In this document: in pieces, positions 1 through 64,000 of the stretch
Layout of the letters: every line of letters begins with the position of its first letter
Position numbering within the stretch: the first letter of the stretch is position 1
IMG/VR virus record: IMGVR_UViG_3300049215_000407
Span: 1-64,000 of that record
Direction: 5' to 3' (one strand)
Length of the DNA stretch: 64,000 nt
Source of the DNA: a virus
The notes under the pieces: model-generated
The model's database searches: none
What the model saw: only the letters and a program-made list of their open reading frames with translations
Told to the model about the DNA's origin: nothing
Program-made: the position numbers and the translations under genes

Positions 1-1
1 T

Positions 2-1042
2 TGCGTCCCCGGAGAATCCACGGCATACGCCCCGTCGAGAGGTGCGATCGATCAGAGCGCGCCACTCCCGCCGCGAGGATCGCAAGGCGCAACACGCATG
101 GGTCCGGTGTGGCCGGTCGGGATGCCTACGGCTGCCGCTCAAATCCGCGCTGGGATCCGTGGAATGGGGTCGAGCGGAGTCGGAGATGTACCCGAAGAAC
201 TTCCCGAAGGGTGGCCGGAGAGCGGGTCTCCAGGGACGGGAATCTTTCCGTACTACTCACCAGCGGCGACGCGAGAGATCGCGGTTCCTTCGTACGCGCC
301 CGCGCGCATGATGCCGGGCAACGTTGCTTCGCGTCATGCGATCACGAGCTGGGGAGTTCGCGCGCGCGGCTTCGGCGCTGCAGGCGCGAGCGAGTTCACG
401 GTGAAAGCCGGCGAGGAGCTCGACGAGCACCTCACCACGAATGGATGCGCGGGGTGTGACGACTACAAGAGCACGCTCCGTCAGCTCGCATTCAAGTTCA
501 AAGCCGCGTGCATGACGGATCCCGGCGTCTCGGGTCAGGTGAGCTTCAACATCTCCACGCCGCTCGCGATGACGGCGTTCGGAACGGGCACGGACAAGGC
601 GCTTACGCTCGTCCTCGGACAAAAGAAAACGTACAGCGGTGGCCCTTGCACCGATGACAACGGCGTGTGCCTCGGGAACCTTCCGCAGATCGCGCAAGTG
701 ACGCCCGTCGCGCTCGGACCGCTCGTCACGCAGGTGCTCAACCAAATCGGCGATCAGATCCAGCAACAGCAAGCGCAGCCCAATGCGACGCAGCTTGGTC
801 GCCAAGAGCCGCTCGTCAACGCGCTCGTGGGTGCGGCGACGGGTCTTCTCGTGGCGCTCTCGGCCGCGCTCGCGAAGGCGACGCCCATCGTCAACATCAC
901 GCCTACTCCGCCGCCCGCAGCGCCTCCCGCGACAACGCCCGCGAAAGGAATCCCGTGGGGCACGGTCATCGTGGGTGGGCTCATCGGCACGACGATCCTT
1001 GCGACGGGCGCGTTCGTTTACACGCACGCGAGGCGAGCATGA
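2..1042 (+). CDS. Membrane-anchored virion-like protein (5' partial)
   Basis: The reading frame is open from the left edge, so the true start probably lies outside the window; an ATG at 98 is the first internal one. No family is recognised. The visible part is rich in Gly, Pro and Ser, then has a folded section with paired cysteines (CAGC, later CTDDNGVC), a Gln-rich stretch and a Pro/Thr linker. It ends in one hydrophobic segment (near IPWGTVIVGGLIGTTILATG) followed by a short basic tail, so the bulk should lie on one side of a membrane. Its stop overlaps the next start (ATGA). The same layout recurs in the next gene and in the 53-60 kb genes, which suggests a virion membrane role by inference. 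Confidence 0.6.
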   Translation, partial: CVPGESTAYAPSRGAIDQSAPLPPRGSQGATRMGPVWPVGMPTAAAQIRAGIRGMGSSGVGDVPEELPEGWPESGSPGTGIFPYYSPAATREIAVPSYAPARMMPGNVASRHAITSWGVRARGFGAAGASEFTVKAGEELDEHLTTNGCAGCDDYKSTLRQLAFKFKAACMTDPGVSGQVSFNISTPLAMTAFGTGTDKALTLVLGQKKTYSGGPCTDDNGVCLGNLPQIAQVTPVALGPLVTQVLNQIGDQIQQQQAQPNATQLGRQEPLVNALVGAATGLLVALSAALAKATPIVNITPTPPPAAPPATTPAKGIPWGTVIVGGLIGTTILATGAFVYTHARRA

Positions 1043-2253
1043 TCGCTGCTGGACAAGGCGTCGCTGCGCCGCACGGTGGCGGTGGCGGTGGCGGTCACCA
1101 TCACGGGGGTGGGGGCGGTGGAGGTCACCATCACGGTGGTGGCGGGGGCCACCACGGCGGCGGTTTTCGCTTTCGCGGACGTGGAGGGCGAGGAGGATGG
1201 GGCGGCCGAAACTGGGGCTGGGGTCCCGAGATCGTCGTCGTGCAAAACGAAGTGCCCTATTGCGTGTGGCGCGAAGTGAGCGCTCTTCCGAGCTACGTGT
1301 TCGCCGCGTTCGCTGCAGCGGTTCCCACGACCCTCGCGGACGGTTCGACGTGGGTGCAAACGCTCTCGGGCGGGGCGTGGTGGGCGAAGCACACATCCAG
1401 CGGCGGATCCGTCGTATTCTACGAGTGCGACTTTTCGGGGTCCGGATTTGCGGGCCTCCCCTCCAACGGAGAAACGAAAGAGAAAGCCATGACGATGCAA
1501 ACTCAAGGGTTGGGCGCGGTGAGTGTTGGAGGTGTGAACACGATCCGAAAGCAAACTCACGTTGCTTCTCCGTCGATGACGCAGGGGCTCGGAGCTGTGT
1601 TCGTGGGCGCTCCTCGGGGTCGATCGATCGGCGTGGGGATGCCGGGACCGGACTTCGGGAAAGACTCCGAGCTCTCCGCAGGGACGTACGAGATTACGGG
1701 GACCGAGGTCGCGCTTTTCTCGGACAACGCCGAACCTCCGAAGAGGGGCACGCTCATCAACCCGAGCACCCCTGGAGTGATCGCGTTCTTCAACACGGCC
1801 TACGGAGACAACGGTGGAAAAATCGCTGGGGCTCCCGATCAGGTCGATGTTGCCACGACGGAAGTCAGAAACGGTCGTCGATACGCGCTCGTGAGCGTGA
1901 AGTCGGCGGCATTTGCCGGACAAAAGGATCCGTCGCACCCCGACGCAACGAACGTTTCCCCTGGTAACACGGGCTTGGTCGCGACCGACTACATCGCTCC
2001 GGTCGGGTGGACGGCTTCGCACGGTGGAACCGGCCCCGTTCCGAACAAAAGCGAACCCCTTCCCGAACCGCCGCCTGACGGCACAACGACGGCCGCGGCA
2101 AAATCTTCGAGTGCGATCCCATGGATCGTCGGAGGTCTTGTCCTCGCGGGGATCATCGTCGGTGGAGCTCTCGTAGGGAAGAAGGGCTATCGTCGCGCGA
2201 AAGCGCACGTGCGTCTTCACCGTATGAAGAGCCGAAAGCGCGCGTACGCCTAA
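1039..2253 (+). CDS. Membrane-anchored protein with His/Gly-rich N-terminus
   Basis: This 404-residue protein starts at the ATG that overlaps the previous stop. Residues about 12-45 are almost pure glycine and histidine in HHH clusters, then Arg/Gly, suggesting metal binding or a flexible spacer. A middle beta-rich domain carries the near-duplicated phrase TQGLGAVSVGG / TQGLGAVFVG. The C-terminus has a Pro/Thr linker, one transmembrane helix (about residues 360-385) and a strongly basic tail. An internal ATG at 1489 could give a shorter form. Family is not recognised. It converges with the next, leftward gene, overlapping it by four bases. Confidence 0.6.
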   Translation: MIAAGQGVAAPHGGGGGGGHHHGGGGGGGHHHGGGGGHHGGGFRFRGRGGRGGWGGRNWGWGPEIVVVQNEVPYCVWREVSALPSYVFAAFAAAVPTTLADGSTWVQTLSGGAWWAKHTSSGGSVVFYECDFSGSGFAGLPSNGETKEKAMTMQTQGLGAVSVGGVNTIRKQTHVASPSMTQGLGAVFVGAPRGRSIGVGMPGPDFGKDSELSAGTYEITGTEVALFSDNAEPPKRGTLINPSTPGVIAFFNTAYGDNGGKIAGAPDQVDVATTEVRNGRRYALVSVKSAAFAGQKDPSHPDATNVSPGNTGLVATDYIAPVGWTASHGGTGPVPNKSEPLPEPPPDGTTTAAAKSSSAIPWIVGGLVLAGIIVGGALVGKKGYRRAKAHVRLHRMKSRKRAYA

Positions 2254-2507
2254 CCCGGCGCGCCGAGCTCGTCGAGCACGCCGCGCTTCTCTAGCTCCTC
2301 ACGCGCCTGCACATGCGCATGAAGCGCGTCGTAGGCGTCGACGACGCCGCTGATCTGGTTCACGTGCGCGATGAAACGTGCGAGCTGCGCGTGTACGGCG
2401 CACCCGCGGAAAGCTTTTTCTCCGCACACACGAATCACTCGTGACCCAATGCGCGCGGTGGCGATCACCTGTCCGCCCGCTTGTGTGTGCGTCTCGACCC
2501 TGGTCAT
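2250..2507 (-). CDS. Small hypothetical protein
   Basis: An 85-residue protein read leftward from an ATG at 2507, sharing a control region (2508-2614) with the divergent gene at 2615. It is mixed alpha/beta with two cysteines and a helical, charged C-terminal half. No family is recognised and no ribosome-binding site is obvious. A leftward ORF in another frame (2299-2526) overlaps it; this one was preferred because it abuts the upstream gene tail-to-tail with a four-base overlap. Confidence 0.5.
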   Translation of the reverse strand: MTRVETHTQAGGQVIATARIGSRVIRVCGEKAFRGCAVHAQLARFIAHVNQISGVVDAYDALHAHVQAREELEKRGVLDELGAPG

Positions 2508-2564
2508 GGATCGAGCATTGTCTCACGACGCAGCGAGCACGCGCCAGAGCCCTAGAATTCAGCT

Positions 2565-2600
2565 CGCTTCAGTTGTCGCTTGAGTTACCGCTTCACTTGC
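2565..2600. repeat. Three tandem 12-bp repeats (CGCTTNANTTNN)
   Basis: Units CGCTTCAGTTGT, CGCTTGAGTTAC and CGCTTCACTTGC lie head to tail in the divergent control region between 2507 and 2615. Read on the other strand they match the ACTCAAGCGGTT units at 58802-58849. Probably binding sites for a regulator or initiator of this element (inference). Confidence 0.7.
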
Positions 2601-2602
2601 GA

Positions 2603-2608
2603 TAAAGC
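2603..2608 (+). promoter_or_regulatory. Putative -10 box of a leaderless promoter
   Basis: TAAAGC ends six bases before the GTG start at 2615 and no Shine-Dalgarno sequence is present, as at other genes of this window. Confidence 0.4.
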
Positions 2609-2614
2609 TCGGAC

Positions 2615-2833
2615 GTGGCCAAGGGCACGTGTTGGCAATGCGGAAAGTCGGACTGCAAACACGTCGGCTTCGCGCGGCTGTCTCCCGAAGAACGCAAAGA
2701 GCGCGGCTCGCGCGGTGGAGAAGTCGCGCAATCCAAGTACGGCACGCGCGGCTCGAAGAAACGCCCCCACCGTTTCACCTCGAAGACAGCCCGAGAGGCG
2801 CGTCGTCTTCGCGAAGAACAAAAGGAGAGCTGA
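2615..2833 (+). CDS. Small basic zinc-ribbon-like protein
   Basis: 72 residues from a GTG start. The N-terminus has a CWQCGKSDCKH cluster that could bind zinc, followed by a very basic Arg/Lys/Gly-rich stretch that could contact nucleic acid. Its TGA overlaps the next ATG. It heads a rightward operon running to about 5885. No family recognised. Confidence 0.6.
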   Translation: MAKGTCWQCGKSDCKHVGFARLSPEERKERGSRGGEVAQSKYGTRGSKKRPHRFTSKTAREARRLREEQKES

Positions 2834-2922
2834 TGGATCTCCTTTTTACGGGCGCGGCGGCATTCGTCGCGGGAGCACTTGTCACGTGGGGGATTTTTCT
2901 GCTTCTTGGAGACCCGAATTGA
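2833..2922 (+). CDS. 29-residue single-pass membrane peptide
   Basis: An ideal ribosome-binding site (AAAGGAG) precedes an ATG at 2833. The product is one transmembrane helix with a short polar tail ending GDPN. Start and stop both overlap neighbouring genes by one base (TGATG), the pattern of a real translationally coupled gene. Function unknown. Confidence 0.6.
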   Translation: MDLLFTGAAAFVAGALVTWGIFLLLGDPN

Positions 2923-3779
2923 TGATGCCGACGCCCGCTCCCGAGCCTACCGACGCAACGACGGCCGACATTGCGCCCGCGCCCAAAACCGTGGTGAAAG
3001 TCCCGTTCATTCCACGGAGCAATCGGCTTCTGATCGTCCCCGACCCGCTCGCGAAGTCGATCGGCAGGATCGCTCTTCCCGACAGAGAGAACCCGCTCGA
3101 CGGTGGACGGCACTGGTCGGGGCTCACGTGTCGCACGGCGAAAGTGATCTCCGTGGGTCCGGGCTTGCACCTCTCGAACCCGCGATGGATCGGCTACCGC
3201 GACGCGGAAGGCAACGCACGTTGGCCGATGCACGGAATCAAGCCCGGAATGCGTATCCTCTACCGCGCGTGGGCCGGTAACGATGTCGTGATCGAGGGCG
3301 AAAAATACCAGACCATCAGCGTGAACCTCGTCGACGCGATCGTCCCGGACGGCGGTGGGCTCGATCTCATCGAAGATCGCTTGCTCGTACGCCGGCGAAA
3401 GAGCCTCGAACAAACACGCGGCGGGATCTGGATCCCGGAGATCGCGCAAAAGTCTTCGCTTGAAGGCGAAGTGCTCCAAACCGGCCCTGGGAAAATCTTC
3501 TCGAACGGAATCACGATGCCTTTCGACGCGAAGCCCGGCGATGACGTCGCGTGGCGACCGATGAAGGGCATCGACGTGTCAGAGTACGTGCCCGAGCTCG
3601 CGAAGCGGCTCGTGGGTGTGTTCGGTCCTCTTCGTGTGAACGGAGAAAAGGTCAACGAAGGCGGGCCTATCTACGAGGGAACCGACGAGATCGTGCTCCT
3701 CTTCGAGACCGATCTCATCGGCGTGATCGAAGGTGAAGGGCACTTCGAGCCCGTCGTCAGCCTGCAGAAAGAGCAGTGA
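2922..3779 (+). CDS. Tandem GroES-like co-chaperonin
   Basis: 285 residues. Residues about 148-271 match the Cpn10/GroES fold: IEDRLLVRRRK at the start, the mobile-loop position TRGGIWIP (165-172), GEVLQTGPG, KPGDDVAW, and a final strand pair ending in a DLIGVIEG motif. Residues about 33-143 form a second, more diverged copy (NRLLIVPDPL, AKVISVGPG, KPGMRILYRAW). GroES is normally about 97 residues per subunit. By family knowledge such proteins cap GroEL-type chaperonins, and several large phages carry them to fold capsid proteins. No GroEL partner is visible, so it may act on the host chaperonin. The Pro-rich N-terminus (1-25) is extra. Confidence 0.8.
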   Translation: MMPTPAPEPTDATTADIAPAPKTVVKVPFIPRSNRLLIVPDPLAKSIGRIALPDRENPLDGGRHWSGLTCRTAKVISVGPGLHLSNPRWIGYRDAEGNARWPMHGIKPGMRILYRAWAGNDVVIEGEKYQTISVNLVDAIVPDGGGLDLIEDRLLVRRRKSLEQTRGGIWIPEIAQKSSLEGEVLQTGPGKIFSNGITMPFDAKPGDDVAWRPMKGIDVSEYVPELAKRLVGVFGPLRVNGEKVNEGGPIYEGTDEIVLLFETDLIGVIEGEGHFEPVVSLQKEQ

Positions 3780-3982
3780 TGAAGACGAAACGCGTAGGCT
3801 CGGAAGCAGAGAAGCTCGGCAAGTTCGTGAACGGGCTTCGCGAATACCTGGGGCTCGATCCGCTTCATCGCCCTGGTCAAAAAGAAAAACCACGCGTAGT
3901 CGACGTCATGCGTTTCGGAGCAACGCGTCCGGATCCATGGCACTCTTCGCGGACACCGATACGAGGCAGCGGCAACGGATAG
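3779..3982 (+). CDS. Small hypothetical protein
   Basis: 67 residues from the ATG overlapping the stop of the GroES-like gene (TGATG); a GTG one codon earlier is possible. Basic N-terminal half with one predicted helix, Pro-rich tail. No family recognised. Confidence 0.5.
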   Translation: MKTKRVGSEAEKLGKFVNGLREYLGLDPLHRPGQKEKPRVVDVMRFGATRPDPWHSSRTPIRGSGNG

Positions 3983-3992
3983 GAGAACGACG

Positions 3993-4190
3993 ATGGGATT
4001 TCCCAAGGACTACGACGACTCGAAGTACGCCGGCCGAAGGCAAAAAGAGACGTGCCAAGGCAAAGATCTGAAGGGCAAACCGTGCTTGAACAAGGCCGTG
4101 AAGGGCCGATCTCTTTGCGGGCACTGCATCGATCGTGCAGCGGCCGAAGAGCAAAAGACGCGTGAAGCGCATCAGGCCGAGAAGAAGTAA
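3993..4190 (+). CDS. Small zinc-binding protein
   Basis: 65 residues with a good ribosome-binding site (AGGAGAACGACG). A compact four-ligand cluster (CQGKDLKGKPC, then CGHC) surrounded by lysines looks like a zinc knuckle, followed by a charged Glu/Lys helix. Possibly nucleic-acid binding; no family recognised. Confidence 0.55.
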   Translation: MGFPKDYDDSKYAGRRQKETCQGKDLKGKPCLNKAVKGRSLCGHCIDRAAAEEQKTREAHQAEKK

Positions 4191-4193
4191 GCC

Positions 4194-4673
4194 GTGGAGC
4201 GTCACCGACAACGCATGCACCCGATCGTGGAGGGTGCGGCCGAAGCGCTCAAGCAAATCGGAGGCAAAGCCGTTCGTCGCGCGCTCGACAGCGTGATGGA
4301 GGACGGTCAACGTGCGGCCGAAGAGATTCAGCGCGACATCATGAATGCGCGCTCGCGCGTCGGTGGTGACACCATCGATGTGCCGTTTGAGGTAAGAGAA
4401 GTGACACCAGAGGAGGAAGACATGGAACGAGCACGAAGACGAGAACGAGGGGCGCGCGAAGACAAAGATCCGGAAGATCCGCCGCCGAGCGGCGACGTCG
4501 CGGAGATCGCCGAGCTCACGGACATGCGTGATGCGGAGACCTTTCTTCGCCACGGCTGGATGCTTCTCGCCGAGCTTGCCGACCGCGGCTCGTATCCGAA
4601 GGAGAACGCCGACGAGCTCGAAGAGCTGCTTGGCGATCTTCGCGATCGCGTCGAGGACAAAGAAGGCGTCTAA
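4194..4673 (+). CDS. Acidic helical protein
   Basis: 159 residues from GTG, three bases after the previous stop. Almost entirely helical and highly charged, with a Glu/Arg-rich centre and heptad-like Leu/Ala spacing near the C-terminus, so a coiled coil is likely. No catalytic motif seen; function unknown. Confidence 0.55.
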   Translation: MERHRQRMHPIVEGAAEALKQIGGKAVRRALDSVMEDGQRAAEEIQRDIMNARSRVGGDTIDVPFEVREVTPEEEDMERARRRERGAREDKDPEDPPPSGDVAEIAELTDMRDAETFLRHGWMLLAELADRGSYPKENADELEELLGDLRDRVEDKEGV

Positions 4674-4819
4674 CAACTTCGCGCGCCGGGAGGCGTGTAC
4701 GGTGGCGGACATGGTGCGTGGAGAGATTCCACGACGGGCGCGCTGTTGATGCCCGATGAAACATCCGACACCGTGCACCGCCTTTCGACGCGCGATCTTT
4801 TTCCGGGAGGAACGACCCG

Positions 4820-4981
4820 ATGGCAAAGAGAACGAAGGATCTCGTCGACGAGATCGAAAAAGCGGCCGACGATCTTGCTGACGAGCTTTGCAATAACCCG
4901 CAACCGACGCCGCGGTTTCGACGACTGACACGCACTCTCAAGAAGCTCGTGATCGAGCTCGCGGTGAGGTTCGACGGATGA
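4820..4981 (+). CDS. 53-residue helical protein
   Basis: Found by reading the sequence; too short for usual length cut-offs. A GGGAGG site lies ten bases before the ATG. The product alternates acidic and hydrophobic residues (LVDEIEKAADDLADEL), then has a basic helix. It overlaps the next ATG pair. A competing ORF in another frame is listed under rejected items. Confidence 0.5.
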   Translation: MAKRTKDLVDEIEKAADDLADELCNNPQPTPRFRRLTRTLKKLVIELAVRFDG

Positions 4982-5130
4982 TGTTCGCACTCGGATTCCT
5001 CGTCGGATTTGTGCTCACGCTCGTGTGGCACTGGTACACGCTCGCGCATTGGAGCGCGAGAATCCGAGAAGCGTGCGGCGGCAAAATTCCCGGATACGAC
5101 GATGACGACGACGAAAGGAACGAACGATGA
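4978..5130 (+). CDS. 50-residue single-pass membrane protein
   Basis: Starts at an ATGATG pair overlapping the previous stop. One N-terminal transmembrane helix rich in Phe, Leu and Val, then an amphipathic stretch and a poly-Asp tail (DDDDDE). Its stop overlaps the next start. Function unknown; membrane position suggested by the sequence alone. Confidence 0.5.
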   Translation: MMFALGFLVGFVLTLVWHWYTLAHWSARIREACGGKIPGYDDDDDERNER

Positions 5131-5327
5131 TGCATACATTCATGGTCGCGTGCACCGTGTGGGTCGTCTTCTACGTGATCGCGGGGATCATGACGGCGAT
5201 CTACTTCTACAAACCCGGACGCGGTTTCACCGGGCTCTTCTTTGTTGGGCTCGGGTGGTGGGTGGTGTGGTTCTGCGTCATCGGCGGAAGCATCAGTGTG
5301 GGGACACGAAATGAGCAAGCAATGTAG
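5127..5327 (+). CDS. Two-helix membrane protein
   Basis: 66 residues with two transmembrane helices joined by a short basic loop (YKPGRG). A GGAACGAACG leader precedes the ATG. Two-helix proteins of this size include some phage holins, but no lysis gene is adjacent, so this stays a guess. Confidence 0.55.
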   Translation: MMHTFMVACTVWVVFYVIAGIMTAIYFYKPGRGFTGLFFVGLGWWVVWFCVIGGSISVGTRNEQAM

Positions 5328-5502
5328 CTGGGGCGAATGCAAAGAGACCGCGACGCAAGTCGCACGGTGGAGCAACGAAACGCCAAAGAAGAAGAACGAG
5401 GTCGCGCAGCCGGCGAAGCCTACGATCGCGAGCTACTGCGACATGTGCATCCACGAAGCCACGAAGCACGGCGCGGTCCTCGTTGGGCCGTACACGCCGT
5501 GA
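5311..5502 (+). CDS. Small zinc-finger protein
   Basis: 63 residues from ATG 5311, overlapping the previous gene by 17 bases. Cysteine pairs CSWGEC and CDMC with a trailing His suggest one zinc site. Same style as some fifteen other tiny proteins of the window. Function unknown. Confidence 0.5.
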   Translation: MSKQCSWGECKETATQVARWSNETPKKKNEVAQPAKPTIASYCDMCIHEATKHGAVLVGPYTP

Positions 5503-5885
5503 AGAAGCACGATCCCAAATACGACGCGTACATCGAACACGCGATGAAGATCGGGGAAGCCACCAACTGGTCTACGTGGGAGGGCGATCGCATCGAGCAC
5601 CGTGTCGAGTATCACGATCGAGATCGATTCGTGCGTGCGCTCGAACATCAGGTTGAAATCTTCGAGCACGAAGACGAGTGCGTCAGCGCTGGCAAGTGCC
5701 CTGGATGCGGCGGAGCACTCTCGAAGACAATCGACGAGCGCCAGGTCGGCCCCGTGGAGCTCGATCTCGTTGCCGGCACGTGGATCAATTACCGGTGTGC
5801 GAGTGATCCGCCGATCGGCGAAGTGGGTCCTCGTACGTGTCCGTGGCGCGGTGTCGACCGCAAAGAGCCGATCGGCGTCAACTAG
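5499..5885 (+). CDS. Hypothetical protein with zinc ribbon
   Basis: 128 residues from a GTG that overlaps the previous stop (GTGA). N-terminal half helical and charged; C-terminal half has a CPGCGG knuckle and two further cysteines about 40 and 50 residues later, forming a likely zinc ribbon. Last gene of the operon; it meets the leftward recombinase tail to tail with a four-base overlap. Confidence 0.5.
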   Translation: MKKHDPKYDAYIEHAMKIGEATNWSTWEGDRIEHRVEYHDRDRFVRALEHQVEIFEHEDECVSAGKCPGCGGALSKTIDERQVGPVELDLVAGTWINYRCASDPPIGEVGPRTCPWRGVDRKEPIGVN

Positions 5886-6757
5886 CTCGCGCGCGCGACC
5901 GAGCGCCAGGCGATGCGGCGGATCGAGAGCGGCTTGCCGGCTTCGAGACCGCACGCACCCTCTTTGCAGAACGCTCCGATCGCGTCTGCGCCTTGCTCGT
6001 GCACGTGCCCACGAGCGCATGCGGCGACGGGCTCGGTCGGCCGTGGAGAGTCGATGCTCGTGCCCTTCACCATGCGGCCGATCTGATTCAAGTCGAAGAT
6101 CTTCCCGCGGCGGTTGAAGCGGCCGGCCTCAGCGAGCGCTCGCATGATCTTGCGGTAGGACAGGCCCGTCTTCGCGAGCTCGCGGGCTCTGCGCATCGTT
6201 TCGAGCTCCTCGGGGTTGGGCTCCAGGTGCTTGCCGTCGCTCGCGAGCTGCATGCCGTACGGTGGGACGCCTCCGGTGCACTCTCCGCGCGACGCCTTGA
6301 GCGCCAGCGTGTCCTTGATGCGTTTTCGGATGATGGCCTTCTCGAACTGCGCGACACCATCGAGCATTGTCCGCATGAGCATGTCTGCAGGACCCTCGCC
6401 GTTGCCGATTCCGTCGACGCTGAAAAGCTGCGCTCCTTCACGGGCAACAGCACGCTCCACGGTCGCAGCGACTACTACATCTCGCGCCAGGCGATCGCGC
6501 TTCGCCACGAGCAGAAGACCAGCCTTGTGCACGCGCAAACCCGCGATTGCACGTTGAAGGCCGGCACGCTTCTCCAGGGGCGTGCCGCCAGAGACGTCGG
6601 GATCTGCTTCAAAAAGCACGATGCGGACCCCATGCTCCGCGGCCCAACGCTCGATCGCATCGCGCTGGGTCTCCATCCCGAGCTCTTGTTTGTCGGTCGA
6701 CGCACGGAGGTACGCTATTGCCACGTGCGGATCGCCGCGTTTCGCCTGTCTCGCCAC
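5882..6757 (-). CDS. Serine recombinase (resolvase/invertase family)
   Basis: 291 residues from GTG. The N-terminal catalytic domain is clear: YLRAST with nucleophile Ser20, Arg-rich helix LEKRAGLQRAI, KRDRLARD (residues 86-93) and a long helix with RTMLDGVAQFE. A helix-turn-helix-like section follows (GLSYRKIMRALAEAG), then a short C-terminal part with spaced Cys/His that may bind zinc. The family cuts both DNA strands at short sites and rejoins them. At 291 residues it is longer than a plain resolvase (about 180-200) and far shorter than large phage integrases (450 or more). Palindromes just upstream (6762-6775, 6804-6825) are candidate target or operator sites. Confidence 0.9.
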   Translation of the reverse strand: MARQAKRGDPHVAIAYLRASTDKQELGMETQRDAIERWAAEHGVRIVLFEADPDVSGGTPLEKRAGLQRAIAGLRVHKAGLLLVAKRDRLARDVVVAATVERAVAREGAQLFSVDGIGNGEGPADMLMRTMLDGVAQFEKAIIRKRIKDTLALKASRGECTGGVPPYGMQLASDGKHLEPNPEELETMRRARELAKTGLSYRKIMRALAEAGRFNRRGKIFDLNQIGRMVKGTSIDSPRPTEPVAACARGHVHEQGADAIGAFCKEGACGLEAGKPLSIRRIAWRSVARAS

Positions 6758-6761
6758 TGTT

Positions 6762-6775
6762 CAGTAGTATTACTG
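6762..6775. repeat. Small inverted repeat before the recombinase
   Basis: CAGTA-GTAT-TACTG lies five bases upstream of the recombinase start codon. It could be an operator or half of a crossover site. Confidence 0.4.
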
Positions 6776-6803
6776 TAGGGTATCCACCTGGACAAGATAG
6801 TGT

Positions 6804-6825
6804 AACTCATTGATATCATTGAGTT
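6804..6825. repeat. 22-bp near-perfect palindrome with TGATATCA core
   Basis: Arms AACTCA and TGAGTT flank the palindromic core TGATATCA with one T/T mismatch per side. It is followed by TTTTT. Position 50 bases upstream of the recombinase suggests a recombination or repressor site; a terminator is less likely because no rightward gene precedes it. Confidence 0.5.
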
Positions 6826-6866
6826 TTTCGCTGACCGTCAAGATTGGTGTTGGCACGGTCTTTGTC

Positions 6867-6872
6867 TAGATT
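6867..6872 (+). promoter_or_regulatory. Putative -10 box of a leaderless promoter
   Basis: TAGATT lies four bases before a GTG at 6877 with TTGGTG 16 bases upstream; the surrounding CTAGATTTCCCGTG closely resembles the start of the gene at 25126. Confidence 0.35.
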
Positions 6873-6876
6873 TCCC

Positions 6877-7047
6877 GTGAAAAACCAGAATCCCAGGACC
6901 GGCAAAGCAGAAAACATGCAGCGCCCGCGCAGCGCCCGCGGTCCGACTACAGGCCGAAGCTCCAGCGCTGCTATTTCGCCGCGGTCGAGCGCTCAAGATC
7001 CGCGGCGAAAACTAGACGCGATCGAGAATCAGCTTTCTCGCTTATAG
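6877..7047 (+). CDS. Possible 56-residue basic protein
   Basis: Short rightward ORF with a GTG start directly behind a -10-like box. The product is basic and rich in Ser, Arg and Gln, with no hydrophobic core, and converges on the leftward gene at 7029. Kept at low confidence because only the promoter-like context supports it. Confidence 0.3.
   Translation: MKNQNPRTGKAENMQRPRSARGPTTGRSSSAAISPRSSAQDPRRKLDAIENQLSRL
7023..7040. repeat. Hairpin element, copy 1 (diverged)
   Basis: CGAGAA-TCAGCT-TTCTCG is a shorter relative of the hairpins before the genes at 7449, 7962, 9626, 10558 and 11043. It covers the stop codon of the leftward gene 7029-7340. Confidence 0.5.
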
Positions 7048-7340
7048 ATGTCTTGACCGCAAACAAGACGTCGCCCGCCGTCGTTGTCGTGTTGCTTGAC
7101 GCCGAGAATGAGCTTCGGCGGTTCGATCCAGAACGGGAACCCCGTCGTGTCACTCCACCGCGGTCTCGCGTTCGGTCTCACGCGCGCAAGCTGCCACGCG
7201 TACGCGCGATCGCGCTCCTCGCGAGCTTCCCACACGTAGATCCATGCGTCCGGTCTCGTGTACGCGAACGGTCCGATCATTCCTCGCGCGCGTCCGGCCC
7301 GTTCGCTTTCCCGTTCGCGTTTCGCTCGTTTCGTTTTCAT
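7029..7340 (-). CDS. Hypothetical aromatic-rich protein
   Basis: 103 residues read leftward from ATG 7340. The N-terminus is very basic (Lys/Arg/Glu), the middle has DAWIYVWEARE and the end PFWIEPPKLILGV, giving a plausible fold with many tryptophans. Longer starts up to 7622 would overlap the rightward gene 7449 and were not chosen. No family recognised. Confidence 0.45.
   Translation of the reverse strand: MKTKRAKRERESERAGRARGMIGPFAYTRPDAWIYVWEAREERDRAYAWQLARVRPNARPRWSDTTGFPFWIEPPKLILGVKQHDNDGGRRLVCGQDIYKRES
7047..7072. repeat. 26-bp dyad element, copy 1
   Basis: GATGTCTTG and CAAGACGTC flank ACCGCAAA. Near-identical copies occur at 28141-28166 (reverse orientation) and 40217-40242. Confidence 0.6.
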
Positions 7341-7390
7341 GTGATCGCCACGCGCAAAGGTGCGCGTTTCTGACAGCCAAAAAAAGTGAT

Positions 7391-7410
7391 GCGAGAATTG
7401 ACTTTCTCGC
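7391..7410. repeat. Hairpin element, copy 2
   Basis: GCGAGAATTGACTTTCTCGC: a 7-bp stem with a TTGACT loop, 39 bases before the ATG at 7449. A run of seven A lies just upstream. Confidence 0.75.
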
Positions 7411-7448
7411 TTGCTGGTCCGTCTACCCTTTTGAACCCAAGGAACCCC

Positions 7449-7907
7449 ATGCAAAACGTCACCTGTAATCACCACTCTTCCGAACGCGAGACAATCGGTC
7501 TCCCGTTCCCCGTCCTCGGAACCCCGTGCTCGTGTGCCGATACCTACCGGGCGATCGTTGCGGGCGAGGACATCCCAGGCTTGCGCGCTTTTTGCGCGAT
7601 CGTTCGTGAGAGTGCGCGCCATCCCGAGAAGCTCACCTCATTCGCGAGCGATCTGATCACGTGGGACCGGCGCGAATTGACCGGGCATACCGGCCCGTTC
7701 CTCTGGGTGCTCCGTGAATCCGGGACCGTGCTCCTCATCCCGAAAAAACACGGGGAAAAGGGTTTCGAGAATCGCCTGACAGTGCGAGGAATCACGCGCG
7801 CGTTCTCCTCCGATCTTCTCTGGTTTTGGTGGGACGGGCGATTCCTGCGCAGCGTCACCCTTGAACAAGCGGAAACCCTTGTCCGAGAAGAAGAATACGG
7901 ATCCTGA
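7449..7907 (+). CDS. Hypothetical protein of the AAA+ cluster
   Basis: 152 residues; ATG with AAGGAA ribosome-binding site. N-terminus has spaced Cys/His (CNHHS, CSC). The body is helical, then beta-rich (FLWVLRESGTVLLIPKK; WFWWDGRFLRSV). Preceded and followed by hairpin elements, so it belongs to the same control group as the AAA+ ATPase. No family recognised. Confidence 0.6.
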   Translation: MQNVTCNHHSSERETIGLPFPVLGTPCSCADTYRAIVAGEDIPGLRAFCAIVRESARHPEKLTSFASDLITWDRRELTGHTGPFLWVLRESGTVLLIPKKHGEKGFENRLTVRGITRAFSSDLLWFWWDGRFLRSVTLEQAETLVREEEYGS

Positions 7908-7912
7908 AAAAA

Positions 7913-7932
7913 GCGGGAATCAACTTTCCCGC
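7913..7932. repeat. Hairpin element, copy 3
   Basis: GCGGGAATCAACTTTCCCGC keeps pairing through compensating changes (TCAACT loop, CCCGC arm), 29 bases before ATG 7962. On the leftward strand it is followed by six T, so it could also stop leftward transcripts. Confidence 0.75.
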
Positions 7933-7961
7933 TCGAACGTCTTACACACTGAGGAACGACA

Positions 7962-9536
7962 ATGCAAAACGAGACCCGAAGCCAAAAGACCCGGACCGAT
8001 ATCAGCGCGCTCCTTCGCGCGCGTAACACCCTTCTCTGGATCGCCACGCGCGAGGAATTACGCGCTGAGCGCGTGATTACGGACGCGTGCGGGGACGCAT
8101 CGTGCCGCGTCGCCTTTTGGGACGTGGCGACTGGCCTGAGCTTCCCGGATGGCGCGGACTACGGGACGCCCGATCGCTCGCTTGACGATCCGAACCGTGC
8201 GCTCGAATGGCTCGACACTCGCCCGACTGCCACGCGCGAGGGCGATACGGGCGAGCGTTGGGTGCTCGTGATGCGAGATCTTCACCAGGTTTTTTCGCCC
8301 CTCGTTTCGCGCGCGCTGAGGTCTTTCTCGCGCGCATGGCAGGGTCGCGCGCGTGGATCGTTTCGCGCTGTCGTGCTCCTCACCCCAAGCTCGGACATTC
8401 CCCTGGAGATCCAGGGTAACGCTGTCTTCGTTGACTTTCCCCTCCCTGATCGCGCTGAGATCGCCTCGATTCTTGGCGATCTCTTGGAGATCTACAAGGA
8501 CGCGGCACCCAACGGGACGCGCGAAGCGGCGATCGATTCCGCTGTCGGCCTGACTGCCGATGAAGCGACCAATTGCTACGCGCGTTCGCTCGTTCTCACG
8601 GGCGGGAAGATCGATCCTGCGATCGTGTCGTCCGAGAAAAAGCGCGTGGTTGGGCGCGAGAAAGTTCTCACGTGGTACGACCCAGATCCGAGGGGCCTGG
8701 ACGCGATCGGGGGCTTGGACGTCGCGAAAACATGGGCCGCGCAACGCAAGCTCGCGTTTTCCAAGGAAGCGCGCGCGTACGGTCTCCCGCCACCCAAGGG
8801 CGTGCTCCTCGTGGGCGTGCCCGGTACGGGCAAAAGCCTCTTTGCGAAGTGCATCGCGACGTCATGGGCGCAACCCCTCCTTCGGCTCGACTTGGGCGCA
8901 CTGCAGTCCAAGTATGTCGGGGAATCTCAGGCGAACATTCGCAAGGCGCTCGCCCTCGCAGAAACGATCGCGCCCTGCGTTCTCTGGTTGGATGAGATCG
9001 AAAAAGCCCTCGCAGGATCGTCCGGCCCGCAAGGCGATGGCGGCGTTTCGGCTGACGCGTTGGGCGCGATTCTCTCTTGGATGCAAGATCAAAAGGGTGT
9101 CTTCGTGATCGCGACGTCCAACGATGTGAGTGCGCTACCGCCTGAGCTTCTACGTAAAGGCCGATTCGATGAGCTTTTTTTCGTCGACCTCCCCACGCGT
9201 GGCGAGCGCGCTGAGATCTTGCGCGTTGCCCTGAAAGCGCACGGGCGCGAGCTCCCTGCCGATCGTCTCGGACAGATCGTGGAAGCCACGAACACTTTTA
9301 CGGGCGCTGAGATCGCCGCACTGGTCCCGGACGCACTTTTCCGCTCGTACGCTGACGGTGCGCGCGCGATCAGCACGGACGATCTTCTGGAAGCGGCCAA
9401 AACCGTTACCCCGCTCGCCAAAACCGCAGGGGAGAAGATCGCAAAGCTCAGGGAATGGGCCAACGGACGCGCGCGTCGCGCCAGCACGCCCGAGATCGAA
9501 GCTACTTCGCGCAAGGTGCGCGACATTGACGTGTGA
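7962..9536 (+). CDS. Ycf46-like AAA+ ATPase
   Basis: 524 residues. The C-terminal half is a classical AAA+ module: Walker A GVPGTGKS (285-292), pore-loop region KYVGESQANIRKAL, Walker B LWLDEIE (341-347), sensor 1 ATSND and arginine-finger region LRKGRFDELFFVDLP. The N-terminal half resembles a second, inactive ATPase core (VLVMRDLHQVF, PLPDRAEI), as in Ycf46-type proteins. These are FtsH/CDC48-related ring ATPases thought to remodel proteins. GAGGAA precedes the ATG. The gene is the largest of a group in which each member follows a hairpin element. Its partner or substrate is unknown; the helical proteins at 9626 and 10558 are candidates by position. Confidence 0.85.
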   Translation: MQNETRSQKTRTDISALLRARNTLLWIATREELRAERVITDACGDASCRVAFWDVATGLSFPDGADYGTPDRSLDDPNRALEWLDTRPTATREGDTGERWVLVMRDLHQVFSPLVSRALRSFSRAWQGRARGSFRAVVLLTPSSDIPLEIQGNAVFVDFPLPDRAEIASILGDLLEIYKDAAPNGTREAAIDSAVGLTADEATNCYARSLVLTGGKIDPAIVSSEKKRVVGREKVLTWYDPDPRGLDAIGGLDVAKTWAAQRKLAFSKEARAYGLPPPKGVLLVGVPGTGKSLFAKCIATSWAQPLLRLDLGALQSKYVGESQANIRKALALAETIAPCVLWLDEIEKALAGSSGPQGDGGVSADALGAILSWMQDQKGVFVIATSNDVSALPPELLRKGRFDELFFVDLPTRGERAEILRVALKAHGRELPADRLGQIVEATNTFTGAEIAALVPDALFRSYADGARAISTDDLLEAAKTVTPLAKTAGEKIAKLREWANGRARRASTPEIEATSRKVRDIDV

Positions 9537-9548
9537 AAAAAAACGAAC

Positions 9549-9578
9549 CGCATGCGGGAATTGACTTTCTCGCATGCG
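9549..9578. repeat. Hairpin element, copy 4
   Basis: Arms CGCATGCGGGAA and TTCTCGCATGCG with a TTGACT loop, 47 bases before ATG 9626. The outer stem differs from other copies but remains paired. Confidence 0.8.
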
Positions 9579-9625
9579 CGTTCTACAAGTGAACCAAGCA
9601 ACGCAACGAACGAAGGACGAAGATC

Positions 9626-10462
9626 ATGACCATCGAAAAAGCACGAACGATCAAGCCGGGAATCATTGTCGCACTCAGCACGCGAATTCGGGGGGGCGTC
9701 ACGTACACGCGCGTCGACCTCGAACGCGCGCGCGAGACCGAGGCCGGGACGGTACGCGAGCGTTGGGAGACCACCAAAGTGGTGGAAGATCCCGAAGAGC
9801 TTACGCGCGCGACCAAAGTGCGCGGAACGATCTCGACCATGATCCGAAGGCTTTGCATTGACACGGCCTTCGGTCTGATCTGTCCCGAGTCGAATGAGCT
9901 GGCTTTGGATGAGGCGATCAAGCGCGCGCGCGTGCTCGCATCCGAGCACAACGGCACGGCAACGTGCTCGCAGGTGGGCGTCTACGTCTTGAAGGGGCGC
10001 ATCGCGTCGACGGACGAGGAAGCCGCACGCGCGATCGGCGAGGAAGTGCGCGCCCTGATCGATGCGATGTCAGCGGGCATCGATGCGATGGATCCGAAGG
10101 CGATCCGTGACGCGGCAGATCGCGCGCGCAAGCTCGGGGAAGTGCTCGACACGGAGCAAAGCAACGCGGTTTCCGAGGCGATTACCCAGGCGCGCAAAGC
10201 GGCCCGGACCATCGTGTCGCGCGTCGAGAAAAAGGCGGAGGAGTCGGCTGTCGTCTTGAAGAGCATCCAACGCGGCGCAATCGAGCGCGCGCGCCTTGCG
10301 TTTCTCGACTTCGAACCGGTCCAGGCGAGCCCCGAAGCTTTGCCGGCTGTCGATGTGGCCCGGCTCGCAGGGCTGGATCTCGAATCGCACGATACGGACG
10401 CGCCCGAGAGTGCGCCCGAGAGTGCGCCCGATAGCGTCGAGACGATCGCAGCAAGCGCATGA
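9626..10462 (+). CDS. Long helical protein of the AAA+ cluster
   Basis: 278 residues. A beta-containing N-terminal domain (to about 120) is followed by continuous helices (AARAIGEEVRALIDAM, ITQARKAARTIVSRVEKKAEE) and an acidic tail with the repeat APESAPESAPDS. No catalytic motif. The helical middle resembles a structural or adaptor protein; by position it may act with the AAA+ ATPase. Confidence 0.6.
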   Translation: MTIEKARTIKPGIIVALSTRIRGGVTYTRVDLERARETEAGTVRERWETTKVVEDPEELTRATKVRGTISTMIRRLCIDTAFGLICPESNELALDEAIKRARVLASEHNGTATCSQVGVYVLKGRIASTDEEAARAIGEEVRALIDAMSAGIDAMDPKAIRDAADRARKLGEVLDTEQSNAVSEAITQARKAARTIVSRVEKKAEESAVVLKSIQRGAIERARLAFLDFEPVQASPEALPAVDVARLAGLDLESHDTDAPESAPESAPDSVETIAASA

Positions 10463-10468
10463 ATGAGT

Positions 10469-10500
10469 GCGCGTGCGGGAATTGACTTTCTCGCACGCGC
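10469..10500. repeat. Hairpin element, copy 5
   Basis: A 13-bp stem (GCGCGTGCGGGAA with its complement, one G-T pair) and a TTGACT loop, 57 bases before ATG 10558. The stretch after it is made of CAACG/GCAACG short repeats. Confidence 0.8.
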
Positions 10501-10557
10501 GTTCTCAAGACAAGCAACGCAACGCAGCAACGCAACGCAGTAACGAACGAGGAACCA

Positions 10558-10890
10558 ATGGCATGCGACACGATGAGGCAACCGAATCAGACCATCCAAG
10601 AGCGCGCGACCGAGGTCGAGACTGCGCTTCGCAAGCTCAAGGCGGATCTCCTCACGGGCCGCGTGCAAGTGAAGATCGCCCCCAACGGTGCCATCGCGTT
10701 CGCAGGTGCGGGCGTAACCGGGAATCTGACGGACGCATGCGCGTATCGCATCCTGTCTTTCCAGAATTCGGGCGAGCTTCGCAGCGCGATTGCTCGGGCT
10801 GAGCAACTTTCGGGGCGCAAGGTCAACCCTCGCGCCATCGCAGCGGGACACCACTCACACAACGGAGGAAACACCTGGGATAAGCACTAG
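10558..10890 (+). CDS. Small conserved-looking hypothetical protein
   Basis: 110 residues; GAGGAACC precedes the ATG. Helical N-terminus (ATEVETALRKLKADL), a beta section (VQVKIAPNGAIAF), then LTDACAYR and a His-rich end (GHHSHNGGNTW). Flanked by hairpin elements 5 and 6. Family not named with certainty. Confidence 0.6.
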   Translation: MACDTMRQPNQTIQERATEVETALRKLKADLLTGRVQVKIAPNGAIAFAGAGVTGNLTDACAYRILSFQNSGELRSAIARAEQLSGRKVNPRAIAAGHHSHNGGNTWDKH

Positions 10891-10898
10891 GAACGAGC

Positions 10899-10932
10899 CG
10901 CACGTGCGGGAATTGACTTTCTCGCACGTGCG
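10899..10932. repeat. Hairpin element, copy 6
   Basis: Longest copy: CGCACGTGCGGGAA and TTCTCGCACGTGCG around TTGACT. It precedes the small ORF at 10975 and the gene at 11043, and so heads the long rightward operon. Confidence 0.8.
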
Positions 10933-10974
10933 TTCTCAAGGCAAGCAACGAACGGAACGAAGGAGGTACGAGGA

Positions 10975-11046
10975 TTGACAGGGGCGCGCTGGGTCGCGCG
11001 CTCCTCCCGATTCCCGAACCGCAACGAACGAAGGAACGAACGATGA
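10975..11046 (+). CDS. Possible 23-residue leader peptide
   Basis: AAGGAGGT, the strongest ribosome-binding site of the region, precedes a TTG start; the reading frame ends in a TGA that overlaps the ATG at 11043 (ATGA). The product is Arg-rich. It may only feed ribosomes into the next gene. Confidence 0.3.
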   Translation: MTGARWVARSSRFPNRNERRNER

Positions 11047-11195
11047 ACACGGAACGAAAAAACCTGATTGTGCTCGCGCGGGAAGTGCCGCGCTGCGCAA
11101 ACCCGTATTGCAAAACCGGCGTGTGCTTCGGTCCACGCAAACCCAAGCCGCACGCGTGCAAGGCATGCGCAGCGAGCGCGAACGAGGTGCAGTGA
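11043..11195 (+). CDS. 50-residue zinc-ribbon protein
   Basis: GGAACGAACG leader before the ATG. Cysteines at CANPYC, VC and CKAC form one or two zinc sites; otherwise basic. Its stop overlaps the next ATG. First clear gene of an operon of overlapping genes running to 18541. Confidence 0.5.
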   Translation: MNTERKNLIVLAREVPRCANPYCKTGVCFGPRKPKPHACKACAASANEVQ

Positions 11196-11623
11196 TGGCA
11201 ACGCACGAAGAGAAACGCCGCACCATTGGCCGCAAGCTCTCCGAGATTCTGGAGGAGCTTGAAGATCTCGAAAGGGATCTCCAGCTCGATCCGTTGACCG
11301 AGCAACCCGACGAAACGATCTTGTCGCTGGCAAAGGTCACGATCGCATCGGCCGTGACGCAGCTCCAATGGGTCGATTCCAAAGCTATCCGCGCTCAAGT
11401 CGAGCGCGACTTGGACGCGAAGCGGGGCTACGTCGAGATCGAAGCGCAGCACGTTGGCAAGGCGCTTTTCGAGGCGTTCGGGCGCAAGTGGCCGGTGTCC
11501 GGTTTCATCGGGAAGATCATGCGCAACGACATCGGCAAGCGCGTCTACCTCACGGGCGACATCCTGCAGGTGGAGAACGACGAGCAACGCGCGAAGCGCA
11601 AGGCAAGCGAGGTGCAATCGTGA
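11195..11623 (+). CDS. Hypothetical helical/OB-like protein
   Basis: 142 residues, ATG overlapping the previous stop. An N-terminal acidic coiled-coil helix (ILEELEDLERDLQL) precedes a mixed domain ending in GKRVYLTGDILQVEND, then a basic tail. No family recognised. Confidence 0.55.
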   Translation: MATHEEKRRTIGRKLSEILEELEDLERDLQLDPLTEQPDETILSLAKVTIASAVTQLQWVDSKAIRAQVERDLDAKRGYVEIEAQHVGKALFEAFGRKWPVSGFIGKIMRNDIGKRVYLTGDILQVENDEQRAKRKASEVQS

Positions 11624-11829
11624 GCACGCAACCCACGCCCACGCTGGACGAATACCTCGATCGCATCCTGGAAGCCGCGCAAGCGCACGGCGAGGACGAC
11701 GATCCCGAGCACGAGGTCGGCGATCTGCAGGGCATCATCCACACAATGTGGGGGGTGCTCAGCGACGAGCAAAAGGCCGTCGTGGTCGCATCGACCGCTG
11801 ACCTTCTCGACGAATGGGGGACGCCATGA
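11620..11829 (+). CDS. Small acidic protein
   Basis: 69 residues from a GTG overlapping the previous stop. Acidic, helical, with a central DDDPEHE patch. Function unknown; coupling suggests co-expression with its neighbours. Confidence 0.5.
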   Translation: MSTQPTPTLDEYLDRILEAAQAHGEDDDPEHEVGDLQGIIHTMWGVLSDEQKAVVVASTADLLDEWGTP

Positions 11830-12029
11830 TCGGCGTCGGTACGTACTGGACGATCGAGATCCCCTACCAGGCCGAGCACACGAGCAATCCGTGGATGCCT
11901 CGGGAGTCTTCCGGTCCGTTCTCCGTGCTCACGCGCGGAGCGTTCTCGACCAATGCGTTGGCCGTCGAATGGGCCACGCAGAACTTGCCCGAGAGCGCGA
12001 AGGTCCGTTATCGCGAGGTGAAGCCATGA
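11826..12029 (+). CDS. Small hypothetical protein
   Basis: 67 residues, ATGA overlap. Aromatic beta strands at the start (GTYWTIEIPY), then ARG and a helix TNALAVEWATQNL. The form, a modified surface strand plus one helix, resembles small beta-alpha domains; not assigned. Confidence 0.5.
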   Translation: MIGVGTYWTIEIPYQAEHTSNPWMPRESSGPFSVLTRGAFSTNALAVEWATQNLPESAKVRYREVKP

Positions 12030-12238
12030 ACGACCCCCAAAAGTACCGCGTCAATCTGATCTGCGCGTGCGACGCCGACATCGCGTACGGCTACGGCGCG
12101 ACCATCAAGGAAGCGCGTGCGAACGCGATCAAGTTTTTCCGGCGTGACCATCGCCGAGGGGCGAAGTGGCGCGCCGAGATCATCGAGCACGCTGTCGAGC
12201 ACAACGGCGGCTCGCACTACGAGGAGATTCCGTCATGA
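12026..12238 (+). CDS. Small hypothetical protein
   Basis: 70 residues, ATGA overlap. Starts with a beta strand (KYRVNLICACDADIAYGYGA) and a basic helix (EARANAIKFFRRDHRRG). The beta-helix order resembles that of the preceding gene, so the two may be distant paralogues. Confidence 0.5.
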   Translation: MNDPQKYRVNLICACDADIAYGYGATIKEARANAIKFFRRDHRRGAKWRAEIIEHAVEHNGGSHYEEIPS

Positions 12239-12429
12239 AGTTCAAGGTCACGATCGAGCTTGGTGACGCCATGCAAACCGAGGGACACATCGCGGCGGCT
12301 CTGCACCGTCTCTCGTTCAACCTGAACGCTGGACGCATTCCCCTCGAATCCGAGGACGGTACTTACCCGAGCGGACCGATCCGCGATGTGGACGGCAACA
12401 AGGTCGGCGAATGGGAAGTGACGCCATGA
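12235..12429 (+). CDS. Small hypothetical protein
   Basis: 64 residues, ATGA overlap. A strand (MKFKVTIELG), one helix with HRLSFNLNAG, then IRDVDGNKVGEWEVTP, a layout common among tiny phage proteins of unknown role. Confidence 0.5.
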   Translation: MKFKVTIELGDAMQTEGHIAAALHRLSFNLNAGRIPLESEDGTYPSGPIRDVDGNKVGEWEVTP

Positions 12430-12926
12430 GCAACCACACCAAAGCATGGGCGATCGTTCGCGAGGTGCCCGAGCGCGAATTGCGCGATGAGCTCATCGCG
12501 GCGCACGAGCGGATCTTGGATGCCGCCGACGAGCTCGACGCGGCGGGAGATCTCGACGTGGCCGTTTACCAGGCGACCGATTGGCGCGACACGTTGAACG
12601 ACCTCGCGACCAAGTGCGGCACGGACGATATCGGCGACTGGATCGATGACGCGGCCGAAAAGCTGGAGGCGATGCCGAAGGCCGACCAAGAGCTTGCCGA
12701 GAAGCTCAAGGAAGCGCTCGAACGGATCGAAGCTCTGGAGGCAGAGCGCGCGCTCCTCAAGGCCGAAGTGCATCAGCTCGAAGCGGCGGCCCACATCCCG
12801 GAGGACGTCAAGCACGCCGTGGGCGATGTGCTCGCGATGTCGCGCAAGCTCACGACGTTTTGCGAAAAGGCAGGCATCAAGCCCGCGACGTTGCGGGTCA
12901 CACGTACACGGAGGAAAGCATCGTGA
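12426..12926 (+). CDS. Coiled-coil protein
   Basis: 166 residues, ATGA overlap. Long heptad run (AEKLKEALERIEALEAERAL) in the second half, a basic C-terminus (RVTRTRRKAS). Probably oligomeric; function unknown. Confidence 0.55.
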   Translation: MSNHTKAWAIVREVPERELRDELIAAHERILDAADELDAAGDLDVAVYQATDWRDTLNDLATKCGTDDIGDWIDDAAEKLEAMPKADQELAEKLKEALERIEALEAERALLKAEVHQLEAAAHIPEDVKHAVGDVLAMSRKLTTFCEKAGIKPATLRVTRTRRKAS

Positions 12927-13513
12927 AGCTCGACAACCAAACGAAGTGGAGTACGGACGATCTGCGCGCGATCATCAGTGCGGCTCTCAACGCGCGCGAC
13001 GTTCCGTCGACGGGGCTCGAAGTGCACGTGGTCCCATCGAAGGAACACATCACGGGCCGCGCGACGATCGGCAAGATGTGCAACGTCTTCGGCGAGAAAA
13101 AGATGTACTACGGCCGGTGGATGCTCCTTCGCATCCCGAACCCGGCGCACATCGCCAAGCACGTCGAGACGGAGGAAGCCAAGGACCACGTGCTTGGTAA
13201 GCGCCGGCTCATGTTCGCCCGCGTCGTCGAGCACGAGGTCGCGCACCTTCAAGGGCTGCGTCACCCACAAATGTCGGACGCGCTTCGCTATTGCACGCAG
13301 GACGTTCCGTGGCTCGGCGAGCTAGCGCTCGGCGAAGAAATGTACCCGGATGAAGCTGTAGCCGAGAAAAAGGCTGCGGCTCGCGCCGATCGCCTCGAAC
13401 ACGCACGCTCGAAGCTCAAGCTCTCGCTAACGCGCGAGAAGCGAGCCACGACCCTGCGCAAGAAGTGGGAGCGCCGAGTGCGCGCGCTCGAACGTACGGG
13501 AGGCGAGTCGTGA
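12923..13513 (+). CDS. Putative zinc metallopeptidase (metzincin-type motif)
   Basis: 196 residues from GTG. Residues 104-114 read HEVAHLQGLRH, a full HExxHxxGxxH motif with three zinc-binding His and catalytic Glu105; Met117 follows but is too close to be a normal Met-turn. The N-terminal 100 residues are mixed alpha/beta. The C-terminal 70 form a basic coiled coil (LKLSLTREKRATTLRKKW). Metzincins hydrolyse peptide bonds; a cytoplasmic location is likely since no signal peptide is present. It might process phage or host proteins. No close family recognised, so activity is inferred from the motif only. Confidence 0.65.
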   Translation: MKLDNQTKWSTDDLRAIISAALNARDVPSTGLEVHVVPSKEHITGRATIGKMCNVFGEKKMYYGRWMLLRIPNPAHIAKHVETEEAKDHVLGKRRLMFARVVEHEVAHLQGLRHPQMSDALRYCTQDVPWLGELALGEEMYPDEAVAEKKAAARADRLEHARSKLKLSLTREKRATTLRKKWERRVRALERTGGES

Positions 13514-13698
13514 GCGGGCGCAAGTTCCTCCGCGTCGAGCTCGTTCCCGCGATGGCCTCGCATCTCATTTGCGTTGCGTGCGGGAACTTCCATTGCGACT
13601 TCGCCATCGTCGCAGACGGAGATAAGACCGGCGACGGTCAAGCGGGCGTCCACAAGAAGTGCATCGCCAAGGTGAAAGCGAAGCGAGGTGTGACGTGA
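13510..13698 (+). CDS. Small zinc-binding protein
   Basis: 62 residues from GTG (GTGA overlap). Cysteines in CVACGNFHC plus a distant KKC give a plausible zinc site; basic C-terminus. Confidence 0.5.
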   Translation: MSGRKFLRVELVPAMASHLICVACGNFHCDFAIVADGDKTGDGQAGVHKKCIAKVKAKRGVT

Positions 13699-14093
13699 AG
13701 CCGATCGAGGAGACAAAGACGGTCACCGTGTACAAGTGCGCCGATTGCGGCAAGGAGTACGAAAACCCTCACGGCGCAGAGCAGTGTTGCGCGTGCTGCA
13801 CCTGCGGCGGTCCGACGTCGGCCGAGGATAAGAAGATCGCGCGTGGGGGAAGCTCCAGCTACTACCGTAGCGATCTCCTTTGCGAGTGGTGCCGCATCCG
13901 CAAGGACGTGAAGGCGTTGCAAGACCGGGTGCGACACGCAGAGTCGCATGTCGAGCAAGCTAGAACCCGATTCGTTGCTCTGGGAAACGAATTGAAGAAG
14001 CGGCAAGAAGAGCTCGCTGCGCTCACTGCGAAGCGTGATGCGCTCCCGCCGAAGCCACGAGCACCGAAAGAGAAGAAAGAGAGCGCAGCATGA
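13695..14093 (+). CDS. Zinc-finger plus coiled-coil protein
   Basis: 132 residues from GTG. Residues 15-70 hold CADC, CCACCTC and CEWC clusters, probably two zinc sites. Residues 75-115 are a coiled coil, then a Lys/Pro/Glu tail. This resembles adaptor proteins that bind nucleic acid and self-associate; not assigned. Confidence 0.5.
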   Translation: MKPIEETKTVTVYKCADCGKEYENPHGAEQCCACCTCGGPTSAEDKKIARGGSSSYYRSDLLCEWCRIRKDVKALQDRVRHAESHVEQARTRFVALGNELKKRQEELAALTAKRDALPPKPRAPKEKKESAA

Positions 14094-14410
14094 ACGCAGA
14101 TCGTTTCGGTAAGCGCTACTCGATCACGGTGTGCATGGACGGCCACGTGTCGATCCTCGATACCGCCGAGAAGACCAAGCAGTGCCGACTCGGCTCGGCA
14201 CTTCCGGTCTTCACGGTCGACAACATCGTGGAGGCATTCGAGCTCGTTCGCAGGCTTTGCAGTTTGAGCCGCTGCCATCACGGCGGAAAGACGGGCACGC
14301 TCCTCGAACCGCGCGTGAACGGGTGGCCCAACGATGCGACGCTCGAAGACCTCGATCGCGTCGGCTCACTCTTCGAGGCCGAGTACGAGAAGATGCGAGG
14401 TGCAACGTGA
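14090..14410 (+). CDS. Hypothetical protein
   Basis: 106 residues, ATGA overlap. Begins with strands (YSITVCMDGHVSIL), then helix NIVEAFELVRRLCSL and a CHHGGKTG turn. No family recognised. Confidence 0.5.
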   Translation: MNADRFGKRYSITVCMDGHVSILDTAEKTKQCRLGSALPVFTVDNIVEAFELVRRLCSLSRCHHGGKTGTLLEPRVNGWPNDATLEDLDRVGSLFEAEYEKMRGAT

Positions 14411-14649
14411 CCGCCTTCCTCACCGAGGTCGCCGGACGGCCGCACATCGCCAACATCAAGCCGAAGACGCGCGCGGACATGGTGCGTGCGCTTCGCTGCA
14501 TCGCTACGGGCGGCTCTGGGTACGACGACACCATCGCCATCAAAACGCGGCGAGCGAGCATCCACGCTCTCATCGAGCTCGGGCTCGTCGTCTACAAAGA
14601 TCCATTCACGCTGGTGCTGACCGAAAAAGGCAAGGAGATGGTCTCGTGA
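14407..14649 (+). CDS. Winged-helix-like small protein
   Basis: 80 residues from GTG. Helices RADMVRALRCI and TRRASIHALIELGLV followed by a strand pair ending in LVLTEKGKEMV, the pattern of a winged-helix DNA-binding domain. Could be a small regulator; the next gene ends in a similar wing. Confidence 0.45.
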   Translation: MTAFLTEVAGRPHIANIKPKTRADMVRALRCIATGGSGYDDTIAIKTRRASIHALIELGLVVYKDPFTLVLTEKGKEMVS

Positions 14650-15053
14650 GCATCCCCGTCGAAGCGTTCGGACACGATCACTGGTCGACGTTCGGCTACA
14701 TCGAGACGCGCATCGTGGACTACGGCGGGATCCCTCGCAAAGAACACCTTCGCTGCATTCACGAGCGCCATCCGTTCTTCGCCCATAGCGGCGGCGACGC
14801 TTCGCGATACCCGACGCGCCTGCGCGGTGACCAGGTGAAGAGGCATCACGACGATTGGGATTGTCTCGACGACATCGAGGCAGCGGGGTTCATCGAGAAC
14901 GTCGGAACCGGTCTCTACCGGGTCTACCGGCTCACGCAGCTAGGCAAAAACTTGGCCGCGAAGCTCCGCGCGCACAAAGCTGACGGCGGCAAGTGGAGCG
15001 AATTTTTTGTGGGCGAAATTCAGAATGCAAACGTCGAAACGAAAGGAACATGA
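14646..15053 (+). CDS. Hypothetical protein with winged-helix-like end
   Basis: 135 residues from GTG. Starts FGHDHWSTFGYIETRIVDYGG, a style seen in many phage proteins of unknown function, with His/Cys that could bind metal. The second half (LDDIEAAGFIENVGTGLYRVYRLTQLGKNLA) looks like a winged helix. Its stop overlaps the next ATG. Confidence 0.5.
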   Translation: MSIPVEAFGHDHWSTFGYIETRIVDYGGIPRKEHLRCIHERHPFFAHSGGDASRYPTRLRGDQVKRHHDDWDCLDDIEAAGFIENVGTGLYRVYRLTQLGKNLAAKLRAHKADGGKWSEFFVGEIQNANVETKGT

Positions 15054-15721
15054 TGAAAACGAATTTGGGATTTTTGATGGCGGTGCTTCTTACGGGATGC
15101 ACCACGACCGTGATCGACATGCCGAAGGGCGACGGAGGTGCCGACACCGGGACCGATCCCGATGGCGGAACACCTGACACGGGCGTCGCGTGCTCGATCA
15201 AGAACTGCTTGGGCTGTTGCTTCAACGGCGCGTGTCAGACCGGCACGACCGCGGTGGCGTGCGGTTCCTTCGGAGTGCAGTGCGCCGTGTGTCTCACGCA
15301 CCAGATCTGCAGCGATCAATTCTGCCGCGTGGATCCGGAGGGCACGTGGAAAGTGCAGCCCACGGACGCGAAGATCGCCACGACGAACCAGGGCTCGGAC
15401 TGGGACTTCGGCGGTGGAGCTCCCGATCCGTTTGCCCTTCTTTGGTGTCCATCGACATCGGCGAATGCCACGAGCTCGACACCCACCGTCAACGACTCGT
15501 TCAACCCCACGTGGACGACGGGCGGATGCGTGATGAAGGCAAAGGATCTGCTCAGCGTCGGCTACGCAATCCAGGTGTGGGACGAAGACATCTCCTCGAA
15601 CGATTCGGTTTGCGGCAAGGGCACAATCACCGTGAAGGAGAGCGATCTCTTGCTCGGCACCATGAACCTGGTCGCGCTCCCGAACCTGATCTCTCTGAAC
15701 GTCGCGCTGCAAAAACAATGA
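15053..15721 (+). CDS. Phage-borne lipoprotein with C2-like domain
   Basis: 222 residues. A short hydrophobic signal ends in the lipobox LLTGC, so Cys16 should be lipidated. A low-complexity Gly/Asp/Thr linker follows, then a six- to eight-Cys knot (about 48-90) and a C-terminal domain with calcium-C2-like phrasing (DPFALLWC, SFNPTW, IQVWDED). Such linkers and Cys knots are typical of Polyangia lipoproteins. The protein is probably displayed on a host membrane, where it could block rival phages or alter the surface; that role is inference. GAAAGGAA precedes the ATG pair at 15050-15055. Confidence 0.7.
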   Translation: MKTNLGFLMAVLLTGCTTTVIDMPKGDGGADTGTDPDGGTPDTGVACSIKNCLGCCFNGACQTGTTAVACGSFGVQCAVCLTHQICSDQFCRVDPEGTWKVQPTDAKIATTNQGSDWDFGGGAPDPFALLWCPSTSANATSSTPTVNDSFNPTWTTGGCVMKAKDLLSVGYAIQVWDEDISSNDSVCGKGTITVKESDLLLGTMNLVALPNLISLNVALQKQ

Positions 15722-15945
15722 AGTTCGTTCTCACCATCGACACGGAAGTCGTTCCAACGTGCGGCGCGCTCGCCACGCTGTTGGAACGTCTTTCGCGACG
15801 GTTCAACAAGGAACCCGGCGATGCGCTGATCGCGGATTGCTGTCGCTACACCGACAGTGATCTCGTTCGCAGCGGCGAGCTCTATCACACGGACGGCGAC
15901 GTCGATGTTCTCGACGGTTACTGGTCTCTCGTGGAGGAATCGTGA
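15718..15945 (+). CDS. Small hypothetical protein
   Basis: 75 residues, ATGA overlap with the lipoprotein gene. Strand-helix-strand layout (KFVLTIDTEV, LATLLERLSRRF, DGDVDVLDGYWSLV); acidic. Function unknown. Confidence 0.5.
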   Translation: MKFVLTIDTEVVPTCGALATLLERLSRRFNKEPGDALIADCCRYTDSDLVRSGELYHTDGDVDVLDGYWSLVEES

Positions 15946-16478
15946 AACGGCAGCTTCCCCTCGTTCAAGAGCGCGGCTGCGGCTCGTGCACCGCGTGCTG
16001 CACGGCGCTCCAAGTGAAATCGCTCGGCAAGGGCGACTACCAGCCGTGCGAACACCTTCGCCGTGGCTCGATCAAGGGTTGCGGCGTCTACAAGGATCGC
16101 CCGAAGGATTGCTCGGACTACGAGTGCCTCTGGCGTGCGAACGCGATCGACGCGGCCGACTTCCGGCCGGACAAGTGCGGCTTCATCCTGAGCACGTCGG
16201 TCTTCTCGGTGCACAACGATGAGAGCGGAGTGGCCGAAGACTTCGAGCCGTTCATCATGGTCCACGAGCTCAGGCCCGGCGCATCACGCGCACCGCGAGC
16301 GGATGCTGTGATCCAGAAAATCATGACCATCGCGCTCGTGATCGAGATCCAGCACGACGGAACCCGCAAAGTACGCGGCGGACCCCAAGACAAAGTGGAA
16401 CGCATGCTGCAGATCGCCGCCGACCTGCAGGCGCGAGGTGTCCCCGGCTACAAATTGGAAAGGAACGACGAGAAATGA
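15942..16478 (+). CDS. YkgJ-like cysteine cluster protein
   Basis: 178 residues from GTG. Cysteines 13, 16, 19 and 20 (CGSCTACC), then 36, 47, 57 and 62 follow the YkgJ-family pattern CxxCxxCC...C, with the typical GCGVYKDRPKDCSDYECLW. The family is proposed to bind zinc or an iron-sulphur cluster; its reaction is not established. The C-terminal half is helical. Occurrence inside a run of phage-type genes fits an acquired accessory gene. Confidence 0.7.
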   Translation: MKRQLPLVQERGCGSCTACCTALQVKSLGKGDYQPCEHLRRGSIKGCGVYKDRPKDCSDYECLWRANAIDAADFRPDKCGFILSTSVFSVHNDESGVAEDFEPFIMVHELRPGASRAPRADAVIQKIMTIALVIEIQHDGTRKVRGGPQDKVERMLQIAADLQARGVPGYKLERNDEK

Positions 16479-16738
16479 GGCTGAACAAACAGGCAAAGGC
16501 CATCGTCGACACCTACAACAAGATGTTGCTGAACAATCTACGTGCCCACGGATTCAACGCTGTCGGCCTCGCCGGAGGAGTCGTCTTCTCCGACACCAAA
16601 GAGGTCCACGCGTACATGATGGTTTTCGATGACGTCACGGTCAACGACGGCGAGGTTCCCTTCGATCGCGACAAGTTCATGACCGACATCGGCAACGCGC
16701 TTTGCGCTGGAGCGGAATGGGAGGAGGACGATTCATGA
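16475..16738 (+). CDS. Small hypothetical protein
   Basis: 87 residues, ATGA overlap. Helix (KAIVDTYNKMLLNNLRAHGF), strand pairs and an acidic end. No family recognised. Confidence 0.5.
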   Translation: MRLNKQAKAIVDTYNKMLLNNLRAHGFNAVGLAGGVVFSDTKEVHAYMMVFDDVTVNDGEVPFDRDKFMTDIGNALCAGAEWEEDDS

Positions 16739-17157
16739 ACGACACACACGTGCACTTCTGCGAAGAGTGCGAGAAAGAATTTCCTTCGAGCGGGATGTGC
16801 TTCAACAACTGCAGTGAGCACCAAGCTCGTTCGAGCGTCTGCGACTTCTGCAGCTCCGAGAAGGTTCGATGGGCGTATCCCGCCGAGGACTTCCTGATCG
16901 GCGCGATCGCCGCTGTCGACCCCAACACGGGCGAGCCGATCGAAGTGCAGCCGATGGGCTCGAAGGGTCCGTGGGCTGCGTGCACGGAATGCTCCGAGCT
17001 CATCGAGCGCGAAGACTACGAGGCTCTCCGTCAACGGGGCATCGACGCGATCCCCAAGCATGAGGTTCTCGATCCCGACCTCGCACGCACGATGCTCGTG
17101 AGCATGCACGCGGGCTTCCGAGAAAACCGCACCGGCCCACGAATGGAGATCGCGTGA
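16735..17157 (+). CDS. Double zinc-ribbon protein
   Basis: 140 residues, ATGA overlap. Three cysteine pairs, CEEC, CDFC and CTEC, with FNNC and CSEH between, indicate two zinc sites. WAACTECSELIEREDYEAL is a helix-capped knuckle seen in small phage proteins of unknown function. Confidence 0.5.
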   Translation: MNDTHVHFCEECEKEFPSSGMCFNNCSEHQARSSVCDFCSSEKVRWAYPAEDFLIGAIAAVDPNTGEPIEVQPMGSKGPWAACTECSELIEREDYEALRQRGIDAIPKHEVLDPDLARTMLVSMHAGFRENRTGPRMEIA

Positions 17158-17384
17158 ATCCCGTTGTTCTGCGGCGCTCCCGCACCGGGTACCACTACGT
17201 CGCCGTCCCCCACGGTAAACGTCGCTACACCCTATGGCGCATCGAAGAGAGTCTCGCGCCATCACGCCATCATGACGTCGAACGAAACGGCTTCATCTTC
17301 GGCCAGGGGAAAGTTTTGGTCATGGGAGTTGGTCTCAGATTGCGCGAGTGCCGAGAGATCTCCCGTGAACGAGGTGGCCGATGA
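17154..17384 (+). CDS. Small basic hypothetical protein
   Basis: 76 residues from GTG, overlapping the previous stop. Aromatic strands (YHYVAVPH, RRYTLWRI) and a basic helix at the end. Probably nucleic-acid binding by charge; no family recognised. Confidence 0.5.
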   Translation: MNPVVLRRSRTGYHYVAVPHGKRRYTLWRIEESLAPSRHHDVERNGFIFGQGKVLVMGVGLRLRECREISRERGGR

Positions 17385-17572
17385 TCCAGTGGTGGATAAC
17401 TGCCGATGGCGAAGAGGTCATCGTCTCGGACGTCAATGGAAACATTGTCGCTCGTCGACGAGCAACGACCGAACACGAGAGACGAGAATTCAACGAACGC
17501 GTGGTGTCTCCGATGAAATTCTTCGTCGACTGCGCAAACGAGGGTTACGAAAAAAGGATGAATGAGAAATGA
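17381..17572 (+). CDS. Small hypothetical protein
   Basis: 63 residues, ATGA overlap. Begins WWITADGEEVIVSDVNGN, a beta hairpin, then a charged helix. Function unknown. Confidence 0.5.
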   Translation: MIQWWITADGEEVIVSDVNGNIVARRRATTEHERREFNERVVSPMKFFVDCANEGYEKRMNEK

Positions 17573-17775
17573 CCGACCGAATCAAAGGTGTGTACGTGGC
17601 TTTTGACAGTGACATCCGCGATGACGATGCGGAACCGATCATCGAGGCCATCAAACAAATCCGGCACGTGCAGGGCGTCAAAGCCTTCGTTACGGAGCCC
17701 GCCGACTACTTCGCTCGCACACGTGTGCGCGCCGAAATCGCAACGAAACTCGTGAACATTCTGAAAGAAGACTGA
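17569..17775 (+). CDS. Small phage protein (VAFDSDIRDDDAEPI type)
   Basis: 68 residues, ATGA overlap. GVYVAFDSDIRDDDAEPIIEAI, a helix and DYFARTRVRAEIATKL recall a compact beta-alpha protein common in phage early regions, of unknown function. Recognition is from memory of the style and should be treated as tentative. Confidence 0.5.
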   Translation: MTDRIKGVYVAFDSDIRDDDAEPIIEAIKQIRHVQGVKAFVTEPADYFARTRVRAEIATKLVNILKED

Positions 17776-17777
17776 CC

Positions 17778-18065
17778 ATGGCGAACAAGCACAACACTAC
17801 AAACCCGAGACTCTGCGCGCTCCGCGTCGCGGATCCCGACGCATTCGTGAAGGAGGTCATCACCGCGATCGAAAAGCACGAGGGCAACATCGCGAAGGCG
17901 TCCGGCGAGCTCGACGTCGAGCGTCGGACCCTGTTCATGTGGCTGGAGGATTACCCGCAGCTCAAAAAGGCCACGACCGCCGCACGCAAGGTGAGGTACG
18001 CGGCGCTTCGCGAGAAATCCGACCGGATCATCGACGAACGCATCGCGGCCGACAAAGGCAAATGA
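17778..18065 (+). CDS. Fis-type helix-turn-helix protein
   Basis: 95 residues. Residues about 35-65 (GNIAKASGELDVERRTLFMWL) fit the Fis/HTH_8 DNA-binding fold; the rest is helical and basic. It could bind DNA or help terminase-like or regulatory complexes, since small HTH proteins do both in phages. Two bases separate it from the previous stop; it overlaps the next start. Confidence 0.6.
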   Translation: MANKHNTTNPRLCALRVADPDAFVKEVITAIEKHEGNIAKASGELDVERRTLFMWLEDYPQLKKATTAARKVRYAALREKSDRIIDERIAADKGK

Positions 18066-18541
18066 GCGCGCACGGCGTCAACGCAGGCGAAGCAAGATTT
18101 CCACGGGGACGCCGTTTCAAGCCGACCGGGCCGCTGATCCCTGGAGAACGTTCGATGCCGATGGAGCTCGCTCGACGTGAGCCGCTCTCTCGACTCGCCG
18201 CGCGTTTCTTCGTCGGCCTGAACGTCGGCGTTGAAACGAAGTGGACGGAGCGCGATGTCGTGGATGCTGTCGTGCGGATCCGTCGTGCGCAGGGCGCGAC
18301 TCCCGGCGCGAGCATCCTCTCGCAGCTCGGGATCTACGAAGACCAGTCGAAGCGCATCATCAACGAGCCGAGCGTCCAGATCATCATCATCGACTTCGAC
18401 GGTACCGAGCAAGGTGCGTTCACGAAGGAGATGATCGCGCTCGGCGAGAAGCTCGCGCGCGAGCTCCAGCAAGAAACCGTGCTCCTCGAAATCCAACGCC
18501 GCGGCGTGGTCGAGGATCAATACACACTTACCCCTGATTGA
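18062..18541 (+). CDS. Hypothetical protein
   Basis: 159 residues, ATGA overlap. The start is basic with a Pro/Gly-rich segment; the core has RFFVGLNVGVETKW, an Arg-rich helix, a GASILSQLGIYED turn and a strand with IIIIDFDG. Last gene of the overlapping run that began at 11043. No family recognised. Confidence 0.5.
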   Translation: MSAHGVNAGEARFPRGRRFKPTGPLIPGERSMPMELARREPLSRLAARFFVGLNVGVETKWTERDVVDAVVRIRRAQGATPGASILSQLGIYEDQSKRIINEPSVQIIIIDFDGTEQGAFTKEMIALGEKLARELQQETVLLEIQRRGVVEDQYTLTPD

Positions 18542-18573
18542 CAGCAAGCAACAGCAGGAACGAGGAACGAACG

Positions 18574-18957
18574 ATGGCCTGGACAGAAGAAGACGTGAAA
18601 AAAATCATTACCAACCCGATCTATATCGGGATGGGGCCGTACTCACCGACCCTGACGAAAGAGCAATGGATCAAGGGCGCGAAGAAGTACATCAAAGATC
18701 AAGGCGCGGAAGACTTCCTCACGCACTTGGTCGACAACCTTCGTGAAGCGTTCGAGCCTGGAGCAAGCCCGTATGGCTACAAGAGGGTGATGCCGCCCAA
18801 GGTTTCACCATCCGAGGTTCAAACGATCCCTCAAGAAGTGAAACTGGTTGTGGACGTCGATCTCCAAGACGGCGACAAGATCCTTCTCACAAACCAAAAC
18901 GAAGCGGTGGGCAACGGCGTCCGCATCATCCGACTGGAGGTGCCCAATGCGAAGTAG
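18574..18957 (+). CDS. Hypothetical protein
   Basis: 127 residues; GAGGAACGAACG leader before the ATG. Helical first half (TEEDVKKIITN, QWIKGAKKYIKDQG), beta second half (VKLVVDVDLQDGDKILLTN). Ends inside the next gene (11-base overlap). Function unknown. Confidence 0.5.
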   Translation: MAWTEEDVKKIITNPIYIGMGPYSPTLTKEQWIKGAKKYIKDQGAEDFLTHLVDNLREAFEPGASPYGYKRVMPPKVSPSEVQTIPQEVKLVVDVDLQDGDKILLTNQNEAVGNGVRIIRLEVPNAK

Positions 18958-19435
18958 CTCTCTCCTTCTTCTCACGCTCACCGCGTGCAGCGGCGACTAC
19001 TTCACTGGCATCTCCGAAGGTGGACTACCCGAGGGCGATTCGAGCTCCGAGTCGTCCACCGACGTCGATTCCGGCACAAATCCCGGTGATGGAAGTGGAC
19101 TAGACGCGCGCGAAACCGGCGACAATGCGTCCACCGACGCGGGCGCAGACGCCAAGCCCGATGGTCCGTGCCCCACGGGATTTGCTGCGTGCGACGATGC
19201 GATCACGGCGTGGTGCTCGCGCATGGCGGCGTGCTGCAACGGGCAGTGTCTCTACGCGTGGCAAAACGCAGGCGGCTCGCAGTGCGCAGCGGTCCTCAGT
19301 ACAGGCGGATGCTCGGGCAAGATGATCTGCGAGAACGCGTGCCTTGCCGACATCCAGAGCGCGAGCTGCACGACGATCAAGGGAACGCCGTCGCCTCCCT
19401 ACGTCGCGTCTTCTTGCATGAGTCTCTGGCAATGA
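18947..19435 (+). CDS. Phage-borne lipoprotein with cysteine-rich domain
   Basis: 162 residues. Signal plus lipobox (LLTLTAC, Cys14) indicates lipidation. An acidic Ser/Asp/Gly linker spans about 20-75, then eleven cysteines in about 85 residues (CPTGFAACDDAITAWC, MAACC, CSGK) suggest a disulphide-rich surface domain. Together with the gene at 15053 it may be a lysogeny or superinfection factor; this is inference from its type. Confidence 0.65.
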   Translation: MRSSSLLLLTLTACSGDYFTGISEGGLPEGDSSSESSTDVDSGTNPGDGSGLDARETGDNASTDAGADAKPDGPCPTGFAACDDAITAWCSRMAACCNGQCLYAWQNAGGSQCAAVLSTGGCSGKMICENACLADIQSASCTTIKGTPSPPYVASSCMSLWQ

Positions 19436-19644
19436 GACGGATGTCGCTCAAACGAACTGAGGGCATTTTGGTGTCGCTCTACCGAACCCTACCCGACCGC
19501 GGCGTTGAGCTCCCCGAGCTTGTCGAGGACATCTTCATCGATCCCGAAAACGGAAGCGACAAGACGGGCGACGGTTCGGCGGCGAAGCCGTTCAAGAGCG
19601 TGCTCCCCCTCGAACGTCTTTGGCCGAAGCGGGTGATGCCGTGA
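19432..19644 (+). CDS. Short protein with spike-like N-cap motif
   Basis: 70 residues, ATGA overlap. The C-terminal half (IFIDPENGSDKTGDGSAAKPFKS) is the opening motif of parallel beta-helix spikes, also seen as VFIDPANPAASNENDGFTA in the gene at 21822, but here the helix is missing. It may be a relic of a spike gene or a free-standing cap. Ends at GTG of the next gene. Confidence 0.45.
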   Translation: MRRMSLKRTEGILVSLYRTLPDRGVELPELVEDIFIDPENGSDKTGDGSAAKPFKSVLPLERLWPKRVMP

Positions 19645-19796
19645 AGAAACGCAAATGCGACTCGTGCGGAAGGTTCGCCGTCTGCGTCGGCCAATTCGAC
19701 GGTTCGTGCACGCCGACCTACGCGTGCGACGAATGCTGCGATCACGAAGAGGGCGTAGACGGTGAGTGCGCGCCTCTGGAGCCCGAAGAACCATGA
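19641..19796 (+). CDS. 51-residue zinc-ribbon protein
   Basis: GTG start overlapping the previous stop. Seven cysteines in CDSCG, CV, CTPTYACDECC form at least one zinc site; acidic tail. Overlaps the next ATG. Function unknown. Confidence 0.45.
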   Translation: MKKRKCDSCGRFAVCVGQFDGSCTPTYACDECCDHEEGVDGECAPLEPEEP

Positions 19797-19975
19797 ACGT
19801 CGGCCTGGAGCTCGCGATCGCGTTCGCATGGGCGAGGTGGAACGCTGCCTGTCAGAAGGCACTCAACGAAAACATCACGATGGGCGAACCCTCCGAAGAG
19901 ACGATGACCCGCGTTGAAGCGCTCGAAGAGACGTACAACCACCTCGTGGAAGCGAAGCGAACCCATGGGTCGTGA
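19793..19975 (+). CDS. Small helical protein
   Basis: 60 residues, ATGA overlap. One long helical hairpin with acidic and Leu-rich faces; no motif. Overlaps the next gene by 11 bases. Confidence 0.45.
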   Translation: MNVGLELAIAFAWARWNAACQKALNENITMGEPSEETMTRVEALEETYNHLVEAKRTHGS

Positions 19976-20129
19976 TCCCGCGGCGTGGATGATCGGCTTC
20001 TGCGTCTTGCTCCAAATCTTCGGTGCGTGCGGCACGTGTGGGATCACGTACTCGGAGCCGTTCTGCGATCCCTCAAGGCCCGAGTGCGTGAGCGACAGCG
20101 GCACTGTCTCCGAGCAAAACCATGAGTGA
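19965..20129 (+). CDS. Small lipoprotein-like or secreted peptide
   Basis: 54 residues. A hydrophobic segment (AAWMIGFCVLLQIFG) ends at ACGTC, which could serve as a lipobox; the tail is Cys/Ser/Glu-rich. Overlaps both neighbours. Export is plausible, function unknown. Confidence 0.4.
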   Translation: MGRDPAAWMIGFCVLLQIFGACGTCGITYSEPFCDPSRPECVSDSGTVSEQNHE

Positions 20130-20430
20130 CATGCTCCGCTCGACGCTCGGCGTCGCGATTCCTTTGTGGGTGTTCGAGCTCAAGAAGCTCCCGTGGCCCG
20201 AGATCGAGAAGATCGCGCACGAGTCATCGCAGATCATCGCTGAGAAGGGCGACGTGCTGCAGTTCAGAAGCAAAAAGAAAGGCGAGACCGCGGCGGCGTT
20301 CAACGCGCTTGCGAAGGGGCTCGCTGCGCTCTCGTTCTGTCCGGGTGGCGTCACCTTTCTCGGCGACCACTACGAGAACAAGCACGAAGGAGCTCAGTAC
20401 GGGCACTCTTCGTCGTCGTCTTCGACGTGA
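20122..20430 (+). CDS. Small hypothetical protein
   Basis: 102 residues. LWVFELKKLPWPEIEKIAHESSQII, a basic segment (RSKKKGE), a hydrophobic helix and a poly-Ser end. Converges with, and overlaps by 37 bases, the leftward lysozyme-like gene. Confidence 0.5.
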   Translation: MSDMLRSTLGVAIPLWVFELKKLPWPEIEKIAHESSQIIAEKGDVLQFRSKKKGETAAAFNALAKGLAALSFCPGGVTFLGDHYENKHEGAQYGHSSSSSST

Positions 20431-20951
20431 ACCTCTTTGAGGAGCTTCTTCGCGAAGCCCATCCGAAAGTCCGAGAGCTTCTGTCCTTCGGCGGTCCAGC
20501 GCCCGCGCGCGTAGACGCAGAGCGGACACTTGCCCTCTTTGTTCTCCTTGCTCACGATCGACGACTTCACGAGCCGGCGTGCGACCGTGATGCACTTCTT
20601 CGCATCGGCGGCGAGCTCGGGGCCGGTCCAGCCTTCGATCGTCTTTTGTCCTTGCGGAAGATGAATCTGAAACGCGCACCACGACTGCGCGCCGGTCTTG
20701 GCGGTGCATTTCGGATCGCCGGGACCCATGCCCGGACAATCGCCTACTGCCTCCGGGACGTTGCCGCCTTCGATCCATGCGAGCGACGACATGAGCCCCG
20801 CGTCCTTGAGCGCGCCGTCGACTCCCTCGAACATCGGCTTCACGTTGATCTGGTCAGCGAGCTCGTCGACGAACGGTTTCGGCAGTGATCGATGTCCCGC
20901 GGATGCAAAGAGCGACGCAGCAAGCAGCCAGGAAATGAGGATTTTCACCAT
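20394..20951 (-). CDS. Secreted lysozyme-like enzyme
   Basis: 185 residues read leftward; GAGGAAGC precedes the ATG. Signal peptide about 1-20 (ILISWLLAASLFASA). The catalytic area is probably near SLAWIEGGN, followed by CAFQIHL, the core phrasing of transglycosylase/lysozyme-like folds, and five cysteines that would pair outside the cell. It would cleave peptidoglycan in the periplasm. Only weak family marks, so the exact type is uncertain. It shares the 20952-21092 control region with the rightward spike genes. Confidence 0.6.
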   Translation of the reverse strand: MVKILISWLLAASLFASAGHRSLPKPFVDELADQINVKPMFEGVDGALKDAGLMSSLAWIEGGNVPEAVGDCPGMGPGDPKCTAKTGAQSWCAFQIHLPQGQKTIEGWTGPELAADAKKCITVARRLVKSSIVSKENKEGKCPLCVYARGRWTAEGQKLSDFRMGFAKKLLKEVHVEDDDEECPY

Positions 20952-20974
20952 GGTGCTTCCTCGCGTAGCTCGTC

Positions 20975-20984
20975 ACTCAAGCGG
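20975..20984. repeat. ACTCAAGCGG motif in divergent control region
   Basis: One copy of the ACTCAAGCGG core, placed between the lysozyme-like gene (leftward) and the spike genes (rightward). See the matching clusters at 2565, 38351, 50667 and 58802. Confidence 0.5.
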
Positions 20985-21092
20985 GGTCAAATTCTCCGAC
21001 TTGCCGCGCGAGCGTACACCGTGCGATGCTTCTTCCATCCGATGCGTGCTCGGTAAGCACGAACGCGGCGCAAGCCGAACCTAGGAGTCACC

Positions 21093-21746
21093 ATGTCTCA
21101 ACCCGGCCCCCATCAAGGTCCCAACGGCAACAACTGGCGTGAATTCATCGAGGCGCTTCTCAATCGCGTAAGGGCGATGGCCGCGAGCGCGCTCGCAAAC
21201 ACGGCGACTTTTCACGCGCCCGTGCTCGCTGTCGCAACGGTGAACCACGTCATCACAGGTCTCGTGGCTGTGGACGGCGTGGCCGTCGTCGACGGAAGCC
21301 GTGTCCTTCTCGCCAACCAGCAAAATCTGCCCGAAAACGGAATCTGGGTTGCACACGCGGGTGCATGGACGCGACCCTCGGATTGGGCGAGCGGATCGAC
21401 CAGACTAGCAGGCGAAGTGATCACGGTCGCTCCGGGCGGTGCAACCTTCCCGAGGTTCGGTGGTTGCTGGCGTCCGATGAACACGTTCGTCGTCGACGCA
21501 GGAGTTTCTGATCCGATCATCTTTCCGCGCGAGGACAAAGGCACCGGCGTACTTGACCTCGCGCTCGTCGATCGCTGGATTTTCGCAGGCGCGATCGCGA
21601 CCGCGAACGACACCACGGTGGGCGCAGTCGCAGCACTCAACGTCACCGCCGTGACACCCGGAGCGGGTGACGGTCGAGCGAACGGTGCTCTCACGATCGA
21701 CGGCACCGCAGGTCATACGGTCGGATTCACCATCCTCAACTACTGA
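21093..21746 (+). CDS. Tail-fibre/spike-type structural protein
   Basis: 217 residues; AGGAG precedes the ATG. Residues about 55-100 (VDGVAVVDGSRVLLANQQ, PENGIWVAHAGAWTR) match a motif frequent in phage fibre and spike proteins. The C-terminal part is beta-rich (NGALTIDGTAGHTVGFTI). The N-terminal helix (FIEALLNRVRAMAASAL) resembles those of the genes at 21822 and 24082 and may dock it to the virion. Likely a receptor-binding structure component. Confidence 0.7.
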   Translation: MSQPGPHQGPNGNNWREFIEALLNRVRAMAASALANTATFHAPVLAVATVNHVITGLVAVDGVAVVDGSRVLLANQQNLPENGIWVAHAGAWTRPSDWASGSTRLAGEVITVAPGGATFPRFGGCWRPMNTFVVDAGVSDPIIFPREDKGTGVLDLALVDRWIFAGAIATANDTTVGAVAALNVTAVTPGAGDGRANGALTIDGTAGHTVGFTILNY

Positions 21747-21821
21747 CCGAGGTAGCGAGGCAGCGAAAATCGAAGTCGTTGCCTCGCGCTCCCCTTCTAC
21801 GCGAAGAAAGAGGATTGAGCG

Positions 21822-23621
21822 ATGGCATCCAGTGCAGAATACGCGCCGATCATTGCGGCACTCGAACGAATCGATGCGCTTCTCGCGATGGCTCGCGCAA
21901 TCGCGGTGGGCGCAGCGTCGATCGCATCGGCGGGCGTAGGATTCGACGGACCCTCTGTCGCGAATCAAGCCGCAGCGACGGCGCTGCCGCTCTCGACGTA
22001 CGCGACGGCGCGTTTCGTCTACACGCGCGCGCAAGAAGCGATCTGGCAGTACATCCCTGGTGTCCCTGGCACCGTGGGCGTGCCCGCACTCAAAGCGGAT
22101 GAAGTCATCGCCGCAGCGGGCGGCGTGCTCGCGCGCACAACGTACTCCTCGCCGAAATGGCGCACGGATGTGAACGACGTCTTCATCGATCCGGCGAATC
22201 CTGCCGCGAGCAACGAGAACGACGGCTTCACGGCGCTCACACCGCTCCTCACGGGCTACGAGCTCCATCGTCGATGGGGTTGGGACGCGTCGAGGCCGAT
22301 CGTTGGATGCAACCTCGCGACGTCGCCGGACGGCTTCACGCACGTCCGAGTGCAGAGCGATCTCGTATCGCCGGATTCACTTCCCATCAAGATCACAATC
22401 GCGCACGACTCGCTTTTGCAAATCGAGTCTCCGCTCCTTGCGGCGAACATTCTTCGTACTGCGGTACTCACCAACGCCGTCACACCGATGAACCGTGCGG
22501 TGCCGCTTGGAGGAACACGTCTACGGATCCAAGACAACACGCTCGCGAACTGGACCGCGTTCATGGCCTTCAACCGCCGCGTGCGCTTCCTCGATGGCCC
22601 CGCTGGTCCTGGACCCGGCACACTCACGGGCGGAACCCTCCAACCGCAAACGAATCAAGCGGGCGGCGCGGTCGACTGCTCCGCGTGCCAGACGACGAGC
22701 CCCAGCGCATTTTCTTTTACACCAACAGCGGTGACGCCTGCGGTGGGAAACACCTACGTCGTCGAACAGCTCGTGCAGGTGAATCTGGGTGAGATCGACA
22801 TCGCGCAAGAATTGAACCCGACCTTCGGCGGCTACAACGCGATCGTTTATTTCCTCAATATCAACCTGCCTTCGATCGGAGGACAGTCGTGGGCTCCGCA
22901 ATCGAACGGCCTCGGGCTCTTTGCTGGCGTCGAGTTGATTTTCTTCCAGTGCACGATCGATCGCAGCATTGATGGGAGCGCGGGCAACGTCGTGCTCAAC
23001 GCCTGCTACGGATCGCAAGGTGCTTTCAGCACGGGCGGACACCAACAACAGTTCATCGTCGGCGGCGGATGGAACGGCGGCATCGCAGGATCGGGCGTAC
23101 AGATCGCCATCAACGGTCAGGGCGGCTCGTTCGAGACGGCGATCGACTTCGATGCCGTCTTCAACCTTGCTTTCATCGTCGCGATTACCGGTCCCGTGCG
23201 CAGCTTCGCGAGCTGGAACGCAGCAGTTACGGGAGGTCTGAACGCAGGGGGCCATGGTGTGATGATCGGTGGGGGTGGTCCAAGCACGTTCTTCGGGATG
23301 CGCGGCGACGCGCAGTGCAAAGGAACGATCTGGGGCAACAGCACAACGGCGACGGCCACTGGTTTGCTGGTTTGCGCCTCGTGCAACGGCATCGGTGCGC
23401 CGCAAAACATCACCGGTCCCACGAGTGACTTCAAGCTCGGGAACAAAATCCTCGGGTGGTTCTTCAACGACGTCACGACCGCATACGCTCCGGTCGGCGC
23501 AGCGGGCGTGCCTACGACGTGGGCGGCACTCACGGCGGCCGAGGGCGCGGCGGGCTTCGGCGGCAACGCTCACGAGCTCGACTCCAACAGTCACTTCGTC
23601 GCGGCCGAGACGACAGCGTAA
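21822..23621 (+). CDS. Tailspike-like protein (parallel beta-helix type)
   Basis: 599 residues. After an N-terminal docking helix (ALERIDALLAMARAI), residues about 110-145 read DVFIDPANPAASNENDGFTALTP, the standard opening of pectate-lyase-like spikes. The remaining 450 residues are Gly/Asn-rich with short strands (GGFNAIVYFLN-type turns, NVVLNACYG, GPVRSFASWNAAVTG) as expected for a beta-helix. Such spikes bind or cut surface polysaccharide. No catalytic residue can be named. It should act at the virion surface with the gene at 21093. Confidence 0.75.
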   Translation: MASSAEYAPIIAALERIDALLAMARAIAVGAASIASAGVGFDGPSVANQAAATALPLSTYATARFVYTRAQEAIWQYIPGVPGTVGVPALKADEVIAAAGGVLARTTYSSPKWRTDVNDVFIDPANPAASNENDGFTALTPLLTGYELHRRWGWDASRPIVGCNLATSPDGFTHVRVQSDLVSPDSLPIKITIAHDSLLQIESPLLAANILRTAVLTNAVTPMNRAVPLGGTRLRIQDNTLANWTAFMAFNRRVRFLDGPAGPGPGTLTGGTLQPQTNQAGGAVDCSACQTTSPSAFSFTPTAVTPAVGNTYVVEQLVQVNLGEIDIAQELNPTFGGYNAIVYFLNINLPSIGGQSWAPQSNGLGLFAGVELIFFQCTIDRSIDGSAGNVVLNACYGSQGAFSTGGHQQQFIVGGGWNGGIAGSGVQIAINGQGGSFETAIDFDAVFNLAFIVAITGPVRSFASWNAAVTGGLNAGGHGVMIGGGGPSTFFGMRGDAQCKGTIWGNSTTATATGLLVCASCNGIGAPQNITGPTSDFKLGNKILGWFFNDVTTAYAPVGAAGVPTTWAALTAAEGAAGFGGNAHELDSNSHFVAAETTA

Positions 23622-23629
23622 GGAGAGCC

Positions 23630-24085
23630 ATGGGTACCTATCGAGAAGCAGTTCTTCACGCTCGCCGCGGCGGCACCGCTCGCCTTGGCGGCAAAGAAAT
23701 TCGGTTCCTCACCTTCGAGGAGGCCGAGCCGATCATCCTGGAACAGTGCCCGTCACGCGCGACGCGTATCGACTCGAAGACGGGGAAAGCAGCCATCAAG
23801 AACGGCAAGATTATCGTCGACACGTTCGCCGATCCGAAACTCGATTTGAAGCGCTTCGGGCTCTACGACGTCGGCGTGCATCCTGCCGTGCAGCTCGCAA
23901 CGAGCGACGAAGACATCTACCTCCCCGTCGAGCTCGACGAAGACGGCAAAGAGAAACCTCGCGCCCTTCGTACCGACTGGGAGATCCTCAAGGACGGAGC
24001 CGCTCCCGAGGAACCTGCCGTCATCGATCCCGAAGCCGTCGACGAGGCTCTTCACGAGACGGACCCGCCGCCCGAAACGCTATGA
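23630..24085 (+). CDS. Hypothetical protein of the spike cluster
   Basis: 151 residues; AGGAGAGCC site. Start has GGKEIRFLTFEEAEPIIL, the body is alpha/beta with a Lys-rich loop (KNGKIIVDTF), the tail acidic and Pro-rich. It overlaps the next gene. Position suggests an assembly or virion role, not shown by the sequence. Confidence 0.5.
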   Translation: MGTYREAVLHARRGGTARLGGKEIRFLTFEEAEPIILEQCPSRATRIDSKTGKAAIKNGKIIVDTFADPKLDLKRFGLYDVGVHPAVQLATSDEDIYLPVELDEDGKEKPRALRTDWEILKDGAAPEEPAVIDPEAVDEALHETDPPPETL

Positions 24086-24543
24086 AAGAATTTCTCGAAC
24101 GCATCGAAGCGCTTCTCGCACTCACTCTCTCGCGAGCAACGTCAGCGATCTCGCAGATCACAAGTCTGATCACGGGTGTGGGTACGCCCATTCTCGGGAC
24201 CATCATCCCGCTCGCCAACGATGGCCTCGCACACACCATCGTTTCGGTCGATGTGAGCGCGGAGCACCCGATCATCATCAACGTGACCTACATGGTTCGA
24301 GATCCAATTCTGGACCGCGACATGTGGCAGACGACTCGTTCCACGGTCAACGGCGGTCCAGCTCCGGTCCTCGTTGCTACGGCGAGCGAATTTCTCGTCA
24401 CGCAGCCGGGCTTCGTGAATCCGCCTCTCGTTGGAGCTCCGGTTCTCGTGGGGACCACCGTGAACTTCGTCATCACGAATCCGATCGCGGGCAACCCGGT
24501 CAACGCGCAAGCGACCGCCGTGGTGCGAACCGGCATCGTATGA
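24082..24543 (+). CDS. Beta-rich virion-like protein
   Basis: 153 residues, ATGA overlap. N-terminal helix EFLERIEALLALTLSRAT resembles the docking helix of the spike at 21822. The rest is beta-rich (HIIINVTYMVRD-type strands, GTTVNFVITNP). Probably a structural protein. Confidence 0.5.
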   Translation: MKEFLERIEALLALTLSRATSAISQITSLITGVGTPILGTIIPLANDGLAHTIVSVDVSAEHPIIINVTYMVRDPILDRDMWQTTRSTVNGGPAPVLVATASEFLVTQPGFVNPPLVGAPVLVGTTVNFVITNPIAGNPVNAQATAVVRTGIV

Positions 24544-24839
24544 AATTCGCGCTCGCCCCTCGTATGCCGCGCATCCGCATGCGCCGCTACCAGCAAAACC
24601 TTGCTGGCATCGACGATCAATGGATCGACGTCGGTGCGGGCGTCGCGAGCTTGCTCTTCTTTGCGACGGGAGCGCGAAGACTCGCGGGGGCGGTGAGCAT
24701 CGCGGAAAGTGCGTGGCTCCTCTCGCGAAACAAAAACATCTCGGGATGGGCGGGCCTCATCATCGGCGCGAGCTTCTTGCTCTTCCCGACGTGGCCGGAG
24801 CGTCTACTCACGCCTGCGAAGACCGACACGGGCGCGTAA
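24540..24839 (+). CDS. Small membrane protein
   Basis: 99 residues, ATGA overlap. Basic start (RMPRIRMRRYQ), then two or three hydrophobic stretches (VGAGVASLLFFATG, GWAGLIIGASFLLF). Membrane protein; function unknown. Confidence 0.55.
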   Translation: MKFALAPRMPRIRMRRYQQNLAGIDDQWIDVGAGVASLLFFATGARRLAGAVSIAESAWLLSRNKNISGWAGLIIGASFLLFPTWPERLLTPAKTDTGA

Positions 24840-24845
24840 CCGCGA

Positions 24846-24851
24846 TACGCT
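24846..24851 (+). promoter_or_regulatory. Putative -10 box of a leaderless promoter
   Basis: TACGCT, seven bases before the GTG at 24859, no ribosome-binding site. Confidence 0.4.
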
Positions 24852-24858
24852 AAGGGTC

Positions 24859-25116
24859 GTGCCCGACGACAAGGACGATCCGGACAAGACGCCTGTTCGC
24901 TCGCCGAGTGGCCTGCGGAAGCTGGGGCACGTCCCTTGTCCGAAGTGCACGCATCCGCCGTACATCTACGAGTGCGATCTCTGCTTGAACGAGGACGGAT
25001 TTTGCACGCGCGGCGTGCCTCTCGACGTCGCCGTGCGTTGGACCAAAGAGCCGCACAAGAGCCGTTTTCAGATCGAAGCCGATCGCGACCGCGACAAGCC
25101 ACCCAAGAAAGTCTAG
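24859..25116 (+). CDS. Small zinc-ribbon protein
   Basis: 85 residues from GTG. CPKC and CDLC about 14 residues apart form a zinc ribbon; the tail is basic (RDRDKPPKKV). Behind a -10 box, so apparently transcribed by its own promoter. Function unknown. Confidence 0.5.
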   Translation: MPDDKDDPDKTPVRSPSGLRKLGHVPCPKCTHPPYIYECDLCLNEDGFCTRGVPLDVAVRWTKEPHKSRFQIEADRDRDKPPKKV

Positions 25117-25119
25117 ACT
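25114..25119 (+). promoter_or_regulatory. Putative -10 box of a leaderless promoter
   Basis: TAGACT, six bases before the GTG at 25126; it overlaps the stop of the previous gene. Confidence 0.5.
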
Positions 25120-25125
25120 TTTCCC

Positions 25126-25503
25126 GTGGCTCACCGGACTCGAAGGTACTTGTCCAACCCGGCAGCTTGGAGCGAGCTCTCCCTCAACCAAAAAATCGCG
25201 GGCGGAGTCGGTTTTGCTGCCACGCTCGTTGCAACGTACTTTTCGATCAACGATCTTTTCCCTCAAGGTCTCATCGGTTCTCCGTCACGAGCGGACTGGG
25301 CAAAGCACGAGACAAAACGAACAGCCATCCTCGTATCGAGTGGTGTCGCGGCAATCGCTGGAGCTGGTGTTGCTCTCACTTCTCAAGGAAAATTCGCTTC
25401 GCTACTGTTCGGCGGATTCATGGCGCTCCTCGGAGTGACAACATTCGCGATCGCGTGGCCGGACGAACCTCCGAAACAATTTTCCGACTCACCTTCACCG
25501 TAG
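25126..25503 (+). CDS. Membrane protein with Asn-Pro box
   Basis: 125 residues from GTG. Basic start with YLSNPAAW, then three hydrophobic segments (IAGGVGFAATLVATYF, SSGVAAIAGAGVALTS, LLFGGFMALLGVTTF). The Arg-x-x-x-Asn-Pro box before the first segment recurs at 53958, 55787, 56306 and 58891. Virion or infection membrane protein by inference. Confidence 0.55.
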   Translation: MAHRTRRYLSNPAAWSELSLNQKIAGGVGFAATLVATYFSINDLFPQGLIGSPSRADWAKHETKRTAILVSSGVAAIAGAGVALTSQGKFASLLFGGFMALLGVTTFAIAWPDEPPKQFSDSPSP

Positions 25504-25506
25504 GAT
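25501..25506 (+). promoter_or_regulatory. Putative -10 box of a leaderless promoter
   Basis: TAGGAT, six bases before the GTG at 25513, overlapping the previous stop. Confidence 0.4.
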
Positions 25507-25512
25507 TTTCAC

Positions 25513-26307
25513 GTGCTCCCTTTTGGCTGGACCTCCAAAGATCTCGATCAAGCTGCGGATCTCGCCGCGAGCTACGGCGCGCCACTCGAAGATGCGCTCG
25601 GGATTTGGTTCTCCGAGTCGGGGCTCAACTGGCGAAACTCGAACGTCGGCTATTACGGCCTCATCATGGGGCTCCCGAGCTTCGTCGATCAGACCGCGGG
25701 TATGGTGCCGGGCACTTGGCAGAGAATCGTCACGAATGATTCGCTCTCCACGCAGCTCGCCGCCATCAAGCGCTTCTGGGACGCGCAAATTCGGACGTGG
25801 CTCGGCGCGAAGGCTGGCCAAGAGGAGAGCGTACTCAAGACGAGAGCGAATGCGCTCGGCGTGACCCCCGCGGGCTTGCTCTACTCCCTCAACTTCGTTC
25901 CGGCGTGGGCGTCGCGCGCGAAAACCGCAGACGGGATGCTCGTGCGCAGCGCGGAGCTCGGCGGTGGCGATCCGAATGCACCCGACTCAGAAGCCCGCTA
26001 CTACAAAGACAACGCGCCGATTGATGTCACCAAAAAGGGCTACATCTCGCTCCGCGACATGGATCTCAGGATTTCTGCATTCAAAAACCGCGCGCGCAAT
26101 TCGACAGCCACGAGAGATCTCTTCACGGAGGGATCCGACATCATTCCGGCGAGCTACACATCGAGCTCGGACTCGGAAGCTTCTTCGTCGTCGAAGTCGT
26201 CGAAGTCGAGTTTCTCGGTGTGGCCGGTGATTTTTGCGGGCACGATCATCTTCGGTGGGCTCTTTGTTGGTCTGCACTACCTCGAAAAAGCGATCCCGAA
26301 ATCATGA
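25513..26307 (+). CDS. Membrane-anchored lysozyme-like enzyme
   Basis: 264 residues from GTG. Residues 28-55 (LGIWFSESGLNW, then YYGLIMG) match the catalytic start of soluble lytic transglycosylases, with Glu35 as the probable acid. Ser-rich linker at about 210-235, then one transmembrane helix (VWPVIFAGTIIFGGLFVGL) at the C-terminus. The enzyme would therefore be tethered by its tail. Peptidoglycan digestion during entry or exit is the likely job; in membrane-containing phages such enzymes sit in the virion. Overlaps the next ATG. Confidence 0.7.
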   Translation: MLPFGWTSKDLDQAADLAASYGAPLEDALGIWFSESGLNWRNSNVGYYGLIMGLPSFVDQTAGMVPGTWQRIVTNDSLSTQLAAIKRFWDAQIRTWLGAKAGQEESVLKTRANALGVTPAGLLYSLNFVPAWASRAKTADGMLVRSAELGGGDPNAPDSEARYYKDNAPIDVTKKGYISLRDMDLRISAFKNRARNSTATRDLFTEGSDIIPASYTSSSDSEASSSSKSSKSSFSVWPVIFAGTIIFGGLFVGLHYLEKAIPKS

Positions 26308-26723
26308 AGGAGCCCGCGAAAGCTGCGCTCATCGCGGGAGGAGGTCTTGGCCTTCTCGCGGCTCTCGTATGGGGCTTCACGCGAAACAAAAACTCGGAGA
26401 GCTCGGGCAAGCACGAGAACGCCGACGTCACGCCTCCGGATGGAGTCGCCGCGCTTCCCCAATCGACGACGATCACGCGCACGTCGTGTCTGGAGTGCGT
26501 CGAGAAGCATCTCGGCGCTGCGCTCGTGCTCTCCGCAGAAGAACGCGACGGTTACCCGTATCGCTTGCGCGTGATCGGGCACCTTCACGAAGCCGAAGAC
26601 GAAAGCCAGGCGTGGCCCGCGCTCCATACTGCAATTCGAGAGGCTCGAAAGCGCTACCAGCACACCGGGCAAGCTCCCAACTTCGATGCGCTCGCGCAGA
26701 TCGCTGATAGCATTTCGAGATGA
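26304..26723 (+). CDS. Membrane-anchored hypothetical protein
   Basis: 139 residues, ATGA overlap. N-terminal signal-anchor (ALIAGGGLGLLAALVWGF) followed by a short polar linker, TSCLECVEKH, helices and an Arg-rich end. Its anchor resembles the IGGGAAV anchors at 53-56 kb. CxxC suggests a metal or redox site. Function unknown. Confidence 0.55.
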   Translation: MKEPAKAALIAGGGLGLLAALVWGFTRNKNSESSGKHENADVTPPDGVAALPQSTTITRTSCLECVEKHLGAALVLSAEERDGYPYRLRVIGHLHEAEDESQAWPALHTAIREARKRYQHTGQAPNFDALAQIADSISR

Positions 26724-26733
26724 GGTGCCCGTC

Positions 26734-26880
26734 ATGCTCACCGTGCTCATCATTCTCGTGATCGCCGCGTTCATCGTGACCATTGCTTCGGCGGCTGCGC
26801 CCGGCAAATGTCCGGTGTGGGTTGCCGTACTTTTGCTCTGCATCGTCGAGCTACTTCGCGTACTCCCGCTCGGAAAATAA
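26734..26880 (+). CDS. 48-residue two-helix membrane peptide
   Basis: ATG 26734 with GAGGTG a few bases upstream (a GTG start at 26725 is also possible). Two transmembrane helices joined by a PGKC turn. Size and layout recall small holins and the gene lies between two lysozyme-like genes; holin function is a hypothesis only. Confidence 0.45.
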   Translation: MLTVLIILVIAAFIVTIASAAAPGKCPVWVAVLLLCIVELLRVLPLGK

Positions 26881-26932
26881 TCCGTCAGGCGAGCGCCGCT
26901 TCAGTAGTCTCTACACGCGTTTCGGTGGTCGC

Positions 26933-27067
26933 ATGCGAACGTTCACGGACAAAGAAATCCGGTGGCTCACTGAACGCGTGCGCTACTACGTGAGCCGACA
27001 AAATTACACGTCGATCCCAGCCGCGATTGAGCGTGCGATTGCCGATCTCAAAGCGCTGAATTCTTGA
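26933..27067 (+). CDS. 44-residue helical protein
   Basis: ATG 26933 preceded by TAGTCT at 26905. Product is a basic helix-turn-helix-like pair (KEIRWLTERVRYYVSRQ, PAAIERAIADLKAL). Too short to classify. Confidence 0.4.
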   Translation: MRTFTDKEIRWLTERVRYYVSRQNYTSIPAAIERAIADLKALNS

Positions 27068-27152
27068 CTGGTTGACGGGTTGGTAGCCCGCGTAACCAGG
27101 CGACACCTTGCAGGGTGAAGCGGCATGCGGGGAAAGGGGGCTGCAACCCCCC
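27068..27152 (+). ncRNA. Structured region with three hairpins
   Basis: Three consecutive stem-loops: CTGGTT/AACCAG (27068-27099, with an inner CGGG/CCCG), CACC/GGTG (27104-27117) and GGGGG/CCCCC (27136-27151). No T-run follows. Could be a terminator, a structured RNA or a protein-binding site between the genes at 26933 and 27176. Confidence 0.35.
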
Positions 27153-27163
27153 TCCTCGTGCTG

Positions 27164-27169
27164 TAACCT
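27164..27169 (+). promoter_or_regulatory. Putative -10 box of a leaderless promoter
   Basis: TAACCT, six bases before ATG 27176, no ribosome-binding site. Confidence 0.4.
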
Positions 27170-27175
27170 GCGGCC

Positions 27176-27973
27176 ATGGCCACCCCGAAAGAGTTCGCCG
27201 TCGCGCTCCTCAACCGATTGGGGCTCCAACCGACGAAGAACCGGATCATCGGCATCGTCGACTTCGCGGCGCGCGAAGGGGGCCACTGGAATAACAGCGC
27301 ACGCTACAACCCGCTCAACACGACGCGCAACATGTCTGGTGCCGTGAGCAAAAACAGTGCGGGCGTGAAGGCGTACACGAGCTGGGGGCAAGGCATCGAG
27401 GCGACGGCGCTGACGTTGCTGCAGACCGCGAAGGGATTCGACATGAGCCCCATCGTCAACGCACTCAAAGCAGACGCGGATCCGCACATCATCTTGAAAT
27501 CGGTCACGGCAACGCCGTGGTGTCCTCAGAGCTCTCCGGGGTGTGCGCAGTATGATGTCGGAGATCTGAACGCGCTCTATCTGAGCTACGCGAACAAGAA
27601 CGACAACGGCACCGCGCTCTCTGCTACGGGCACACCTCCCAACGAGGATTTTCTCACGAAGTACGGATCCTGGCTTCTTGTAGGTGGTCTCCTTCTTGTG
27701 GGAGCCGGAGCTTGGTACGTCTCCACGAAGCCCGGTGGCTTCAAGGGTTTCATTGGTATGGGCGCGCGCGAAAATCCTGCGCGGCGTTCGAGAAGTCGAG
27801 CTCAACGCAACCCCCTCAAAGGGGGCTCATCGCGAGCGACGATTTCCGCGAACATTCGCAAGCTGCACCACGAGCATCCGCAGTGGGCGCACAATCGCGT
27901 CGTCGCCGCTGCGCTCAACAACGCAAGGCGCACCTCGCGCGGCGCGCTCCCGCCCTACCTACGCACCGGATAG
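27176..27973 (+). CDS. Membrane-anchored lysozyme-like enzyme
   Basis: 265 residues. Residues 1-125 form a lysozyme-like domain: FAAREGGHWNN with probable catalytic Glu34, NPLNTT, SWGQGIEATALTLL. A hydrophobic helix (SWLLVGGLLLVGAGAWYV, about 160-178) anchors it. The C-terminal tail is basic and holds an Asn-Pro box (GARENPARR) plus QRNPL, then a helical end. Third muralytic candidate of the window. Topology puts the catalytic part and the basic tail on opposite sides of a membrane, as expected for an internal-membrane virion enzyme (inference). Confidence 0.7.
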   Translation: MATPKEFAVALLNRLGLQPTKNRIIGIVDFAAREGGHWNNSARYNPLNTTRNMSGAVSKNSAGVKAYTSWGQGIEATALTLLQTAKGFDMSPIVNALKADADPHIILKSVTATPWCPQSSPGCAQYDVGDLNALYLSYANKNDNGTALSATGTPPNEDFLTKYGSWLLVGGLLLVGAGAWYVSTKPGGFKGFIGMGARENPARRSRSRAQRNPLKGGSSRATISANIRKLHHEHPQWAHNRVVAAALNNARRTSRGALPPYLRTG

Positions 27974-28140
27974 TGGATCGGCTCGATCGATACACGCTCG
28001 CGAGCGCCGAGCCGGAAGCGCTGCATCGTCTCGCGCGCTACGTAAAGATCGATCCCTCGAAGTGCACGTGCCCGACGTGCACCGCGGAGCTCGTGGAGCT
28101 CCTCGTGCGCAAGCTCGACGAGCTCGAACTGCGTAGGTAG
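27973..28140 (+). CDS. 55-residue zinc-knuckle protein
   Basis: GTG start overlapping the previous stop. Helical, with CTCPTC and a Leu/Glu-rich end. Last rightward gene before the leftward operon starting at 32033. Confidence 0.4.
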   Translation: MDRLDRYTLASAEPEALHRLARYVKIDPSKCTCPTCTAELVELLVRKLDELELRR

Positions 28141-28166
28141 AACGTCTTGTTTGCCATCAAGACATC
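28141..28166. repeat. 26-bp dyad element, copy 3
   Basis: AACGTCTTG and CAAGACATC flank TTTGCCAT. Inverted relative to the 7047 copy, which it matches at nearly every position. It lies in the short gap between two convergent genes. Confidence 0.6.
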
Positions 28167-28171
28167 CCGGC

Positions 28172-28300
28172 TCACCGACGTTCGAGCCAAGGTCTCGTGC
28201 TCTTGGTTCGCGGCGGGTGAGGTGAGGAAAACTCGACCGCGACGACGAGGATCCCCCCGACGACGCTCAGCGCAAACACGATCCACGCGAGCTTGGTCAT
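28172..28300 (-). CDS. 42-residue single-pass membrane peptide
   Basis: Leftward ATG 28300, five bases after the previous stop (TGAGATG). One helix (LAWIVFALSVVGGILVVAV) and a basic Pro/Ser/Arg tail. Last gene of the leftward operon. Confidence 0.45.
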   Translation of the reverse strand: MTKLAWIVFALSVVGGILVVAVEFSSPHPPRTKSTRPWLERR

Positions 28301-28301
28301 C

Positions 28302-28631
28302 TCAGTTCTCTGGGAAGGTGACTTCGCCGTCCTCTTTGCGCCACACCATGATGTACGAGAGCGGCACTTTCTGCGCTTCGACATCTTCTTCGATGGTCTC
28401 GCCGAACTTGATGCGGCACGCATCGCAGAGTAAGACCCACTTCGCCATGACGTGCTGCTTCGTCACCGGATGCGTGACGTGAAGATTCGGCTCGCCCTTG
28501 GGCGTGGCGACCATGAAGTAGTTCGCGCCGTTCGGATTCGGTTTATGGACGCAGCCCACGCATACGTCGCCCACCTGCGGGGACTTCGCGCGCCTCGCCA
28601 TGTTGCGTCGGATTTTTCGCTTGAAGCTCAT
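28302..28631 (-). CDS. Zinc-ribbon protein
   Basis: 109 residues from ATG 28631, overlapping the upstream stop (ATGA). Basic start (FKRKIRRNMARRAK), a CVGC pair and a CDAC pair about 50 residues apart forming a zinc ribbon, strands between, acidic end. Function unknown. Confidence 0.5.
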   Translation of the reverse strand: MSFKRKIRRNMARRAKSPQVGDVCVGCVHKPNPNGANYFMVATPKGEPNLHVTHPVTKQHVMAKWVLLCDACRIKFGETIEEDVEAQKVPLSYIMVWRKEDGEVTFPEN

Positions 28632-28777
28632 CGCGTCTCCCACTCGCATCGATTCTCGTCGTACAGCGCGCATCGTTGAATTTCGAGGCCGCCGTCTTGT
28701 CTGCGGATGTCTCGAACAAACTTGCCACGCATCTCGCATCCACAAAGAAGCAACGCGAGGACCGCAATGCGAATCAC
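28628..28777 (-). CDS. 49-residue lipoprotein-like peptide
   Basis: GTG 28777 overlaps the upstream stop. IRIAVLALLLCGC is a signal with a lipobox; 35 mature residues follow with a C...RCE motif. Together with the next gene upstream (28774-28998, one N-terminal helix) the order inner-membrane protein then lipoprotein resembles a two-part spanin, but both are shorter than usual. Confidence 0.45.
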   Translation of the reverse strand: MIRIAVLALLLCGCEMRGKFVRDIRRQDGGLEIQRCALYDENRCEWETR

Positions 28778-28998
28778 TGCCACGTCTCGCTCTCGTTTTC
28801 TTCGCGAGGATCCGGACTGAAGTGCTTCGCTTCACACCGTCCCTTGTGATACCGGAACTTTTCGCAGTGAAGGTGTTCGAGCCGATCGCGAATCACTTGC
28901 GGGGCCATGCTCGCAGTGCCCGATGGAAGTCTCGGCCGGTTACACCGGATGTGAAACACCGCGCAGAAGAACGCCAAAACCGAATAGACCCACGTCAT
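28774..28998 (-). CDS. Small membrane protein, possible inner spanin-like
   Basis: 74 residues from ATG 28998. N-terminal helix (WVYSVLAFFCAVFHI), then a charged region with HCEKFRYHKGRCE, a motif shared with the lipoprotein-like peptide downstream. Spanin-like lysis function is a hypothesis drawn from arrangement only. Confidence 0.45.
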   Translation of the reverse strand: MTWVYSVLAFFCAVFHIRCNRPRLPSGTASMAPQVIRDRLEHLHCEKFRYHKGRCEAKHFSPDPREENESETWQ

Positions 28999-29297
28999 CG
29001 TTCGCTCTCTTTCTTTTTTTCGTCGCGCTTGCAGTTGCACTCGCCGTTGCCGCCGTAGTTGCGTTCGTAGTTCGAGTGTTGAGCATCGGTCCAGCTCTCG
29101 TTCACGAACAAGGGACACCCGAAGTCGTGCGGCCGTTGCTCGGATCTCTCTAGCTCGGGATTCGCCACGAGCTCATCGTCGATCTTACAGAAGGGACACA
29201 AGTCGGGGTTCGCGTTGTGCACGCATCGCAACGGCATCGAGACGCCCATTGCTCCGGCTCCCGTGGGAAGTGTGGGCGGGGGATCACTCGTGCTCAA
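28995..29297 (-). CDS. Zinc-binding hypothetical protein
   Basis: 100 residues, ATGA overlap. Cysteines at RCVH, CPFC, FGCP and ECNC, plus a His, give one or two metal sites; Lys/Glu-rich tail. Function unknown. Confidence 0.5.
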   Translation of the reverse strand: MSTSDPPPTLPTGAGAMGVSMPLRCVHNANPDLCPFCKIDDELVANPELERSEQRPHDFGCPLFVNESWTDAQHSNYERNYGGNGECNCKRDEKKKESER

Positions 29298-29551
29298 TTT
29301 GTCTGCTCCTTTTCAAGTCCTTCATGAACCCGTCTCGCGACCTCGGTGTCGAACGCGGCTCCCATCTCACGCAGAAAAGTTTCTTTCGGAATCCCGATCG
29401 CGACCGCGCTACCGCATGCTGCCGCGCAAACGATCGCCGACACCATCGGTTCGGGAGCGCGATCGAGCGCTTGCTCGATCCATTCGATGTGCTCGTCCGA
29501 TAGCTCGTCGAACAGCGCTTCTTCGTCGGGCGTGGGGTCGAACGGGCTCAC
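29294..29551 (-). CDS. Acidic helical protein
   Basis: 85 residues, ATGA overlap. N-terminal acidic helices, then a hydrophobic Ala-rich helix (MVSAIVCAAACGSAVAIG) and a Glu-rich end. No family recognised. Confidence 0.5.
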   Translation of the reverse strand: MSPFDPTPDEEALFDELSDEHIEWIEQALDRAPEPMVSAIVCAAACGSAVAIGIPKETFLREMGAAFDTEVARRVHEGLEKEQTN

Positions 29552-30090
29552 GGCTTTTCCTCTGCGAGCTTCGTGAGGAGCGCGTAGACGCGCGTGGCGT
29601 ACTCGCGCGCTTTCTCTTGCGTCCTCGCCTCACCGCCGCAGTGACCTATGGGGTATTCCACTTCCCAATTCCAGTGATCGCCGTTCTCGAACGTCCAGAG
29701 CTCGAAGCTATGGTCGCCAAGCGGATCAGCGTAGTCGTTGAAGTTCTCCGGGTAACGCACACCGCCGTGTGGGCACTCTTGCAGCCAAGTGATCTCGCCC
29801 TTCTCTGCGGCATTGCGCGCCGTGACTCGAACCGCGCAGAGGTGACACATCGGGCGAGCGGTGAATTCGGTTCCCCCCAAAAGTCTTTTGCCGCACGTAC
29901 ACATGCCCTTCGGCGGCGACTCGGGGTAGACGAACTTGCGGATCTTCTCGCCCTTGGCGTTGATCTCGTCCGTCTCCTCGATGCCCGAGCAGAGGTAGAT
30001 CGCGTTGCAGTTCCTACAGAAGACGTCGCCGACCCACTTTTGGTCGCCGTCGTTCGGGCAGGGGAGCGTGAGGTTTTCGATCAGATCCAT
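29548..30090 (-). CDS. Cysteine-rich zinc protein
   Basis: 180 residues from ATG 30090, two bases after the upstream stop. Pairs CPNDG, CRNC, CTCGK, CHLC and C near HGG give three probable zinc sites in the first 110 residues; the end is helical (KAREYATRVYALLTKLA). Function unknown. Confidence 0.5.
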   Translation of the reverse strand: MDLIENLTLPCPNDGDQKWVGDVFCRNCNAIYLCSGIEETDEINAKGEKIRKFVYPESPPKGMCTCGKRLLGGTEFTARPMCHLCAVRVTARNAAEKGEITWLQECPHGGVRYPENFNDYADPLGDHSFELWTFENGDHWNWEVEYPIGHCGGEARTQEKAREYATRVYALLTKLAEEKP

Positions 30091-30092
30091 GG

Positions 30093-30335
30093 TCAGTCTT
30101 TCTTGATGTAGCGCCCAACGCGCTGCGGTGTTCGGAGATTCGGATCGGGCGGTGCTGGCGCACGAGCGGCGGCGTCCGCTTCGCGAGAGATGCGCGTGCA
30201 ATCTGCACAAAGGAATTTGCCGTCCATTCGCCGAGACCACTGCGACCGACGATAGGGCTTCTTGAGACCGCAGCACGCGCACTGCTTGCGCACTTTGCGG
30301 TCGAGCACACCCGCACGAGAGCTTCGACGATCCAT
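30093..30335 (-). CDS. Small basic zinc-knuckle protein
   Basis: 80 residues from ATG 30335, whose first base is the last of the upstream stop (TGATG). CACC and CADC about 25 residues apart with basic residues between suggest nucleic-acid binding. Pro-rich tail. Confidence 0.5.
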   Translation of the reverse strand: MDRRSSRAGVLDRKVRKQCACCGLKKPYRRSQWSRRMDGKFLCADCTRISREADAAARAPAPPDPNLRTPQRVGRYIKKD

Positions 30336-31462
30336 CACATACCTCGAAGGGTGGGCGCGAGCTCGAAGCAACCGTCGTCGCGCTTCGAGACCAATTCTTG
30401 AGCCTTGAGTGCCGTCATGATGTTCTGCACGGTGCGAAATGCGCACCGGCCGTTGAGCACGTGCGCGATCTGGCTCAGCGACATGGCTTCGGCGTCGCTC
30501 GTAAAGAGCACATCGAGCACGATGGCCTGGGTCTCGGGAAGCGTCTCGCCGAGATGGTCACGCAGCGTTTTGCCCGTGAGCGGCTTCGCGAGCTTGCCCT
30601 TGAGCTCCTCGCGCGCGTATTCCGTGAGCGCGAAGCGATCTTCGTTCTTTTCGATCAGCTCTAACGTCTTGAGCTTCGTGATGATGTTTTGCTTCGTGCG
30701 CTTCGTGATGCCGGGGACCATCACCGAGATCGCCGAAAGGGTGACGCCCTCTTTCTTCGACGCGATCGCGAAGAGCACCTTGCGCTCGGAGTCAGACAGC
30801 TTTTCGAGGATCGCACCCTTCGCGAGCTCGATGTAGCGACCCTTCACCGCGGTCTTGCCCTCTTCGGTGGCACGGAACTTCCCGTGATTCGCGTCCTTGA
30901 TGATGTAGCGCATCGACTTGAGCGACGTGAGGATGTTCTGAATCGTGCGCTTCTTGAGCGCGACCTTGATCGCGATCTGCGCAGGTGTCATGCCGCCCGC
31001 TGACTGCACGATCAGAACGAGCACCTTCTCTTCGCTCGTGCCAAGAAGACCGTGCGGCGGCGACGGTCGATCCGAAGGAACGCCTCGCCCTTCGGTCTCG
31101 TCGTCTTCTTCATGAACGACTTGGCGAATGTGATCGCTCACGGGCGATGGCTTCTTCGCTCGCGTGCCGCGCCTCTTCGGAGGTTCGGGCGGGAGGATCT
31201 TTTCGATCTCTTCGACCGACGAGATGTCGCCGGGGCGCACCTCAGAAAGGGTAGCGTCCGGGTCGAGGTCGATGCCCACGCGAATCGCGGCGTCCAGAAT
31301 TCCGGCGTCGATAGATGTCTTCTTGTGCGCTCGCGTGCTCATGAGCGCGAGGTCTCCGTAGACGTGCTTCTCGTACGAGTCGAGCGCCTTGCCGATGTCG
31401 GTCCAGAGCTTCTGTCGTGCGAGCCGGATCACGTCCTTGCGTACGAGCTTCTTCGAGGCCAT
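30335..31462 (-). CDS. Triple winged-helix DNA-binding protein
   Basis: 375 residues. After a basic helical N-terminus and a Pro/Glu-rich linker (about 95-140), three similar winged-helix units follow at about 143-205, 220-275 and 300-365. Each has a recognition-helix phrase: KKRTIQNILTSLKSM, TKRTKQNIITKLKTL, AFRTVQNIMTALKAQ, then a wing. Such repeats point to DNA binding over a long site, either as a transcription regulator or an origin-binding factor. It lies near the repeat-rich region at 32034-32627, whose repeats it could bind (inference). Confidence 0.7.
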   Translation of the reverse strand: MASKKLVRKDVIRLARQKLWTDIGKALDSYEKHVYGDLALMSTRAHKKTSIDAGILDAAIRVGIDLDPDATLSEVRPGDISSVEEIEKILPPEPPKRRGTRAKKPSPVSDHIRQVVHEEDDETEGRGVPSDRPSPPHGLLGTSEEKVLVLIVQSAGGMTPAQIAIKVALKKRTIQNILTSLKSMRYIIKDANHGKFRATEEGKTAVKGRYIELAKGAILEKLSDSERKVLFAIASKKEGVTLSAISVMVPGITKRTKQNIITKLKTLELIEKNEDRFALTEYAREELKGKLAKPLTGKTLRDHLGETLPETQAIVLDVLFTSDAEAMSLSQIAHVLNGRCAFRTVQNIMTALKAQELVSKRDDGCFELAPTLRGM

Positions 31463-31866
31463 CAGCTCGTTCTCCGTTGAAGCATCGTCGCGAGGATTTC
31501 TTTGGCGAGGCCGGCGCGAGTTACTCGTCGACCTGGATGCTCGCGCCTCTCACGTGCGATCTCTTCATTGAGAAGTCGAAATTCTTCGTCGCTGAATCGA
31601 ACGAGGATCAGCGCGCCCTGTCGCTTAGGCAATTCGGCTCGCGTGAGAAATTCGATCCGCGCGAGTAGTCTCGGTGTGGGAGAGAAGTATTCGTTGCCGA
31701 GCGCATGCTTCTTCCAGCGATGGTGCTCGGCAGCTTCTTCTGCCTGGCCTCCCTTGAAGCACGCGAGGAGCGTGAGCTTCAAACCGGTGCACCGACGACG
31801 TGGATCTTGGGAGAAGCCGATCTTGACCGCACCGTCCTTCCGGCGTGCGAAGTACACCCAGCTCAT
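31462..31866 (-). CDS. GIY-YIG-like domain fused to ribbon-helix-helix-like domain
   Basis: 134 residues. Residues 1-85 (VYFARRKDGAVKIGFSQDPRRRC, AEHHRWKKHALGNEYFS) match the T5orf172/MUG113 branch of GIY-YIG nucleases, which cut DNA. Residues 95-134 (FRLLNEEIARERREHPGRRVTRAGLAKEI) closely parallel the free-standing protein encoded next upstream, so a DNA-binding module has been fused to a nuclease-like one. Overlaps both neighbours by one base (TGATG). Confidence 0.65.
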   Translation of the reverse strand: MSWVYFARRKDGAVKIGFSQDPRRRCTGLKLTLLACFKGGQAEEAAEHHRWKKHALGNEYFSPTPRLLARIEFLTRAELPKRQGALILVRFSDEEFRLLNEEIARERREHPGRRVTRAGLAKEILATMLQRRTS

Positions 31867-32033
31867 CGCCGAAGCCCCTTCGTCAAAACGTCGCGCACCA
31901 CCTCCGCGCGCGTGATGCGGCGGTTCGAGTTCTTCTTCTGCTCGCTGGCGATGCGGTCGTTGAGGAGCCCCCAGAGCTCGTCGTTCACCTCCACATAGAG
32001 CGTGTGCGACCTTTTTTCGTCGGAATCGTCCAT
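31863..32033 (-). CDS. 56-residue ribbon-helix-helix-like protein
   Basis: Found by reading; below usual length cut-offs. A strand (HTLYVEVNDELW) and two helices (LLNDRIASEQKK, ITRAEVVRDVLTKGL) fit a ribbon-helix-helix repressor. First gene of the leftward operon; TATAGT lies eight bases before its ATG with no ribosome-binding site. Confidence 0.55.
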   Translation of the reverse strand: MDDSDEKRSHTLYVEVNDELWGLLNDRIASEQKKNSNRRITRAEVVRDVLTKGLRR

Positions 32034-32041
32034 AGGCGAAC

Positions 32042-32047
32042 ACTATA
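32042..32047 (-). promoter_or_regulatory. Putative -10 box of the leftward operon
   Basis: TATAGT on the reverse strand, eight bases before ATG 32033. Good sigma70-type match; the transcript would be nearly leaderless. Confidence 0.5.
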
Positions 32048-32084
32048 CAGTCCCTAGACGATTACAAGGCCATTTCTAGACTTT

Positions 32085-32109
32085 GAATCGGAATTTTATT
32101 TTCCGATTC
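32085..32109. repeat. AT-rich inverted repeat
   Basis: GAATCGGAA and TTCCGATTC flank TTTTATT; perfect 9-bp arms. Candidate melting element or initiator site of the origin region, or a terminator. Confidence 0.6.
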
Positions 32110-32627
32110 GATTTACAGGTGTTGTTTCAAGTACATCCGCCACTTCGAGGGCTCGATCCGCCAGATCGATCACGAGGCACAAGTATTTGTGTTTGGTTTC
32201 AACGACATCCGCCACTTCTAGCTGACGAAAGTCAAAAAAACCGATCTGGCGGAAGAATTTCTTTTGCGTTTCCGCCACTTCCGCCACTCCGCCAGATAAA
32301 CCCCCTTTTACAAAAGAGGAACAAAGAAAAGGTGGCGGAGTGGCGGAAGGGGGAGTGAACGAGGGTTCACACAATGGGGCTCGGGAGAGAAAATAAAAAA
32401 CGCGACCGCGCCGGGGACTTTCACGAAACAAGTGGCGGAAGTGGCGGAGTGGCGGCGATGGTTGATATCGCTAGCGAATTCTTCCGCCACTTCGATCCGC
32501 CACTTGGGCTCCAGCTCGAAGTGGCGGAAGCTCGGGCAGAAATCAGCATCGCCCGTGCGGGAAAATTCCAGTTCCGCCACATAGGAGCAGAAAGCGCTCG
32601 CTACGACCCCGAGCTCTACGCTCGCGC

Positions 32628-35018
32628 CTAATTCTCTTCGTCCGCGAGGTCGGCGGCGACTTGCGCGAAGTCGAGCATCGGCGGCGGCCTGTAGAACCGC
32701 ATGCTCCCAGCCCCCCGTCCCGTTTTTCGGATCGTGCCCTTGATGTCGGAGACCGCGCGCCCGAGACGCATCGCGAAACCTTGGTCGGCTTGCACGCTCG
32801 GGATACGAAGCCACTCGGCGAGCACGTCCGCCGTCTGCCACCCGAGCCAAAGAGGTCGAAACGTGCCATCGGACTGCGCAAGGGGCTCGTTCGCGAGTCG
32901 AAGAAGCCGATCGCGAAGGGGATCCACGATGCGCGCCTTCTCGGCCTCGTTTTCGATCGCGTCGTAGTCGAGCCCCGTGCGCCACGAGTCGGAGATCTTC
33001 GCTTCGGCGAAGAGCTGCAAGCGATCGCGCGCAATCAAGTCGATGTCGACTTTCCCGGCGACGCCCACTTCCCAGCGAAGCCACCTGCGGTTGCCCGTGG
33101 GATCGTAGAAGTATTGATTGTCGTTCGTCGAGCACACGAGGAGCGCGCGGCGCGGTCGCACGGTGTGATCGTTTTCGTACTTCGCGATGTACTGCTCGAC
33201 GAGTTTCGAGATCCACGACTTGATTGCGTCGAGCCGCTTCGGATCACGCGCTTTGAATTCGTCGTCGTGGATGATCCATCGCGTGACGCTCGCGCGTTGG
33301 AGATCGAGCTTGTCGGGATCGAACTTTCCCATGATCGAGATCCACGGCGCGTCCATTCGATCCGAGTAGAAGAGCGTGTTGAGCGCGTAGTTTTTGTTCA
33401 CGCGTTGCAAGCCCTGGAGTACGGGCACGATGTCGACGAGTAGGCCGGGCATCAACGCACGCTCGATGCATGCACGAAGCCACGAGCGTCCGGTCGCACG
33501 GTGATACTTCGTGTCCTTGCAACCGAGGTACGTCGTGAGCCACGTGTCGATGCGACGTTGCCCGTCCCACTCGGGAAGGTTCTCGACGAAGAGCTGCAGC
33601 GAATCGAACGAGCGACGCCTTGCGGCCACACGGATCCCCTCTTCGGTCGTGTCCGCGCCAACGCGTACGCCCTGACGAACGCACCACGCTTGTACGGGAA
33701 TGCGATCGACTTTCGTGTACGCGCCTGAGCCCTCTGCAACGGGATTCGGTCGTGGCGACGGCCAGTAGATTCTGTCGGAGTAGACGTCGTAACCCGGGCC
33801 ACCGCGCCAGTTTGGATGCGACCCGAGGAGCCGCGCGACGTTTTCGGCGATCGCAGCGGGAGCGCCCTTGTCTTGAATGAGCTCGATCGGCGGAGCGGGC
33901 GGCGGTTCTTCACTCACCACCTCGACGCGCGGAGCTTCACGCGAAGGCTCTGCGGACGATCCCGATTCGGGATCGGGCTTGTCGTAGACGGGAAGAGGAC
34001 GCGGACCCGAAACAATGTTGTTCTGGACGACGTAACGCTCGGCCGATGCGAGCGTGCGGCGCACTTCGGTGCGCGTGAGCCCCGCGAAGGTGGCAGCGTT
34101 TTCGAGCTGCCTGAGCACGTACTCCCATTTGCCCACGGAGTAGCTGGAGTTCGCGAGCGCGAGGAGTCGGATCGCTTTGCGATAGAGGTAGTCGTTCCTC
34201 ATGCCCTCGGGCATGTACGCGAGCCGCGCTGCTTCTTCGGTGACGGCCTTCTGCAAATACGCAGCGGCTTTCTTCTTTGCCTTCTCGTCCTGCGCGAATG
34301 TGTCGGGCGTGTAGTCGACGAGGAATCTCGGCGGCGGAACATCTTCGAGGAGCGGCTCGCACCACGCGACAGGGAGCGTGAGCACCTCGCCGAGCTTCGA
34401 CCACACGTACCGCTTGCCCGAAATGTGGAGACTGGGCGCGACGACGACTTGGCCCCCTCCCACTTTCACGTCGACGCCGGGGATGCGCTCTTGCTTCTCT
34501 CCGTTCTCACGCGGTTTCCCCGAGAGCGCCGTGCGGTTTTTGAGACGAGCCTTCGGAACGATCTCCGGGATTCGATAGAAGAGCCGGTAGCCGCGGGCGC
34601 TCTCACACGTGGCGGTGTCGCGAGGAAGGAACCCGAGCTCCAATTCGAGCTGGGCGACGCGCGGCTCGTCGTCGACGTCGACGGCCACGAGGTACGACCC
34701 ATCGCGTTGCTCGCCGAGGATGAGCCCCACGTTCGACTTTGCGCGAATGCTCAGAAATTCATCACGCAAAGCTTCTTCGGTCTCGGCGGGCTTGGGCCAA
34801 TTCTTCCGGATCGGATGCTTGCCGGCGTTCTTGCCGCAATCGGTGTTGCACACGCACCTGAGCCCCTCGGGCGTGGAGATATCTCCCTCGATTCCGTACG
34901 TGAAGACCGGCTTGCGGCCGTTGCGGAAGTATTCGAGTGCAGCCTCGAAGGAAGACATCCCCTCCGAGATTACGAAATCAAAAAAGGGTGCGTTGGCGCT
35001 CGTCGTGTCCATCGTCAT
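32628..35018 (-). CDS. Prim-Pol / VapE-type primase-helicase
   Basis: 796 residues. N-terminal Prim-Pol domain to about 215: VGLILGEQRDGSYLVAVDVDD with metal-binding DVD (114-116), SARGYRLFYR, KVGGGQVVVAPS. The C-terminal part (about 475-780) fits the VirE/VapE helicase family: LPEWDGQRRIDTWL, VDIVPVLQG, WIIHDDEF, LLVCSTND, YDPTGNRRW (639-646). The P-loop position reads GLQRVNKN (536-543) instead of GxxGxGK[ST], so ATP use is doubtful. Such proteins lay primers and unwind DNA for phage or plasmid replication. Overlaps the VRR-NUC gene stop-to-start. Confidence 0.8.
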   Translation of the reverse strand: MTMDTTSANAPFFDFVISEGMSSFEAALEYFRNGRKPVFTYGIEGDISTPEGLRCVCNTDCGKNAGKHPIRKNWPKPAETEEALRDEFLSIRAKSNVGLILGEQRDGSYLVAVDVDDEPRVAQLELELGFLPRDTATCESARGYRLFYRIPEIVPKARLKNRTALSGKPRENGEKQERIPGVDVKVGGGQVVVAPSLHISGKRYVWSKLGEVLTLPVAWCEPLLEDVPPPRFLVDYTPDTFAQDEKAKKKAAAYLQKAVTEEAARLAYMPEGMRNDYLYRKAIRLLALANSSYSVGKWEYVLRQLENAATFAGLTRTEVRRTLASAERYVVQNNIVSGPRPLPVYDKPDPESGSSAEPSREAPRVEVVSEEPPPAPPIELIQDKGAPAAIAENVARLLGSHPNWRGGPGYDVYSDRIYWPSPRPNPVAEGSGAYTKVDRIPVQAWCVRQGVRVGADTTEEGIRVAARRRSFDSLQLFVENLPEWDGQRRIDTWLTTYLGCKDTKYHRATGRSWLRACIERALMPGLLVDIVPVLQGLQRVNKNYALNTLFYSDRMDAPWISIMGKFDPDKLDLQRASVTRWIIHDDEFKARDPKRLDAIKSWISKLVEQYIAKYENDHTVRPRRALLVCSTNDNQYFYDPTGNRRWLRWEVGVAGKVDIDLIARDRLQLFAEAKISDSWRTGLDYDAIENEAEKARIVDPLRDRLLRLANEPLAQSDGTFRPLWLGWQTADVLAEWLRIPSVQADQGFAMRLGRAVSDIKGTIRKTGRGAGSMRFYRPPPMLDFAQVAADLADEEN

Positions 35019-35416
35019 GCAAGACCCCGAAGAAGAACCAGCCAGCGGCCTGTTTCCGCGACCCAGCGATCGATCACTTGCCGCGGGGTTTCACCTTTTT
35101 TCGCGCGGAGCTTGAGATGCGGCACTCGGTTCGAGTCGCAGTACGCTTTCCAAGCTTTCTGACCAGGGCGCTCCGGCGTGCGCACGTTCTTCAATTCGAT
35201 CTCCAGAGGCATCGGATGCGGAGGGCGATAGAGCCAGCCCCAGACGTCGGCTTGACCCGTGATCCCGGCCTTGAAGACGTTGCCCCGTTCGTCTTGGAAT
35301 TGTCCGACGTTGCGAATGAAGAGCCGCGCGTCGAGAAATCTCTCCGTGCACTCCGCGACGTAGAAGCGCCGAAGCTCGGTCTCGGTTGCGCGTTTGAGTT
35401 CGTCAAGAACGTTCAC
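35015..35416 (-). CDS. VRR-NUC nuclease
   Basis: 133 residues. GITGQADVWGW and PLEIELKN (D...ExK pattern) with a following KAWKAYCDSN match the VRR-NUC branch of PD-(D/E)xK nucleases, often found beside phage helicases, acting on branched DNA. Overlaps neighbours by four bases on both sides. Confidence 0.75.
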   Translation of the reverse strand: MNVLDELKRATETELRRFYVAECTERFLDARLFIRNVGQFQDERGNVFKAGITGQADVWGWLYRPPHPMPLEIELKNVRTPERPGQKAWKAYCDSNRVPHLKLRAKKGETPRQVIDRWVAETGRWLVLLRGLA

Positions 35417-35679
35417 GCTCGCCTCGAACGACGTCGCGACTTCGTGCGTGTGCGCTCCTTCACCGGCTTGGGTTTTTTGAGAACGGCGCGACTGAACACC
35501 GACTCGACGTACGTCTTGTCGGCTTCGGCTTTTGCGCGATCACGGGTTCTTACCCCCTGAAAGCAGATCGAGTGCATCCCTGGTTTCGGGATGAAGCGCA
35601 CTTCGACGTGGTACGTCGACGGCTCTTGCCTTCCGCTGATGGATCGGTCGATGGATTCACACACTGCAATTTCGATCAT
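35413..35679 (-). CDS. Small basic hypothetical protein
   Basis: 88 residues; AAAGGAACGAACG leader before ATG 35679. Strands in the first half (YHVEVRFIPKPG), then a very basic tail (KKPKPVKERTRTKSRRR) suited to nucleic-acid binding. Overlaps its upstream neighbour by 23 bases. Confidence 0.5.
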   Translation of the reverse strand: MIEIAVCESIDRSISGRQEPSTYHVEVRFIPKPGMHSICFQGVRTRDRAKAEADKTYVESVFSRAVLKKPKPVKERTRTKSRRRSRRA

Positions 35680-35869
35680 CGTTCGTTCCTTTCGTTGCTT
35701 TTTTGCGAAGCATGCTTCTGCGCTCAGTACATCCCGTGCACTTCGTTCGCTCGCGCGCCGCCTTCGGCCAGTACGCTGCGACGTACACTCTCCCGCACGG
35801 GCACCGAATCCGGAGTCGTGGTGCAGCGCCCGATCCGCGATTCTCTACGACGGCGAGGATCTCGCTCAT
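35657..35869 (-). CDS. Small zinc-ribbon protein
   Basis: 70 residues from ATG 35869 (ATGA overlap with the helicase gene). CPCGRVY and CTGC with basic surroundings form a zinc ribbon, as in many replication accessory proteins. Function unknown. Confidence 0.5.
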   Translation of the reverse strand: MSEILAVVENRGSGAAPRLRIRCPCGRVYVAAYWPKAARERTKCTGCTERRSMLRKKATKGTNDDRNCSV

Positions 35870-37506
35870 TTCGCATCCCACTCTTTGAACATTTCCGCCG
35901 CGAGGTCGTCCAGATCTTTCCCTTTCGCCTGCGCGAGCTCGGCTTCGCTCATCTCGCGCATCTTTCGGAAGCGCTCCGTGCGCGCGAGGTTCGTCTGCCA
36001 AATCAGATCGCGCTCGTAGTCGGCTTTCGTCTGATCGCTCCACCACTTCGGTGGCCACTCTTTGTATTTTTCTTTGTACCTCGCCGACGCGAAGCCCCAC
36101 TTGAAGCCGCGCGATCGCGCCGTGCGCACGCAGCCGTCGTAGTATTTGCGCTTCTCGTCGACGGGACCTCTTTCAACGAGGGTCATGCCGGGCACTTCAC
36201 GCGGGAGCTTGGGCGGTTCGATGGAGACGACTACGAACGAGTGGCCGCAGTGCTCGCACTCGCGCGCGTTGCTCGGGATGTACGCGTAGCACTTCGGACA
36301 CGTCTTGAACTTGCCTGCGCTCGTGCGCTTCGGAGGACCTTCGATGTCCCATTCCACATCTTCATCGGGCCGGCCGTGCCGATCGAGATTCGCGCCGTGA
36401 TCCAAGAAGATGGGCCGGATCAACTTCATGTCGAGACAGCCGCACTTCGTGCACGCGCCCTTGTCGTGATCGTCGGGCACGTGCCAGCACTCGCAGCACG
36501 GACGGCCGATGCGATTCATCTGCTTGTAGAGCGTCATCGACTTCGTGGGGCGCGCGATGATGACGCACTTCACGCTCGGTTGGTCCCAGCCTTCGGTGAG
36601 GATCTGGCAGTTCGAGACGACTTCCAGCTCGCCGTTCCGGAGCTTCGCGAGGATCTCCGCGCGCAGTTCTTCGGGCGTGTTGCCGTCGAGGTGTGCTGCC
36701 TTCACGCCCTCTTCGTGAAAGCGCTGAGCGATGGCGATCGAGTGCGCCACGCTCGTCGCGAAGATGACCGTGGGCCTCGCAATGCCGTCGAGCGCATGAA
36801 ATTCGAGCCAGCGCTCGTAGATGCCGCCGACGAGGGCATCGCCGATCATTACCTCTTCGAGCTCTTCGAGATTGAAGTCCCCCGCGAGCGTGTGCACGCC
36901 CTTGAGGTCCGGCTTCATTCGCTCGGGCACGGAGAAGCAGCGCGCCGCCGAGATGAATCCGTCTTGCGTCAGCTCTGCGTACGTCGCGGCTTGCACGATC
37001 ACGTCGTAGGGACCGCCGCTTTTTCGTCCGAGAGGTTTCTGATCCGTGCGGCATGGCGTCGCCGTGAGACCAAGGTGGACCGCATCGGGGTACATCTCGA
37101 ACACGAACTTCGTGTACGAGGGGGCGCATGCGCGGTGACACTCGTCGACGATCACGATGTCGGGAACGAACGCGATGTTTCTCTGCGCGAGCGTTTGGAT
37201 GCTCGCGACTTGGACGGGCATGAGGAGGTTCGTGCGCGGATCGTTCGCGCGGATGACGCCGACTTCGGTGATGCCCCACTTTGCGAGCTGCGCCACCATT
37301 TGATCGATCAGTTCGAGTCGATGAACGACGATGAGGATCTTCCCGTTGAAGTTCGTACGCGCGCTATAGATGATTGCGCAGACGAGCACGGTCTTGCCGC
37401 CACCCGTGGGCAGGCAAAGGATCACGCGCTTTCGACCAGCGAGTACGTGTGCGCGCGATTCGCCCACGCCGCGCCCTTGGTAGGGCCGAAGGATCGGAGC
37501 GCTCAC
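35866..37506 (-). CDS. SF2 DEAD/DEAH-like DNA helicase
   Basis: 546 residues from GTG 37506, with GGAGGAACC upstream. Motif I PTGGGKT (33-39), motif Ia VHRLELIDQM, motif II DECH (121-124), motif III GLTATP, then the second RecA fold with VIFATSVAHSIAI, EVVSNCQILTEGWDQP (motif V) and KQMNRIGRP (motif VI). A zinc-like insertion CCECWHV...CTKCGC and a second cluster CPKCY...CEHCGH lie after motif VI. Related to phage UvsW/RecG-like and restriction-type helicases; it should use ATP to unwind or branch-migrate DNA. Expressed with the primase and VRR-NUC genes. Confidence 0.85.
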   Translation of the reverse strand: MSAPILRPYQGRGVGESRAHVLAGRKRVILCLPTGGGKTVLVCAIIYSARTNFNGKILIVVHRLELIDQMVAQLAKWGITEVGVIRANDPRTNLLMPVQVASIQTLAQRNIAFVPDIVIVDECHRACAPSYTKFVFEMYPDAVHLGLTATPCRTDQKPLGRKSGGPYDVIVQAATYAELTQDGFISAARCFSVPERMKPDLKGVHTLAGDFNLEELEEVMIGDALVGGIYERWLEFHALDGIARPTVIFATSVAHSIAIAQRFHEEGVKAAHLDGNTPEELRAEILAKLRNGELEVVSNCQILTEGWDQPSVKCVIIARPTKSMTLYKQMNRIGRPCCECWHVPDDHDKGACTKCGCLDMKLIRPIFLDHGANLDRHGRPDEDVEWDIEGPPKRTSAGKFKTCPKCYAYIPSNARECEHCGHSFVVVSIEPPKLPREVPGMTLVERGPVDEKRKYYDGCVRTARSRGFKWGFASARYKEKYKEWPPKWWSDQTKADYERDLIWQTNLARTERFRKMREMSEAELAQAKGKDLDDLAAEMFKEWDAK

Positions 37507-38150
37507 GGTTCCTCCATTTGGATGCAATTTCCACAAAGTGATCGCGTGGGCTCGACGCGACGCATTCGACAACGCGGGCACGTCTTGCTCGTGTCGATGT
37601 CGATCTGCGCTCGCACGTGATGCTCGATCTCTTCGACTACAATCGGCTTCATCGATTCAGAAAATGCGCGAGCACTATCCTCGCTCGTCCCGCGCACCCA
37701 GTGACCGGGCTCGATCTCGAACCAGAACTTCAAAAGCAAGGCGTCGCGCTGTTCTTGTTCTTCGCGACGTTCCTTCCACGCGAGGTACTTCGCACGCGCG
37801 GTCACGAAGTAGTTCTTCATCGCCGCTGTCGGCTGCGTGCCTCGCATCGCGCGCCAATCGCCGCGCATCGCAGCGAGCTTCACGTAGAAGATCTGGAGCT
37901 CCGCCGTGTAGTCCTCTGCGTCGATCGGGCCTTGCAGCTTTTCCGATTTTTCTTCCGGGATGCGTAGCCCTTCGGCGCGGCACGCGTTGATGTACGCAGC
38001 GCTCGGAGGATCGAGCGTCATTTTTTCCCTGTACATCACCCAACCCTCGGGACTGAGCGGCCCTCGAACGAGCCGAAGCCCGCGCGAAGGCGCAAGCAGT
38101 GCCGAAAGCGGCACGTCTCCGTCTGGAGTGCGCTGATCGTCTCGTTCCAT
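37503..38150 (-). CDS. Hypothetical protein of the replication operon
   Basis: 215 residues from ATG 38150, chosen for its GAGGAACGA site (an ATG at 38177 is possible). Mostly helical and charged; a CPRC/CGNC zinc knuckle at the C-terminus. Overlaps the helicase start (GTGA). Function unknown. Confidence 0.55.
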   Translation of the reverse strand: MERDDQRTPDGDVPLSALLAPSRGLRLVRGPLSPEGWVMYREKMTLDPPSAAYINACRAEGLRIPEEKSEKLQGPIDAEDYTAELQIFYVKLAAMRGDWRAMRGTQPTAAMKNYFVTARAKYLAWKERREEQEQRDALLLKFWFEIEPGHWVRGTSEDSARAFSESMKPIVVEEIEHHVRAQIDIDTSKTCPRCRMRRVEPTRSLCGNCIQMEEP

Positions 38151-38197
38151 TCGTTCCTCGCGTTGCGCTACAGACATCTAGCCGTAACACGCGGCGC

Positions 38198-38226
38198 TTG
38201 TGTGCGTCTAGAAGTTGGGCTATTTT
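38198..38226 (+). promoter_or_regulatory. Sigma70-like promoter for a small RNA
   Basis: TTGTGT, a 17-base spacer and TATTTT, pointing rightward into the terminator at 38274-38312. Confidence 0.4.
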
Positions 38227-38232
38227 TCCTGA

Positions 38233-38312
38233 GCATAGATCGCTCGTTCGTTTCGTTGCGTTGCGCTCTGTAGCCGCACTCGGATTCGTTCCCCGAGTGC
38301 GGCTTTTTTTTT
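38233..38312 (+). ncRNA. Candidate small non-coding RNA
   Basis: An approximately 80-base transcript would run from the promoter at 38198 to the intrinsic terminator, without a credible ORF. Lies in the gap between divergent operons; target unknown. Confidence 0.4.
38274..38312 (+). terminator. Intrinsic terminator
   Basis: CCGCACTCGG and CCGAGTGCGG form a perfect 10-bp stem, then C and nine T. It reads rightward, although the genes to its left are leftward, so it must end a separate short transcript or block read-through. Confidence 0.75.
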
Positions 38313-38350
38313 GGCGCGCGCACTGAACAAATTTTCCTTGCAAGCCGTCT

Positions 38351-38362
38351 ACTCAAGCGGTA
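38351..38362. repeat. ACTCAAGCGGTA motif
   Basis: ACTCAAGCGGTA, with a partial copy CAAGCCGT thirteen bases upstream, in the divergent gap before the operon at 38435. Confidence 0.55.
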
Positions 38363-38434
38363 GCACTGGATCTGCTCGCAGCCGCAACCTGCGTGCGACG
38401 TAACGCGACTCTGAACGACAGCGAGGAACGAACG

Positions 38435-38722
38435 ATGACGGACGAGAACAATCTCGTCGAGATGACCATCCGTGTCGATGTGTCGGGGGGCATTCAGCTC
38501 GCTCACACCTGCGCGCGATGTGGCGCGGTAGCGCATAGCACCCCGACCAGTTACGACTGCTTGAATCCCCAAACGGGACGTGCAGACACCAAGGTGTTCG
38601 TCGTGCAGAGCGCGATTCCTCCCGAGGGTTGGGAGCACCTTCGTATGACCGATCCCGAGAAGACGTGGCACCTCGAAGTGTGCCCGGCGTGCATCCGGAA
38701 GTTTTTTCTGGAGAAGCGATGA
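38435..38722 (+). CDS. Zinc-ribbon hypothetical protein
   Basis: 95 residues; GAGGAACGAACG leader before ATG. CARC and CPAC about 55 residues apart make a zinc ribbon; strands between (TKVFVVQSAIPP). First gene of a rightward operon reaching 47320. Confidence 0.5.
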   Translation: MTDENNLVEMTIRVDVSGGIQLAHTCARCGAVAHSTPTSYDCLNPQTGRADTKVFVVQSAIPPEGWEHLRMTDPEKTWHLEVCPACIRKFFLEKR

Positions 38723-39132
38723 GCGCAGACGTCGGCAAGGTTCGTCGCGAGCACGCCGAAGAGCAGGCGAAGGAGCGGGGCTGCGTCATCGTCGAACCGA
38801 AACCGAACGAGCTTTTTCTCGACATCGATAGCGCTGAGGAAATGGCGTACTTCGAGAAGCAGATCAGGCGCGTTGCCGTGAGGTGGAAGCTCACGTGGAC
38901 GGCGAGCGAATCGCCGAGCGGCAAGATGGGTCGCTATCACGTCTATGTGACGTTCTTCGATCGCGAGCTGGATCACTGGCAACGCATCGCCTTGCAGGCG
39001 GTGCTCGGCTCCGACCGGATTCGTGAGCTGATCTCGGTGCATCGCTTGCTCGACGGCGATGCGGCACCCACGCTCTTCTTCGAGAAGCCCGAAGCAGTTC
39101 GCCTTCGCGCGATGGAGAACCCGAAGCCATGA
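38719..39132 (+). CDS. Primase-fold-like small protein
   Basis: 137 residues, ATGA overlap. ELFLDIDSAEE, SPSGKMGRYHVYVTF, IALQAVLGSDRIRELISVHRL and PTLFFEK follow the order of motifs in archaeo-eukaryotic-primase-like folds, including a DxD and SxH. Short proteins of this kind occur in phage replication operons. Function not established; catalysis is uncertain. Confidence 0.55.
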   Translation: MSADVGKVRREHAEEQAKERGCVIVEPKPNELFLDIDSAEEMAYFEKQIRRVAVRWKLTWTASESPSGKMGRYHVYVTFFDRELDHWQRIALQAVLGSDRIRELISVHRLLDGDAAPTLFFEKPEAVRLRAMENPKP

Positions 39133-39374
39133 CCGAAGAAGAAATTATTTCGATGATGCAGAGCACGCTCGGTTGCCTTCGCGCTGATCTCGTCGTGGTG
39201 GCCGTCGCCATGAAGGGAAACGACATGTCGCCCGAGCGATTGCTCGTTGCCGCGGAACTGATCCAAAAAACGCAGGATGATCTTTCCGTTCGCGCGGACA
39301 ATCTGCGGAAAATGCGAGAGATACGGGCAGCGGTGCCGCCGCTTCCCGTGCCGGGACCGGGGAGGCAATCGTGA
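39129..39374 (+). CDS. Small helical protein
   Basis: 81 residues, ATGA overlap. Helical (EEEIISMMQSTLGCL, RADNLRKMREI) with a Pro-rich end. No family recognised. Confidence 0.5.
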   Translation: MTEEEIISMMQSTLGCLRADLVVVAVAMKGNDMSPERLLVAAELIQKTQDDLSVRADNLRKMREIRAAVPPLPVPGPGRQS

Positions 39375-39592
39375 AGCTCGACACCTTCCGAAAGAGCTTG
39401 GACAACACGAGCGTCCGGCCGATCTCGGAAGCGGTGCTCGATGAAGACAACCGTTGGGTGACAGAAGTCTCGTCGCTCGAAGAGCTTCGCGCCATCGCTC
39501 TACGTGAAAGCGGCGGGATCATCGAGCTCCACTTCCTCGACGGCACCGGGGACATGGACATGCTCGTGATTGTCGATGCGGCCGACGATTAG
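39371..39592 (+). CDS. Small acidic hypothetical protein
   Basis: 73 residues from GTG, overlapping the previous stop. Mixed helix and strands, ending GDMDMLVIVDAADD. Function unknown. Confidence 0.45.
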   Translation: MKLDTFRKSLDNTSVRPISEAVLDEDNRWVTEVSSLEELRAIALRESGGIIELHFLDGTGDMDMLVIVDAADD

Positions 39593-39607
39593 AAAAGGAG
39601 ATGCACC

Positions 39608-39961
39608 GTGGCAAAAGACAAAGCGATCATCCGAAATCTGCAGGCTCGAAAAAGCGATCGGCTCCTTCGTGGAGTGATGGAAGGCAAGACGGTCATTTGC
39701 GCTTACGAGCCGCACCCGCCAGCCAAACGTCCCGCACGCACGCCGATCCATGAAGCCTTCGGGCGCGGTGAATCGGTCGACGGACATCTCGTCGTCACGA
39801 GCAAGAAGATCACGTTCATTCGCGGCGTCATCTACGTCACGTGTCCCGAGTGTGGCGATCAGCTCCCGCTCTACAAGGTGGGCCTTCGTCACATCGGCGG
39901 AGATCTCCGCAACCAGTCTCGTTGCATGAAGTGCCGCAAGCATGTGAAGAAGGCGGCATGA
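39608..39961 (+). CDS. Zinc-ribbon DNA-binding-like protein
   Basis: 117 residues from GTG; AAAAGGAG upstream. Basic start, then CPECGD and CMKC forming a zinc ribbon within a Lys/Arg-rich context. Overlaps the methyltransferase start. Confidence 0.5.
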   Translation: MAKDKAIIRNLQARKSDRLLRGVMEGKTVICAYEPHPPAKRPARTPIHEAFGRGESVDGHLVVTSKKITFIRGVIYVTCPECGDQLPLYKVGLRHIGGDLRNQSRCMKCRKHVKKAA

Positions 39962-40908
39962 GCAGCACCGAGCTTGTTCCCTCGAAGCAGTCGAAGGATC
40001 TGCTTCTCATCGAGCGGCTAGCGAGCGCGCTGGAGAAATGCGCTTCGGTGGACGAGATCAAAGACGTACGCGATCGGGCGATGGCCATCCAGCTCTACGC
40101 GCGAAAGAAAGCGGGTGGCCTTGCCGCTGCGCAGTCGGCCGGTCGTGTCGTTACCGAGGCGACTCTCAAGCTCGCCGAGCTCTATGCCGACGAGACCTCG
40201 ACCCAGAAGATAGCCCGACGTCTTGACCGCAAACAAGACATGCCGGGCAAGGTGGCAATCGCCCGCGCAGCCGAGATGGATCCTGCCGCCCTCTCTCGCC
40301 TCAAGCCACTCGTCGCGCTGGGGAAGGCTGACGTAAAGGCCGCGATGCGAGCCATCGAGGAGGCCGGCGAAGTCGTGACGCCAGCGGCGCTACTTCGTCA
40401 GGTGACGGCAACAAGCTCTTCCGACGACTACGATGGAGACGAGTGGTACACACCGCCCGATTTTTTGGATCGTGTGCGCTTGGTTCTCGGCGAGATCGAT
40501 CTCGATCCGGCGTCGAGCGCCTTTGCGCAAAAGACCGTTGGCGCAAAGCGCTTCTTCACCAAGAAGGACAATGGGCTCACGAAGTCATGGTCGGGCAACG
40601 TCTTCTGTAACCCGCCCTACTCGTCGCCGCTCATCTCGCAGTTCGCCGAGAAGTTCACCGCGTCGTCCGAAGGAAAGATGAACGCCGGGATCTTTCTCGT
40701 GAACAACACGACGGACACGGCGTGGTTTCAATCGCTTCTCAAGCGCTACTCCGTGTGCTTCACCGCGGGTCGCATCGCCTTCCTTACGCGCAGCGGCGAA
40801 CGAATGAATCAGACGAGGCAAGGACAAGCTGTCTTTTACTTCGGCCGGAAGAAGGCAGCCTTTCTCCAACATTTTGGAGAAATCGGGACCGTGGTGGGAG
40901 CGTTGTGA
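39958..40908 (+). CDS. Phage-type DNA N6-adenine methyltransferase
   Basis: 316 residues. The second half matches the phage Dam family: DEWYTPPDFLDRV (161-173), IDLDPASS, TKKDNGLTKSW, FCNPPYSSP with catalytic NPPY (218-221), and LVNNTTDTAWF. It should transfer a methyl group from AdoMet to adenine, protecting phage DNA or marking it. The N-terminal 150 residues are helical with KVAIARAAEMDPAALSRL, a helix-turn-helix-like stretch. The dyad element copy at 40217-40242 is inside this gene. Confidence 0.85.
   Translation: MSSTELVPSKQSKDLLLIERLASALEKCASVDEIKDVRDRAMAIQLYARKKAGGLAAAQSAGRVVTEATLKLAELYADETSTQKIARRLDRKQDMPGKVAIARAAEMDPAALSRLKPLVALGKADVKAAMRAIEEAGEVVTPAALLRQVTATSSSDDYDGDEWYTPPDFLDRVRLVLGEIDLDPASSAFAQKTVGAKRFFTKKDNGLTKSWSGNVFCNPPYSSPLISQFAEKFTASSEGKMNAGIFLVNNTTDTAWFQSLLKRYSVCFTAGRIAFLTRSGERMNQTRQGQAVFYFGRKKAAFLQHFGEIGTVVGAL
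40217..40242. repeat. 26-bp dyad element, copy 2
   Basis: GACGTCTTG and CAAGACATG flank ACCGCAAA, identical at the core to the 7047 copy but here translated as part of the methyltransferase (RRLDRKQDM). Confidence 0.6.
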
Positions 40909-42194
40909 TGAACGAAGAAAAAGCAGCCCCTTTGCCCGTCGACGGACGCGAGATCGTCGACCCGAAAGACATGAAGCGGCACCTGGAGCTGATCTCGCAC
41001 TCCGAAATCCAGTGTCACCAACGCTGTCCTCGGGAGCATCACTACCGCTATCGGCTGCGGCGGCGTCCCGTCGTCGAAGAAGCTCCCCTGGTGTTTGGGA
41101 AGCTCGTCGACGAGAGCTTGCAGGCTTGGTGGGAAGCGGGACCCCTTCACGGGCGCACGGCGATGCTCGGGAAGCTCGATCTGCTCGTGCTCGAAGAGAG
41201 AGCGCGCATCATGAAGGGCGGCAAGCCGCGCTTCGATGATTTCGAGGTCGTGAAGGCGCGCGCGTTGTTGATTGGGTACGACGCACGGTGGGCGAACGAG
41301 CCGTACGAAGTGATCCGCGTGCAGCCGATGTTCGTCACGCCGGTGTTCAACCCAGACACCGGCCGGCCGTCCAACACGTTCGAGCTCGGCGGCAAGCTCG
41401 ACGTACTCGTGCGCGATGTGCGCACGGGGGAAGTTGCGATCGTTGAAACGAAGACCACGAGCGACGACATCTCGATGACGTCGAGCTACTGGCACACCGT
41501 CTCGGCGACCGACCCGCAGGTGAGCACCTACTACAAGGGCGCACGCGCAATCCTCGAAGGCATGGGCATCAAGGAAGAGCCCGCGCGCTGCGTGTACGAC
41601 GTGATCCGCAAGCCCACGATCAAGCCCTACCGGGCCACACCCGTGGAGTCGCGCAAGTTTACGGAGCCGAAGAAGAAGAAGTGTCCCGAGTGCAGGAAGA
41701 AGAAGGCGATCGCTGCGCCGCATACCTTCGAGGTGAAGAACGGCGAACACGTTTTCAAAGAAACGTTCGACATGATTCCTGGCATGACGCTTTTTCGAGA
41801 GGACACGCGAGAGGTTTTGGAGGTCACGTGTCTCGATGGCGAGATCGTCACAGATCCGGGGGGCAAGCTCTACGCGAACCTTCGCGATCGCGACGAGACG
41901 CCGGAGGAGTTCTACGTGCGGCTCCTTACGGACATCAAGGAGCGTCCGGAATTTTACTACGCGCGCGGCGATGTGGTGCGGCTCGAACAGGACGAGATCG
42001 AGCACTCGCACGATCTCTGGCACACCGCGCGGATCATGCGCGAGATGCAACTTGCCAAGAGAGCGCCGCGTCACCTCGGGCAGTGCAAGCGCTTCGGGCG
42101 GTTCTGTAACTACTTCCCGGTGTGCTCGCACCTCACCACGATCGAGAGCTTTCCGATCGCCGAGGACAAGCACGAGGAGCTCAAGGAGATCTGA
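40908..42194 (+). CDS. Cas4/RecB-like nuclease with iron-sulphur cluster
   Basis: 428 residues, TGATG overlap. PD-(D/E)xK core: GGKLDVLVRD (Asp165), VAIVETKTT (Glu180-x-Lys182). Cys36 and Cys40 (CHQRCPREHHYRYR) together with C-terminal CKRFGRFCNYFPVC give the four cysteines that hold a 4Fe-4S cluster in Cas4/AddB-type nucleases. An extra CPECRKKK knuckle sits mid-protein. These enzymes trim DNA ends for recombination. Neighbours (Sak4-like ATPase, DUF669-like protein) fit a recombination module. Confidence 0.8.
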   Translation: MNEEKAAPLPVDGREIVDPKDMKRHLELISHSEIQCHQRCPREHHYRYRLRRRPVVEEAPLVFGKLVDESLQAWWEAGPLHGRTAMLGKLDLLVLEERARIMKGGKPRFDDFEVVKARALLIGYDARWANEPYEVIRVQPMFVTPVFNPDTGRPSNTFELGGKLDVLVRDVRTGEVAIVETKTTSDDISMTSSYWHTVSATDPQVSTYYKGARAILEGMGIKEEPARCVYDVIRKPTIKPYRATPVESRKFTEPKKKKCPECRKKKAIAAPHTFEVKNGEHVFKETFDMIPGMTLFREDTREVLEVTCLDGEIVTDPGGKLYANLRDRDETPEEFYVRLLTDIKERPEFYYARGDVVRLEQDEIEHSHDLWHTARIMREMQLAKRAPRHLGQCKRFGRFCNYFPVCSHLTTIESFPIAEDKHEELKEI

Positions 42195-42424
42195 TGTCCA
42201 AGGATCCCCCGGTTTACGCTGCAACTTCTGGAGCCGGCGTCGCGGCGTGTCTCGACGACATGGCCGCAAAGCTCGGACGCAAGGTCCGCGTCTACGTGAT
42301 CGGCTACAAGGATCGCTCGAAAGAGGAGACAACGCGGCTCATCAAGTCCGCGGACATCAGCGTGATGTTCGACGCGTGGGAAGCGCTCGACGATCGCTCT
42401 CGCTACGAATGGGTGAACAAATGA
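42194..42424 (+). CDS. Small hypothetical protein
   Basis: 76 residues, TGATG overlap. Rossmann-like phrasing (KVRVYVIGYKDRS) in a beta-alpha fold; no catalytic site seen. Function unknown. Confidence 0.5.
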   Translation: MSKDPPVYAATSGAGVAACLDDMAAKLGRKVRVYVIGYKDRSKEETTRLIKSADISVMFDAWEALDDRSRYEWVNK

Positions 42425-42936
42425 AGCGAACGCCGTCGCCTCAAGAAACGAAGATCATCAACACGCACGTTGCGGCGATCCTCGAAGAGCTCAACGCGGC
42501 CGGGATCTACTCGAACGCTGTCCTCGCGTTCGTCGCACTCGACGGATGGGACTATCACCTCGCGACGATGATCGGGCGCGAGCTTGAGGGTCCAGCCGAA
42601 GAGGGAATCGAAGCGCTCATGAAGTACGCGCACGATGAGATCGGTCGCCAGCTTGCCGGAGGAGAAGAGCCCGCGGCCGGGGATCGCGCGCCCGATGAAC
42701 GCATCACTGTCACCGAGTCGATGGGCTGGAGGCAGCGTCTCGAACAGATTCGCGGGATCCCGCGTGACGGTGTAGAGCGCATTTCGATCAGCGTGAGAAT
42801 GCTCGAAGACGTGGTTGCGGCGCTCGATCACATGAAGAAGCTCGAAGAGGGTATTCGAGAGTGCGAAGGCGACGGCGGATGCCGCGCTGCGAAGTTTGTA
42901 GAGGAAGAGAAGACGCAGCGCCCGCTCGCGAACTAG
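42421..42936 (+). CDS. Helical hypothetical protein
   Basis: 171 residues, ATGA overlap. Helical throughout with coiled-coil-like ends; acidic. Followed by a short AT-rich gap with a run of nine T before the next gene. Confidence 0.5.
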   Translation: MKRTPSPQETKIINTHVAAILEELNAAGIYSNAVLAFVALDGWDYHLATMIGRELEGPAEEGIEALMKYAHDEIGRQLAGGEEPAAGDRAPDERITVTESMGWRQRLEQIRGIPRDGVERISISVRMLEDVVAALDHMKKLEEGIRECEGDGGCRAAKFVEEEKTQRPLAN

Positions 42937-42977
42937 ATTTTTTTTTGTGAATTGTGTGAAACCGAAGGAGTGAAAAC

Positions 42978-43967
42978 ATGACTCAGCAAACCGTGAACTA
43001 CGATGCGGTCCTCGCGACCGGATCGAAACAAAAGATGAAGCGCCCACCGATCACGTTCCTCTACGGAGAGAAGAAGATCGGCAAGACCACGTTCGGGGCA
43101 GCGGCTCCGAAGCCCGCGTTCCTTTGCGGGGAGGACGGCGCGCACGCGATCGCCGATGTGCGCTTCCCCGGTGAGGGACAAATCGCAGCGTGGCCGGAGC
43201 TCCTCAACTACACGAAGGCGCTCGCGTACGGAAAGCACGACCATCAAACGATCGTCGCCGATACAATCGGTCCTCTTTGTTCGCTCTGCCTCGATCACAC
43301 GGTCGCCGCATCGAAGGCGGCGTCGTGGGAGAAAATGGGCTGGGGCAAGGAAGAAGATCTCGTTCGCGAGTGGCGGGTGTGGCTCTCTCTTCTGGAGCAC
43401 TGCCGCAACAAGCGCAACATGGGCATCATTCTTCTCGCGCACGCCACGCAAGCCGGCGTCCAGGATTCGCAGCTCGGCGAAAAATACTACGTGTGGCAGG
43501 GCGACATGCAGCGCTCGATCTGGAACTTCACGTCGAACTGGGCCGACATCGTGCTCTACGTCGCGAAGGAGCGTGCGCTTTTGGGTTTGGGAGACGACGA
43601 GCGCGCTCGCGCCATGGTGAAGGACACGCATTGGGTGTACTCCACACAAACGTCCGAGCACTACGGCTTCGAGGCTGGCGTGCGCGGCGGCTACTGGCTC
43701 CCGCCGAAGTTCAAGCTCGAACTGTCGAATCCGTACAAGGCGTTCGCAGACGCGATCTCCGACACGCCCGTTGCGGTGCGCGCGCGAATCCTGGAGCTTG
43801 GCAAGTCTCTACCCAAGGGCGGCGATGCCACCGTGCTGAATCTCCTCGCGTGGGCAACCCCATCGAGCCTCGGGACGCTCGGCGACAACATGACTGCGCT
43901 TCGTGCGCTCGAAGTGCGCATGCAAGAAGAGCTCGCGAAGCACGGACAGCCGCGGGCGGCGACGTGA
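42978..43967 (+). CDS. Sak4-like recombination ATPase
   Basis: 329 residues; AAGGAG upstream. P-loop GEKKIGKTT (30-38), Walker B-like HQTIVADTIG, RDTHWVYST-type lid. This matches the phage nucleotide-binding (Sak4/AAA_24) group of RecA-like single-strand annealing helpers. It should promote strand pairing together with a ssDNA-binding partner, probably the product at 44615. Confidence 0.8.
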   Translation: MTQQTVNYDAVLATGSKQKMKRPPITFLYGEKKIGKTTFGAAAPKPAFLCGEDGAHAIADVRFPGEGQIAAWPELLNYTKALAYGKHDHQTIVADTIGPLCSLCLDHTVAASKAASWEKMGWGKEEDLVREWRVWLSLLEHCRNKRNMGIILLAHATQAGVQDSQLGEKYYVWQGDMQRSIWNFTSNWADIVLYVAKERALLGLGDDERARAMVKDTHWVYSTQTSEHYGFEAGVRGGYWLPPKFKLELSNPYKAFADAISDTPVAVRARILELGKSLPKGGDATVLNLLAWATPSSLGTLGDNMTALRALEVRMQEELAKHGQPRAAT

Positions 43968-44563
43968 GAATCAACGTCTATGCGGAGGAGATGACCGATC
44001 GCGTCGAGATCATCTCCAAAGAGATCGAGGGCCAGAAGTTCACGGGCCTTCGCATCTACCTGGAGCTCCCCGTGACGGTGCTCGTGTGCAACGCATGCGG
44101 CGCTATCGAACCGACGACCACGATCAAACGGTTGATGACCGATCATGCCGCTCCAACGCCGATAGGTTCCTTGGAGAATTGCAGGGACACGCCGGACGGC
44201 GTGCATCGCTTCCGGCCGCGCCAGCTCTCGGGACCCTTTCAACATGGACCCGGCGACGATGACTCCGCAGCCGTCACGTTCTGGGGTAAGCGCGATTTGC
44301 GTGAGGTGCTCGACGTCGCGATGGCGAAGCTCGACGAGCACTACGAACCTCGCAAGGTGACCAAGACCGTCGAGCTGGAGCTTCCCGAAGAGGATCGGCA
44401 AATGGTCTTGCTTGCCCTCGCGGTGCTCTCGCTCGAATCTCCGGGATTCGATCACGCGCTCAACGAGATCGCGAAGCGCATCGACAACGTGGAGAGCGAT
44501 CGCGCGCTCATGTACGACGTGTTTCGTGCGACGCGACGGAAGGATGTGCCGCCGCCGTTCTAG
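43964..44563 (+). CDS. Hypothetical protein of recombination operon
   Basis: 199 residues from GTG, overlapping the previous stop. N-terminal strands with CNAC, a linker, then helical end (MVLLALAVLSLESPGFDHAL). Zinc or nucleic-acid interaction is possible. Function unknown. Confidence 0.5.
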   Translation: MRINVYAEEMTDRVEIISKEIEGQKFTGLRIYLELPVTVLVCNACGAIEPTTTIKRLMTDHAAPTPIGSLENCRDTPDGVHRFRPRQLSGPFQHGPGDDDSAAVTFWGKRDLREVLDVAMAKLDEHYEPRKVTKTVELELPEEDRQMVLLALAVLSLESPGFDHALNEIAKRIDNVESDRALMYDVFRATRRKDVPPPF

Positions 44564-44614
44564 GATGTTTGTTTGTGTATTTGTTGACTGAAACCAAAGA
44601 AAGAGAAGTGGATC

Positions 44615-45295
44615 ATGCCGAGTGGTGACAATTTCTGGGGACGTGTCGTGAAAGAGGAATCGGGACTTCGCGAGAGCAAGGACAAGCACACGCCGTTCTT
44701 CGGTTTGCTGTTCGAGATCACGCGGGGCGAGTTCATCGACGCCGAAGGCAAAAGGCAGTCTGTCGTGGGCAAGCGCTACAGCTACGACGGGTGGCTCACG
44801 CCGGACGCTCAAGAGCGCACGCTGCAGTCGCTCATCTACTGCGGTCTCGACGTCCGCAACGGAGCGACGCTGCAAAATCCGATCGGGATCGACAAGAACG
44901 AGGTGCCGCTCACGCTCGAAGAAGAGAGCTGGCAAGACGTGAACGACGGAAACAAGTGGAAGAAGCGCACGCGCATCGCGTGGGTGAACGATCCCGCACG
45001 TGCCGCATCGATTCACGCGCGCATGGCCGAAGCCGAGGCGACGTCGTTCTCGCAGAAGATGCAAGGCGAGCTCGAAGCCACCTTCGCGAAGCTGCAAGGA
45101 TCGAGATCGGGAGGTGCGAAGCCTCAAGGTGCGCCGGGCAGCTTCGACTTCGGAGCGAACGCTCCGGTGTCGCCGCCCTCGGGCGCTCCGCCCGCAGCCG
45201 TTCCTGGAGGGCAAGCCGCTCCGGCAGATCCTCCGGCACCCCCTGCGCCACCGCCGCCGCAAGTCACGCAACCGGACGCGGCAGCGAAATACTGA
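44615..45295 (+). CDS. DUF669-like ssDNA-binding protein
   Basis: 226 residues; AAAGAGAAG upstream. An OB-fold-like first half (TPFFGLLFEITRGEFI, YSYDGWLTPDAQERTLQSL) followed by a low-complexity tail rich in Pro, Ala and Gly, the layout of phage ssDNA-binding proteins of the DUF669 type, which pair with Sak4. Tail ends DAAAKY rather than the acidic tip of SSB. Confidence 0.65.
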   Translation: MPSGDNFWGRVVKEESGLRESKDKHTPFFGLLFEITRGEFIDAEGKRQSVVGKRYSYDGWLTPDAQERTLQSLIYCGLDVRNGATLQNPIGIDKNEVPLTLEEESWQDVNDGNKWKKRTRIAWVNDPARAASIHARMAEAEATSFSQKMQGELEATFAKLQGSRSGGAKPQGAPGSFDFGANAPVSPPSGAPPAAVPGGQAAPADPPAPPAPPPPQVTQPDAAAKY

Positions 45296-45299
45296 GCGC

Positions 45300-45500
45300 G
45301 TGAGGTACACGGTGTTCTCTTGGGACGGGACAGAGATCGACACGATCTTCTGTCTCGCCCCAGGGGGCGCTGCGAAGCTCGCCGTCGAAGAACGGGGCTT
45401 CCGACCGGGGTTGATTGTCGTAGTGGATGAATTCGGCGCGCGCACGCTTTGGGAAGTGCATGCAACGCGGCTCGTGTTCGCGAATGAGGTAAGGCCGTGA
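45300..45500 (+). CDS. Small beta-rich protein
   Basis: 66 residues from GTG, five bases after the previous stop. Short strands with WDGTEIDTIF and PGLIVVVDEFGA. Function unknown; overlaps the next start. Confidence 0.45.
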   Translation: MRYTVFSWDGTEIDTIFCLAPGGAAKLAVEERGFRPGLIVVVDEFGARTLWEVHATRLVFANEVRP

Positions 45501-45760
45501 GTGCAAAGAAGGAAAAGAAGAAAACGCATTCGGTCGCTGAGCGATGCGATTGCAAAGCCAACCGTGAACGCGCTGCAGAGCACCTCGCGGATCTGGTGCG
45601 CGAGAGCGTTGATCCGCACGACTCGGGGCACTCCGATGTTGTCATCGTGCTCGTCAATCACACGGGCTCGTCGCTCATCGGCAACGTGAATGGGGTCCAA
45701 GCCAAGATCGATCTTCTTCGCGAGGTGTGCAGTGAATGGGAGAAGGGTCCAATCCAATGA
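45497..45760 (+). CDS. Small hypothetical protein
   Basis: 87 residues from GTG. Basic Lys-rich start, CDCK, then VVIVLVNHTGSSLIGN. No family recognised. Confidence 0.45.
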   Translation: MSAKKEKKKTHSVAERCDCKANRERAAEHLADLVRESVDPHDSGHSDVVIVLVNHTGSSLIGNVNGVQAKIDLLREVCSEWEKGPIQ

Positions 45761-46170
45761 GTGACGTACCGAAGGATCGCAATCTCACGGGAATGGGTCG
45801 AGCCGAGCTCGAAAGATTGCTTTGGCAGGTGGCTCACGAGCGCGACACGTACCGTGAGACGTGCAAGAACGCGCAAGAGAACGGCACGAACCTCTGGAAC
45901 AAAGTCGTGCGCGTGAAGAACCTCCTTCGCGTTGCGCAGCCGTACCTCGAAGAAGACAACGCGCGATGCCCGGATGAACTGGAGCTCGCCGCGCTCTGCA
46001 ACGAGATCGAAAAAGAAATCGGCTCGCTCGAAGACAATACGACCGAGGAAGAGGGGCGCATGGTTGCCGAGCGCCTCGGGATCGACATGGAGAAGTGGGC
46101 CGCGGAGCTGCGCGCCAAGGTTGACGCGGCGGACAAAAAAGAAGGAGAGAACGATGGGATCGAAAAATAA
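45757..46170 (+). CDS. Coiled-coil hypothetical protein
   Basis: 137 residues, ATGA overlap. Long charged helices (LERLLWQVAHERDTYRE, LCNEIEKEIGSLED). The end overlaps the next gene by 17 bases. Function unknown. Confidence 0.5.
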   Translation: MSDVPKDRNLTGMGRAELERLLWQVAHERDTYRETCKNAQENGTNLWNKVVRVKNLLRVAQPYLEEDNARCPDELELAALCNEIEKEIGSLEDNTTEEEGRMVAERLGIDMEKWAAELRAKVDAADKKEGENDGIEK

Positions 46171-46372
46171 GCCTGGAAAGTGGGACTGCTACGCCAACGC
46201 GATGGTCGACGAAGAGTATTTTGTTCTCCTCGCGCGCGACAAACACGCACCTGCTCTCGTGCGTGCGTGGGCGGATGCTCGTGAAGCGGACGGTGAGGAC
46301 CCGGCGAAAGTCGCCGAGGCTCGTGCGTGCGCCGACAAGATGGAAGCGTGGCGAAAGGCGAACCGATCATGA
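46154..46372 (+). CDS. Small hypothetical protein
   Basis: 72 residues; GAAGGAGAG site before ATG. Acidic helices with WDCYANAMVDEEYF; no family recognised. Confidence 0.5.
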   Translation: MGSKNKPGKWDCYANAMVDEEYFVLLARDKHAPALVRAWADAREADGEDPAKVAEARACADKMEAWRKANRS

Positions 46373-46560
46373 GCGCTCGCAAAATCATCCAGATTGCAAC
46401 GTCGTCGTCGAGCTCGGCGGATGGCGACGAGATCGAAAACCTCTACGCCTTGTGCGACGACGGAACGTTCTGGGCCTGGGACTACAAGGAGAGGGTGTGG
46501 GCAGAGATGGAGAATGTTCCTCAGCCAAGGGGAGGCAAGGAAGGCAAAGATAGGAAATGA
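46369..46560 (+). CDS. Small hypothetical protein
   Basis: 63 residues, ATGA overlap. Beta-hairpin-like aromatic middle (LYALCDDGTFWAWDYKERVW), as in RCC1/propeller-like single blades, Gly/Lys-rich end. Function unknown. Confidence 0.45.
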   Translation: MSARKIIQIATSSSSSADGDEIENLYALCDDGTFWAWDYKERVWAEMENVPQPRGGKEGKDRK

Positions 46561-46754
46561 TCGCTCCCCCGGAAAGCCAACGACGGATGAAGCAACCAAT
46601 GGCTCCGGTTCGCTGCGACGTGAGCGAATGCAAGAGCACGTGGATCATCGTGATCTACATCCGGGACGGGAAAGCCGTGAAGCACTCCGTCAAGTTGTGC
46701 GCGACGCACTACAAAGAATTCAAAGCGGGAAAATCTCCAACACTGCGAGGGTGA
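46557..46754 (+). CDS. Small zinc-binding protein
   Basis: 65 residues, ATGA overlap. RCDVSECKSTW and LCATHY give three Cys and a His that could bind zinc; strands between. Function unknown. Confidence 0.45.
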   Translation: MIAPPESQRRMKQPMAPVRCDVSECKSTWIIVIYIRDGKAVKHSVKLCATHYKEFKAGKSPTLRG

Positions 46755-46755
46755 C

Positions 46756-46935
46756 GTGGCAAAATTTTCTCTCAGCATCAAAGCAACGATTCACGCGAAG
46801 AGCGACGCCGAGGCGGCAGCGCTTCAAAAGAAAGTCGACGCGCTCCTCACCAAACACGCACGGAGTCTTCTCGCCGTCGAGGGCGTCGTGCTCGACAAGA
46901 TCTCTGTCGATCCGAAAGTCACGAGGGAACCGTGA
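46756..46935 (+). CDS. 59-residue beta-alpha protein
   Basis: Found by reading; just below usual cut-offs. GTG start right after the previous stop, TGA overlapping the next GTG. A strand (KFSLSIKATIHA), helix, then VVLDKISVDPK: the same fold plan as the next gene, so likely a diverged duplicate. Confidence 0.5.
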   Translation: MAKFSLSIKATIHAKSDAEAAALQKKVDALLTKHARSLLAVEGVVLDKISVDPKVTREP

Positions 46936-47150
46936 GCGACACGCAATACGTTCGGCTCTCTGTCGTGCTGGAAGTTCCGGCGAAAGATGCGAAGGCCGCG
47001 AACGATCTTCTTGGCCTCGTTCTTGAAAAGTTTTTCCGCGTCAATGCGCTGGAAACCCAGCACTACGATGCGCCCGCCGAAGCAATGCGGGATTACGACA
47101 TCGCGGTGCACGCGGTGGTGTCTGAGACAAACAAAAGGCACAAATCATGA
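46932..47150 (+). CDS. Small beta-alpha protein
   Basis: 72 residues from GTG. Strand (YVRLSVVLEVPA), a helix with AKAANDLLGLVLEKF and an end strand (DIAVHAVVSET). Function unknown. Confidence 0.45.
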   Translation: MSDTQYVRLSVVLEVPAKDAKAANDLLGLVLEKFFRVNALETQHYDAPAEAMRDYDIAVHAVVSETNKRHKS

Positions 47151-47320
47151 GCAAGCTGATCGCGAAGTTCCCGAACGAAGTTCCCGGTCGAGGCCAAGCG
47201 CACATTTCGATTTCGATGGGCGGCGTGGAGATCGATTGGTCGCTGTCCGAACGGTGGGAGTGGAGCTTCTCGGGCAGGCTGTCTCGTGAGGTAGTTCTCG
47301 GGGGGTTGAGCTTCGACTAG
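47147..47320 (+). CDS. 57-residue beta-rich protein
   Basis: Found by reading. ATG overlaps the previous stop. Short strands (HISISMGGVEIDW, WEWSFSG). Its stop codon TAG is the first half of the -10 box of the next gene. Confidence 0.45.
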   Translation: MSKLIAKFPNEVPGRGQAHISISMGGVEIDWSLSERWEWSFSGRLSREVVLGGLSFD

Positions 47321-47323
47321 ACT
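47318..47323 (+). promoter_or_regulatory. Putative -10 box of a leaderless promoter
   Basis: TAGACT, eight bases before ATG 47332, and no ribosome-binding site. Confidence 0.5.
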
Positions 47324-47331
47324 CACTCTCG

Positions 47332-50300
47332 ATGCACGAATGGTGGCATGGCACGCCGACAGGTGATCTCGGCCCGAGTACGCCGCATGCGATTCATGTC
47401 GGCACTCTCGCCGCCGCCACACAAGCGCTCAATGCACGCATCGGGATTCCGGTCACCGGCAAATGGGATGGATCGCGGACGTACGGCGAAACAAAGCTCG
47501 CCGGGCAGCGGACACTGCGCGGTCGCGACGAATTTCTTTTGACCGGCCACAACTGTTGCGACGCGCCCGAAGAGGACTACTACCCACGTGAACGCGCGGA
47601 TCGTCCGATCTACGCAGGAAATCAGCACGTACGCGACGAGTTTCGTCCCAACATCTTTCCCGTCCAGATCGTTGGTAGGATGTCGAATACACCGTCCACG
47701 CCGATGAGCGACACGAGAGCCAACGCGACCATGGCCGGTCAACTAAAACGCGGGACAGCAAAGCGTGGGTACTACTACATCAATGAAGGTGAAGATGCTG
47801 GCTCGGTCTCGGCTGTTGTCCCTGGGCTTTCGCATTTGGTCCGAGAGAATCCCGTGAGCTCTGCGGCCGACTACCCCGATTTCGAGGCAGCGCTTCAAGC
47901 TGCGTCGTCGCGGTTCGGTGCTACGCACGTCGTCAGGCAGGGAAACCGGAGCGCGGTCATCTACTCGCCCACCTCGAAAGGGTACGAGAGAAGGAGTCTC
48001 TCGTGTGACCGCGGCTTCTTCCATTGGCCGAAGCAGGCTGATCTCGTCGACGAGGTTCCCGAGAACGCCGAGCGCGTGGTGGACGTGCTCGATCTCGGCT
48101 TCGATCCCGACGCGCCCCCGCGAAGAGAAGCTGCGCCCCAGCGTCGCGCGGCGGAAGAAGCGCGCGGCTCCGATCGCGAACGGTGGGACAAGCTCCAAAG
48201 TGAATTCCGTCGTCTCACCGACGAGATGACCAAGGTCGAGAGCGAAGCACACGTGAAGTGGGGTCCCCACGGACTTCGCTATGCGTCACGCACCCTGCAA
48301 ACGAAGCACGGGAAGCTCGTGGCTTCACGGAACCGCGTCTACGAAAAAATCTTCGCGATGACGCAAAAGCTCTCGCCTCGCGATTGGGGTACGGGAGTGC
48401 CTACGCACTGGATCGCAGGGAAGCTGACTTTCGACGACATGGTTCGTCCCCAGAGCGAGCCGCTCAGCGTGACGCCTCCCCTGGCGTACGGCGCAACGAC
48501 ACCGATGCAAGAAGGAGCACGAGAAATGGGAGCCGTACGTGAAGTGATGGAAGGCCGGGGACGTGAGGGTCGTCGCTACGAATCTGCGCAGTGGCTCGAA
48601 TTCGAGTGCGAGCCCGCGACGCCGACGCCCGAGCTCGAAGATATGGCGCGCGAGTTCAACCACCTCGTGCTCGAATTCTTGGAGAGCTACGCGCGCACCT
48701 GGAGCATCGATACCTCTAGTCTCGATGCGGACTCATTCACGTGGAATGCGTACGCGTCGCTCGTCGGTCACGGCGTGGGTTTGTGGGAAGGCGATGGCGA
48801 CACGGGTCTCCGAGGCGAAGACGAAAAGAAGATCGACAAGGCGTTGCGGACGGGTTGGTACGCACCGGGAAGTGCGCGAGGCAAGCTTCACAATCTCGCG
48901 CATCGGATCAGCGACGAATGCGCGATGCTCCAAGGGCCGGAAGGTCGAGAGGCACGCGAAGAAGCTTCGATCCCGACGAAGGCGCAGCTCAAGATCATCA
49001 ACGCGTTTCGCGATCGCAGGTTGATGGGCAACCCGATGCGCGACTCGATCTCGACGGACGGCGACACGATCTACTCGTACCGCATGCCGATCGCGAGGCG
49101 AACGAGCAACGGTGGAGTCTCGATCGTCGATCCGGCCGGCGCTCCGAGTGCCACGACGCGCAATCACATCTACGGGCTGCAGCGAACGTTCACGCCCGCG
49201 GAGATCGCGGGAACACAGCGAGCGGCCGAGCACGACGATGACAGGGGACCGGAGACGGAGCGTATGCCAGCTCCCGCATCCCCACCAAGGCTCCAGCCGG
49301 GCTACGCGTTCTACACGCCGTCGCGCCGGAAGGGCGACTGGAAGAAAATCCCGAACGACGATTGGGAGCACGTCGTCATCGGCGAAGACGAAATCGAGAA
49401 GTCCAATTTCGTGGGGTATCGCCTCATCGATGGGTCGATGCACGACATCTTCGAGGTCTACTTCTCTGCATACCCGCGCGAGGGTCGCGGCTACTACGCG
49501 CAGCTCCAAACGCACACGCAGGGTCGCGGCTCTGCGCACGAGGGTGCGGTGCTCCTCGATCACATGGCGAACGATTTCTCGTCGCCGAAGGAAGCGATCG
49601 AGCACGCGCAGCGCGCGTGGGGTGCAACGCACGTGGACTTTCACGGCACGCGCATCCATCCCACGGTGTACGGCACCAAAGACGGCGCGCGTTGGAAGAA
49701 GACTTTGTTCAAGCAGAAGGGCAAGCTCCACTGGCCCGACAAATTCTCGAAGGGACCGAAGAGACTCTCGGGCGCGATCGAGCTCACGCCGGTTGCTGCA
49801 CCCACGCACACGCCGCCGATGCGCACGCCGCCAATGTCGCCGTCGATTCCTCCCGACGACTACGAGCGACACCTGCCGAGTTACTCGGACGAAGCCCGGG
49901 AAGGCTCAATCGATCGCCGAGTGCCATCGGCAGACACTCGCTACACATCAAGACAGTCTTCGCAGGATGCGCTTCGCGACGACGTGTCATTCGAGGGGCG
50001 ATGGATCGGCTCCGTGAGAGGACCGTTTCGATCGCGACAGGGAGACTTCTACGAATGGTCGACGTCAGGGCACTCGGGGAGGAATGGGACGCGACGTCAT
50101 GCGTTGAACGCTCTCGTTCACGCTCACAAGATGCGTACGGGTGCTCGTGAAGTTCGCGAAAACCCCGCGACTGATCTCCAAGACGCGATCCCGTGGGTGC
50201 GCGTCACGCGCGATCCCGAGCGGTACAAAGAAGCGCTCGCGCGTGCTCAGAAGATCGGCCCCGTCGACGACGCGCGCAAGGTCTACGAGCTCGTGGGTCC

Positions 50301-50649
50301 CGCGCTCATGAAGGAAGATCAGGAAACCTTCATCGTGGTGCTCATCGACGTCCGCCAGAACTGCAGGGGCGTCGCTGAGATTCACCGCGGCGCAAGGTCC
50401 AGAGTGGCAACGAGCGTTCTCGACGTGATGCGCGTCGTGGTCGCGTCGGGGGCCGAAGGCTTCATCGTGTGCCACAACCACCCGAGCGGAAAGGCGATGC
50501 CCTCGGACGCAGATCGCGATCTTACGAAGGCCATCGAGCGGGCCGCGAAGCCCTTCAAGGGTGAGACGGCGTTTCTCGATCACGTCGTCATCGGCGCGGG
50601 CGAATACTACAGCTTCGCGGACAGCAAGCTCCATAAGGCGAAGAACTGA
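47332..50649 (+). CDS. Polyvalent protein with ADP-ribosyltransferase-like and RadC/JAB parts
   Basis: 1105 residues. N-terminus (HEWWHGTP, then AIHVGTLAAATQAL) is reminiscent of ADP-ribosyltransferase-like domains of phage polyvalent proteins. Two similar repeats (about 175-230 and 720-810) share FGATHV/WGATHV and end in a HWP motif. Coiled coil and Arg/Glu-rich parts lie between. The C-terminus (about 960-1105) is a RadC-type JAB domain with CHNHPSGKAMPSDAD and zinc ligands. Asn-Pro boxes occur at VRENPVSS and VRENPATD. Polyvalent proteins are often packaged and injected; here too that is inferred. It starts from its own leaderless promoter. Confidence 0.7.
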   Translation: MHEWWHGTPTGDLGPSTPHAIHVGTLAAATQALNARIGIPVTGKWDGSRTYGETKLAGQRTLRGRDEFLLTGHNCCDAPEEDYYPRERADRPIYAGNQHVRDEFRPNIFPVQIVGRMSNTPSTPMSDTRANATMAGQLKRGTAKRGYYYINEGEDAGSVSAVVPGLSHLVRENPVSSAADYPDFEAALQAASSRFGATHVVRQGNRSAVIYSPTSKGYERRSLSCDRGFFHWPKQADLVDEVPENAERVVDVLDLGFDPDAPPRREAAPQRRAAEEARGSDRERWDKLQSEFRRLTDEMTKVESEAHVKWGPHGLRYASRTLQTKHGKLVASRNRVYEKIFAMTQKLSPRDWGTGVPTHWIAGKLTFDDMVRPQSEPLSVTPPLAYGATTPMQEGAREMGAVREVMEGRGREGRRYESAQWLEFECEPATPTPELEDMAREFNHLVLEFLESYARTWSIDTSSLDADSFTWNAYASLVGHGVGLWEGDGDTGLRGEDEKKIDKALRTGWYAPGSARGKLHNLAHRISDECAMLQGPEGREAREEASIPTKAQLKIINAFRDRRLMGNPMRDSISTDGDTIYSYRMPIARRTSNGGVSIVDPAGAPSATTRNHIYGLQRTFTPAEIAGTQRAAEHDDDRGPETERMPAPASPPRLQPGYAFYTPSRRKGDWKKIPNDDWEHVVIGEDEIEKSNFVGYRLIDGSMHDIFEVYFSAYPREGRGYYAQLQTHTQGRGSAHEGAVLLDHMANDFSSPKEAIEHAQRAWGATHVDFHGTRIHPTVYGTKDGARWKKTLFKQKGKLHWPDKFSKGPKRLSGAIELTPVAAPTHTPPMRTPPMSPSIPPDDYERHLPSYSDEAREGSIDRRVPSADTRYTSRQSSQDALRDDVSFEGRWIGSVRGPFRSRQGDFYEWSTSGHSGRNGTRRHALNALVHAHKMRTGAREVRENPATDLQDAIPWVRVTRDPERYKEALARAQKIGPVDDARKVYELVGPALMKEDQETFIVVLIDVRQNCRGVAEIHRGARSRVATSVLDVMRVVVASGAEGFIVCHNHPSGKAMPSDADRDLTKAIERAAKPFKGETAFLDHVVIGAGEYYSFADSKLHKAKN

Positions 50650-50666
50650 CGTTGACCTAAACGCTC

Positions 50667-50689
50667 CGCTTGAGTAGCTTACTCAAGCG
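50667..50689. repeat. 23-bp inverted repeat of the ACTCAAGCG motif
   Basis: CGCTTGAGTA and TACTCAAGCG flank GCT; perfect 10-bp arms. It lies 21 bases before the ATG at 50710, so it could act as operator. Confidence 0.75.
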
Positions 50690-50709
50690 CAACAAGAACG
50701 GAGCGAACC

Positions 50710-51234
50710 ATGGCGAACGAAAACGTTGGCATCGAAGTGCTGGAAAAAGACATCCTCGAACGCGCGGGGATCGAACAGCGAGATGATCTTCCGATCACGA
50801 TCGACTGCACGTGGGGTACAAATCCAGACGGCAGTCCGCGAGTGTTCACGACCGGCGAGCCTCATCCGCTTCTTCCCGGACACCTCGTCTTCGCGATTTT
50901 CCAGAATCCTTCGGAGATCAAGGTCTACTCCCTCGCTCCGCAGACGAACGGATCGCAATCGCCTCCCAAAAGTCCCGCGGAAGCCAAGGCGCGAGCTCTC
51001 GAAGAGATGCGATCGAATCCGACGCGGACGACGCTCGTGAAAACGTCGCGCTGTTCAGTGACGGAGATCATGATCCTCGACGTCTTCGTGGCATCGATCG
51101 TCCAGGATTTGATCATGCTGGAGATCGAGACGTACGGCGAAACGCCGCCCGAAGAGCCGGGAAAAGACGCGCCGAAAGAACCCAGCCCCACGGGAACAAA
51201 GCCGCAACTGGTCCCTTCACCAGCGGGGTCGTGA
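50710..51234 (+). CDS. Hypothetical structural-region protein
   Basis: 174 residues; GGAGCG site. Beta-rich first half (PITIDCTWGTNPDG, HLVFAIFQN), a helix with MRSNPTRTTLVKTSRCSVTEIM (Asn-Pro again), and a Pro/Glu tail. No family recognised. Confidence 0.5.
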   Translation: MANENVGIEVLEKDILERAGIEQRDDLPITIDCTWGTNPDGSPRVFTTGEPHPLLPGHLVFAIFQNPSEIKVYSLAPQTNGSQSPPKSPAEAKARALEEMRSNPTRTTLVKTSRCSVTEIMILDVFVASIVQDLIMLEIETYGETPPEEPGKDAPKEPSPTGTKPQLVPSPAGS

Positions 51235-51240
51235 TAGACT
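51235..51240 (+). promoter_or_regulatory. Putative -10 box of a leaderless promoter
   Basis: TAGACT, seven bases before ATG 51248, partly overlapping the previous stop. Confidence 0.5.
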
Positions 51241-51247
51241 TCGGACC

Positions 51248-52321
51248 ATGAATTTCGTTGACATCGCGAACGAGAGCGTGGCGGTTGGAATCGATCCCGC
51301 GACGCTCTCGGCTGCCATGAAAGCTGTTCCGGTTCCTCTCGACATTGCTGATCTCGGCCTTCGAGTGACGGCCGACAACAACGCGATCGTCGTCAACAAC
51401 GTGACGCGCACCGTGCAGCTCGGGTTCAGTCCTTCGATCCCCGCGGCGATCGCGGCAAACCTTCGTAACGCGGATGGAGGATTCGAGCTCATCACGCTCG
51501 GCGCGCGTGGCCTCGATTGGATTCGTCCTCCCATCGTGACGGCACTTCCGGGCTCGACTGCACTCGCGCCTCTTCGCACGGCGCAATTCCAAGCGTTTCT
51601 TCGCGTACACCAGATCGATGTGCCGGTGGGCGGTGGCGGCGTCGGCTACAGCGCGACGCCGAGAGTGCGTCTCATCGGTGGGCTGCCTCCCGCGGGTCGA
51701 GTGATCACGTCGGCATGCGTGCGTCGCATTGCGATTACGGATCCGGGTCTCGGCTACGTGCCGGGAACGGTCGCTGTGATCGAGGGCGGCGGAAACGGAG
51801 GTGCGTCGCCGCTCACGCAAGCGAAAGCGACAATCACGCAAGATGCGTTCGGCCGCATCACCAGCATCACCCTCACGGACATGGGTGCGGGCTACATCCA
51901 AGAACCGGTCGTGAACTTCGTTCCTCCGGGCGGCATTGGACCGAACCGACGCGCGAAGGCGAGCGTCGCGCTTGCCGAAGGCACGCCGGCAACAGCGCAT
52001 GCGACGGTGGCTCTTGGTATCGTCACCGGGATCGTGCTCGACACCACGGGAAGCGGCTACGTCGGAGTTCCGGATGTTGTCATCATCGATCCGACCGGAA
52101 CGGGCGCGCGCGCGATTGCACGCATGGAGCTCGAACGTATTGATGTCCGGAGCCCTGGTTTGGGCTACACCGCTGCGTCGTCGATCGTCCTCACGCCTTT
52201 TTTCAAAGCTGCGTTCCCCGACGCGAGCGATCAGTCGCGGCCCTTCTTCGGGTTCATGAACGGGCTCTTGCGAGACCGTGTGATCACGCCGATTCTCACG
52301 CACACACCCGTTCTGAGCTAA
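51248..52321 (+). CDS. Virion-like protein with GxGY repeat domain
   Basis: 357 residues. N-terminal 120 residues are mixed; then four or five repeats of a motif with GxGY, P and Gly/Ala-rich strands (PGLGYVPGTVAVIEGGG, MGAGYIQEPVVNFVPPGG, GSGYVGVPDVVIIDPTG, PGLGYTAASSIVL), seen widely in phage fibre and baseplate proteins. Probably a surface or spike component. Ends with a helix. Confidence 0.6.
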   Translation: MNFVDIANESVAVGIDPATLSAAMKAVPVPLDIADLGLRVTADNNAIVVNNVTRTVQLGFSPSIPAAIAANLRNADGGFELITLGARGLDWIRPPIVTALPGSTALAPLRTAQFQAFLRVHQIDVPVGGGGVGYSATPRVRLIGGLPPAGRVITSACVRRIAITDPGLGYVPGTVAVIEGGGNGGASPLTQAKATITQDAFGRITSITLTDMGAGYIQEPVVNFVPPGGIGPNRRAKASVALAEGTPATAHATVALGIVTGIVLDTTGSGYVGVPDVVIIDPTGTGARAIARMELERIDVRSPGLGYTAASSIVLTPFFKAAFPDASDQSRPFFGFMNGLLRDRVITPILTHTPVLS

Positions 52322-52340
52322 CCAGAGGGCTGAGGGAACG

Positions 52341-53909
52341 ATGGAAAAATTCGAGAGGCTCGATCCCGGCGACGAAGAGCGCGACGAGGACGAGGAAGAA
52401 GAAGAGGAAGAGGAAGAAGACGGCGATCCACGCGACGCTCGTTCGCAGGGCGTTGGTGCGATTCCCGCGGTCTCGGCTCCCGCCGTCGTCCAAGCGACCG
52501 CGAGTCGCAAGAAGGGAACGGGCAGCTCACACCGAGGCCAAGAGATCAGGAAGCGCGGGCGCGTTCCAAACAACGCGACGACGCCCACGCAGGCCGATCT
52601 TTTGTGGCTCGACGTCTTGCAGCGCAAAGAGATCGTCTCGAACGGGATCGAGGCCGAGCATTTTTCGATCAAGGTCTACAGACTCGACGGCTCGCAAGCG
52701 ATCTATCTTACAGCGATCGACGGCATGCGCTGCGCGGGAGATGGACGAGACGGAAGCGCGGGCGACGCGCTCTTGCGCATTCTGACCGACGAAATTCACT
52801 GGCACTCGTCGAAGGGGCTCGCCGCGACGTACCAGCTCGAATTTTCGTTCAAGCGCGGCGGCACGATCTACGACAAAGGGAAGATCCGGCTCCCGAGCAC
52901 GCAAGAGATCGGGCAAATGCGAGCGGCAGAAATGGGTCTTGGAAAGCCGCCGAATCAGTACCCGCAGCAACAGGGCTATCCGCAGCAACCTCCTCCATAC
53001 GGGCCGCAGGGCTACGCGCCCCAAGGGTTTGGTGCGCCGCCGCCGCAGTACGGACCGGGCATGGGCAACGGCTATCCGCCGCCGTACGGCTATCCGCCCT
53101 ACGGATATCCGCCGCCGCCGCATCCGGGTTACCCCGGTTTAGGCGCTCCTCCCGCGCCGAGTACGGGAGATGAAGTCACCGATCTCAAAGAGCAAGTGCG
53201 CTCGCTGAGCGAAATGGTGCGCGACATGTGGCGCTTCGGCCCTGGAGGAATGCCTCAAGGAATGGGTGGATTTCCACCGGGATACGGACAGCCGCCGCCG
53301 CCGCAAGGACTTCCGATGAGCGCGCTCAGTGAGATGCAGCGGCACCTCGCGGGTTTCGGTCTCACGATCGCTCCAGCGCATCAACCGGGAACGGCGATGG
53401 TTCCCGCGGCATCAGGATTTCAAACGGGCCTCGGTCAGCTCAAAGAGCTCGCCGTGGGCGTCTCCGCACTCAAGGAAGTTGCCGACGCGCTCAACGGCGT
53501 CTTCAACATGAACGCGCAGCAAGTCGTCGAAGAACCGAAGCCCGAGCCGGACTTCGAGATGGTCGAAGTCCCCGGATCGAAGTGGCCGAACGGCGAGCCC
53601 ATTCGCTATGCGCGCGACGACAAGGGCATCAACTGGTTCGGGACTGCGATGGGCAACGGCTACGCGATGGACAGGTTCGGGACCACGATGGCTGGTCTCG
53701 GAAGGCGCATCGTCTCGCAGATCAACAAAGAGCAAGGTGTCGGCGCGCTCGCGGATGAAGAGGAAGAGGAAGAGGAAGAGGAAGAGCAGCCGCAACAACA
53801 GCAACAGCCACAACAATCTGTTGTGACTCCTCCCCCTCAGAATCCGCCGCCGCCACGCATGAATGGCGCGCAAAATTACCCGCCTAGGGACGACGGCTTT
53901 TCGCTGTAA
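52341..53909 (+). CDS. Low-complexity scaffold-like protein
   Basis: 522 residues. Poly-Glu/Asp N-terminus (about 9-30), a folded central part (about 85-195, LLWLDVLQRKEIV to FKRGGTIYDKGKIRLP), then a Pro/Gln/Gly/Tyr-rich stretch (about 195-275) of repeated YPPP/YGPQ-like units, a helical part and again a long Glu run plus Gln repeats. Oppositely ordered acidic and Pro/Gln segments are typical of assembly scaffolds or condensate-forming proteins. Function unknown. Confidence 0.5.
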   Translation: MEKFERLDPGDEERDEDEEEEEEEEEDGDPRDARSQGVGAIPAVSAPAVVQATASRKKGTGSSHRGQEIRKRGRVPNNATTPTQADLLWLDVLQRKEIVSNGIEAEHFSIKVYRLDGSQAIYLTAIDGMRCAGDGRDGSAGDALLRILTDEIHWHSSKGLAATYQLEFSFKRGGTIYDKGKIRLPSTQEIGQMRAAEMGLGKPPNQYPQQQGYPQQPPPYGPQGYAPQGFGAPPPQYGPGMGNGYPPPYGYPPYGYPPPPHPGYPGLGAPPAPSTGDEVTDLKEQVRSLSEMVRDMWRFGPGGMPQGMGGFPPGYGQPPPPQGLPMSALSEMQRHLAGFGLTIAPAHQPGTAMVPAASGFQTGLGQLKELAVGVSALKEVADALNGVFNMNAQQVVEEPKPEPDFEMVEVPGSKWPNGEPIRYARDDKGINWFGTAMGNGYAMDRFGTTMAGLGRRIVSQINKEQGVGALADEEEEEEEEEEQPQQQQQPQQSVVTPPPQNPPPPRMNGAQNYPPRDDGFSL

Positions 53910-53945
53910 CTTGAACGTCGACTTTTCCCCAGGGCAGAGCGCGTG

Positions 53946-53951
53946 TAGGCT
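53946..53951 (+). promoter_or_regulatory. Putative -10 box of a leaderless promoter
   Basis: TAGGCT, six bases before ATG 53958. Confidence 0.45.
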
Positions 53952-53957
53952 AAGCGC

Positions 53958-54293
53958 ATGGCCAAGCGTCGGCGCGAAAATCCGATCAAGACGCGCGACA
54001 AGATCCTCATCGGTGGAGGCGCTGCAGTGCTTCTCGGTTTCGGTATTTTCTTGCTCACGCGCTCGAAGGCTGACACGGGAACCGGATCGACGGCAAACAA
54101 AGGTGGGGGCACGCAAAACGGTGGAGGCGGCGGTGGCGGCAGTGGGGGCGGGACCAACGGTGGAGGCGGCGGCGGCACCAACGGCGGTGGTGGTGGCGGC
54201 ACCGTGTCGACGGTGAAAGATTCGATGGCCTACGCTCCGCCGCAGCAAATCAACAAGCCTCCCGCACACCTAAAGGGCGGCATCAAGGCGTGA
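53958..54293 (+). CDS. Anchored Asn-Pro-box protein (family member 1)
   Basis: 111 residues. RRRENPIKTRDK, then the anchor ILIGGGAAVLLGFGIFLL, then Gly/Asn repeats and a short end (AYAPPQQINKPP). The N-terminal 30 residues are nearly identical in plan to those of the gene at 55787. A single-pass membrane protein with a floppy arm, likely part of the virion membrane. Confidence 0.6.
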   Translation: MAKRRRENPIKTRDKILIGGGAAVLLGFGIFLLTRSKADTGTGSTANKGGGTQNGGGGGGGSGGGTNGGGGGGTNGGGGGGTVSTVKDSMAYAPPQQINKPPAHLKGGIKA

Positions 54294-54294
54294 C

Positions 54295-55761
54295 ATGCGT
54301 CTTCCGCACCTCTCGAAGACGCAGAAGAAGGTCGCCATCGGCGGTGGTGCGGCTGTCGGGGTTCTCGCGCTGACGTGGCTTGCGCTTCGCGGATCGAAGT
54401 CGAGCGCATCGGACACACCGAATACCGGAAGCGTCACGCTCACTGCGACGAAGACGATGGCGGTGCGTGCGTCGCCACCTCCGGCTGATCCCACCGATCG
54501 CATTGTGAAAAGGAACACGCGCGTGCTCGCGTGGCCGTCGAGCTCGAACAAGAACGGGATGGCGTACATCAAGTTCACGGACGGTGCGCACGTTCGCGGC
54601 GGGTGGGTGAGCGACAACGCCGTCTTGCGTGACTCCGAGCAGACGCCTTGGAGTATGCCCGCGCCCATACAAAAGGGATTCTCCGGAGTCGGCGCGCTTC
54701 AAGTGCAGGTCCCCTCGACGCAGCAGCAAGAAGTCAACGCGCAGGGATCGTCGGTGAACGCCACCGTCATCAGTGATTCGTTGATGTTTGTGCATCCCGA
54801 GGACAAGGCGAAGCTCGAAACGCTGCAGAAGGAATACTTCGCGCTCATCGGTCTCATGGGATCAGGAAAAGGTCTCGTCATCCCCAACGAAGACACGTTC
54901 CGAAAGGTCTACACGCACGGTACTGGGCGAGTGCTCGGATTGATTCCGGGCATCTTCTTCAAGGACGGAAAATTTACGAAGGACAACCTCACGAATCACT
55001 CGTGGTGTCAGACGTGGGCGGCGCAAGTTGTGGGCTTCGGAAGCGATTACCTTTGGCCGTTCTACAACCAGAGCGTCTACCGCTACGGGCCGAACGTGAC
55101 GCCCGACCCGAATCTCGATCGCTACCCGAACAGTCCGATCGATCCGGTCAAAGACAATGCCGCGTACGAGGCAGCTCTCAGCGCGGCGGTCGAAGCCGAC
55201 ATCCAAGCCGCTCTGCAACGTTCGAGCTTCGGAATCATTCTCGACCAGATCGAGCAAATCATGGGGACCCCGGCATTCGGGATCATCTTCGGCAAGGATG
55301 CTCCGCGTGATGTCTTCATTCTCGAAGTGGCTCCCGACGTCCTCGATGGGCTCGCTCGTTTTGGTCACGACTTCGCGAGCGACAACGACACGACCAAAAA
55401 CCTCGACAGCAAGAGCAAGCAAGCGATCCTCGACACCGTGAACGGGAACATCAACGGAAAGCAGATCTCCGGCAACCAGCTCAAGTCGATTCAAGCATCG
55501 GTTGGCACGTACATGGTCGGCGGCGTGATCGACATGTTCGAGTCGCACAACACGGACAAGGACAAAGGCGTCGTGAACCCATGCATCCGGGAGCTCGATG
55601 CGGGGCTTGTGATCAGCATGCTCATTGCGGTGGTGAGCGCGTTCTTGGCGGTCGTTTCTCTTGGCAGCGCAGGGCTTTTGGGTCCTGTATTTCAAGCTGT
55701 CTATTGGTCTCTCTATACAGCGCCGAGCGCGATCAAGGGTCTGGCCGATTTGTCGAAGTGA
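54295..55761 (+). CDS. Anchored virion-like protein (family member 2)
   Basis: 488 residues, one base after the previous stop. Anchor with the same KT..K..IGGGAAV plan (SKTQKKVAIGGGAAVGVLAL) but no Asn-Pro box. Then an SH3-like segment (RIVKRNTRVLAWP, VRGGWVSDNAVL), a helical body with DNDTTKNL and a final hydrophobic region (LDAGLVISMLIAVVSAFLAVV and another). Probably spans or bridges the membrane; function unknown. Confidence 0.55.
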   Translation: MRLPHLSKTQKKVAIGGGAAVGVLALTWLALRGSKSSASDTPNTGSVTLTATKTMAVRASPPPADPTDRIVKRNTRVLAWPSSSNKNGMAYIKFTDGAHVRGGWVSDNAVLRDSEQTPWSMPAPIQKGFSGVGALQVQVPSTQQQEVNAQGSSVNATVISDSLMFVHPEDKAKLETLQKEYFALIGLMGSGKGLVIPNEDTFRKVYTHGTGRVLGLIPGIFFKDGKFTKDNLTNHSWCQTWAAQVVGFGSDYLWPFYNQSVYRYGPNVTPDPNLDRYPNSPIDPVKDNAAYEAALSAAVEADIQAALQRSSFGIILDQIEQIMGTPAFGIIFGKDAPRDVFILEVAPDVLDGLARFGHDFASDNDTTKNLDSKSKQAILDTVNGNINGKQISGNQLKSIQASVGTYMVGGVIDMFESHNTDKDKGVVNPCIRELDAGLVISMLIAVVSAFLAVVSLGSAGLLGPVFQAVYWSLYTAPSAIKGLADLSK

Positions 55762-55773
55762 CCGAGCTCGGCG

Positions 55774-55779
55774 TATGCT
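55774..55779 (+). promoter_or_regulatory. Putative -10 box of a leaderless promoter
   Basis: TATGCT, seven bases before ATG 55787; TTGTCG lies 18 bases upstream and could be a -35. Confidence 0.5.
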
Positions 55780-55786
55780 GAGCCGC

Positions 55787-56302
55787 ATGGCACGACGGCG
55801 CGAGAATCCGCTCAAGACGCGAGACAAGGTTCTCATCGGCGGTGGCGCTGCGGTCGCTCTGATCGGGATCACGTGGGCCTTGACGCGATCGTCGAAGAGC
55901 TCGACGTCGGGCGGTGGCGGTGGCGGTGGCGGTGATGGGCAACAGCAAGGCCCCCCTCCTCCGAATCAGCCGCCGCCGAAACAAGGCAGTCCTCCCGCTC
56001 CGCCAGGCAACGGTTTCAACGGATCGAACCCGGCGAACTTCTTCGGGAGCGTGGGCGACTACGCGAACCAGCTCGCGAAGCTCGGGTACAACTACCAACA
56101 GATTTACAACTACCTCGACTACTTCGGCGGCGTGAAGATGCTCAAGAACTTCGGCATCGATCTGCCGACGATCCAACAGATCTTCAGCGGCATCGATCTG
56201 AAGTCGCTCCAAGGTGCTCTTCAGGGCATCGACTGGGGTTCACTCGCGGGCGCTCTCAAGGGGATCGATCTCAGCGCGTTCCAAAATATCCGGATCGGGT
56301 GA
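55787..56302 (+). CDS. Anchored Asn-Pro-box protein (family member 3)
   Basis: 171 residues. RRRENPLKTRDK and the anchor VLIGGGAAVALIGITWAL match family member 1; then Gly/Pro-rich linker and a helical domain with repeated IDLKSLQGALQGIDWGSLAGALKGIDLSAF units. The helical repeat suggests a lipid-binding or oligomer-forming piece. Virion membrane protein by inference. Confidence 0.6.
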   Translation: MARRRENPLKTRDKVLIGGGAAVALIGITWALTRSSKSSTSGGGGGGGGDGQQQGPPPPNQPPPKQGSPPAPPGNGFNGSNPANFFGSVGDYANQLAKLGYNYQQIYNYLDYFGGVKMLKNFGIDLPTIQQIFSGIDLKSLQGALQGIDWGSLAGALKGIDLSAFQNIRIG

Positions 56303-56305
56303 CGC

Positions 56306-56536
56306 ATGGTTCGTCATCGTCCAAGGCGGTATCGCTCGAACCCGACCGCGCGTGAGATCGGTGCGCTCATCATAACGACCGCGATCACGGCGGGCGTGGC
56401 GACCATCATCACGTGGTGGGTGACGAAAGAGCTCGAATCGAAAAAGCAGACGCAGCAACAGCAACCGCCGCAACTTCCTCCGGCTCCAGCTCCGAACTAC
56501 GGCGGCAACAATCCGGGAGAAGGGTACTGGGCCTGA
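56306..56536 (+). CDS. Small anchored Asn-Pro-box protein
   Basis: 76 residues, three bases after the previous stop. RYRSNPTAREIG, then a transmembrane segment (LIITTAITAGVATIITWWV) and a Gln/Pro-rich tail. Same plan as the neighbours; overlaps the next start. Confidence 0.55.
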   Translation: MVRHRPRRYRSNPTAREIGALIITTAITAGVATIITWWVTKELESKKQTQQQQPPQLPPAPAPNYGGNNPGEGYWA

Positions 56537-58041
56537 TGTTCACCGCAGAAACCGATCGCAGCTTGGGCTTGCCCGTCGTGCACGAGCGCTACCCGGATGG
56601 CGAAGAAGGAATCCAGAAGTCGATCAAGACGATCTGCACGAAGGTCCGCGAGGGCATGGTCACCGCGGTGATGAAAGAATTCGCGGGCAACGTGCTCAAG
56701 CAAACGCCGGGTGCTCTGCACGGTGGGACGCGAGAACGCGCGGACGCGCTCTGTAATTTCGTTGCGACTACAACCGGCTATGCACCAGACGCGCTCGGCT
56801 CAGAGCAGATCCAGAGTGCTCAGATCACGCTTTGTGTGCCAGGCGCGCAGCTCTGCATCCCGATTCGCGATTGCGACGATGGCGTGGTGGCGGTCGGTAC
56901 GCTCATCGGCGCTGCAGGAATGGATGTCGAGGTGGTGCGCCAGATCTTCGGTGGCGGTCATCAACAGCACGTGCTTCTCGAAGTGAAGCTCGAAGACGGT
57001 TCATGGTACCCGCTCGATCCGTCGAACAAAACGCACCCTTGCGGCGTGAAAGCGCCGGCACAACGCGAGACGAGGCACTCGCCCTTCGACTCGAAGTTGA
57101 CGGGACTCTCGGATCAGGCTCAATTTGTCGGCATGGGCGCACTTCCTGTTTTGGTGTGGCAAGAACCTCATTCTGGTTTTCCTGGGAGATGGGCTCGACT
57201 TCCGAGCGATGCGAAGCTCGAAGGTCTCGGCGGGATCCTCCCGAGCATTTCGGATCTTCAACCGCAGCTCAAATGGCTCGGAACGATCTGGAGCACGATC
57301 GATCCGAAGGGGCGCTCGTGGGACACGGCGCTCGCCGACGCGTACAACCGAGCGGAGCAAAAGAATTGGGTCGCGGGCGATTCGACGTCGTACTTCGATC
57401 TCACCGCGATCATCGTGCGCTCGGCGATTCTCTCGCGCGTGGCGGGTGGGATGCCGTCTCCCGGACCCGACGCGGCAGCCGCGCTCGACAACTCGTGGAA
57501 GCTCATCGCCACGAAGCTCGGCTACACGTCGCAGACTTCGATGGACGATCTCAAGACCGCAGCGAAGCGAAACAATCAGGTCGCAGCGCTCGCGCTCTTC
57601 GAGCTCATCGCCGTCATCATCGCGATCGCTGCGCTCGCGGTCGTCTACTGCTTCGCGATCTACTACGCAGCGAAGATCGTCGATTCGCTCCTCACGCGTC
57701 TCGTCGCGTTCGCCGAAGAGGTTTGGCGCAACGTCCAGATCCAAAAGATGATCGACCGGCACGTCAACAACCCGGATCTTCCGTGGGATCCCGAAGAGAA
57801 AAAGCTCCTCGACCAGCTCGAAAAACAGCAAGACGAGACGCACAAAGCTGTCATCAAGCCTCCGGATCTTTCTCCTCCGGGTGCGCCGCCGTCGTTCTGG
57901 GATTCACCCTGGGCGATTTTCGGGATCGTAACGGTCGTCGCTGGAACCGCAGCCGCAGTCGTGTACCGGAAAGAGATCAAGGGCGCGCTCGACCGACACG
58001 GCAGCCGATCAGGCAGGTCGACTGCCATCGTCGCAACGTGA
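56536..58041 (+). CDS. Transglutaminase-like membrane protein
   Basis: 501 residues, TGATG overlap. Residues about 100-170 match the transglutaminase-like core: RDCDDGVVAVGTLIGAAG with Cys113, HVLLEV with His145, WYPLDPS with Asp161. That fold usually cleaves peptides or cross-links proteins. Later come a hydrophobic helix (LALFELIAVIIAIAALAVVYCFAIYY), charged helices and another hydrophobic helix (WAIFGIVTVVAGTAAAVVY). A membrane-bound processing or cross-linking enzyme is likely; substrate unknown. Confidence 0.65.
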   Translation: MFTAETDRSLGLPVVHERYPDGEEGIQKSIKTICTKVREGMVTAVMKEFAGNVLKQTPGALHGGTRERADALCNFVATTTGYAPDALGSEQIQSAQITLCVPGAQLCIPIRDCDDGVVAVGTLIGAAGMDVEVVRQIFGGGHQQHVLLEVKLEDGSWYPLDPSNKTHPCGVKAPAQRETRHSPFDSKLTGLSDQAQFVGMGALPVLVWQEPHSGFPGRWARLPSDAKLEGLGGILPSISDLQPQLKWLGTIWSTIDPKGRSWDTALADAYNRAEQKNWVAGDSTSYFDLTAIIVRSAILSRVAGGMPSPGPDAAAALDNSWKLIATKLGYTSQTSMDDLKTAAKRNNQVAALALFELIAVIIAIAALAVVYCFAIYYAAKIVDSLLTRLVAFAEEVWRNVQIQKMIDRHVNNPDLPWDPEEKKLLDQLEKQQDETHKAVIKPPDLSPPGAPPSFWDSPWAIFGIVTVVAGTAAAVVYRKEIKGALDRHGSRSGRSTAIVAT

Positions 58042-58047
58042 AACGAA

Positions 58048-58293
58048 ATGAGCACGGACGTTGAGCTTGAACCGGCCCCGCCCGTCGCCGATGACGATGG
58101 GCGAGATCACATTCTCGATCAGGAAGCGAACCCCCCCGAAGCTATAATTTGGACGTTCCTTTGTGGAGAATCCGTAGTTGTTGGCGACGACGGCATGATG
58201 TTTCCTCCTGAAGACGATTGTTATTTGCTCGGGTCGCCCGGTTACAAAAAAGCGACGTGCAAACGGTGTCGCAAAGCAGCCGGCCTACCGTGA
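58048..58293 (+). CDS. Small zinc-knuckle protein
   Basis: 81 residues. Acidic start, then FLCGE, an aromatic strand and CKRC at the end. Function unknown; overlaps the next GTG. Confidence 0.45.
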   Translation: MSTDVELEPAPPVADDDGRDHILDQEANPPEAIIWTFLCGESVVVGDDGMMFPPEDDCYLLGSPGYKKATCKRCRKAAGLP

Positions 58294-58781
58294 GCGAGCG
58301 TGGCCTGATCTGCATGGGGCGCGACGTGTTCTTCGTGCTTCGCGGAGGTCGCGAGGTGTCTGCGCGGCGAAGGCGCGATGGAATGCTCTACGACTCGTCG
58401 GGCTACTACTGGCCGAAGTGCAGTTTGCTCGTCGCTCCATTCGAGCAAGGGCGTGACACCTGCGACGTGAGCAAGGCGCGTGATTTTTTTGGTCGCAGAG
58501 TCGATGTGCTCGAAGGACGAGTGCCGCAACTTCCGCCGAAAGACATGCACGCGTGGCGTGCAGTCGGCGAAGTGGATCAAGTTTTCTACGATCGCGCCGG
58601 CAAACACGACGGACCGTTCCGGCACAAATTCAATTCGCCGCACGGAATGTTCAAACTCGTTGCGCTCTTCAAGAAGCGTGTTGCCGAGTCGAAGGTGATT
58701 CTCTACAGCTTGAACGGCTGTTATCGGCTGGAGCTCCCGCGGGGTTGCATTGTCGATGATCGCGGCTTCGTCTTGCCCTGA
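58290..58781 (+). CDS. Hypothetical protein
   Basis: 163 residues from GTG. Aromatic and basic, with strands (DVFFVLRGGREVSARRRR, KVILYSLNGCYRLELP). Last gene before a 109-base control region with four tandem 12-bp repeats. Confidence 0.5.
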   Translation: MSERGLICMGRDVFFVLRGGREVSARRRRDGMLYDSSGYYWPKCSLLVAPFEQGRDTCDVSKARDFFGRRVDVLEGRVPQLPPKDMHAWRAVGEVDQVFYDRAGKHDGPFRHKFNSPHGMFKLVALFKKRVAESKVILYSLNGCYRLELPRGCIVDDRGFVLP

Positions 58782-58801
58782 TCCGAAAAATAGTTTTACG
58801 C

Positions 58802-58849
58802 ACTCAAGCGGTTACACAAGCGGTTAGTGAAGCGGCTACTCAAGCGCGT
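58802..58849. repeat. Four tandem 12-bp repeats (ACTCAAGCGGTT)
   Basis: Units ACTCAAGCGGTT, ACACAAGCGGTT, AGTGAAGCGGCT and ACTCAAGCGCGT, head to tail, upstream of the promoter of the gene at 58891. Confidence 0.85.
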
Positions 58850-58877
58850 AGTCATCACGTGCGCATCCGCGGTGATG

Positions 58878-58883
58878 TAGACT
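58878..58883 (+). promoter_or_regulatory. Putative -10 box of a leaderless promoter
   Basis: TAGACT, seven bases before ATG 58891; the 12-bp repeats end 28 bases upstream. Confidence 0.5.
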
Positions 58884-58890
58884 TCCGCGC

Positions 58891-60543
58891 ATGACCATCC
58901 GCTACAGCGATCTCATGGCAAAGATGCGGGATCAAGCGCCTGATCTCGCAGCAACGCGATCGCGCAGAGCGTCTGCGCCAGTGTCTGCGGCAGTGTCTGC
59001 GCCAGTGTTCCATGCGGACGACAAGACGAAGCGCAGACGCAAGAGCGCGCGCACGAGCGCGCGTGCGCGCTTGACGAAAGGAAGCAAGCGGGGTTCTCTA
59101 AAGAAAATGCGTGCTCGAACCGCACCGCGGAGAGCACGTGAATCCACCCGGAGAACAACCGTGGCCAAAGCATCCCCCGCACAACGTCGCGCCCTCAAGA
59201 AAGCCCGTGCTGCAAAACGTCGGTACGCGCGAGCTCCGCGTCGCGGCGCACGCGAGATGAAGGGACAAGTTCGGCGCAACAGGGCCGGCAAATTCAGTGC
59301 GACCGGAAGCAAGATCGCTGGTCGGTTCACTGGTGAAGCACGGAGGCGTCGTCGACGGACTCGTCGCGCGTACGAAGCGCCGCGTCGTCGTCGACGTCAC
59401 TACGCGCGCGAGATGGCGGCTGCAGCTCCGCGTCGTCGTCGCCGCGCAGGTCGTCGCCGCCACTACGTGAAGGGGCACTACTCGCACGAAGCTCGTCGTC
59501 GTCACGGCCGTCGCCGTCACCGCTACGCGCGCGAGTTCGCCGCTCAAGCGCGTGGCCGAGGTCGTCGTCGTCATTCCCGCCGCTACCGCGGCGCGCTGGA
59601 GAATCCGCTCTCCGGCATGGAGCTCGCGATCACGATCTTCACCGGCTCGGTCGGCTACATGGCTGCCGAGATCGCGGATCGCATGATGGCGGTCCGCAAC
59701 GGCGCACCGCTCGTCACGCTCGCCGTCAACGGCGGCAAGGCACCGCAGCTCCCGATGTACGACGACTGGCCCCGCCTGGTCGTTGGCGCAGCCATCACGG
59801 GTGCACCGCTCGTTGCGAGCGCGTTCATCAAATCGCCCACGTGGCGATCGGCGCTGCAGACGATGGGCATCGGCGCGGGTCTCCGCACCGTGGGCCACAT
59901 CCTCGTCAGCGTTGCAGCCAAGCTCACCGCGCCCGCGGCGGATGCGAAGCAAACCACTGCACAAGTCCAGAAGAACATCTTCGCGTTCGAGCAGTCGCTC
60001 GCGTCCGCGTACGACACGTGGAACAAGCAGACGGATCAACAGAAGACGGACGCCGAGAAGGCGTACGAAACAGCGCAAGGCACTGCGGGTCTTCCGCAGG
60101 GAACCGGTGCATGTCCGACGTGCAAGCGCACCGATGGTCTCGGCGCATGCTGCGGGCGCATGTCGCAACAGCCGCCGCAAGCGCAACCGCCCCTTCCTCC
60201 TCCTCCTCCGATCACGGCCACGCCTCCGGCTTCACCTCCGCCTGTTTCCATGCAGCCGCCGATGGTGCCGCAAGCGCCGCCTCCTCCGTACAATCCGCCC
60301 GCGGTCACGCCGCCTCCGGTGGTTTCACGTCCTCCGGGTGACGTCTCGCGTCCTCCGGGATCGATGCTTCCGGGAAGCCCGCCCGCGATCGCAATCCCTG
60401 CGACGCCAGCATTCGTTCCTTCGCCGGCTTCGCCTCTCGTGGGCGCGGGTCGAGGCATGGGCATGCCCCAGCGCTTCATGGCGGGAACGGGTTCGGTCGC
60501 GCCCCGACCGAATTTCAACTGGGGCGAGGACGCCGCGGAGTAA
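58891..60543 (+). CDS. Arg-rich membrane-anchored DNA-binding candidate
   Basis: 550 residues. Residues about 45-225 are dominated by Arg, Lys and Ala, with repeated HYAREMA/HRYAREFA units, like a protamine or histone tail. Then YRGALENPLSG (Asn-Pro box), hydrophobic segments (MELAITIFTGSVGYMAAEIA; LVVGAAITGAPLVASAFI), a helical part, CPTCKRTDG...CC, and a Pro-rich end. It could tie the genome to a membrane inside the virion, an inference from charge plus anchoring. Starts from its own leaderless promoter. Confidence 0.55.
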   Translation: MTIRYSDLMAKMRDQAPDLAATRSRRASAPVSAAVSAPVFHADDKTKRRRKSARTSARARLTKGSKRGSLKKMRARTAPRRARESTRRTTVAKASPAQRRALKKARAAKRRYARAPRRGAREMKGQVRRNRAGKFSATGSKIAGRFTGEARRRRRRTRRAYEAPRRRRRHYAREMAAAAPRRRRRAGRRRHYVKGHYSHEARRRHGRRRHRYAREFAAQARGRGRRRHSRRYRGALENPLSGMELAITIFTGSVGYMAAEIADRMMAVRNGAPLVTLAVNGGKAPQLPMYDDWPRLVVGAAITGAPLVASAFIKSPTWRSALQTMGIGAGLRTVGHILVSVAAKLTAPAADAKQTTAQVQKNIFAFEQSLASAYDTWNKQTDQQKTDAEKAYETAQGTAGLPQGTGACPTCKRTDGLGACCGRMSQQPPQAQPPLPPPPPITATPPASPPPVSMQPPMVPQAPPPPYNPPAVTPPPVVSRPPGDVSRPPGSMLPGSPPAIAIPATPAFVPSPASPLVGAGRGMGMPQRFMAGTGSVAPRPNFNWGEDAAE

Positions 60544-60630
60544 TCACTCCGCGACACGAAGTGTTTGTTTGAGGTTCAACAGCTCGGGTCGAGCTCGATG
60601 TAGCGCCGAGTGAACAAAGGAAAGAGACAG

Positions 60631-61989
60631 ATGGAAACCGCTCAGCAACCGAAATCGCCTCGCACCAAGGTCAATCGCACGCCTCCCACGGAGCACGAGC
60701 GAAAGCTCCGCACGATTGGCCTCGGGCAGCGTCCCGACGAGCATCAGATCAAGGCCGCGGGTCTTGGTTCGCTCCAGAAGGATGCGGGTCTCGGCGTTTA
60801 CGATCTGCTCGACGCAGTTCGTGAATCCGTGAAGTGCGCAATCTGGAACGTGCCCGTGATCGAGTCCTCGAAGGGCACGTTCCTCGGACCGCTCCTCGAC
60901 ACGGACGCGAATCGCCTCTTCGGCGATCGCATCGATCCGTTCGGATGGTCGATTGCGCAGGACGGCATCGATCAGGTCGACACCACGCTCGCGCAAAACG
61001 GCGAGCTTCAGGTGCCGACGCTCGTGTGCGGTGTCGGCTGGCACGTGAACGGCGATCCCGCGGGCTTCTCGATGATCGGAAACGGCGTCACGCGTCCGCT
61101 CGGAGCAGTCGCGGGTCACCCCGCATCGCCCGACGTCTTCACCGCGAACGACCTCGCCAACAACGTCATGGGCCTCGGCGAAGGTCAGACGATGGAGATG
61201 GCCACCCTCGCGTGGGGCTGGTGGACCAACTACATGTTCTGGCAGCAAGCTCGCGGCTACCACCTCCGGTGGATGGTCGGGCAGCACACGAACATCTTCG
61301 ACGAGTTCCTCCGGAACACGGCGTACTTCCCGACGAACGCGCAGGAAGGATCCTCGGGATCGAGCGACGTCGACACGATGTTCTTCATCCGTCGAACGAA
61401 CAACCGCTACGACCAGCTCGGCTCGGGGCAGGTCTTCTTGCCGGTGTCGCACGTGCGCATCGGGTCCGTGCTCGCGGGCGCGGCCAACGCCGGAATCTTC
61501 CGACCGTCGCGCTCGGGCGATCTCGCCCCCGTGACGTACGGCGGCATCGACCTCCGGAAGCTCCTCGGCAACAACTCCGAGTTCAAGAAGATGACGATCC
61601 CGTACTTCTTGGACAAGGGCATCCCGATCGGCCTCTACGCGCAAGAGTCGGACAAGGCGCAAGCCGATCTGATGCGCGCGTACCTCTCGATCACGTACGG
61701 CTTCGGCCAGACGATTCCCCCGCAGGTGACGCCGGACGTGAACTTCACGCCGGGCAACACCCCCACGGGCGCGAGCGTCATGCTGGAGCAGACGCTCGAC
61801 GTGCCGGCTCCGTTCCTCGTCTCGCAAGCCGTGCAGACGCAGCGCCGGATGTTCAAGGGCGGCGAGTTCAAGCAGACCATCCACCTCAAGGGCTTCGAGG
61901 TCGACTCGGATTGGTACACGATGCTGCAGAACAACCCGCAGCTCCGTGACGCGTTCCTCTGCGAGTGCGGCTGCGGCTGGCCGAAGTGA
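60631..61989 (+). CDS. Candidate major capsid protein
   Basis: 452 residues; AAAGGAAAG upstream of ATG. Few charged runs, many aromatic and beta-prone segments (WSIAQDGIDQVDTTLAQNG, FFIRRTNNRYDQLG, VMLEQTLDVPAPFLV, CECGCGW end). Length, composition and place fit a capsid subunit; two beta-rich companions follow at 62118 and 62776. No HK97-fold or jelly-roll motif can be named by eye, so this remains a candidate. Confidence 0.45.
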   Translation: METAQQPKSPRTKVNRTPPTEHERKLRTIGLGQRPDEHQIKAAGLGSLQKDAGLGVYDLLDAVRESVKCAIWNVPVIESSKGTFLGPLLDTDANRLFGDRIDPFGWSIAQDGIDQVDTTLAQNGELQVPTLVCGVGWHVNGDPAGFSMIGNGVTRPLGAVAGHPASPDVFTANDLANNVMGLGEGQTMEMATLAWGWWTNYMFWQQARGYHLRWMVGQHTNIFDEFLRNTAYFPTNAQEGSSGSSDVDTMFFIRRTNNRYDQLGSGQVFLPVSHVRIGSVLAGAANAGIFRPSRSGDLAPVTYGGIDLRKLLGNNSEFKKMTIPYFLDKGIPIGLYAQESDKAQADLMRAYLSITYGFGQTIPPQVTPDVNFTPGNTPTGASVMLEQTLDVPAPFLVSQAVQTQRRMFKGGEFKQTIHLKGFEVDSDWYTMLQNNPQLRDAFLCECGCGWPK

Positions 61990-62066
61990 TTCGGCGGGGA
62001 AACTGACGCTCCCCTCGTAATTGCGGCGTCACGCTTGGGTAGTCATTCCCAGGCGCTCCAACTCTC

Positions 62067-62104
62067 CCTGAGCCCCAACGGTCGAAAGACCCGAGGGGCT
62101 GAGG
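62067..62104 (+). other. RNA hairpin with GAAA loop
   Basis: Outer stem CCCT-G-AGCCCC pairs with GGGGCT-G-AGGG (one G/G mismatch); inside, GGTC and GACC close a GAAA tetraloop. Lies in the 128-base gap between two structural genes; probably a terminator-like or mRNA-control structure. No T-run follows. Confidence 0.5.
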
Positions 62105-62117
62105 GCGTGAAGGCACC

Positions 62118-62759
62118 ATGAACGAACAGAAACCTACCGCGGTCGGCCTCGGAGGCATCGGGCTTCCGGATGAAGTCTACGGATGGATCCGAAGAGGAGC
62201 ACCGGGCATCGCCCTCGCGCGCGCTCTCGGCGTGCCCTTTGGACCGTGGACCCCGCAGGTTCGCTTCACGTTCGACACGCCCGATCCGCAGGTCTCGCCT
62301 GTCGTCGGGTTCTCGGGCGAGACGCGCATCACACAAGACACGATCGTCCAGTGCCTCATCGTTCGCACCTCGATCGATCGCACGCCGATCTCGCCGTTCG
62401 ATCAGATGGGCGACAACGCGTTCAACTTCACGCAGCCGATCGACGCGACGCTCGACATCACGGGCACGCCCAGGTACACGGTCACGCCCGATTTCACTCC
62501 CTTGCAGAATTTGATGGACGCGTTCAACGGCAACTCCGAGTGGCCGTGGGCGTGGGTCCTCACGGATCAACAGGGCGTGAAGATGCAGTTCCAGAGCCGC
62601 ATTCGGCTTCCGGATTTCCCGGTGACGGTCACCGCGACGTTCCGATGCTGGACTCCGATCACGGATCTTCTTCGCAACGCGTCGACTCGTGATGTCGTCG
62701 CCCAACTGAGAGAGCTCGGATACACGATCCCGGATCGGTACCTCGACTACTTGCGCTAA
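62118..62759 (+). CDS. Structural-region protein
   Basis: 213 residues. Beta-rich (RFTFDTPDPQVSPVVGFSGETRI, ATLDITGTPRYTVTPD), with a conserved-looking WPWAWVLTD and an amphipathic end. Probably a minor capsid protein or capsid companion by position. Confidence 0.5.
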   Translation: MNEQKPTAVGLGGIGLPDEVYGWIRRGAPGIALARALGVPFGPWTPQVRFTFDTPDPQVSPVVGFSGETRITQDTIVQCLIVRTSIDRTPISPFDQMGDNAFNFTQPIDATLDITGTPRYTVTPDFTPLQNLMDAFNGNSEWPWAWVLTDQQGVKMQFQSRIRLPDFPVTVTATFRCWTPITDLLRNASTRDVVAQLRELGYTIPDRYLDYLR

Positions 62760-62775
62760 GGGGGCGCACACCCCG

Positions 62776-63726
62776 ATGGCGAGAGGCGCACGCGCAGTCG
62801 ACTACAGCCCGAACCGATTCTTGATCGGCACGGAAGCGCTCACCGCGCATCCGCGTCGTCGCGTGGAAATCACATCGACGGGCGTCGACGAAGATCTCCA
62901 GGATCTTGCATCCGATCCGTTTGGGAGCCTCTCGTGGGTCGGCCTTCGTGTGCCGTCGCACGTGACGGTCACGCCGCAAAACCGCTACCTCTTTTTGCTC
63001 TGCTCACTCGACGTCGCGGACGGCGATCGCATGCGCCTCGTCGGGCTTCGCCACGGTTACTCGCTCGGCATCCGGCAATCGCAGCGCGTGAACGAATTTT
63101 GGGTGCGAAACCCGGTCTTCAAGCCACCGCGCGGAAATATCTCGTGGCACCTTCGCGTGCGTCCGCTTCGCCAGTTGAACAACCCCGGCAACGGACCGAT
63201 TCAACCGCCGCTCCAGAATTTCGCGTTTCGCGACGCGCAATCACCCGCACTTCTCTATCTCAATGCAGCGGCGGGATTCTTCTATCCGCTCCTCACGGAT
63301 TACCAGCCGCCGAATCGAGGCATGCCATACGGGCGAGGGGTCACACCGGAATTCGGCACCTTCTACGATCTCAAGACGGATTGGCAGGACGCAAGCGACT
63401 GGCGCGCGATCGACATCCCGGTCGTGGGTCCGGCACGCGTGCAATTCTTCGCGAGCGTGCAGCAAACACCGCAACAGAAACAGCCGGTCGTGCAGCCCTT
63501 GGATTTTTTGCCGCTCGGCGAGAGCGGCGAAGAGCAGTATCTCGCGAACTTCCCGGAAGCGCAGATCTGGCGCGTCGCGGGGGCGCTCGCTGCCGAGTTC
63601 GAGGACGGCGAGGAATTCCGATCGATGATCGATCATCCGTCGCAGTGGACGGATCGCAAAGATCTCGAAGCCGTGCTGAAAGAGCTTCGCGAGATGAATG
63701 CGACGCTCAAAGGGAGCCAAAAATGA
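62776..63726 (+). CDS. Structural-region protein
   Basis: 316 residues. Beta-rich (SHVTVTPQNRYLFLL, NISWHLRVRPLRQL, RVQFFASVQQT), Pro-rich loops and a helical end. Likely virion component; family not recognised. Its stop overlaps the next start. Confidence 0.5.
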   Translation: MARGARAVDYSPNRFLIGTEALTAHPRRRVEITSTGVDEDLQDLASDPFGSLSWVGLRVPSHVTVTPQNRYLFLLCSLDVADGDRMRLVGLRHGYSLGIRQSQRVNEFWVRNPVFKPPRGNISWHLRVRPLRQLNNPGNGPIQPPLQNFAFRDAQSPALLYLNAAAGFFYPLLTDYQPPNRGMPYGRGVTPEFGTFYDLKTDWQDASDWRAIDIPVVGPARVQFFASVQQTPQQKQPVVQPLDFLPLGESGEEQYLANFPEAQIWRVAGALAAEFEDGEEFRSMIDHPSQWTDRKDLEAVLKELREMNATLKGSQK

Positions 63727-64000
63727 GCAGCAACGGCGTGATGCTTCAGGACTACGTGCCGAACGCGATCAACAACCTCACCGAAGAAATTTGGTGTGCG
63801 GGTGCGGTGATTCCGGCCGGCAAAAAGGTCGTGATCGGTCACATGCGCGATGGCTGGCTCGAAGTCACGTTCACGATGGGCAAGACGCAGGACTTCATCG
63901 GCATGGCGATGGTCCCGCCTTCGGTCGTCGGGATCGACGAGCCGACGCGATTTCCCGGCGTCGGCTTCATGCCTCAAGGCGTCGCCGCGATGGCGGTGCG
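63723..64000 (+). CDS. Structural-region protein (3' partial)
   Basis: 92 residues visible before the right edge, ATGA overlap. Beta-rich start (VMLQDYVPNAINNLTEEIW, VVIGHMRDGWLEVTF). Family unknown. Confidence 0.5.
   Translation, partial: MSSNGVMLQDYVPNAINNLTEEIWCAGAVIPAGKKVVIGHMRDGWLEVTFTMGKTQDFIGMAMVPPSVVGIDEPTRFPGVGFMPQGVAAMAV

Follow-up and report, generated by a model that had tools for sequence, protein, structure and literature searches.

The question raised by this locus is whether the TANNNT hexamers that stand a few bases upstream of several of its start codons are promoters of leaderless mRNAs, and whether they are of the kind used by the host or form a late class of the virus's own. 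The window analysed comprises 64,000 of the 64,447 bases of the IMG/VR virus record IMGVR_UViG_3300049215_000407, has a G+C content of 61% and is coding over 83% of its length. No tRNA genes were found in these 64,000 nucleotides, and an Rfam search of the window returned zero matches. Genes were called using a codon-usage model, which is blind to upstream motifs, and the resulting start set contained 86 starts.

The first-pass annotation had listed twelve genes preceded by such a box. Ten of these sites hold, nine rightward and one leftward (Table 1), the latter exactly as claimed, whereas those of genes 2615 and 6877 fail. The hexamer at 2615 is TAAAGC, which has no T at position 6, and the coding score of this gene is near zero; at 6877, TAGATT lies just 4 nt from the GTG, and the ORF scores -0.15 per codon. 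The earlier counts of eight TAnnCT boxes, four of them exactly TAGACT, are right. The TAG of the box at 25114 also terminates the 24859 ORF, the TAG of the box at 25501 terminates the 25126 ORF, and 53958 and 55787 are paralogs in their N-terminal parts.

Table 1. Candidate -10 boxes and intergenic repeats in the window
Feature	Coordinates	Strand	Gap to start (nt)	Start codon and context
TACGCT	24846..24851	+	7	GTG 24859 (85 aa ORF); weak case
TAGACT	25114..25119	+	6	GTG 25126 (125 aa, two hydrophobic segments)
TAGGAT	25501..25506	+	6	GTG 25513 (264 aa, C-terminal hydrophobic segment)
TAACCT	27164..27169	+	6	ATG 27176 (265 aa)
TATAGT	32042..32047	-	8	ATG 32033 (56 aa, leftward)
TAGACT	47318..47323	+	8	ATG 47332 (1105 aa, C-terminal RadC-like JAB domain)
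TAGACT	51235..51240	+	7	ATG 51248 (357 aa, weak similarity to virion structural proteins)
TAGGCT	53946..53951	+	6	ATG 53958 (111 aa, one hydrophobic segment)
TATGCT	55774..55779	+	7	ATG 55787 (171 aa, one hydrophobic segment)
TAGACT	58878..58883	+	7	ATG 58891 (550 aa, Arg-rich N-terminal part)
Tandem row of four imperfect 12-bp units (ACTCAAGCGGTT)	58802..58849	+		upstream of the 58891 promoter
ACTCAAGCG copies	2565-2577(-), 20975, 38351, 50667(-)/50681, 58802, 58838
AGTGGCGGA tandem rows	32270-32294, 32430-32455			adjoining primase/helicase genes

Eight of the 86 called starts carry TANNNT 4-8 nt upstream, all of them at 6-8 nt, compared to 30 of 3,754 control ATG/GTG codons (0.8%; P ~5e-7), a comparison that is conservative, since some of the control codons may be real starts. 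The P value is 6e-6 when one of the paralogous pair 53958/55787 is removed. The other spacings between 0 and 73 nt showed no enrichment, with 0-2 starts each. The box pattern before gene starts is real, and the concern that the box might be equally common before unrelated codons is settled by the same comparison. As a word, TAGRCT occurs in the window at chance frequency (11 copies vs 11.4 in shuffled sequence), and five of its seven plus-strand copies lie 6-8 nt upstream of a long ORF or gene start.

In the established promoter geometry the -10 hexamer spans positions -12 to -7. A gap of 6-8 nt from box to start codon would therefore place the 5' end of the transcript on or within two bases of that codon, and the boxes are thus best read as leaderless promoters of the host main sigma factor. 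Shine-Dalgarno sites are absent at most box-bearing genes and present at most others. The earlier statement that the box-bearing genes have no ribosome-binding site stands for most of them, but 25513 and 24859 are ambiguous, because an AGGA inside the box of the former could serve as one and an AAGGG directly precedes the GTG of the latter. No common -35 was found, in agreement with the first-pass annotation: the best TTGACA matches reach 32 matched letters vs 26.6 at random (P=0.02), only a slight excess. Neither a hexamer common to the -35 zones of the box-bearing genes above chance nor an activator site common to these promoters was found.

From this arrangement we infer that each box would act as the -10 element for the host main (sigma-70 type) RNA polymerase, with a weak or absent -35, and that transcription would begin at the start codon or no more than about two bases from it. 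Such an mRNA would have no leader or Shine-Dalgarno site, and the ribosome would start at its 5'-terminal AUG or GUG. This host-style start would mainly open short units in the zones of virion and membrane-protein genes. Box-bearing genes often head two-gene units, e.g. 47332+50710, 51248+52341, 53958+54295 and 55787+56536, and in most of them the second gene has a Shine-Dalgarno-like site. We consider it likely that the boxes are host-sigma -10 elements that give leaderless mRNAs and mainly open such units. The prediction of leaderless promoters, already made in the first-pass annotation, is well supported by the position statistics and by a matching arrangement in Myxococcota genomes.

The middle and late transcripts of the Thermus phage P23-45 are leaderless. 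In this phage gp39 blocks -10/-35 promoters, and the middle and late promoters, which have no -35, are less affected (PMC7403470). The promoters described here would likewise be independent of a -35, a property that gives P23-45 a means of controlling the host polymerase in time; however, the P23-45 promoters have an extended -10 and are linked to gp39, whereas TGn just upstream of the box, a possible extended -10, was found among our box-bearing genes at 51248 only. A TANNNT hexamer ~12 bp upstream is the signature of leaderless genes in high-GC bacteria, and this signal was reported in 8 of 33 delta-proteobacteria, in a mean of 15.8% of the genes (PMC3160421). In Deinococcus, a -10 motif alone adjoining the ORF was shown experimentally to be an active and sufficient promoter (PMC12340547). 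The boxes of the virus resemble the TANNNT-led genes of Actinobacteria, Deinococcus-Thermus and some delta-proteobacteria (PMC3160421, PMC12340547) in their TANNNT core, in the weak or missing -35, in the position of the first T (12-14 nt upstream of the start, vs ~12 bp in the bacteria) and in the absence of a ribosome-binding site at most of the genes, the two ambiguous ones aside. They differ in that they lie on a virus contig, are concentrated in virion-type zones and, as far as so few sites can show, lean to TAGRCT in their inner bases. A leaderless transcript of phage lambda is mentioned in the same survey (PMC3160421); as there, phage genes are predicted here to be expressed from leaderless mRNA, but as a set of about ten instead of a single transcript. 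That the set of the virus is a further case of the already known TANNNT-led leaderless promoters is well supported.

The same box and spacing are over-represented in Myxococcota. TAGACT-N6-8-ATG was counted 407 times and TAGACT-N16-18-ATG 148 times in 20 Myxococcota genomes (2.8-fold), and the N6-8 count was above the N16-18 count in 17 of the 20, three genomes (G005-G007) being without enrichment. The excess was absent in an off-phylum control, a genome of the FCB group (26 vs 31), and in G178, a genome from the same Myxococcota phylum search (16 vs 15). In sampled Myxococcota genes TANNNT peaked at a spacer of 7 (11 vs a background of 2.5). Because of this over-representation the box appears to be host-style, not phage-specific, and the idea that TAGRCT is peculiar to the virus is not supported, the word being no more frequent in the window than expected by chance and used likewise across Myxococcota. 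The boxes thereby suggest the likely host group. Two predicted lipoproteins, 15077 and 18947, are presumably of myxobacterial type, and of 10 Myxococcota-type genomes searched, 5 contained a match to 15077, the best with an E of 2e-22. A cysteine-rich consensus bait peptide of our own design had been used to reach these genomes; the peptide is itself no host evidence, and the matches therefore indicate similarity to Myxococcota with other phyla not excluded. Judged from these sequence similarities, the host is probably a member of the Myxococcota (myxobacterial).

A different reading, in which the boxes form a phage-specific late class, with a modified host polymerase or a phage activator using -35-independent leaderless promoters late in infection, is less likely, although it accounts for several observations. 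Leaderless starts were found at 8 of 21 genes in the virion and membrane-protein zones (24.8-28.2 kb, from 47.3 kb onwards and up to 2.3 kb) vs 1 of 65 elsewhere, with a P value of 3e-5 that is optimistic, since the zones were drawn after the data had been seen. This clustering is compatible with a late class, as suggested in the first-pass annotation; the fourfold recurrence of exact TAGACT and the absence of a common -35 also speak for it, and P23-45 gp39 provides a precedent (PMC7403470). Against it, uninfected Myxococcota genomes commonly carry this box at this spacing, the scanned proteins of the window include no recognisable sigma factor, no upstream hexamer shared above chance was found, and 32033, which adjoins replication genes, is boxed too. 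The box-bearing genes 25513, 27176 and 32033 (minus strand) lie outside the main structural block. Many box-bearing genes encode hydrophobic segments, but most genes have no family match, and the term virion therefore rests on neighbourhood and weak similarity. That an uncultured Myxococcota virus runs its virion genes through late, -35-independent leaderless promoters, with both transcription and translation differing from those of Shine-Dalgarno-led early genes, is a tentative and rather doubtful proposal.

It is improbable that the boxes are ordinary -10 elements with a short leader kept, or that the genes rely on read-through from upstream operons for their translation. Some of the upstream gaps are short (13-48 nt), so read-through transcripts likely exist as well, but if the -10 is used the gap of 6-8 nt is too small for a ribosome-binding site, and most of the genes have none. 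An origin by chance, or from stop codons of upstream genes adjoining start codons, is very improbable: it would fit the two TAGs shared with upstream stops (25114 and 25501) and the chance frequency of the TAGRCT word, but none of the remaining boxes overlaps the stop codon of an upstream gene, and the spacing peak is far above the control codons and missing at other distances.

Read as host-style leaderless promoters, the boxes correct gene starts, those of 25126 and 58891 being absent from the codon-based calls. They also make the virus a testable case in which Shine-Dalgarno-led and leaderless starts are split by gene function.

Relatives of the virus were searched with several proteins. 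Scans of IMG/VR with proteins 60610, 32628, 51248 and 15077, of genome contigs with 60610, and of 195 Myxococcota-type phylum genomes with 60610 and 56536 yielded zero relatives. A primase search gave distant matches only, and a plasmid search with the lipoprotein was empty. The RRENP..KTR peptide, searched as a DNA pattern, matched short contigs without relation to the window and was discarded.

Terminase, portal and tail genes were not recognised among the scanned proteins, and several small proteins have a single hydrophobic segment; the virus is possibly of a tailless, membrane-containing type. Gene 60610 (459 aa) encodes a putative capsid protein, and its true start is probably ATG 60631, upstream of which lies AAAGGAAAG. 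In the protein of 58891, the first 240 residues (58891-59616) are very Arg-rich and protamine-like and are followed by ENP; this part was missed by codon-based calling. In the proteins of the putative structural block (47332-63726 and 98-2253), G[LVMFI]G[small] is enriched (20 vs 7.6 by within-protein shuffling), and RENP occurs 4 times vs 0.05; RENP is also present in 27176 and in the GroES-like 2922. These motifs are perhaps maturation-protease or sorting signals.

Two families of short repeats are confined to intergenic DNA. ACTCAAGCG has 7 intergenic copies and none in the coding 83% of the window; it occurs in 12-bp tandem units at 58802-58849 and 2564-2599 and as an inverted pair at 50667/50681. 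These repeats are possible operators or iterons, and the row upstream of 58891 is a possible operator. AGTGGCGGA has 10 intergenic copies in the window and none in coding DNA, and the region of its tandem rows, ~32270-32455, is a possible replication origin.

Follow-up and report, generated by a model that had tools for sequence, protein, structure and literature searches.

Most tailless dsDNA phages carry an FtsK/HerA packaging ATPase as a hallmark gene. PRD1 (Tectiviridae) and PM2 (Corticoviridae), with genomes of 10-15 kb, combine a membrane-protein-rich virion block with a lack of tail genes, and a virus-encoded packaging ATPase is annotated in both. In a survey of double jelly-roll viruses, tailless prokaryotic dsDNA genomes span ~7-18 kb, and the Odin-group double jelly-roll viruses and FLiP, likewise tailless, are reported without a packaging ATPase (PMC5894146). 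The largest named tailless example that we checked, SSIP-1 (44 kb), is a membrane-containing phage with a circular dsDNA genome of 43,788 bp (PMC6356626), and has an annotated structural ATPase. The genome described here resembles PRD1 and PM2 in its membrane-rich virion block and lack of tail genes, and PM2 also in being circular, but differs from both in size and in having no such ATPase. With SSIP-1 it shares a large circular dsDNA genome. The lack of a packaging ATPase is shared with the Odin group and FLiP; in contrast, their genomes are small, that of FLiP is ssDNA, and no double jelly-roll protein was recognised here.

The window, a stretch of 64,000 nucleotides, comes from a 64,447-bp contig, IMGVR_UViG_3300049215_000407 (IMG/VR). 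Since the contig has a 174-bp terminal repeat and a 530-aa gene reads uninterrupted across its ends, the genome closes into a complete 64,273-bp circle, of which the window is nearly the whole, and missing genes therefore carry weight. The initial annotation had reported no terminase or portal, and profile searches bore this out over the whole closed circle: the large terminase profile PF03237 had no match in this genome, while terminase phrog_2, portal PF04860 and the HK97 capsid PF05065 had none either here or in the related genome described below, all in searches whose controls rang. The only P-loops recognised belong to helicases, an AAA+ and a Sak4-like protein, and none of these fits a terminase. 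The FtsK-like ATPase that might have stood in a terminase's place was not found either, nor was any other member of the FtsK/HerA superfamily. We consider it likely that this is a complete circular 64.3-kb dsDNA phage, most likely tailless and with a protein-studded membrane, whose particle is encoded by a module running from a radC gene (47332) to a GroES-like gene (ending at 3779).

A single relative, G027 (IMGVR_UViG_3300005617_000005), an uncultivated 77,824-bp circle, was recovered by a motif search with the loose pattern CDD...WxPxxDP, and was the only true relative obtained in this way. A search with the two-sequence alignment of the 60631 product gave G027 only. Automatic 8-mer back-translation of 60631 and 62776 against IMG/VR, and of 60631 against GTDB genomes, gave no relatives, and tblastn of 60631 against the phage collection and 72,556 plasmids gave no match. 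Hand-made DNA patterns (a strict CDDG motif, the ENP box and a 60631 motif) returned chance matches and were discarded, as were relatives found via the AAA+ gene at 7962, which have the early genes but not the virion module in common. Since pattern searches demand near-exact matches, remoter relatives could be missed, and the module is known from two genomes. G027 keeps all of it, radC to GroES, in unchanged order at 25-67% identity, together with the fibre genes 21822 and 23630. Unlike this genome, it encodes a tyrosine integrase, a HerA-superfamily ATPase with winged helices and its own DNA polymerase and helicases, most replication genes being unlike between the two. What the two otherwise divergent circles keep is mainly structural-type genes. 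G027 has no terminase, portal or long tape-measure-like gene, and tail genes are not detectable in either the 64- or the 78-kb circle. A 631-aa G027 protein matches a PHROG labelled 'terminase large subunit' (phrog_2666), but we did not accept it as a terminase, since both Pfam and NCBIfam assign it to HerA.

The module does not end at position 64000 but continues through the circle junction (63723..1042) to ~3.8 kb, all on the forward strand. It opens with a 1105-aa protein (47332..50649) in which an ENP box is followed by a C-terminal RadC-like JAB domain (Pfam RadC, 3.2e-26); over 167 aa this is 65% identical to its G027 counterpart, with the H-N-H-P-x-G...P-S-x-x-D residues invariant, and we infer that it is a candidate maturation protease. 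A 174-aa protein follows (50710..51234; G027 orthologue at the equivalent place, 35% over 141 aa), then a 357-aa virion-type protein with a Gly-rich repeat (51248..52321), whose orthologue spans the G027 circle junction (44% over the full length), and an acidic/Pro-rich protein with several G-[LVM]-G sites (52341..53909). Portal-like matches of the latter (E 0.27-0.89) were dismissed as low-complexity.

The anchored Asn-Pro-box proteins of the initial annotation are real: single-transmembrane (TM) proteins starting with an R-rich stretch, NP box and TM segment, as predicted by hydropathy, lie at 53958..54293 (RRRENP before the TM; counterpart G027 2150-2491), 55787..56302 (matched by position and build to G027 3561-4121; phmmer 6.8e-6) and 56306..56536 (76 aa; G027 4150-4386, E 8e-6), with such starts at equivalent places in G027. 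Between the first two lies a 488-aa two-TM protein (54295..55761; 31% over 306 aa with G027 2501-3544). The proposed transglutaminase-like membrane protein (56536..58041), which has two TMs, also held up. Its own Pfam transglutaminase match is weak (E 0.068), but that of its G027 orthologue (47% over 540 columns) reaches E 1.4e-4 at 22.6 bits (cut-off 23), and C113, H145 and D161 are invariant between the two.

Overall, the fraction of module genes with a TM is 0.50 here and 0.45 in G027, compared with 0.48 for PRD1, 0.30 for PM2, 0.25 for SSIP-1, 0.12 for Catdawg and 0.05 for lambda. The module thus resembles PRD1 and not lambda, its fraction being 4-10 times those of the two tailed phages measured (lambda and Catdawg). 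This bears on the alternative of a tailed phage in which divergence has carried the head, portal, terminase and tail genes past profile detection, the membrane proteins forming an unusual ejection apparatus. Such a phage would account for the connector/baseplate matches of 51248, for a head/tail-fibre domain at 21093, and for an early cassette (7962-10890) also found in tailed mycobacteriophages and other phages. However, the circle is complete and has no terminase-like P-loop protein, the hallmark profiles fail on both genomes, and the longest G027 module protein, at 547 aa, is too short for a usual tape measure; together with the membrane-gene fraction, this makes a tailed phage unlikely. 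The PHROG virion, connector and baseplate matches of 51248 (to 2.8e-12), which count against a tailless particle, are confined to its Gly-rich repeat, and that repeat matches many unrelated families.

The second half of the module starts with a conserved 155-aa protein (58314..58781; 50% identity with G027 7370-7846). The Arg-rich membrane-anchored protein noted previously is borne out at 58891..60543 (32% over 315 aa with G027), where ~240 Arg/Lys-rich, protamine-like residues precede an (E/D)NP box, a TM and a Pro-rich C-terminus; from this composition, we propose that it may be a membrane-anchored DNA-condensing protein. The shell block comprises a 452-aa major capsid protein candidate (60631..61989; 52% with G027), which is the most similar long protein of the block between the two genomes and has three GLG sites within its N-terminal 57 residues, and proteins of 213 aa (62118..62759; 49% with G027 11786-12532) and 316 aa (62776..63726; 41% with G027 12552-13571). 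The 60631 product, read as a beta-rich capsid candidate in the initial annotation, had no match in any library searched. AF2 gave pLDDT 31 for 60631 alone and 46 for 62118 with its orthologue. The best Foldseek match of the 62118 model was not used because it was not significant (E 0.71, probability 0.08). The 530-aa junction gene (63723..64000, running on to contig base 64273 and resuming at window base 1, to 1042) has C-terminal TMs, its C-terminal 232 aa being 44% identical to G027 13568-14560, and we propose that its product is an anchored surface protein. A C-terminally anchored protein with a basic tail and G-[LVM]-G sites follows (1264..2253; 42% over 155 aa with G027 14565-15209), and the module closes with a GroES-like co-chaperonin (2922..3779; Pfam Cpn10, 6.5e-19), the two halves of which match two separate GroES-like genes of G027. 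Module proteins matched no known tailless-phage family; 60631 and 56536, the two searched in the phage collection, gave no sequence match to PRD1 or PM2, and SSIP-1 showed no convincing similarity to window proteins.

A particle lacking an icosahedral shell could be built from the same genes. It would bud as a membrane vesicle, as pleolipoviruses or plasmaviruses do, with the 60631-62776 products as matrix or spike and the protamine-like protein condensing DNA. Membrane proteins make up half of the module's gene products, the Arg-rich protein is itself membrane-anchored, no capsid family matches and this genome has no packaging ATPase, all as such a vesicle would have it. However, the rule used finds no membrane segment in the 60631, 62118 and 62776 products, which rank with the better conserved proteins of the module, as shell proteins should; the module ends in co-chaperonin genes, which fit the folding of an abundant shell protein; and G027 has its HerA-like ATPase. 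We regard a shell-less vesicle as quite improbable. That the element is no virus at all, but a plasmid or other circular element with a membrane-bound surface structure, would suit the serine recombinase on the circle and the lack of a recognised capsid protein, but is very improbable given the phage-type Sak4-like protein, exonuclease and primase/helicase, the head/tail-fibre domain at 21093, the failure of 60631 to match among the plasmids and the mainly structural-type genes kept between divergent circles. A recombinase scan gave a single Methylobacterium match and indicated no host; the style of the lipoproteins hints at one among the Myxococcota.

The large tailless membrane phage suggested by the initial annotation is thus well supported by genomics, namely the closed circle, the hallmark absences, a second circle with the module and a PRD1-like membrane fraction, but neither AF2 prediction was usable as proof of a capsid fold. 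The absence of both a capsid fold and, in this genome, an FtsK/HerA ATPase counts against it, and the reading leans on absences and on two genomes. In such a phage, the 60631 product would be the major shell protein, synthesised with a propeptide at its N-terminus and folded by the phage co-chaperonin, and those of 62118 and 62776 additional shell or vertex proteins. The NP-box, transglutaminase-like and two-TM proteins would reside in an internal membrane, to which the 58891 product would draw and condense DNA, with no FtsK/HerA-type ATPase of the virus's own to package it. The products of 1264 and of the junction gene would be C-terminally anchored surface proteins.

Maturation may leave a trace in the motif G-[LVM]-G, which occurs 19 times in the module proteins of this genome against 4.1 in shuffled sequences, and 18 against 3.2 in G027. 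This is an approximately 5-fold enrichment in both modules, and the motif is scarce elsewhere in the two genomes. It is possibly a virion-maturation cleavage site, at which a virus protease (the RadC/JAB or the transglutaminase-like protein) would trim virion proteins. With the RadC/JAB gene heading the module, the motif suggests a testable maturation-protease role for a phage RadC-like protein.

Known tailless membrane phages had been taken to have small genomes. SSIP-1, at 43.8 kb, weakens that premise, although 64-78 kb is still larger, and a pair of closed 64- and 78-kb circles sharing an otherwise unmatched virion module would raise the tailless size limit. They suggest a hitherto undescribed lineage of bacterial viruses that are large, lack a tail and probably contain a membrane. 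Much more tentatively, this might be a new family-level lineage of 64-78 kb circles with tailless membrane particles and shell proteins sequence-unrelated to known capsids, in which a membrane-anchored protamine-like protein condenses the DNA, a virus-encoded packaging ATPase is not obligatory, and a protease, either JAMM-type (RadC-like) or of transglutaminase fold, matures virion proteins at G-[LVM]-G. If our reading holds, a large circular contig that lacks a terminase is not necessarily a plasmid or a fragment, and the module would supply specific genes of a virion type overlooked by virus finders that rely on capsids or terminases.

Outside the module, a forward-strand block at 21093..24085 would bind the host through its fibres. 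It comprises the 21093 product (head/tail-fibre domain, PHROG 5.5e-14), the fibre-like 599-aa product of 21822 (50% identity with G027) and its small partner 23630 (67%). Further along the same strand (25513..27973), 25513, 26304 and 27176 encode membrane-anchored proteins that might help to open the cell wall. The first and last had been described as tail-anchored lysozymes; their TMs were confirmed (as was one at 26304), that of 27176 being internal rather than terminal, but neither matched a lysozyme or other enzyme family when compared with Pfam, PHROGs, NCBIfam and PDB sequences. A G027 counterpart of 27176 is 45% identical over 92 aa. Finally, a winged-helix-repeat protein on the reverse strand (30335..31462) is homologous to the C-terminal part of the G027 HerA-like ATPase (BLASTP 1.5e-7).

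The full IMG/VR record is 64,447 bp long, of which bases 1-64000 make up the window; the remaining 447 bases were read separately. A 174-bp direct repeat lies at both contig ends (1-174 and 64274-64447) with one mismatch, perhaps a real population polymorphism or an assembly error, and without one of the copies the circle measures 64,273 bp. Since an open frame of 530 aa, with C-terminal membrane segments, also runs intact across the junction (63723 to 1042), the window genome is complete and gene absences are therefore informative. The membrane-rich structural block that the initial annotation placed at 53958-64000 had been truncated where the contig happens to end: the module starts at radC (47332) and continues to about 3.8 kb at the left, ending with a GroES-like co-chaperonin gene (2922-3779).

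A degenerate nucleotide pattern built on the region of the 56536 transglutaminase motif picked out an uncultivated circular relative, G027 (IMGVR_UViG_3300005617_000005). Its contig of 77,874 bp carries a 50-bp terminal repeat, giving a circle of 77,824 bp that closes within the orthologue of 51248 (354 aa, 44% identity over its length). Module gene order is identical in the two genomes: radC, 50710, 51248, 52341, an NP-box protein, 54295, two further NP-box proteins, the transglutaminase-like protein, 58314, the Arg-rich protein, 60631, 62118, 62776, the junction gene, 1264 and the GroES-like gene, with a few small genes added in G027 between the transglutaminase-like protein and the 58314 orthologue. 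The 285-aa GroES-like product looks like a fusion of two halves, which are separate tandem genes in G027 (16383-17143, L125). Identities between the genomes range from 25% to 67%, including 47% for 56536, 49% for 62118, 52% for 60631, 65% for the RadC domain and 67% for the fibre partner 23630. Most replication genes differ: G027 encodes a DNA polymerase, helicases and a methyltransferase of its own. A serine recombinase (5882-6757, minus strand) in the window genome stands where G027 has a tyrosine integrase (23958-25028, minus strand), which suggests that the integration module can be exchanged between the two. Because the module is kept by two circles that differ in most other genes, we regard it as a functional unit, and its content is compatible with a virion.

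Under one simple hydropathy rule applied to every genome compared, membrane segments were called in 8 of 16 module genes of the window genome and 9 of 20 in G027. The same rule gave 10 of 21 genes in PRD1, 3 of 10 in PM2 and 6 of 24 in SSIP-1, but only 1 of 20 in lambda and 2 of 17 in mycobacteriophage Catdawg. The RRRxNP box noticed earlier ahead of the membrane segment was found again in G027; a function in sorting or topology is conjectural. In both genomes the 58891 protein consists of about 240 basic, protamine-like residues followed by an (E/D)NP box and then a membrane segment.

Profile searches of the whole window circle detected no large terminase (PF03237, phrog_2), portal (PF04860) or HK97 capsid (PF05065), while control genomes were positive, which bears out the earlier claim of no terminase or portal. 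The same three were missing from G027. The longest G027 module protein has 547 aa and is thus below the usual tape-measure length. Set against these results, a tailed phage with hidden hallmarks is unlikely. When all six frames were scanned for Walker A and the family searches were added, the P-loop proteins recognised in the window genome came down to helicases, the AAA+ protein (7962) and a Sak4-like protein (42978); an isolated Walker-A match inside 54295 was discarded, as its orthologue does not conserve it. The FtsK-like packaging ATPase suggested as a search target is likewise missing: the window genome has no FtsK/HerA-type ATPase, whereas Pfam and NCBIfam assign to HerA a G027 protein of 631 aa that has the P-loop GKRGSGKS followed by winged-helix repeats. 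A window protein (30335-31462) is homologous to these repeats (BLASTP E 1.5e-7). The ATPase would therefore be dispensable for packaging, or supplied by the host or another protein; tailless viruses lacking a packaging ATPase, the Odin group and FLiP, have been published (PMC5894146).

The capsid candidate 60631 had no match in phages, plasmids, PDB sequences, Pfam, PHROGs or NCBIfam, and AF2 modelled it alone at a pLDDT of 31. For 62118, modelled with one orthologue, the pLDDT was 46 and fold matches were insignificant; neither model is reliable enough to tell a jelly-roll from an HK97 fold. A vesicle virus without a capsid appears rather improbable. The primase/helicase, exonuclease, Sak4-like protein, serine recombinase and the phage head/tail-fibre domain of 21093 give the element a phage-like appearance, and a non-viral element is very doubtful. 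Given the hallmark absences in two complete genomes and the membrane content, we consider it probable that these circles represent a large type of tailless, membrane-containing phage, new as judged against the openly accessible literature. If so, at 64 and 78 kb they exceed both the double jelly-roll genomes of a 2018 survey (about 7-18 kb; PMC5894146) and SSIP-1, a circular genome of 43,788 bp described as membrane-containing (PMC6356626). SSIP-1 also makes the initial remark on small genomes in tailless membrane phages too strong; it shares only weak short matches with window proteins.

Module proteins recurrently carry G-[LVM]-G plus a small residue, in many cases close to the N-terminus and flanked by low-complexity stretches. 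Defined as G[LVM]G[AGSQMV], a choice made post hoc on the window genome, the motif is present 19 times in that genome's module set, where 500 shuffles averaged 4.1 and peaked at 11, and once in all other proteins of that genome (shuffled mean 5.4). Fixed beforehand for G027, it occurs 18 times in the module against 3.2 in shuffles, none of 500 reaching 18, and once outside it (8.1 in shuffles). Both 60631 and 62118 share GLG sites with their G027 orthologues, while the spacings between these sites vary. This fits trimming of virion precursors by a protease at these sites, with cleavage itself inferred; part of the enrichment may stem from the composition of the disordered stretches. Candidate proteases are the RadC protein, whose JAB domain has invariant JAMM residues in both genomes, and the transglutaminase-like 56536 (Cys113/His145/Asp161 invariant). 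Viral contigs L111, L113 and L122 (35.1-35.3 kb) encode a distant transglutaminase-like relative that shares the CDD/W-P-x-D-P motif, and no other module proteins were found on them; their closely matching sizes suggest that they are complete genomes from a single group. Separately, a small protein (12923-13513) contains HEVAHLQGLRH, matching the HExxHxxGxxH zinc metalloprotease pattern, with no family match above noise and no G027 counterpart.

Two lipoprotein-like genes (15053-15721 and 18947-19435, the latter conserved in G027 at 40549-41034 with 37% identity) encode Cys-rich products with Asp/Ala/Gly linkers, a style we take to be Myxococcota-like; a Myxococcota host is our guess from it. 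A three-gene cassette at 7962-10890 (AAA+ ATPase, 278-aa and 110-aa proteins) also occurs on viral contigs that differ in other respects, some of them 138-140 kb long. Two of that size, G002 (L062-L068) and G003 (L069-L075), carry it with a GroES-like gene and have no phrog_2 terminase match. The AAA+ gene is also present in corndog-type mycobacteriophages. Finally, 32628-35018 (minus strand) encodes a VapE-like helicase domain with a strong family match, in which Walker A seems degenerate (GLQRVNKN versus the expected GxxxxGK[ST]).
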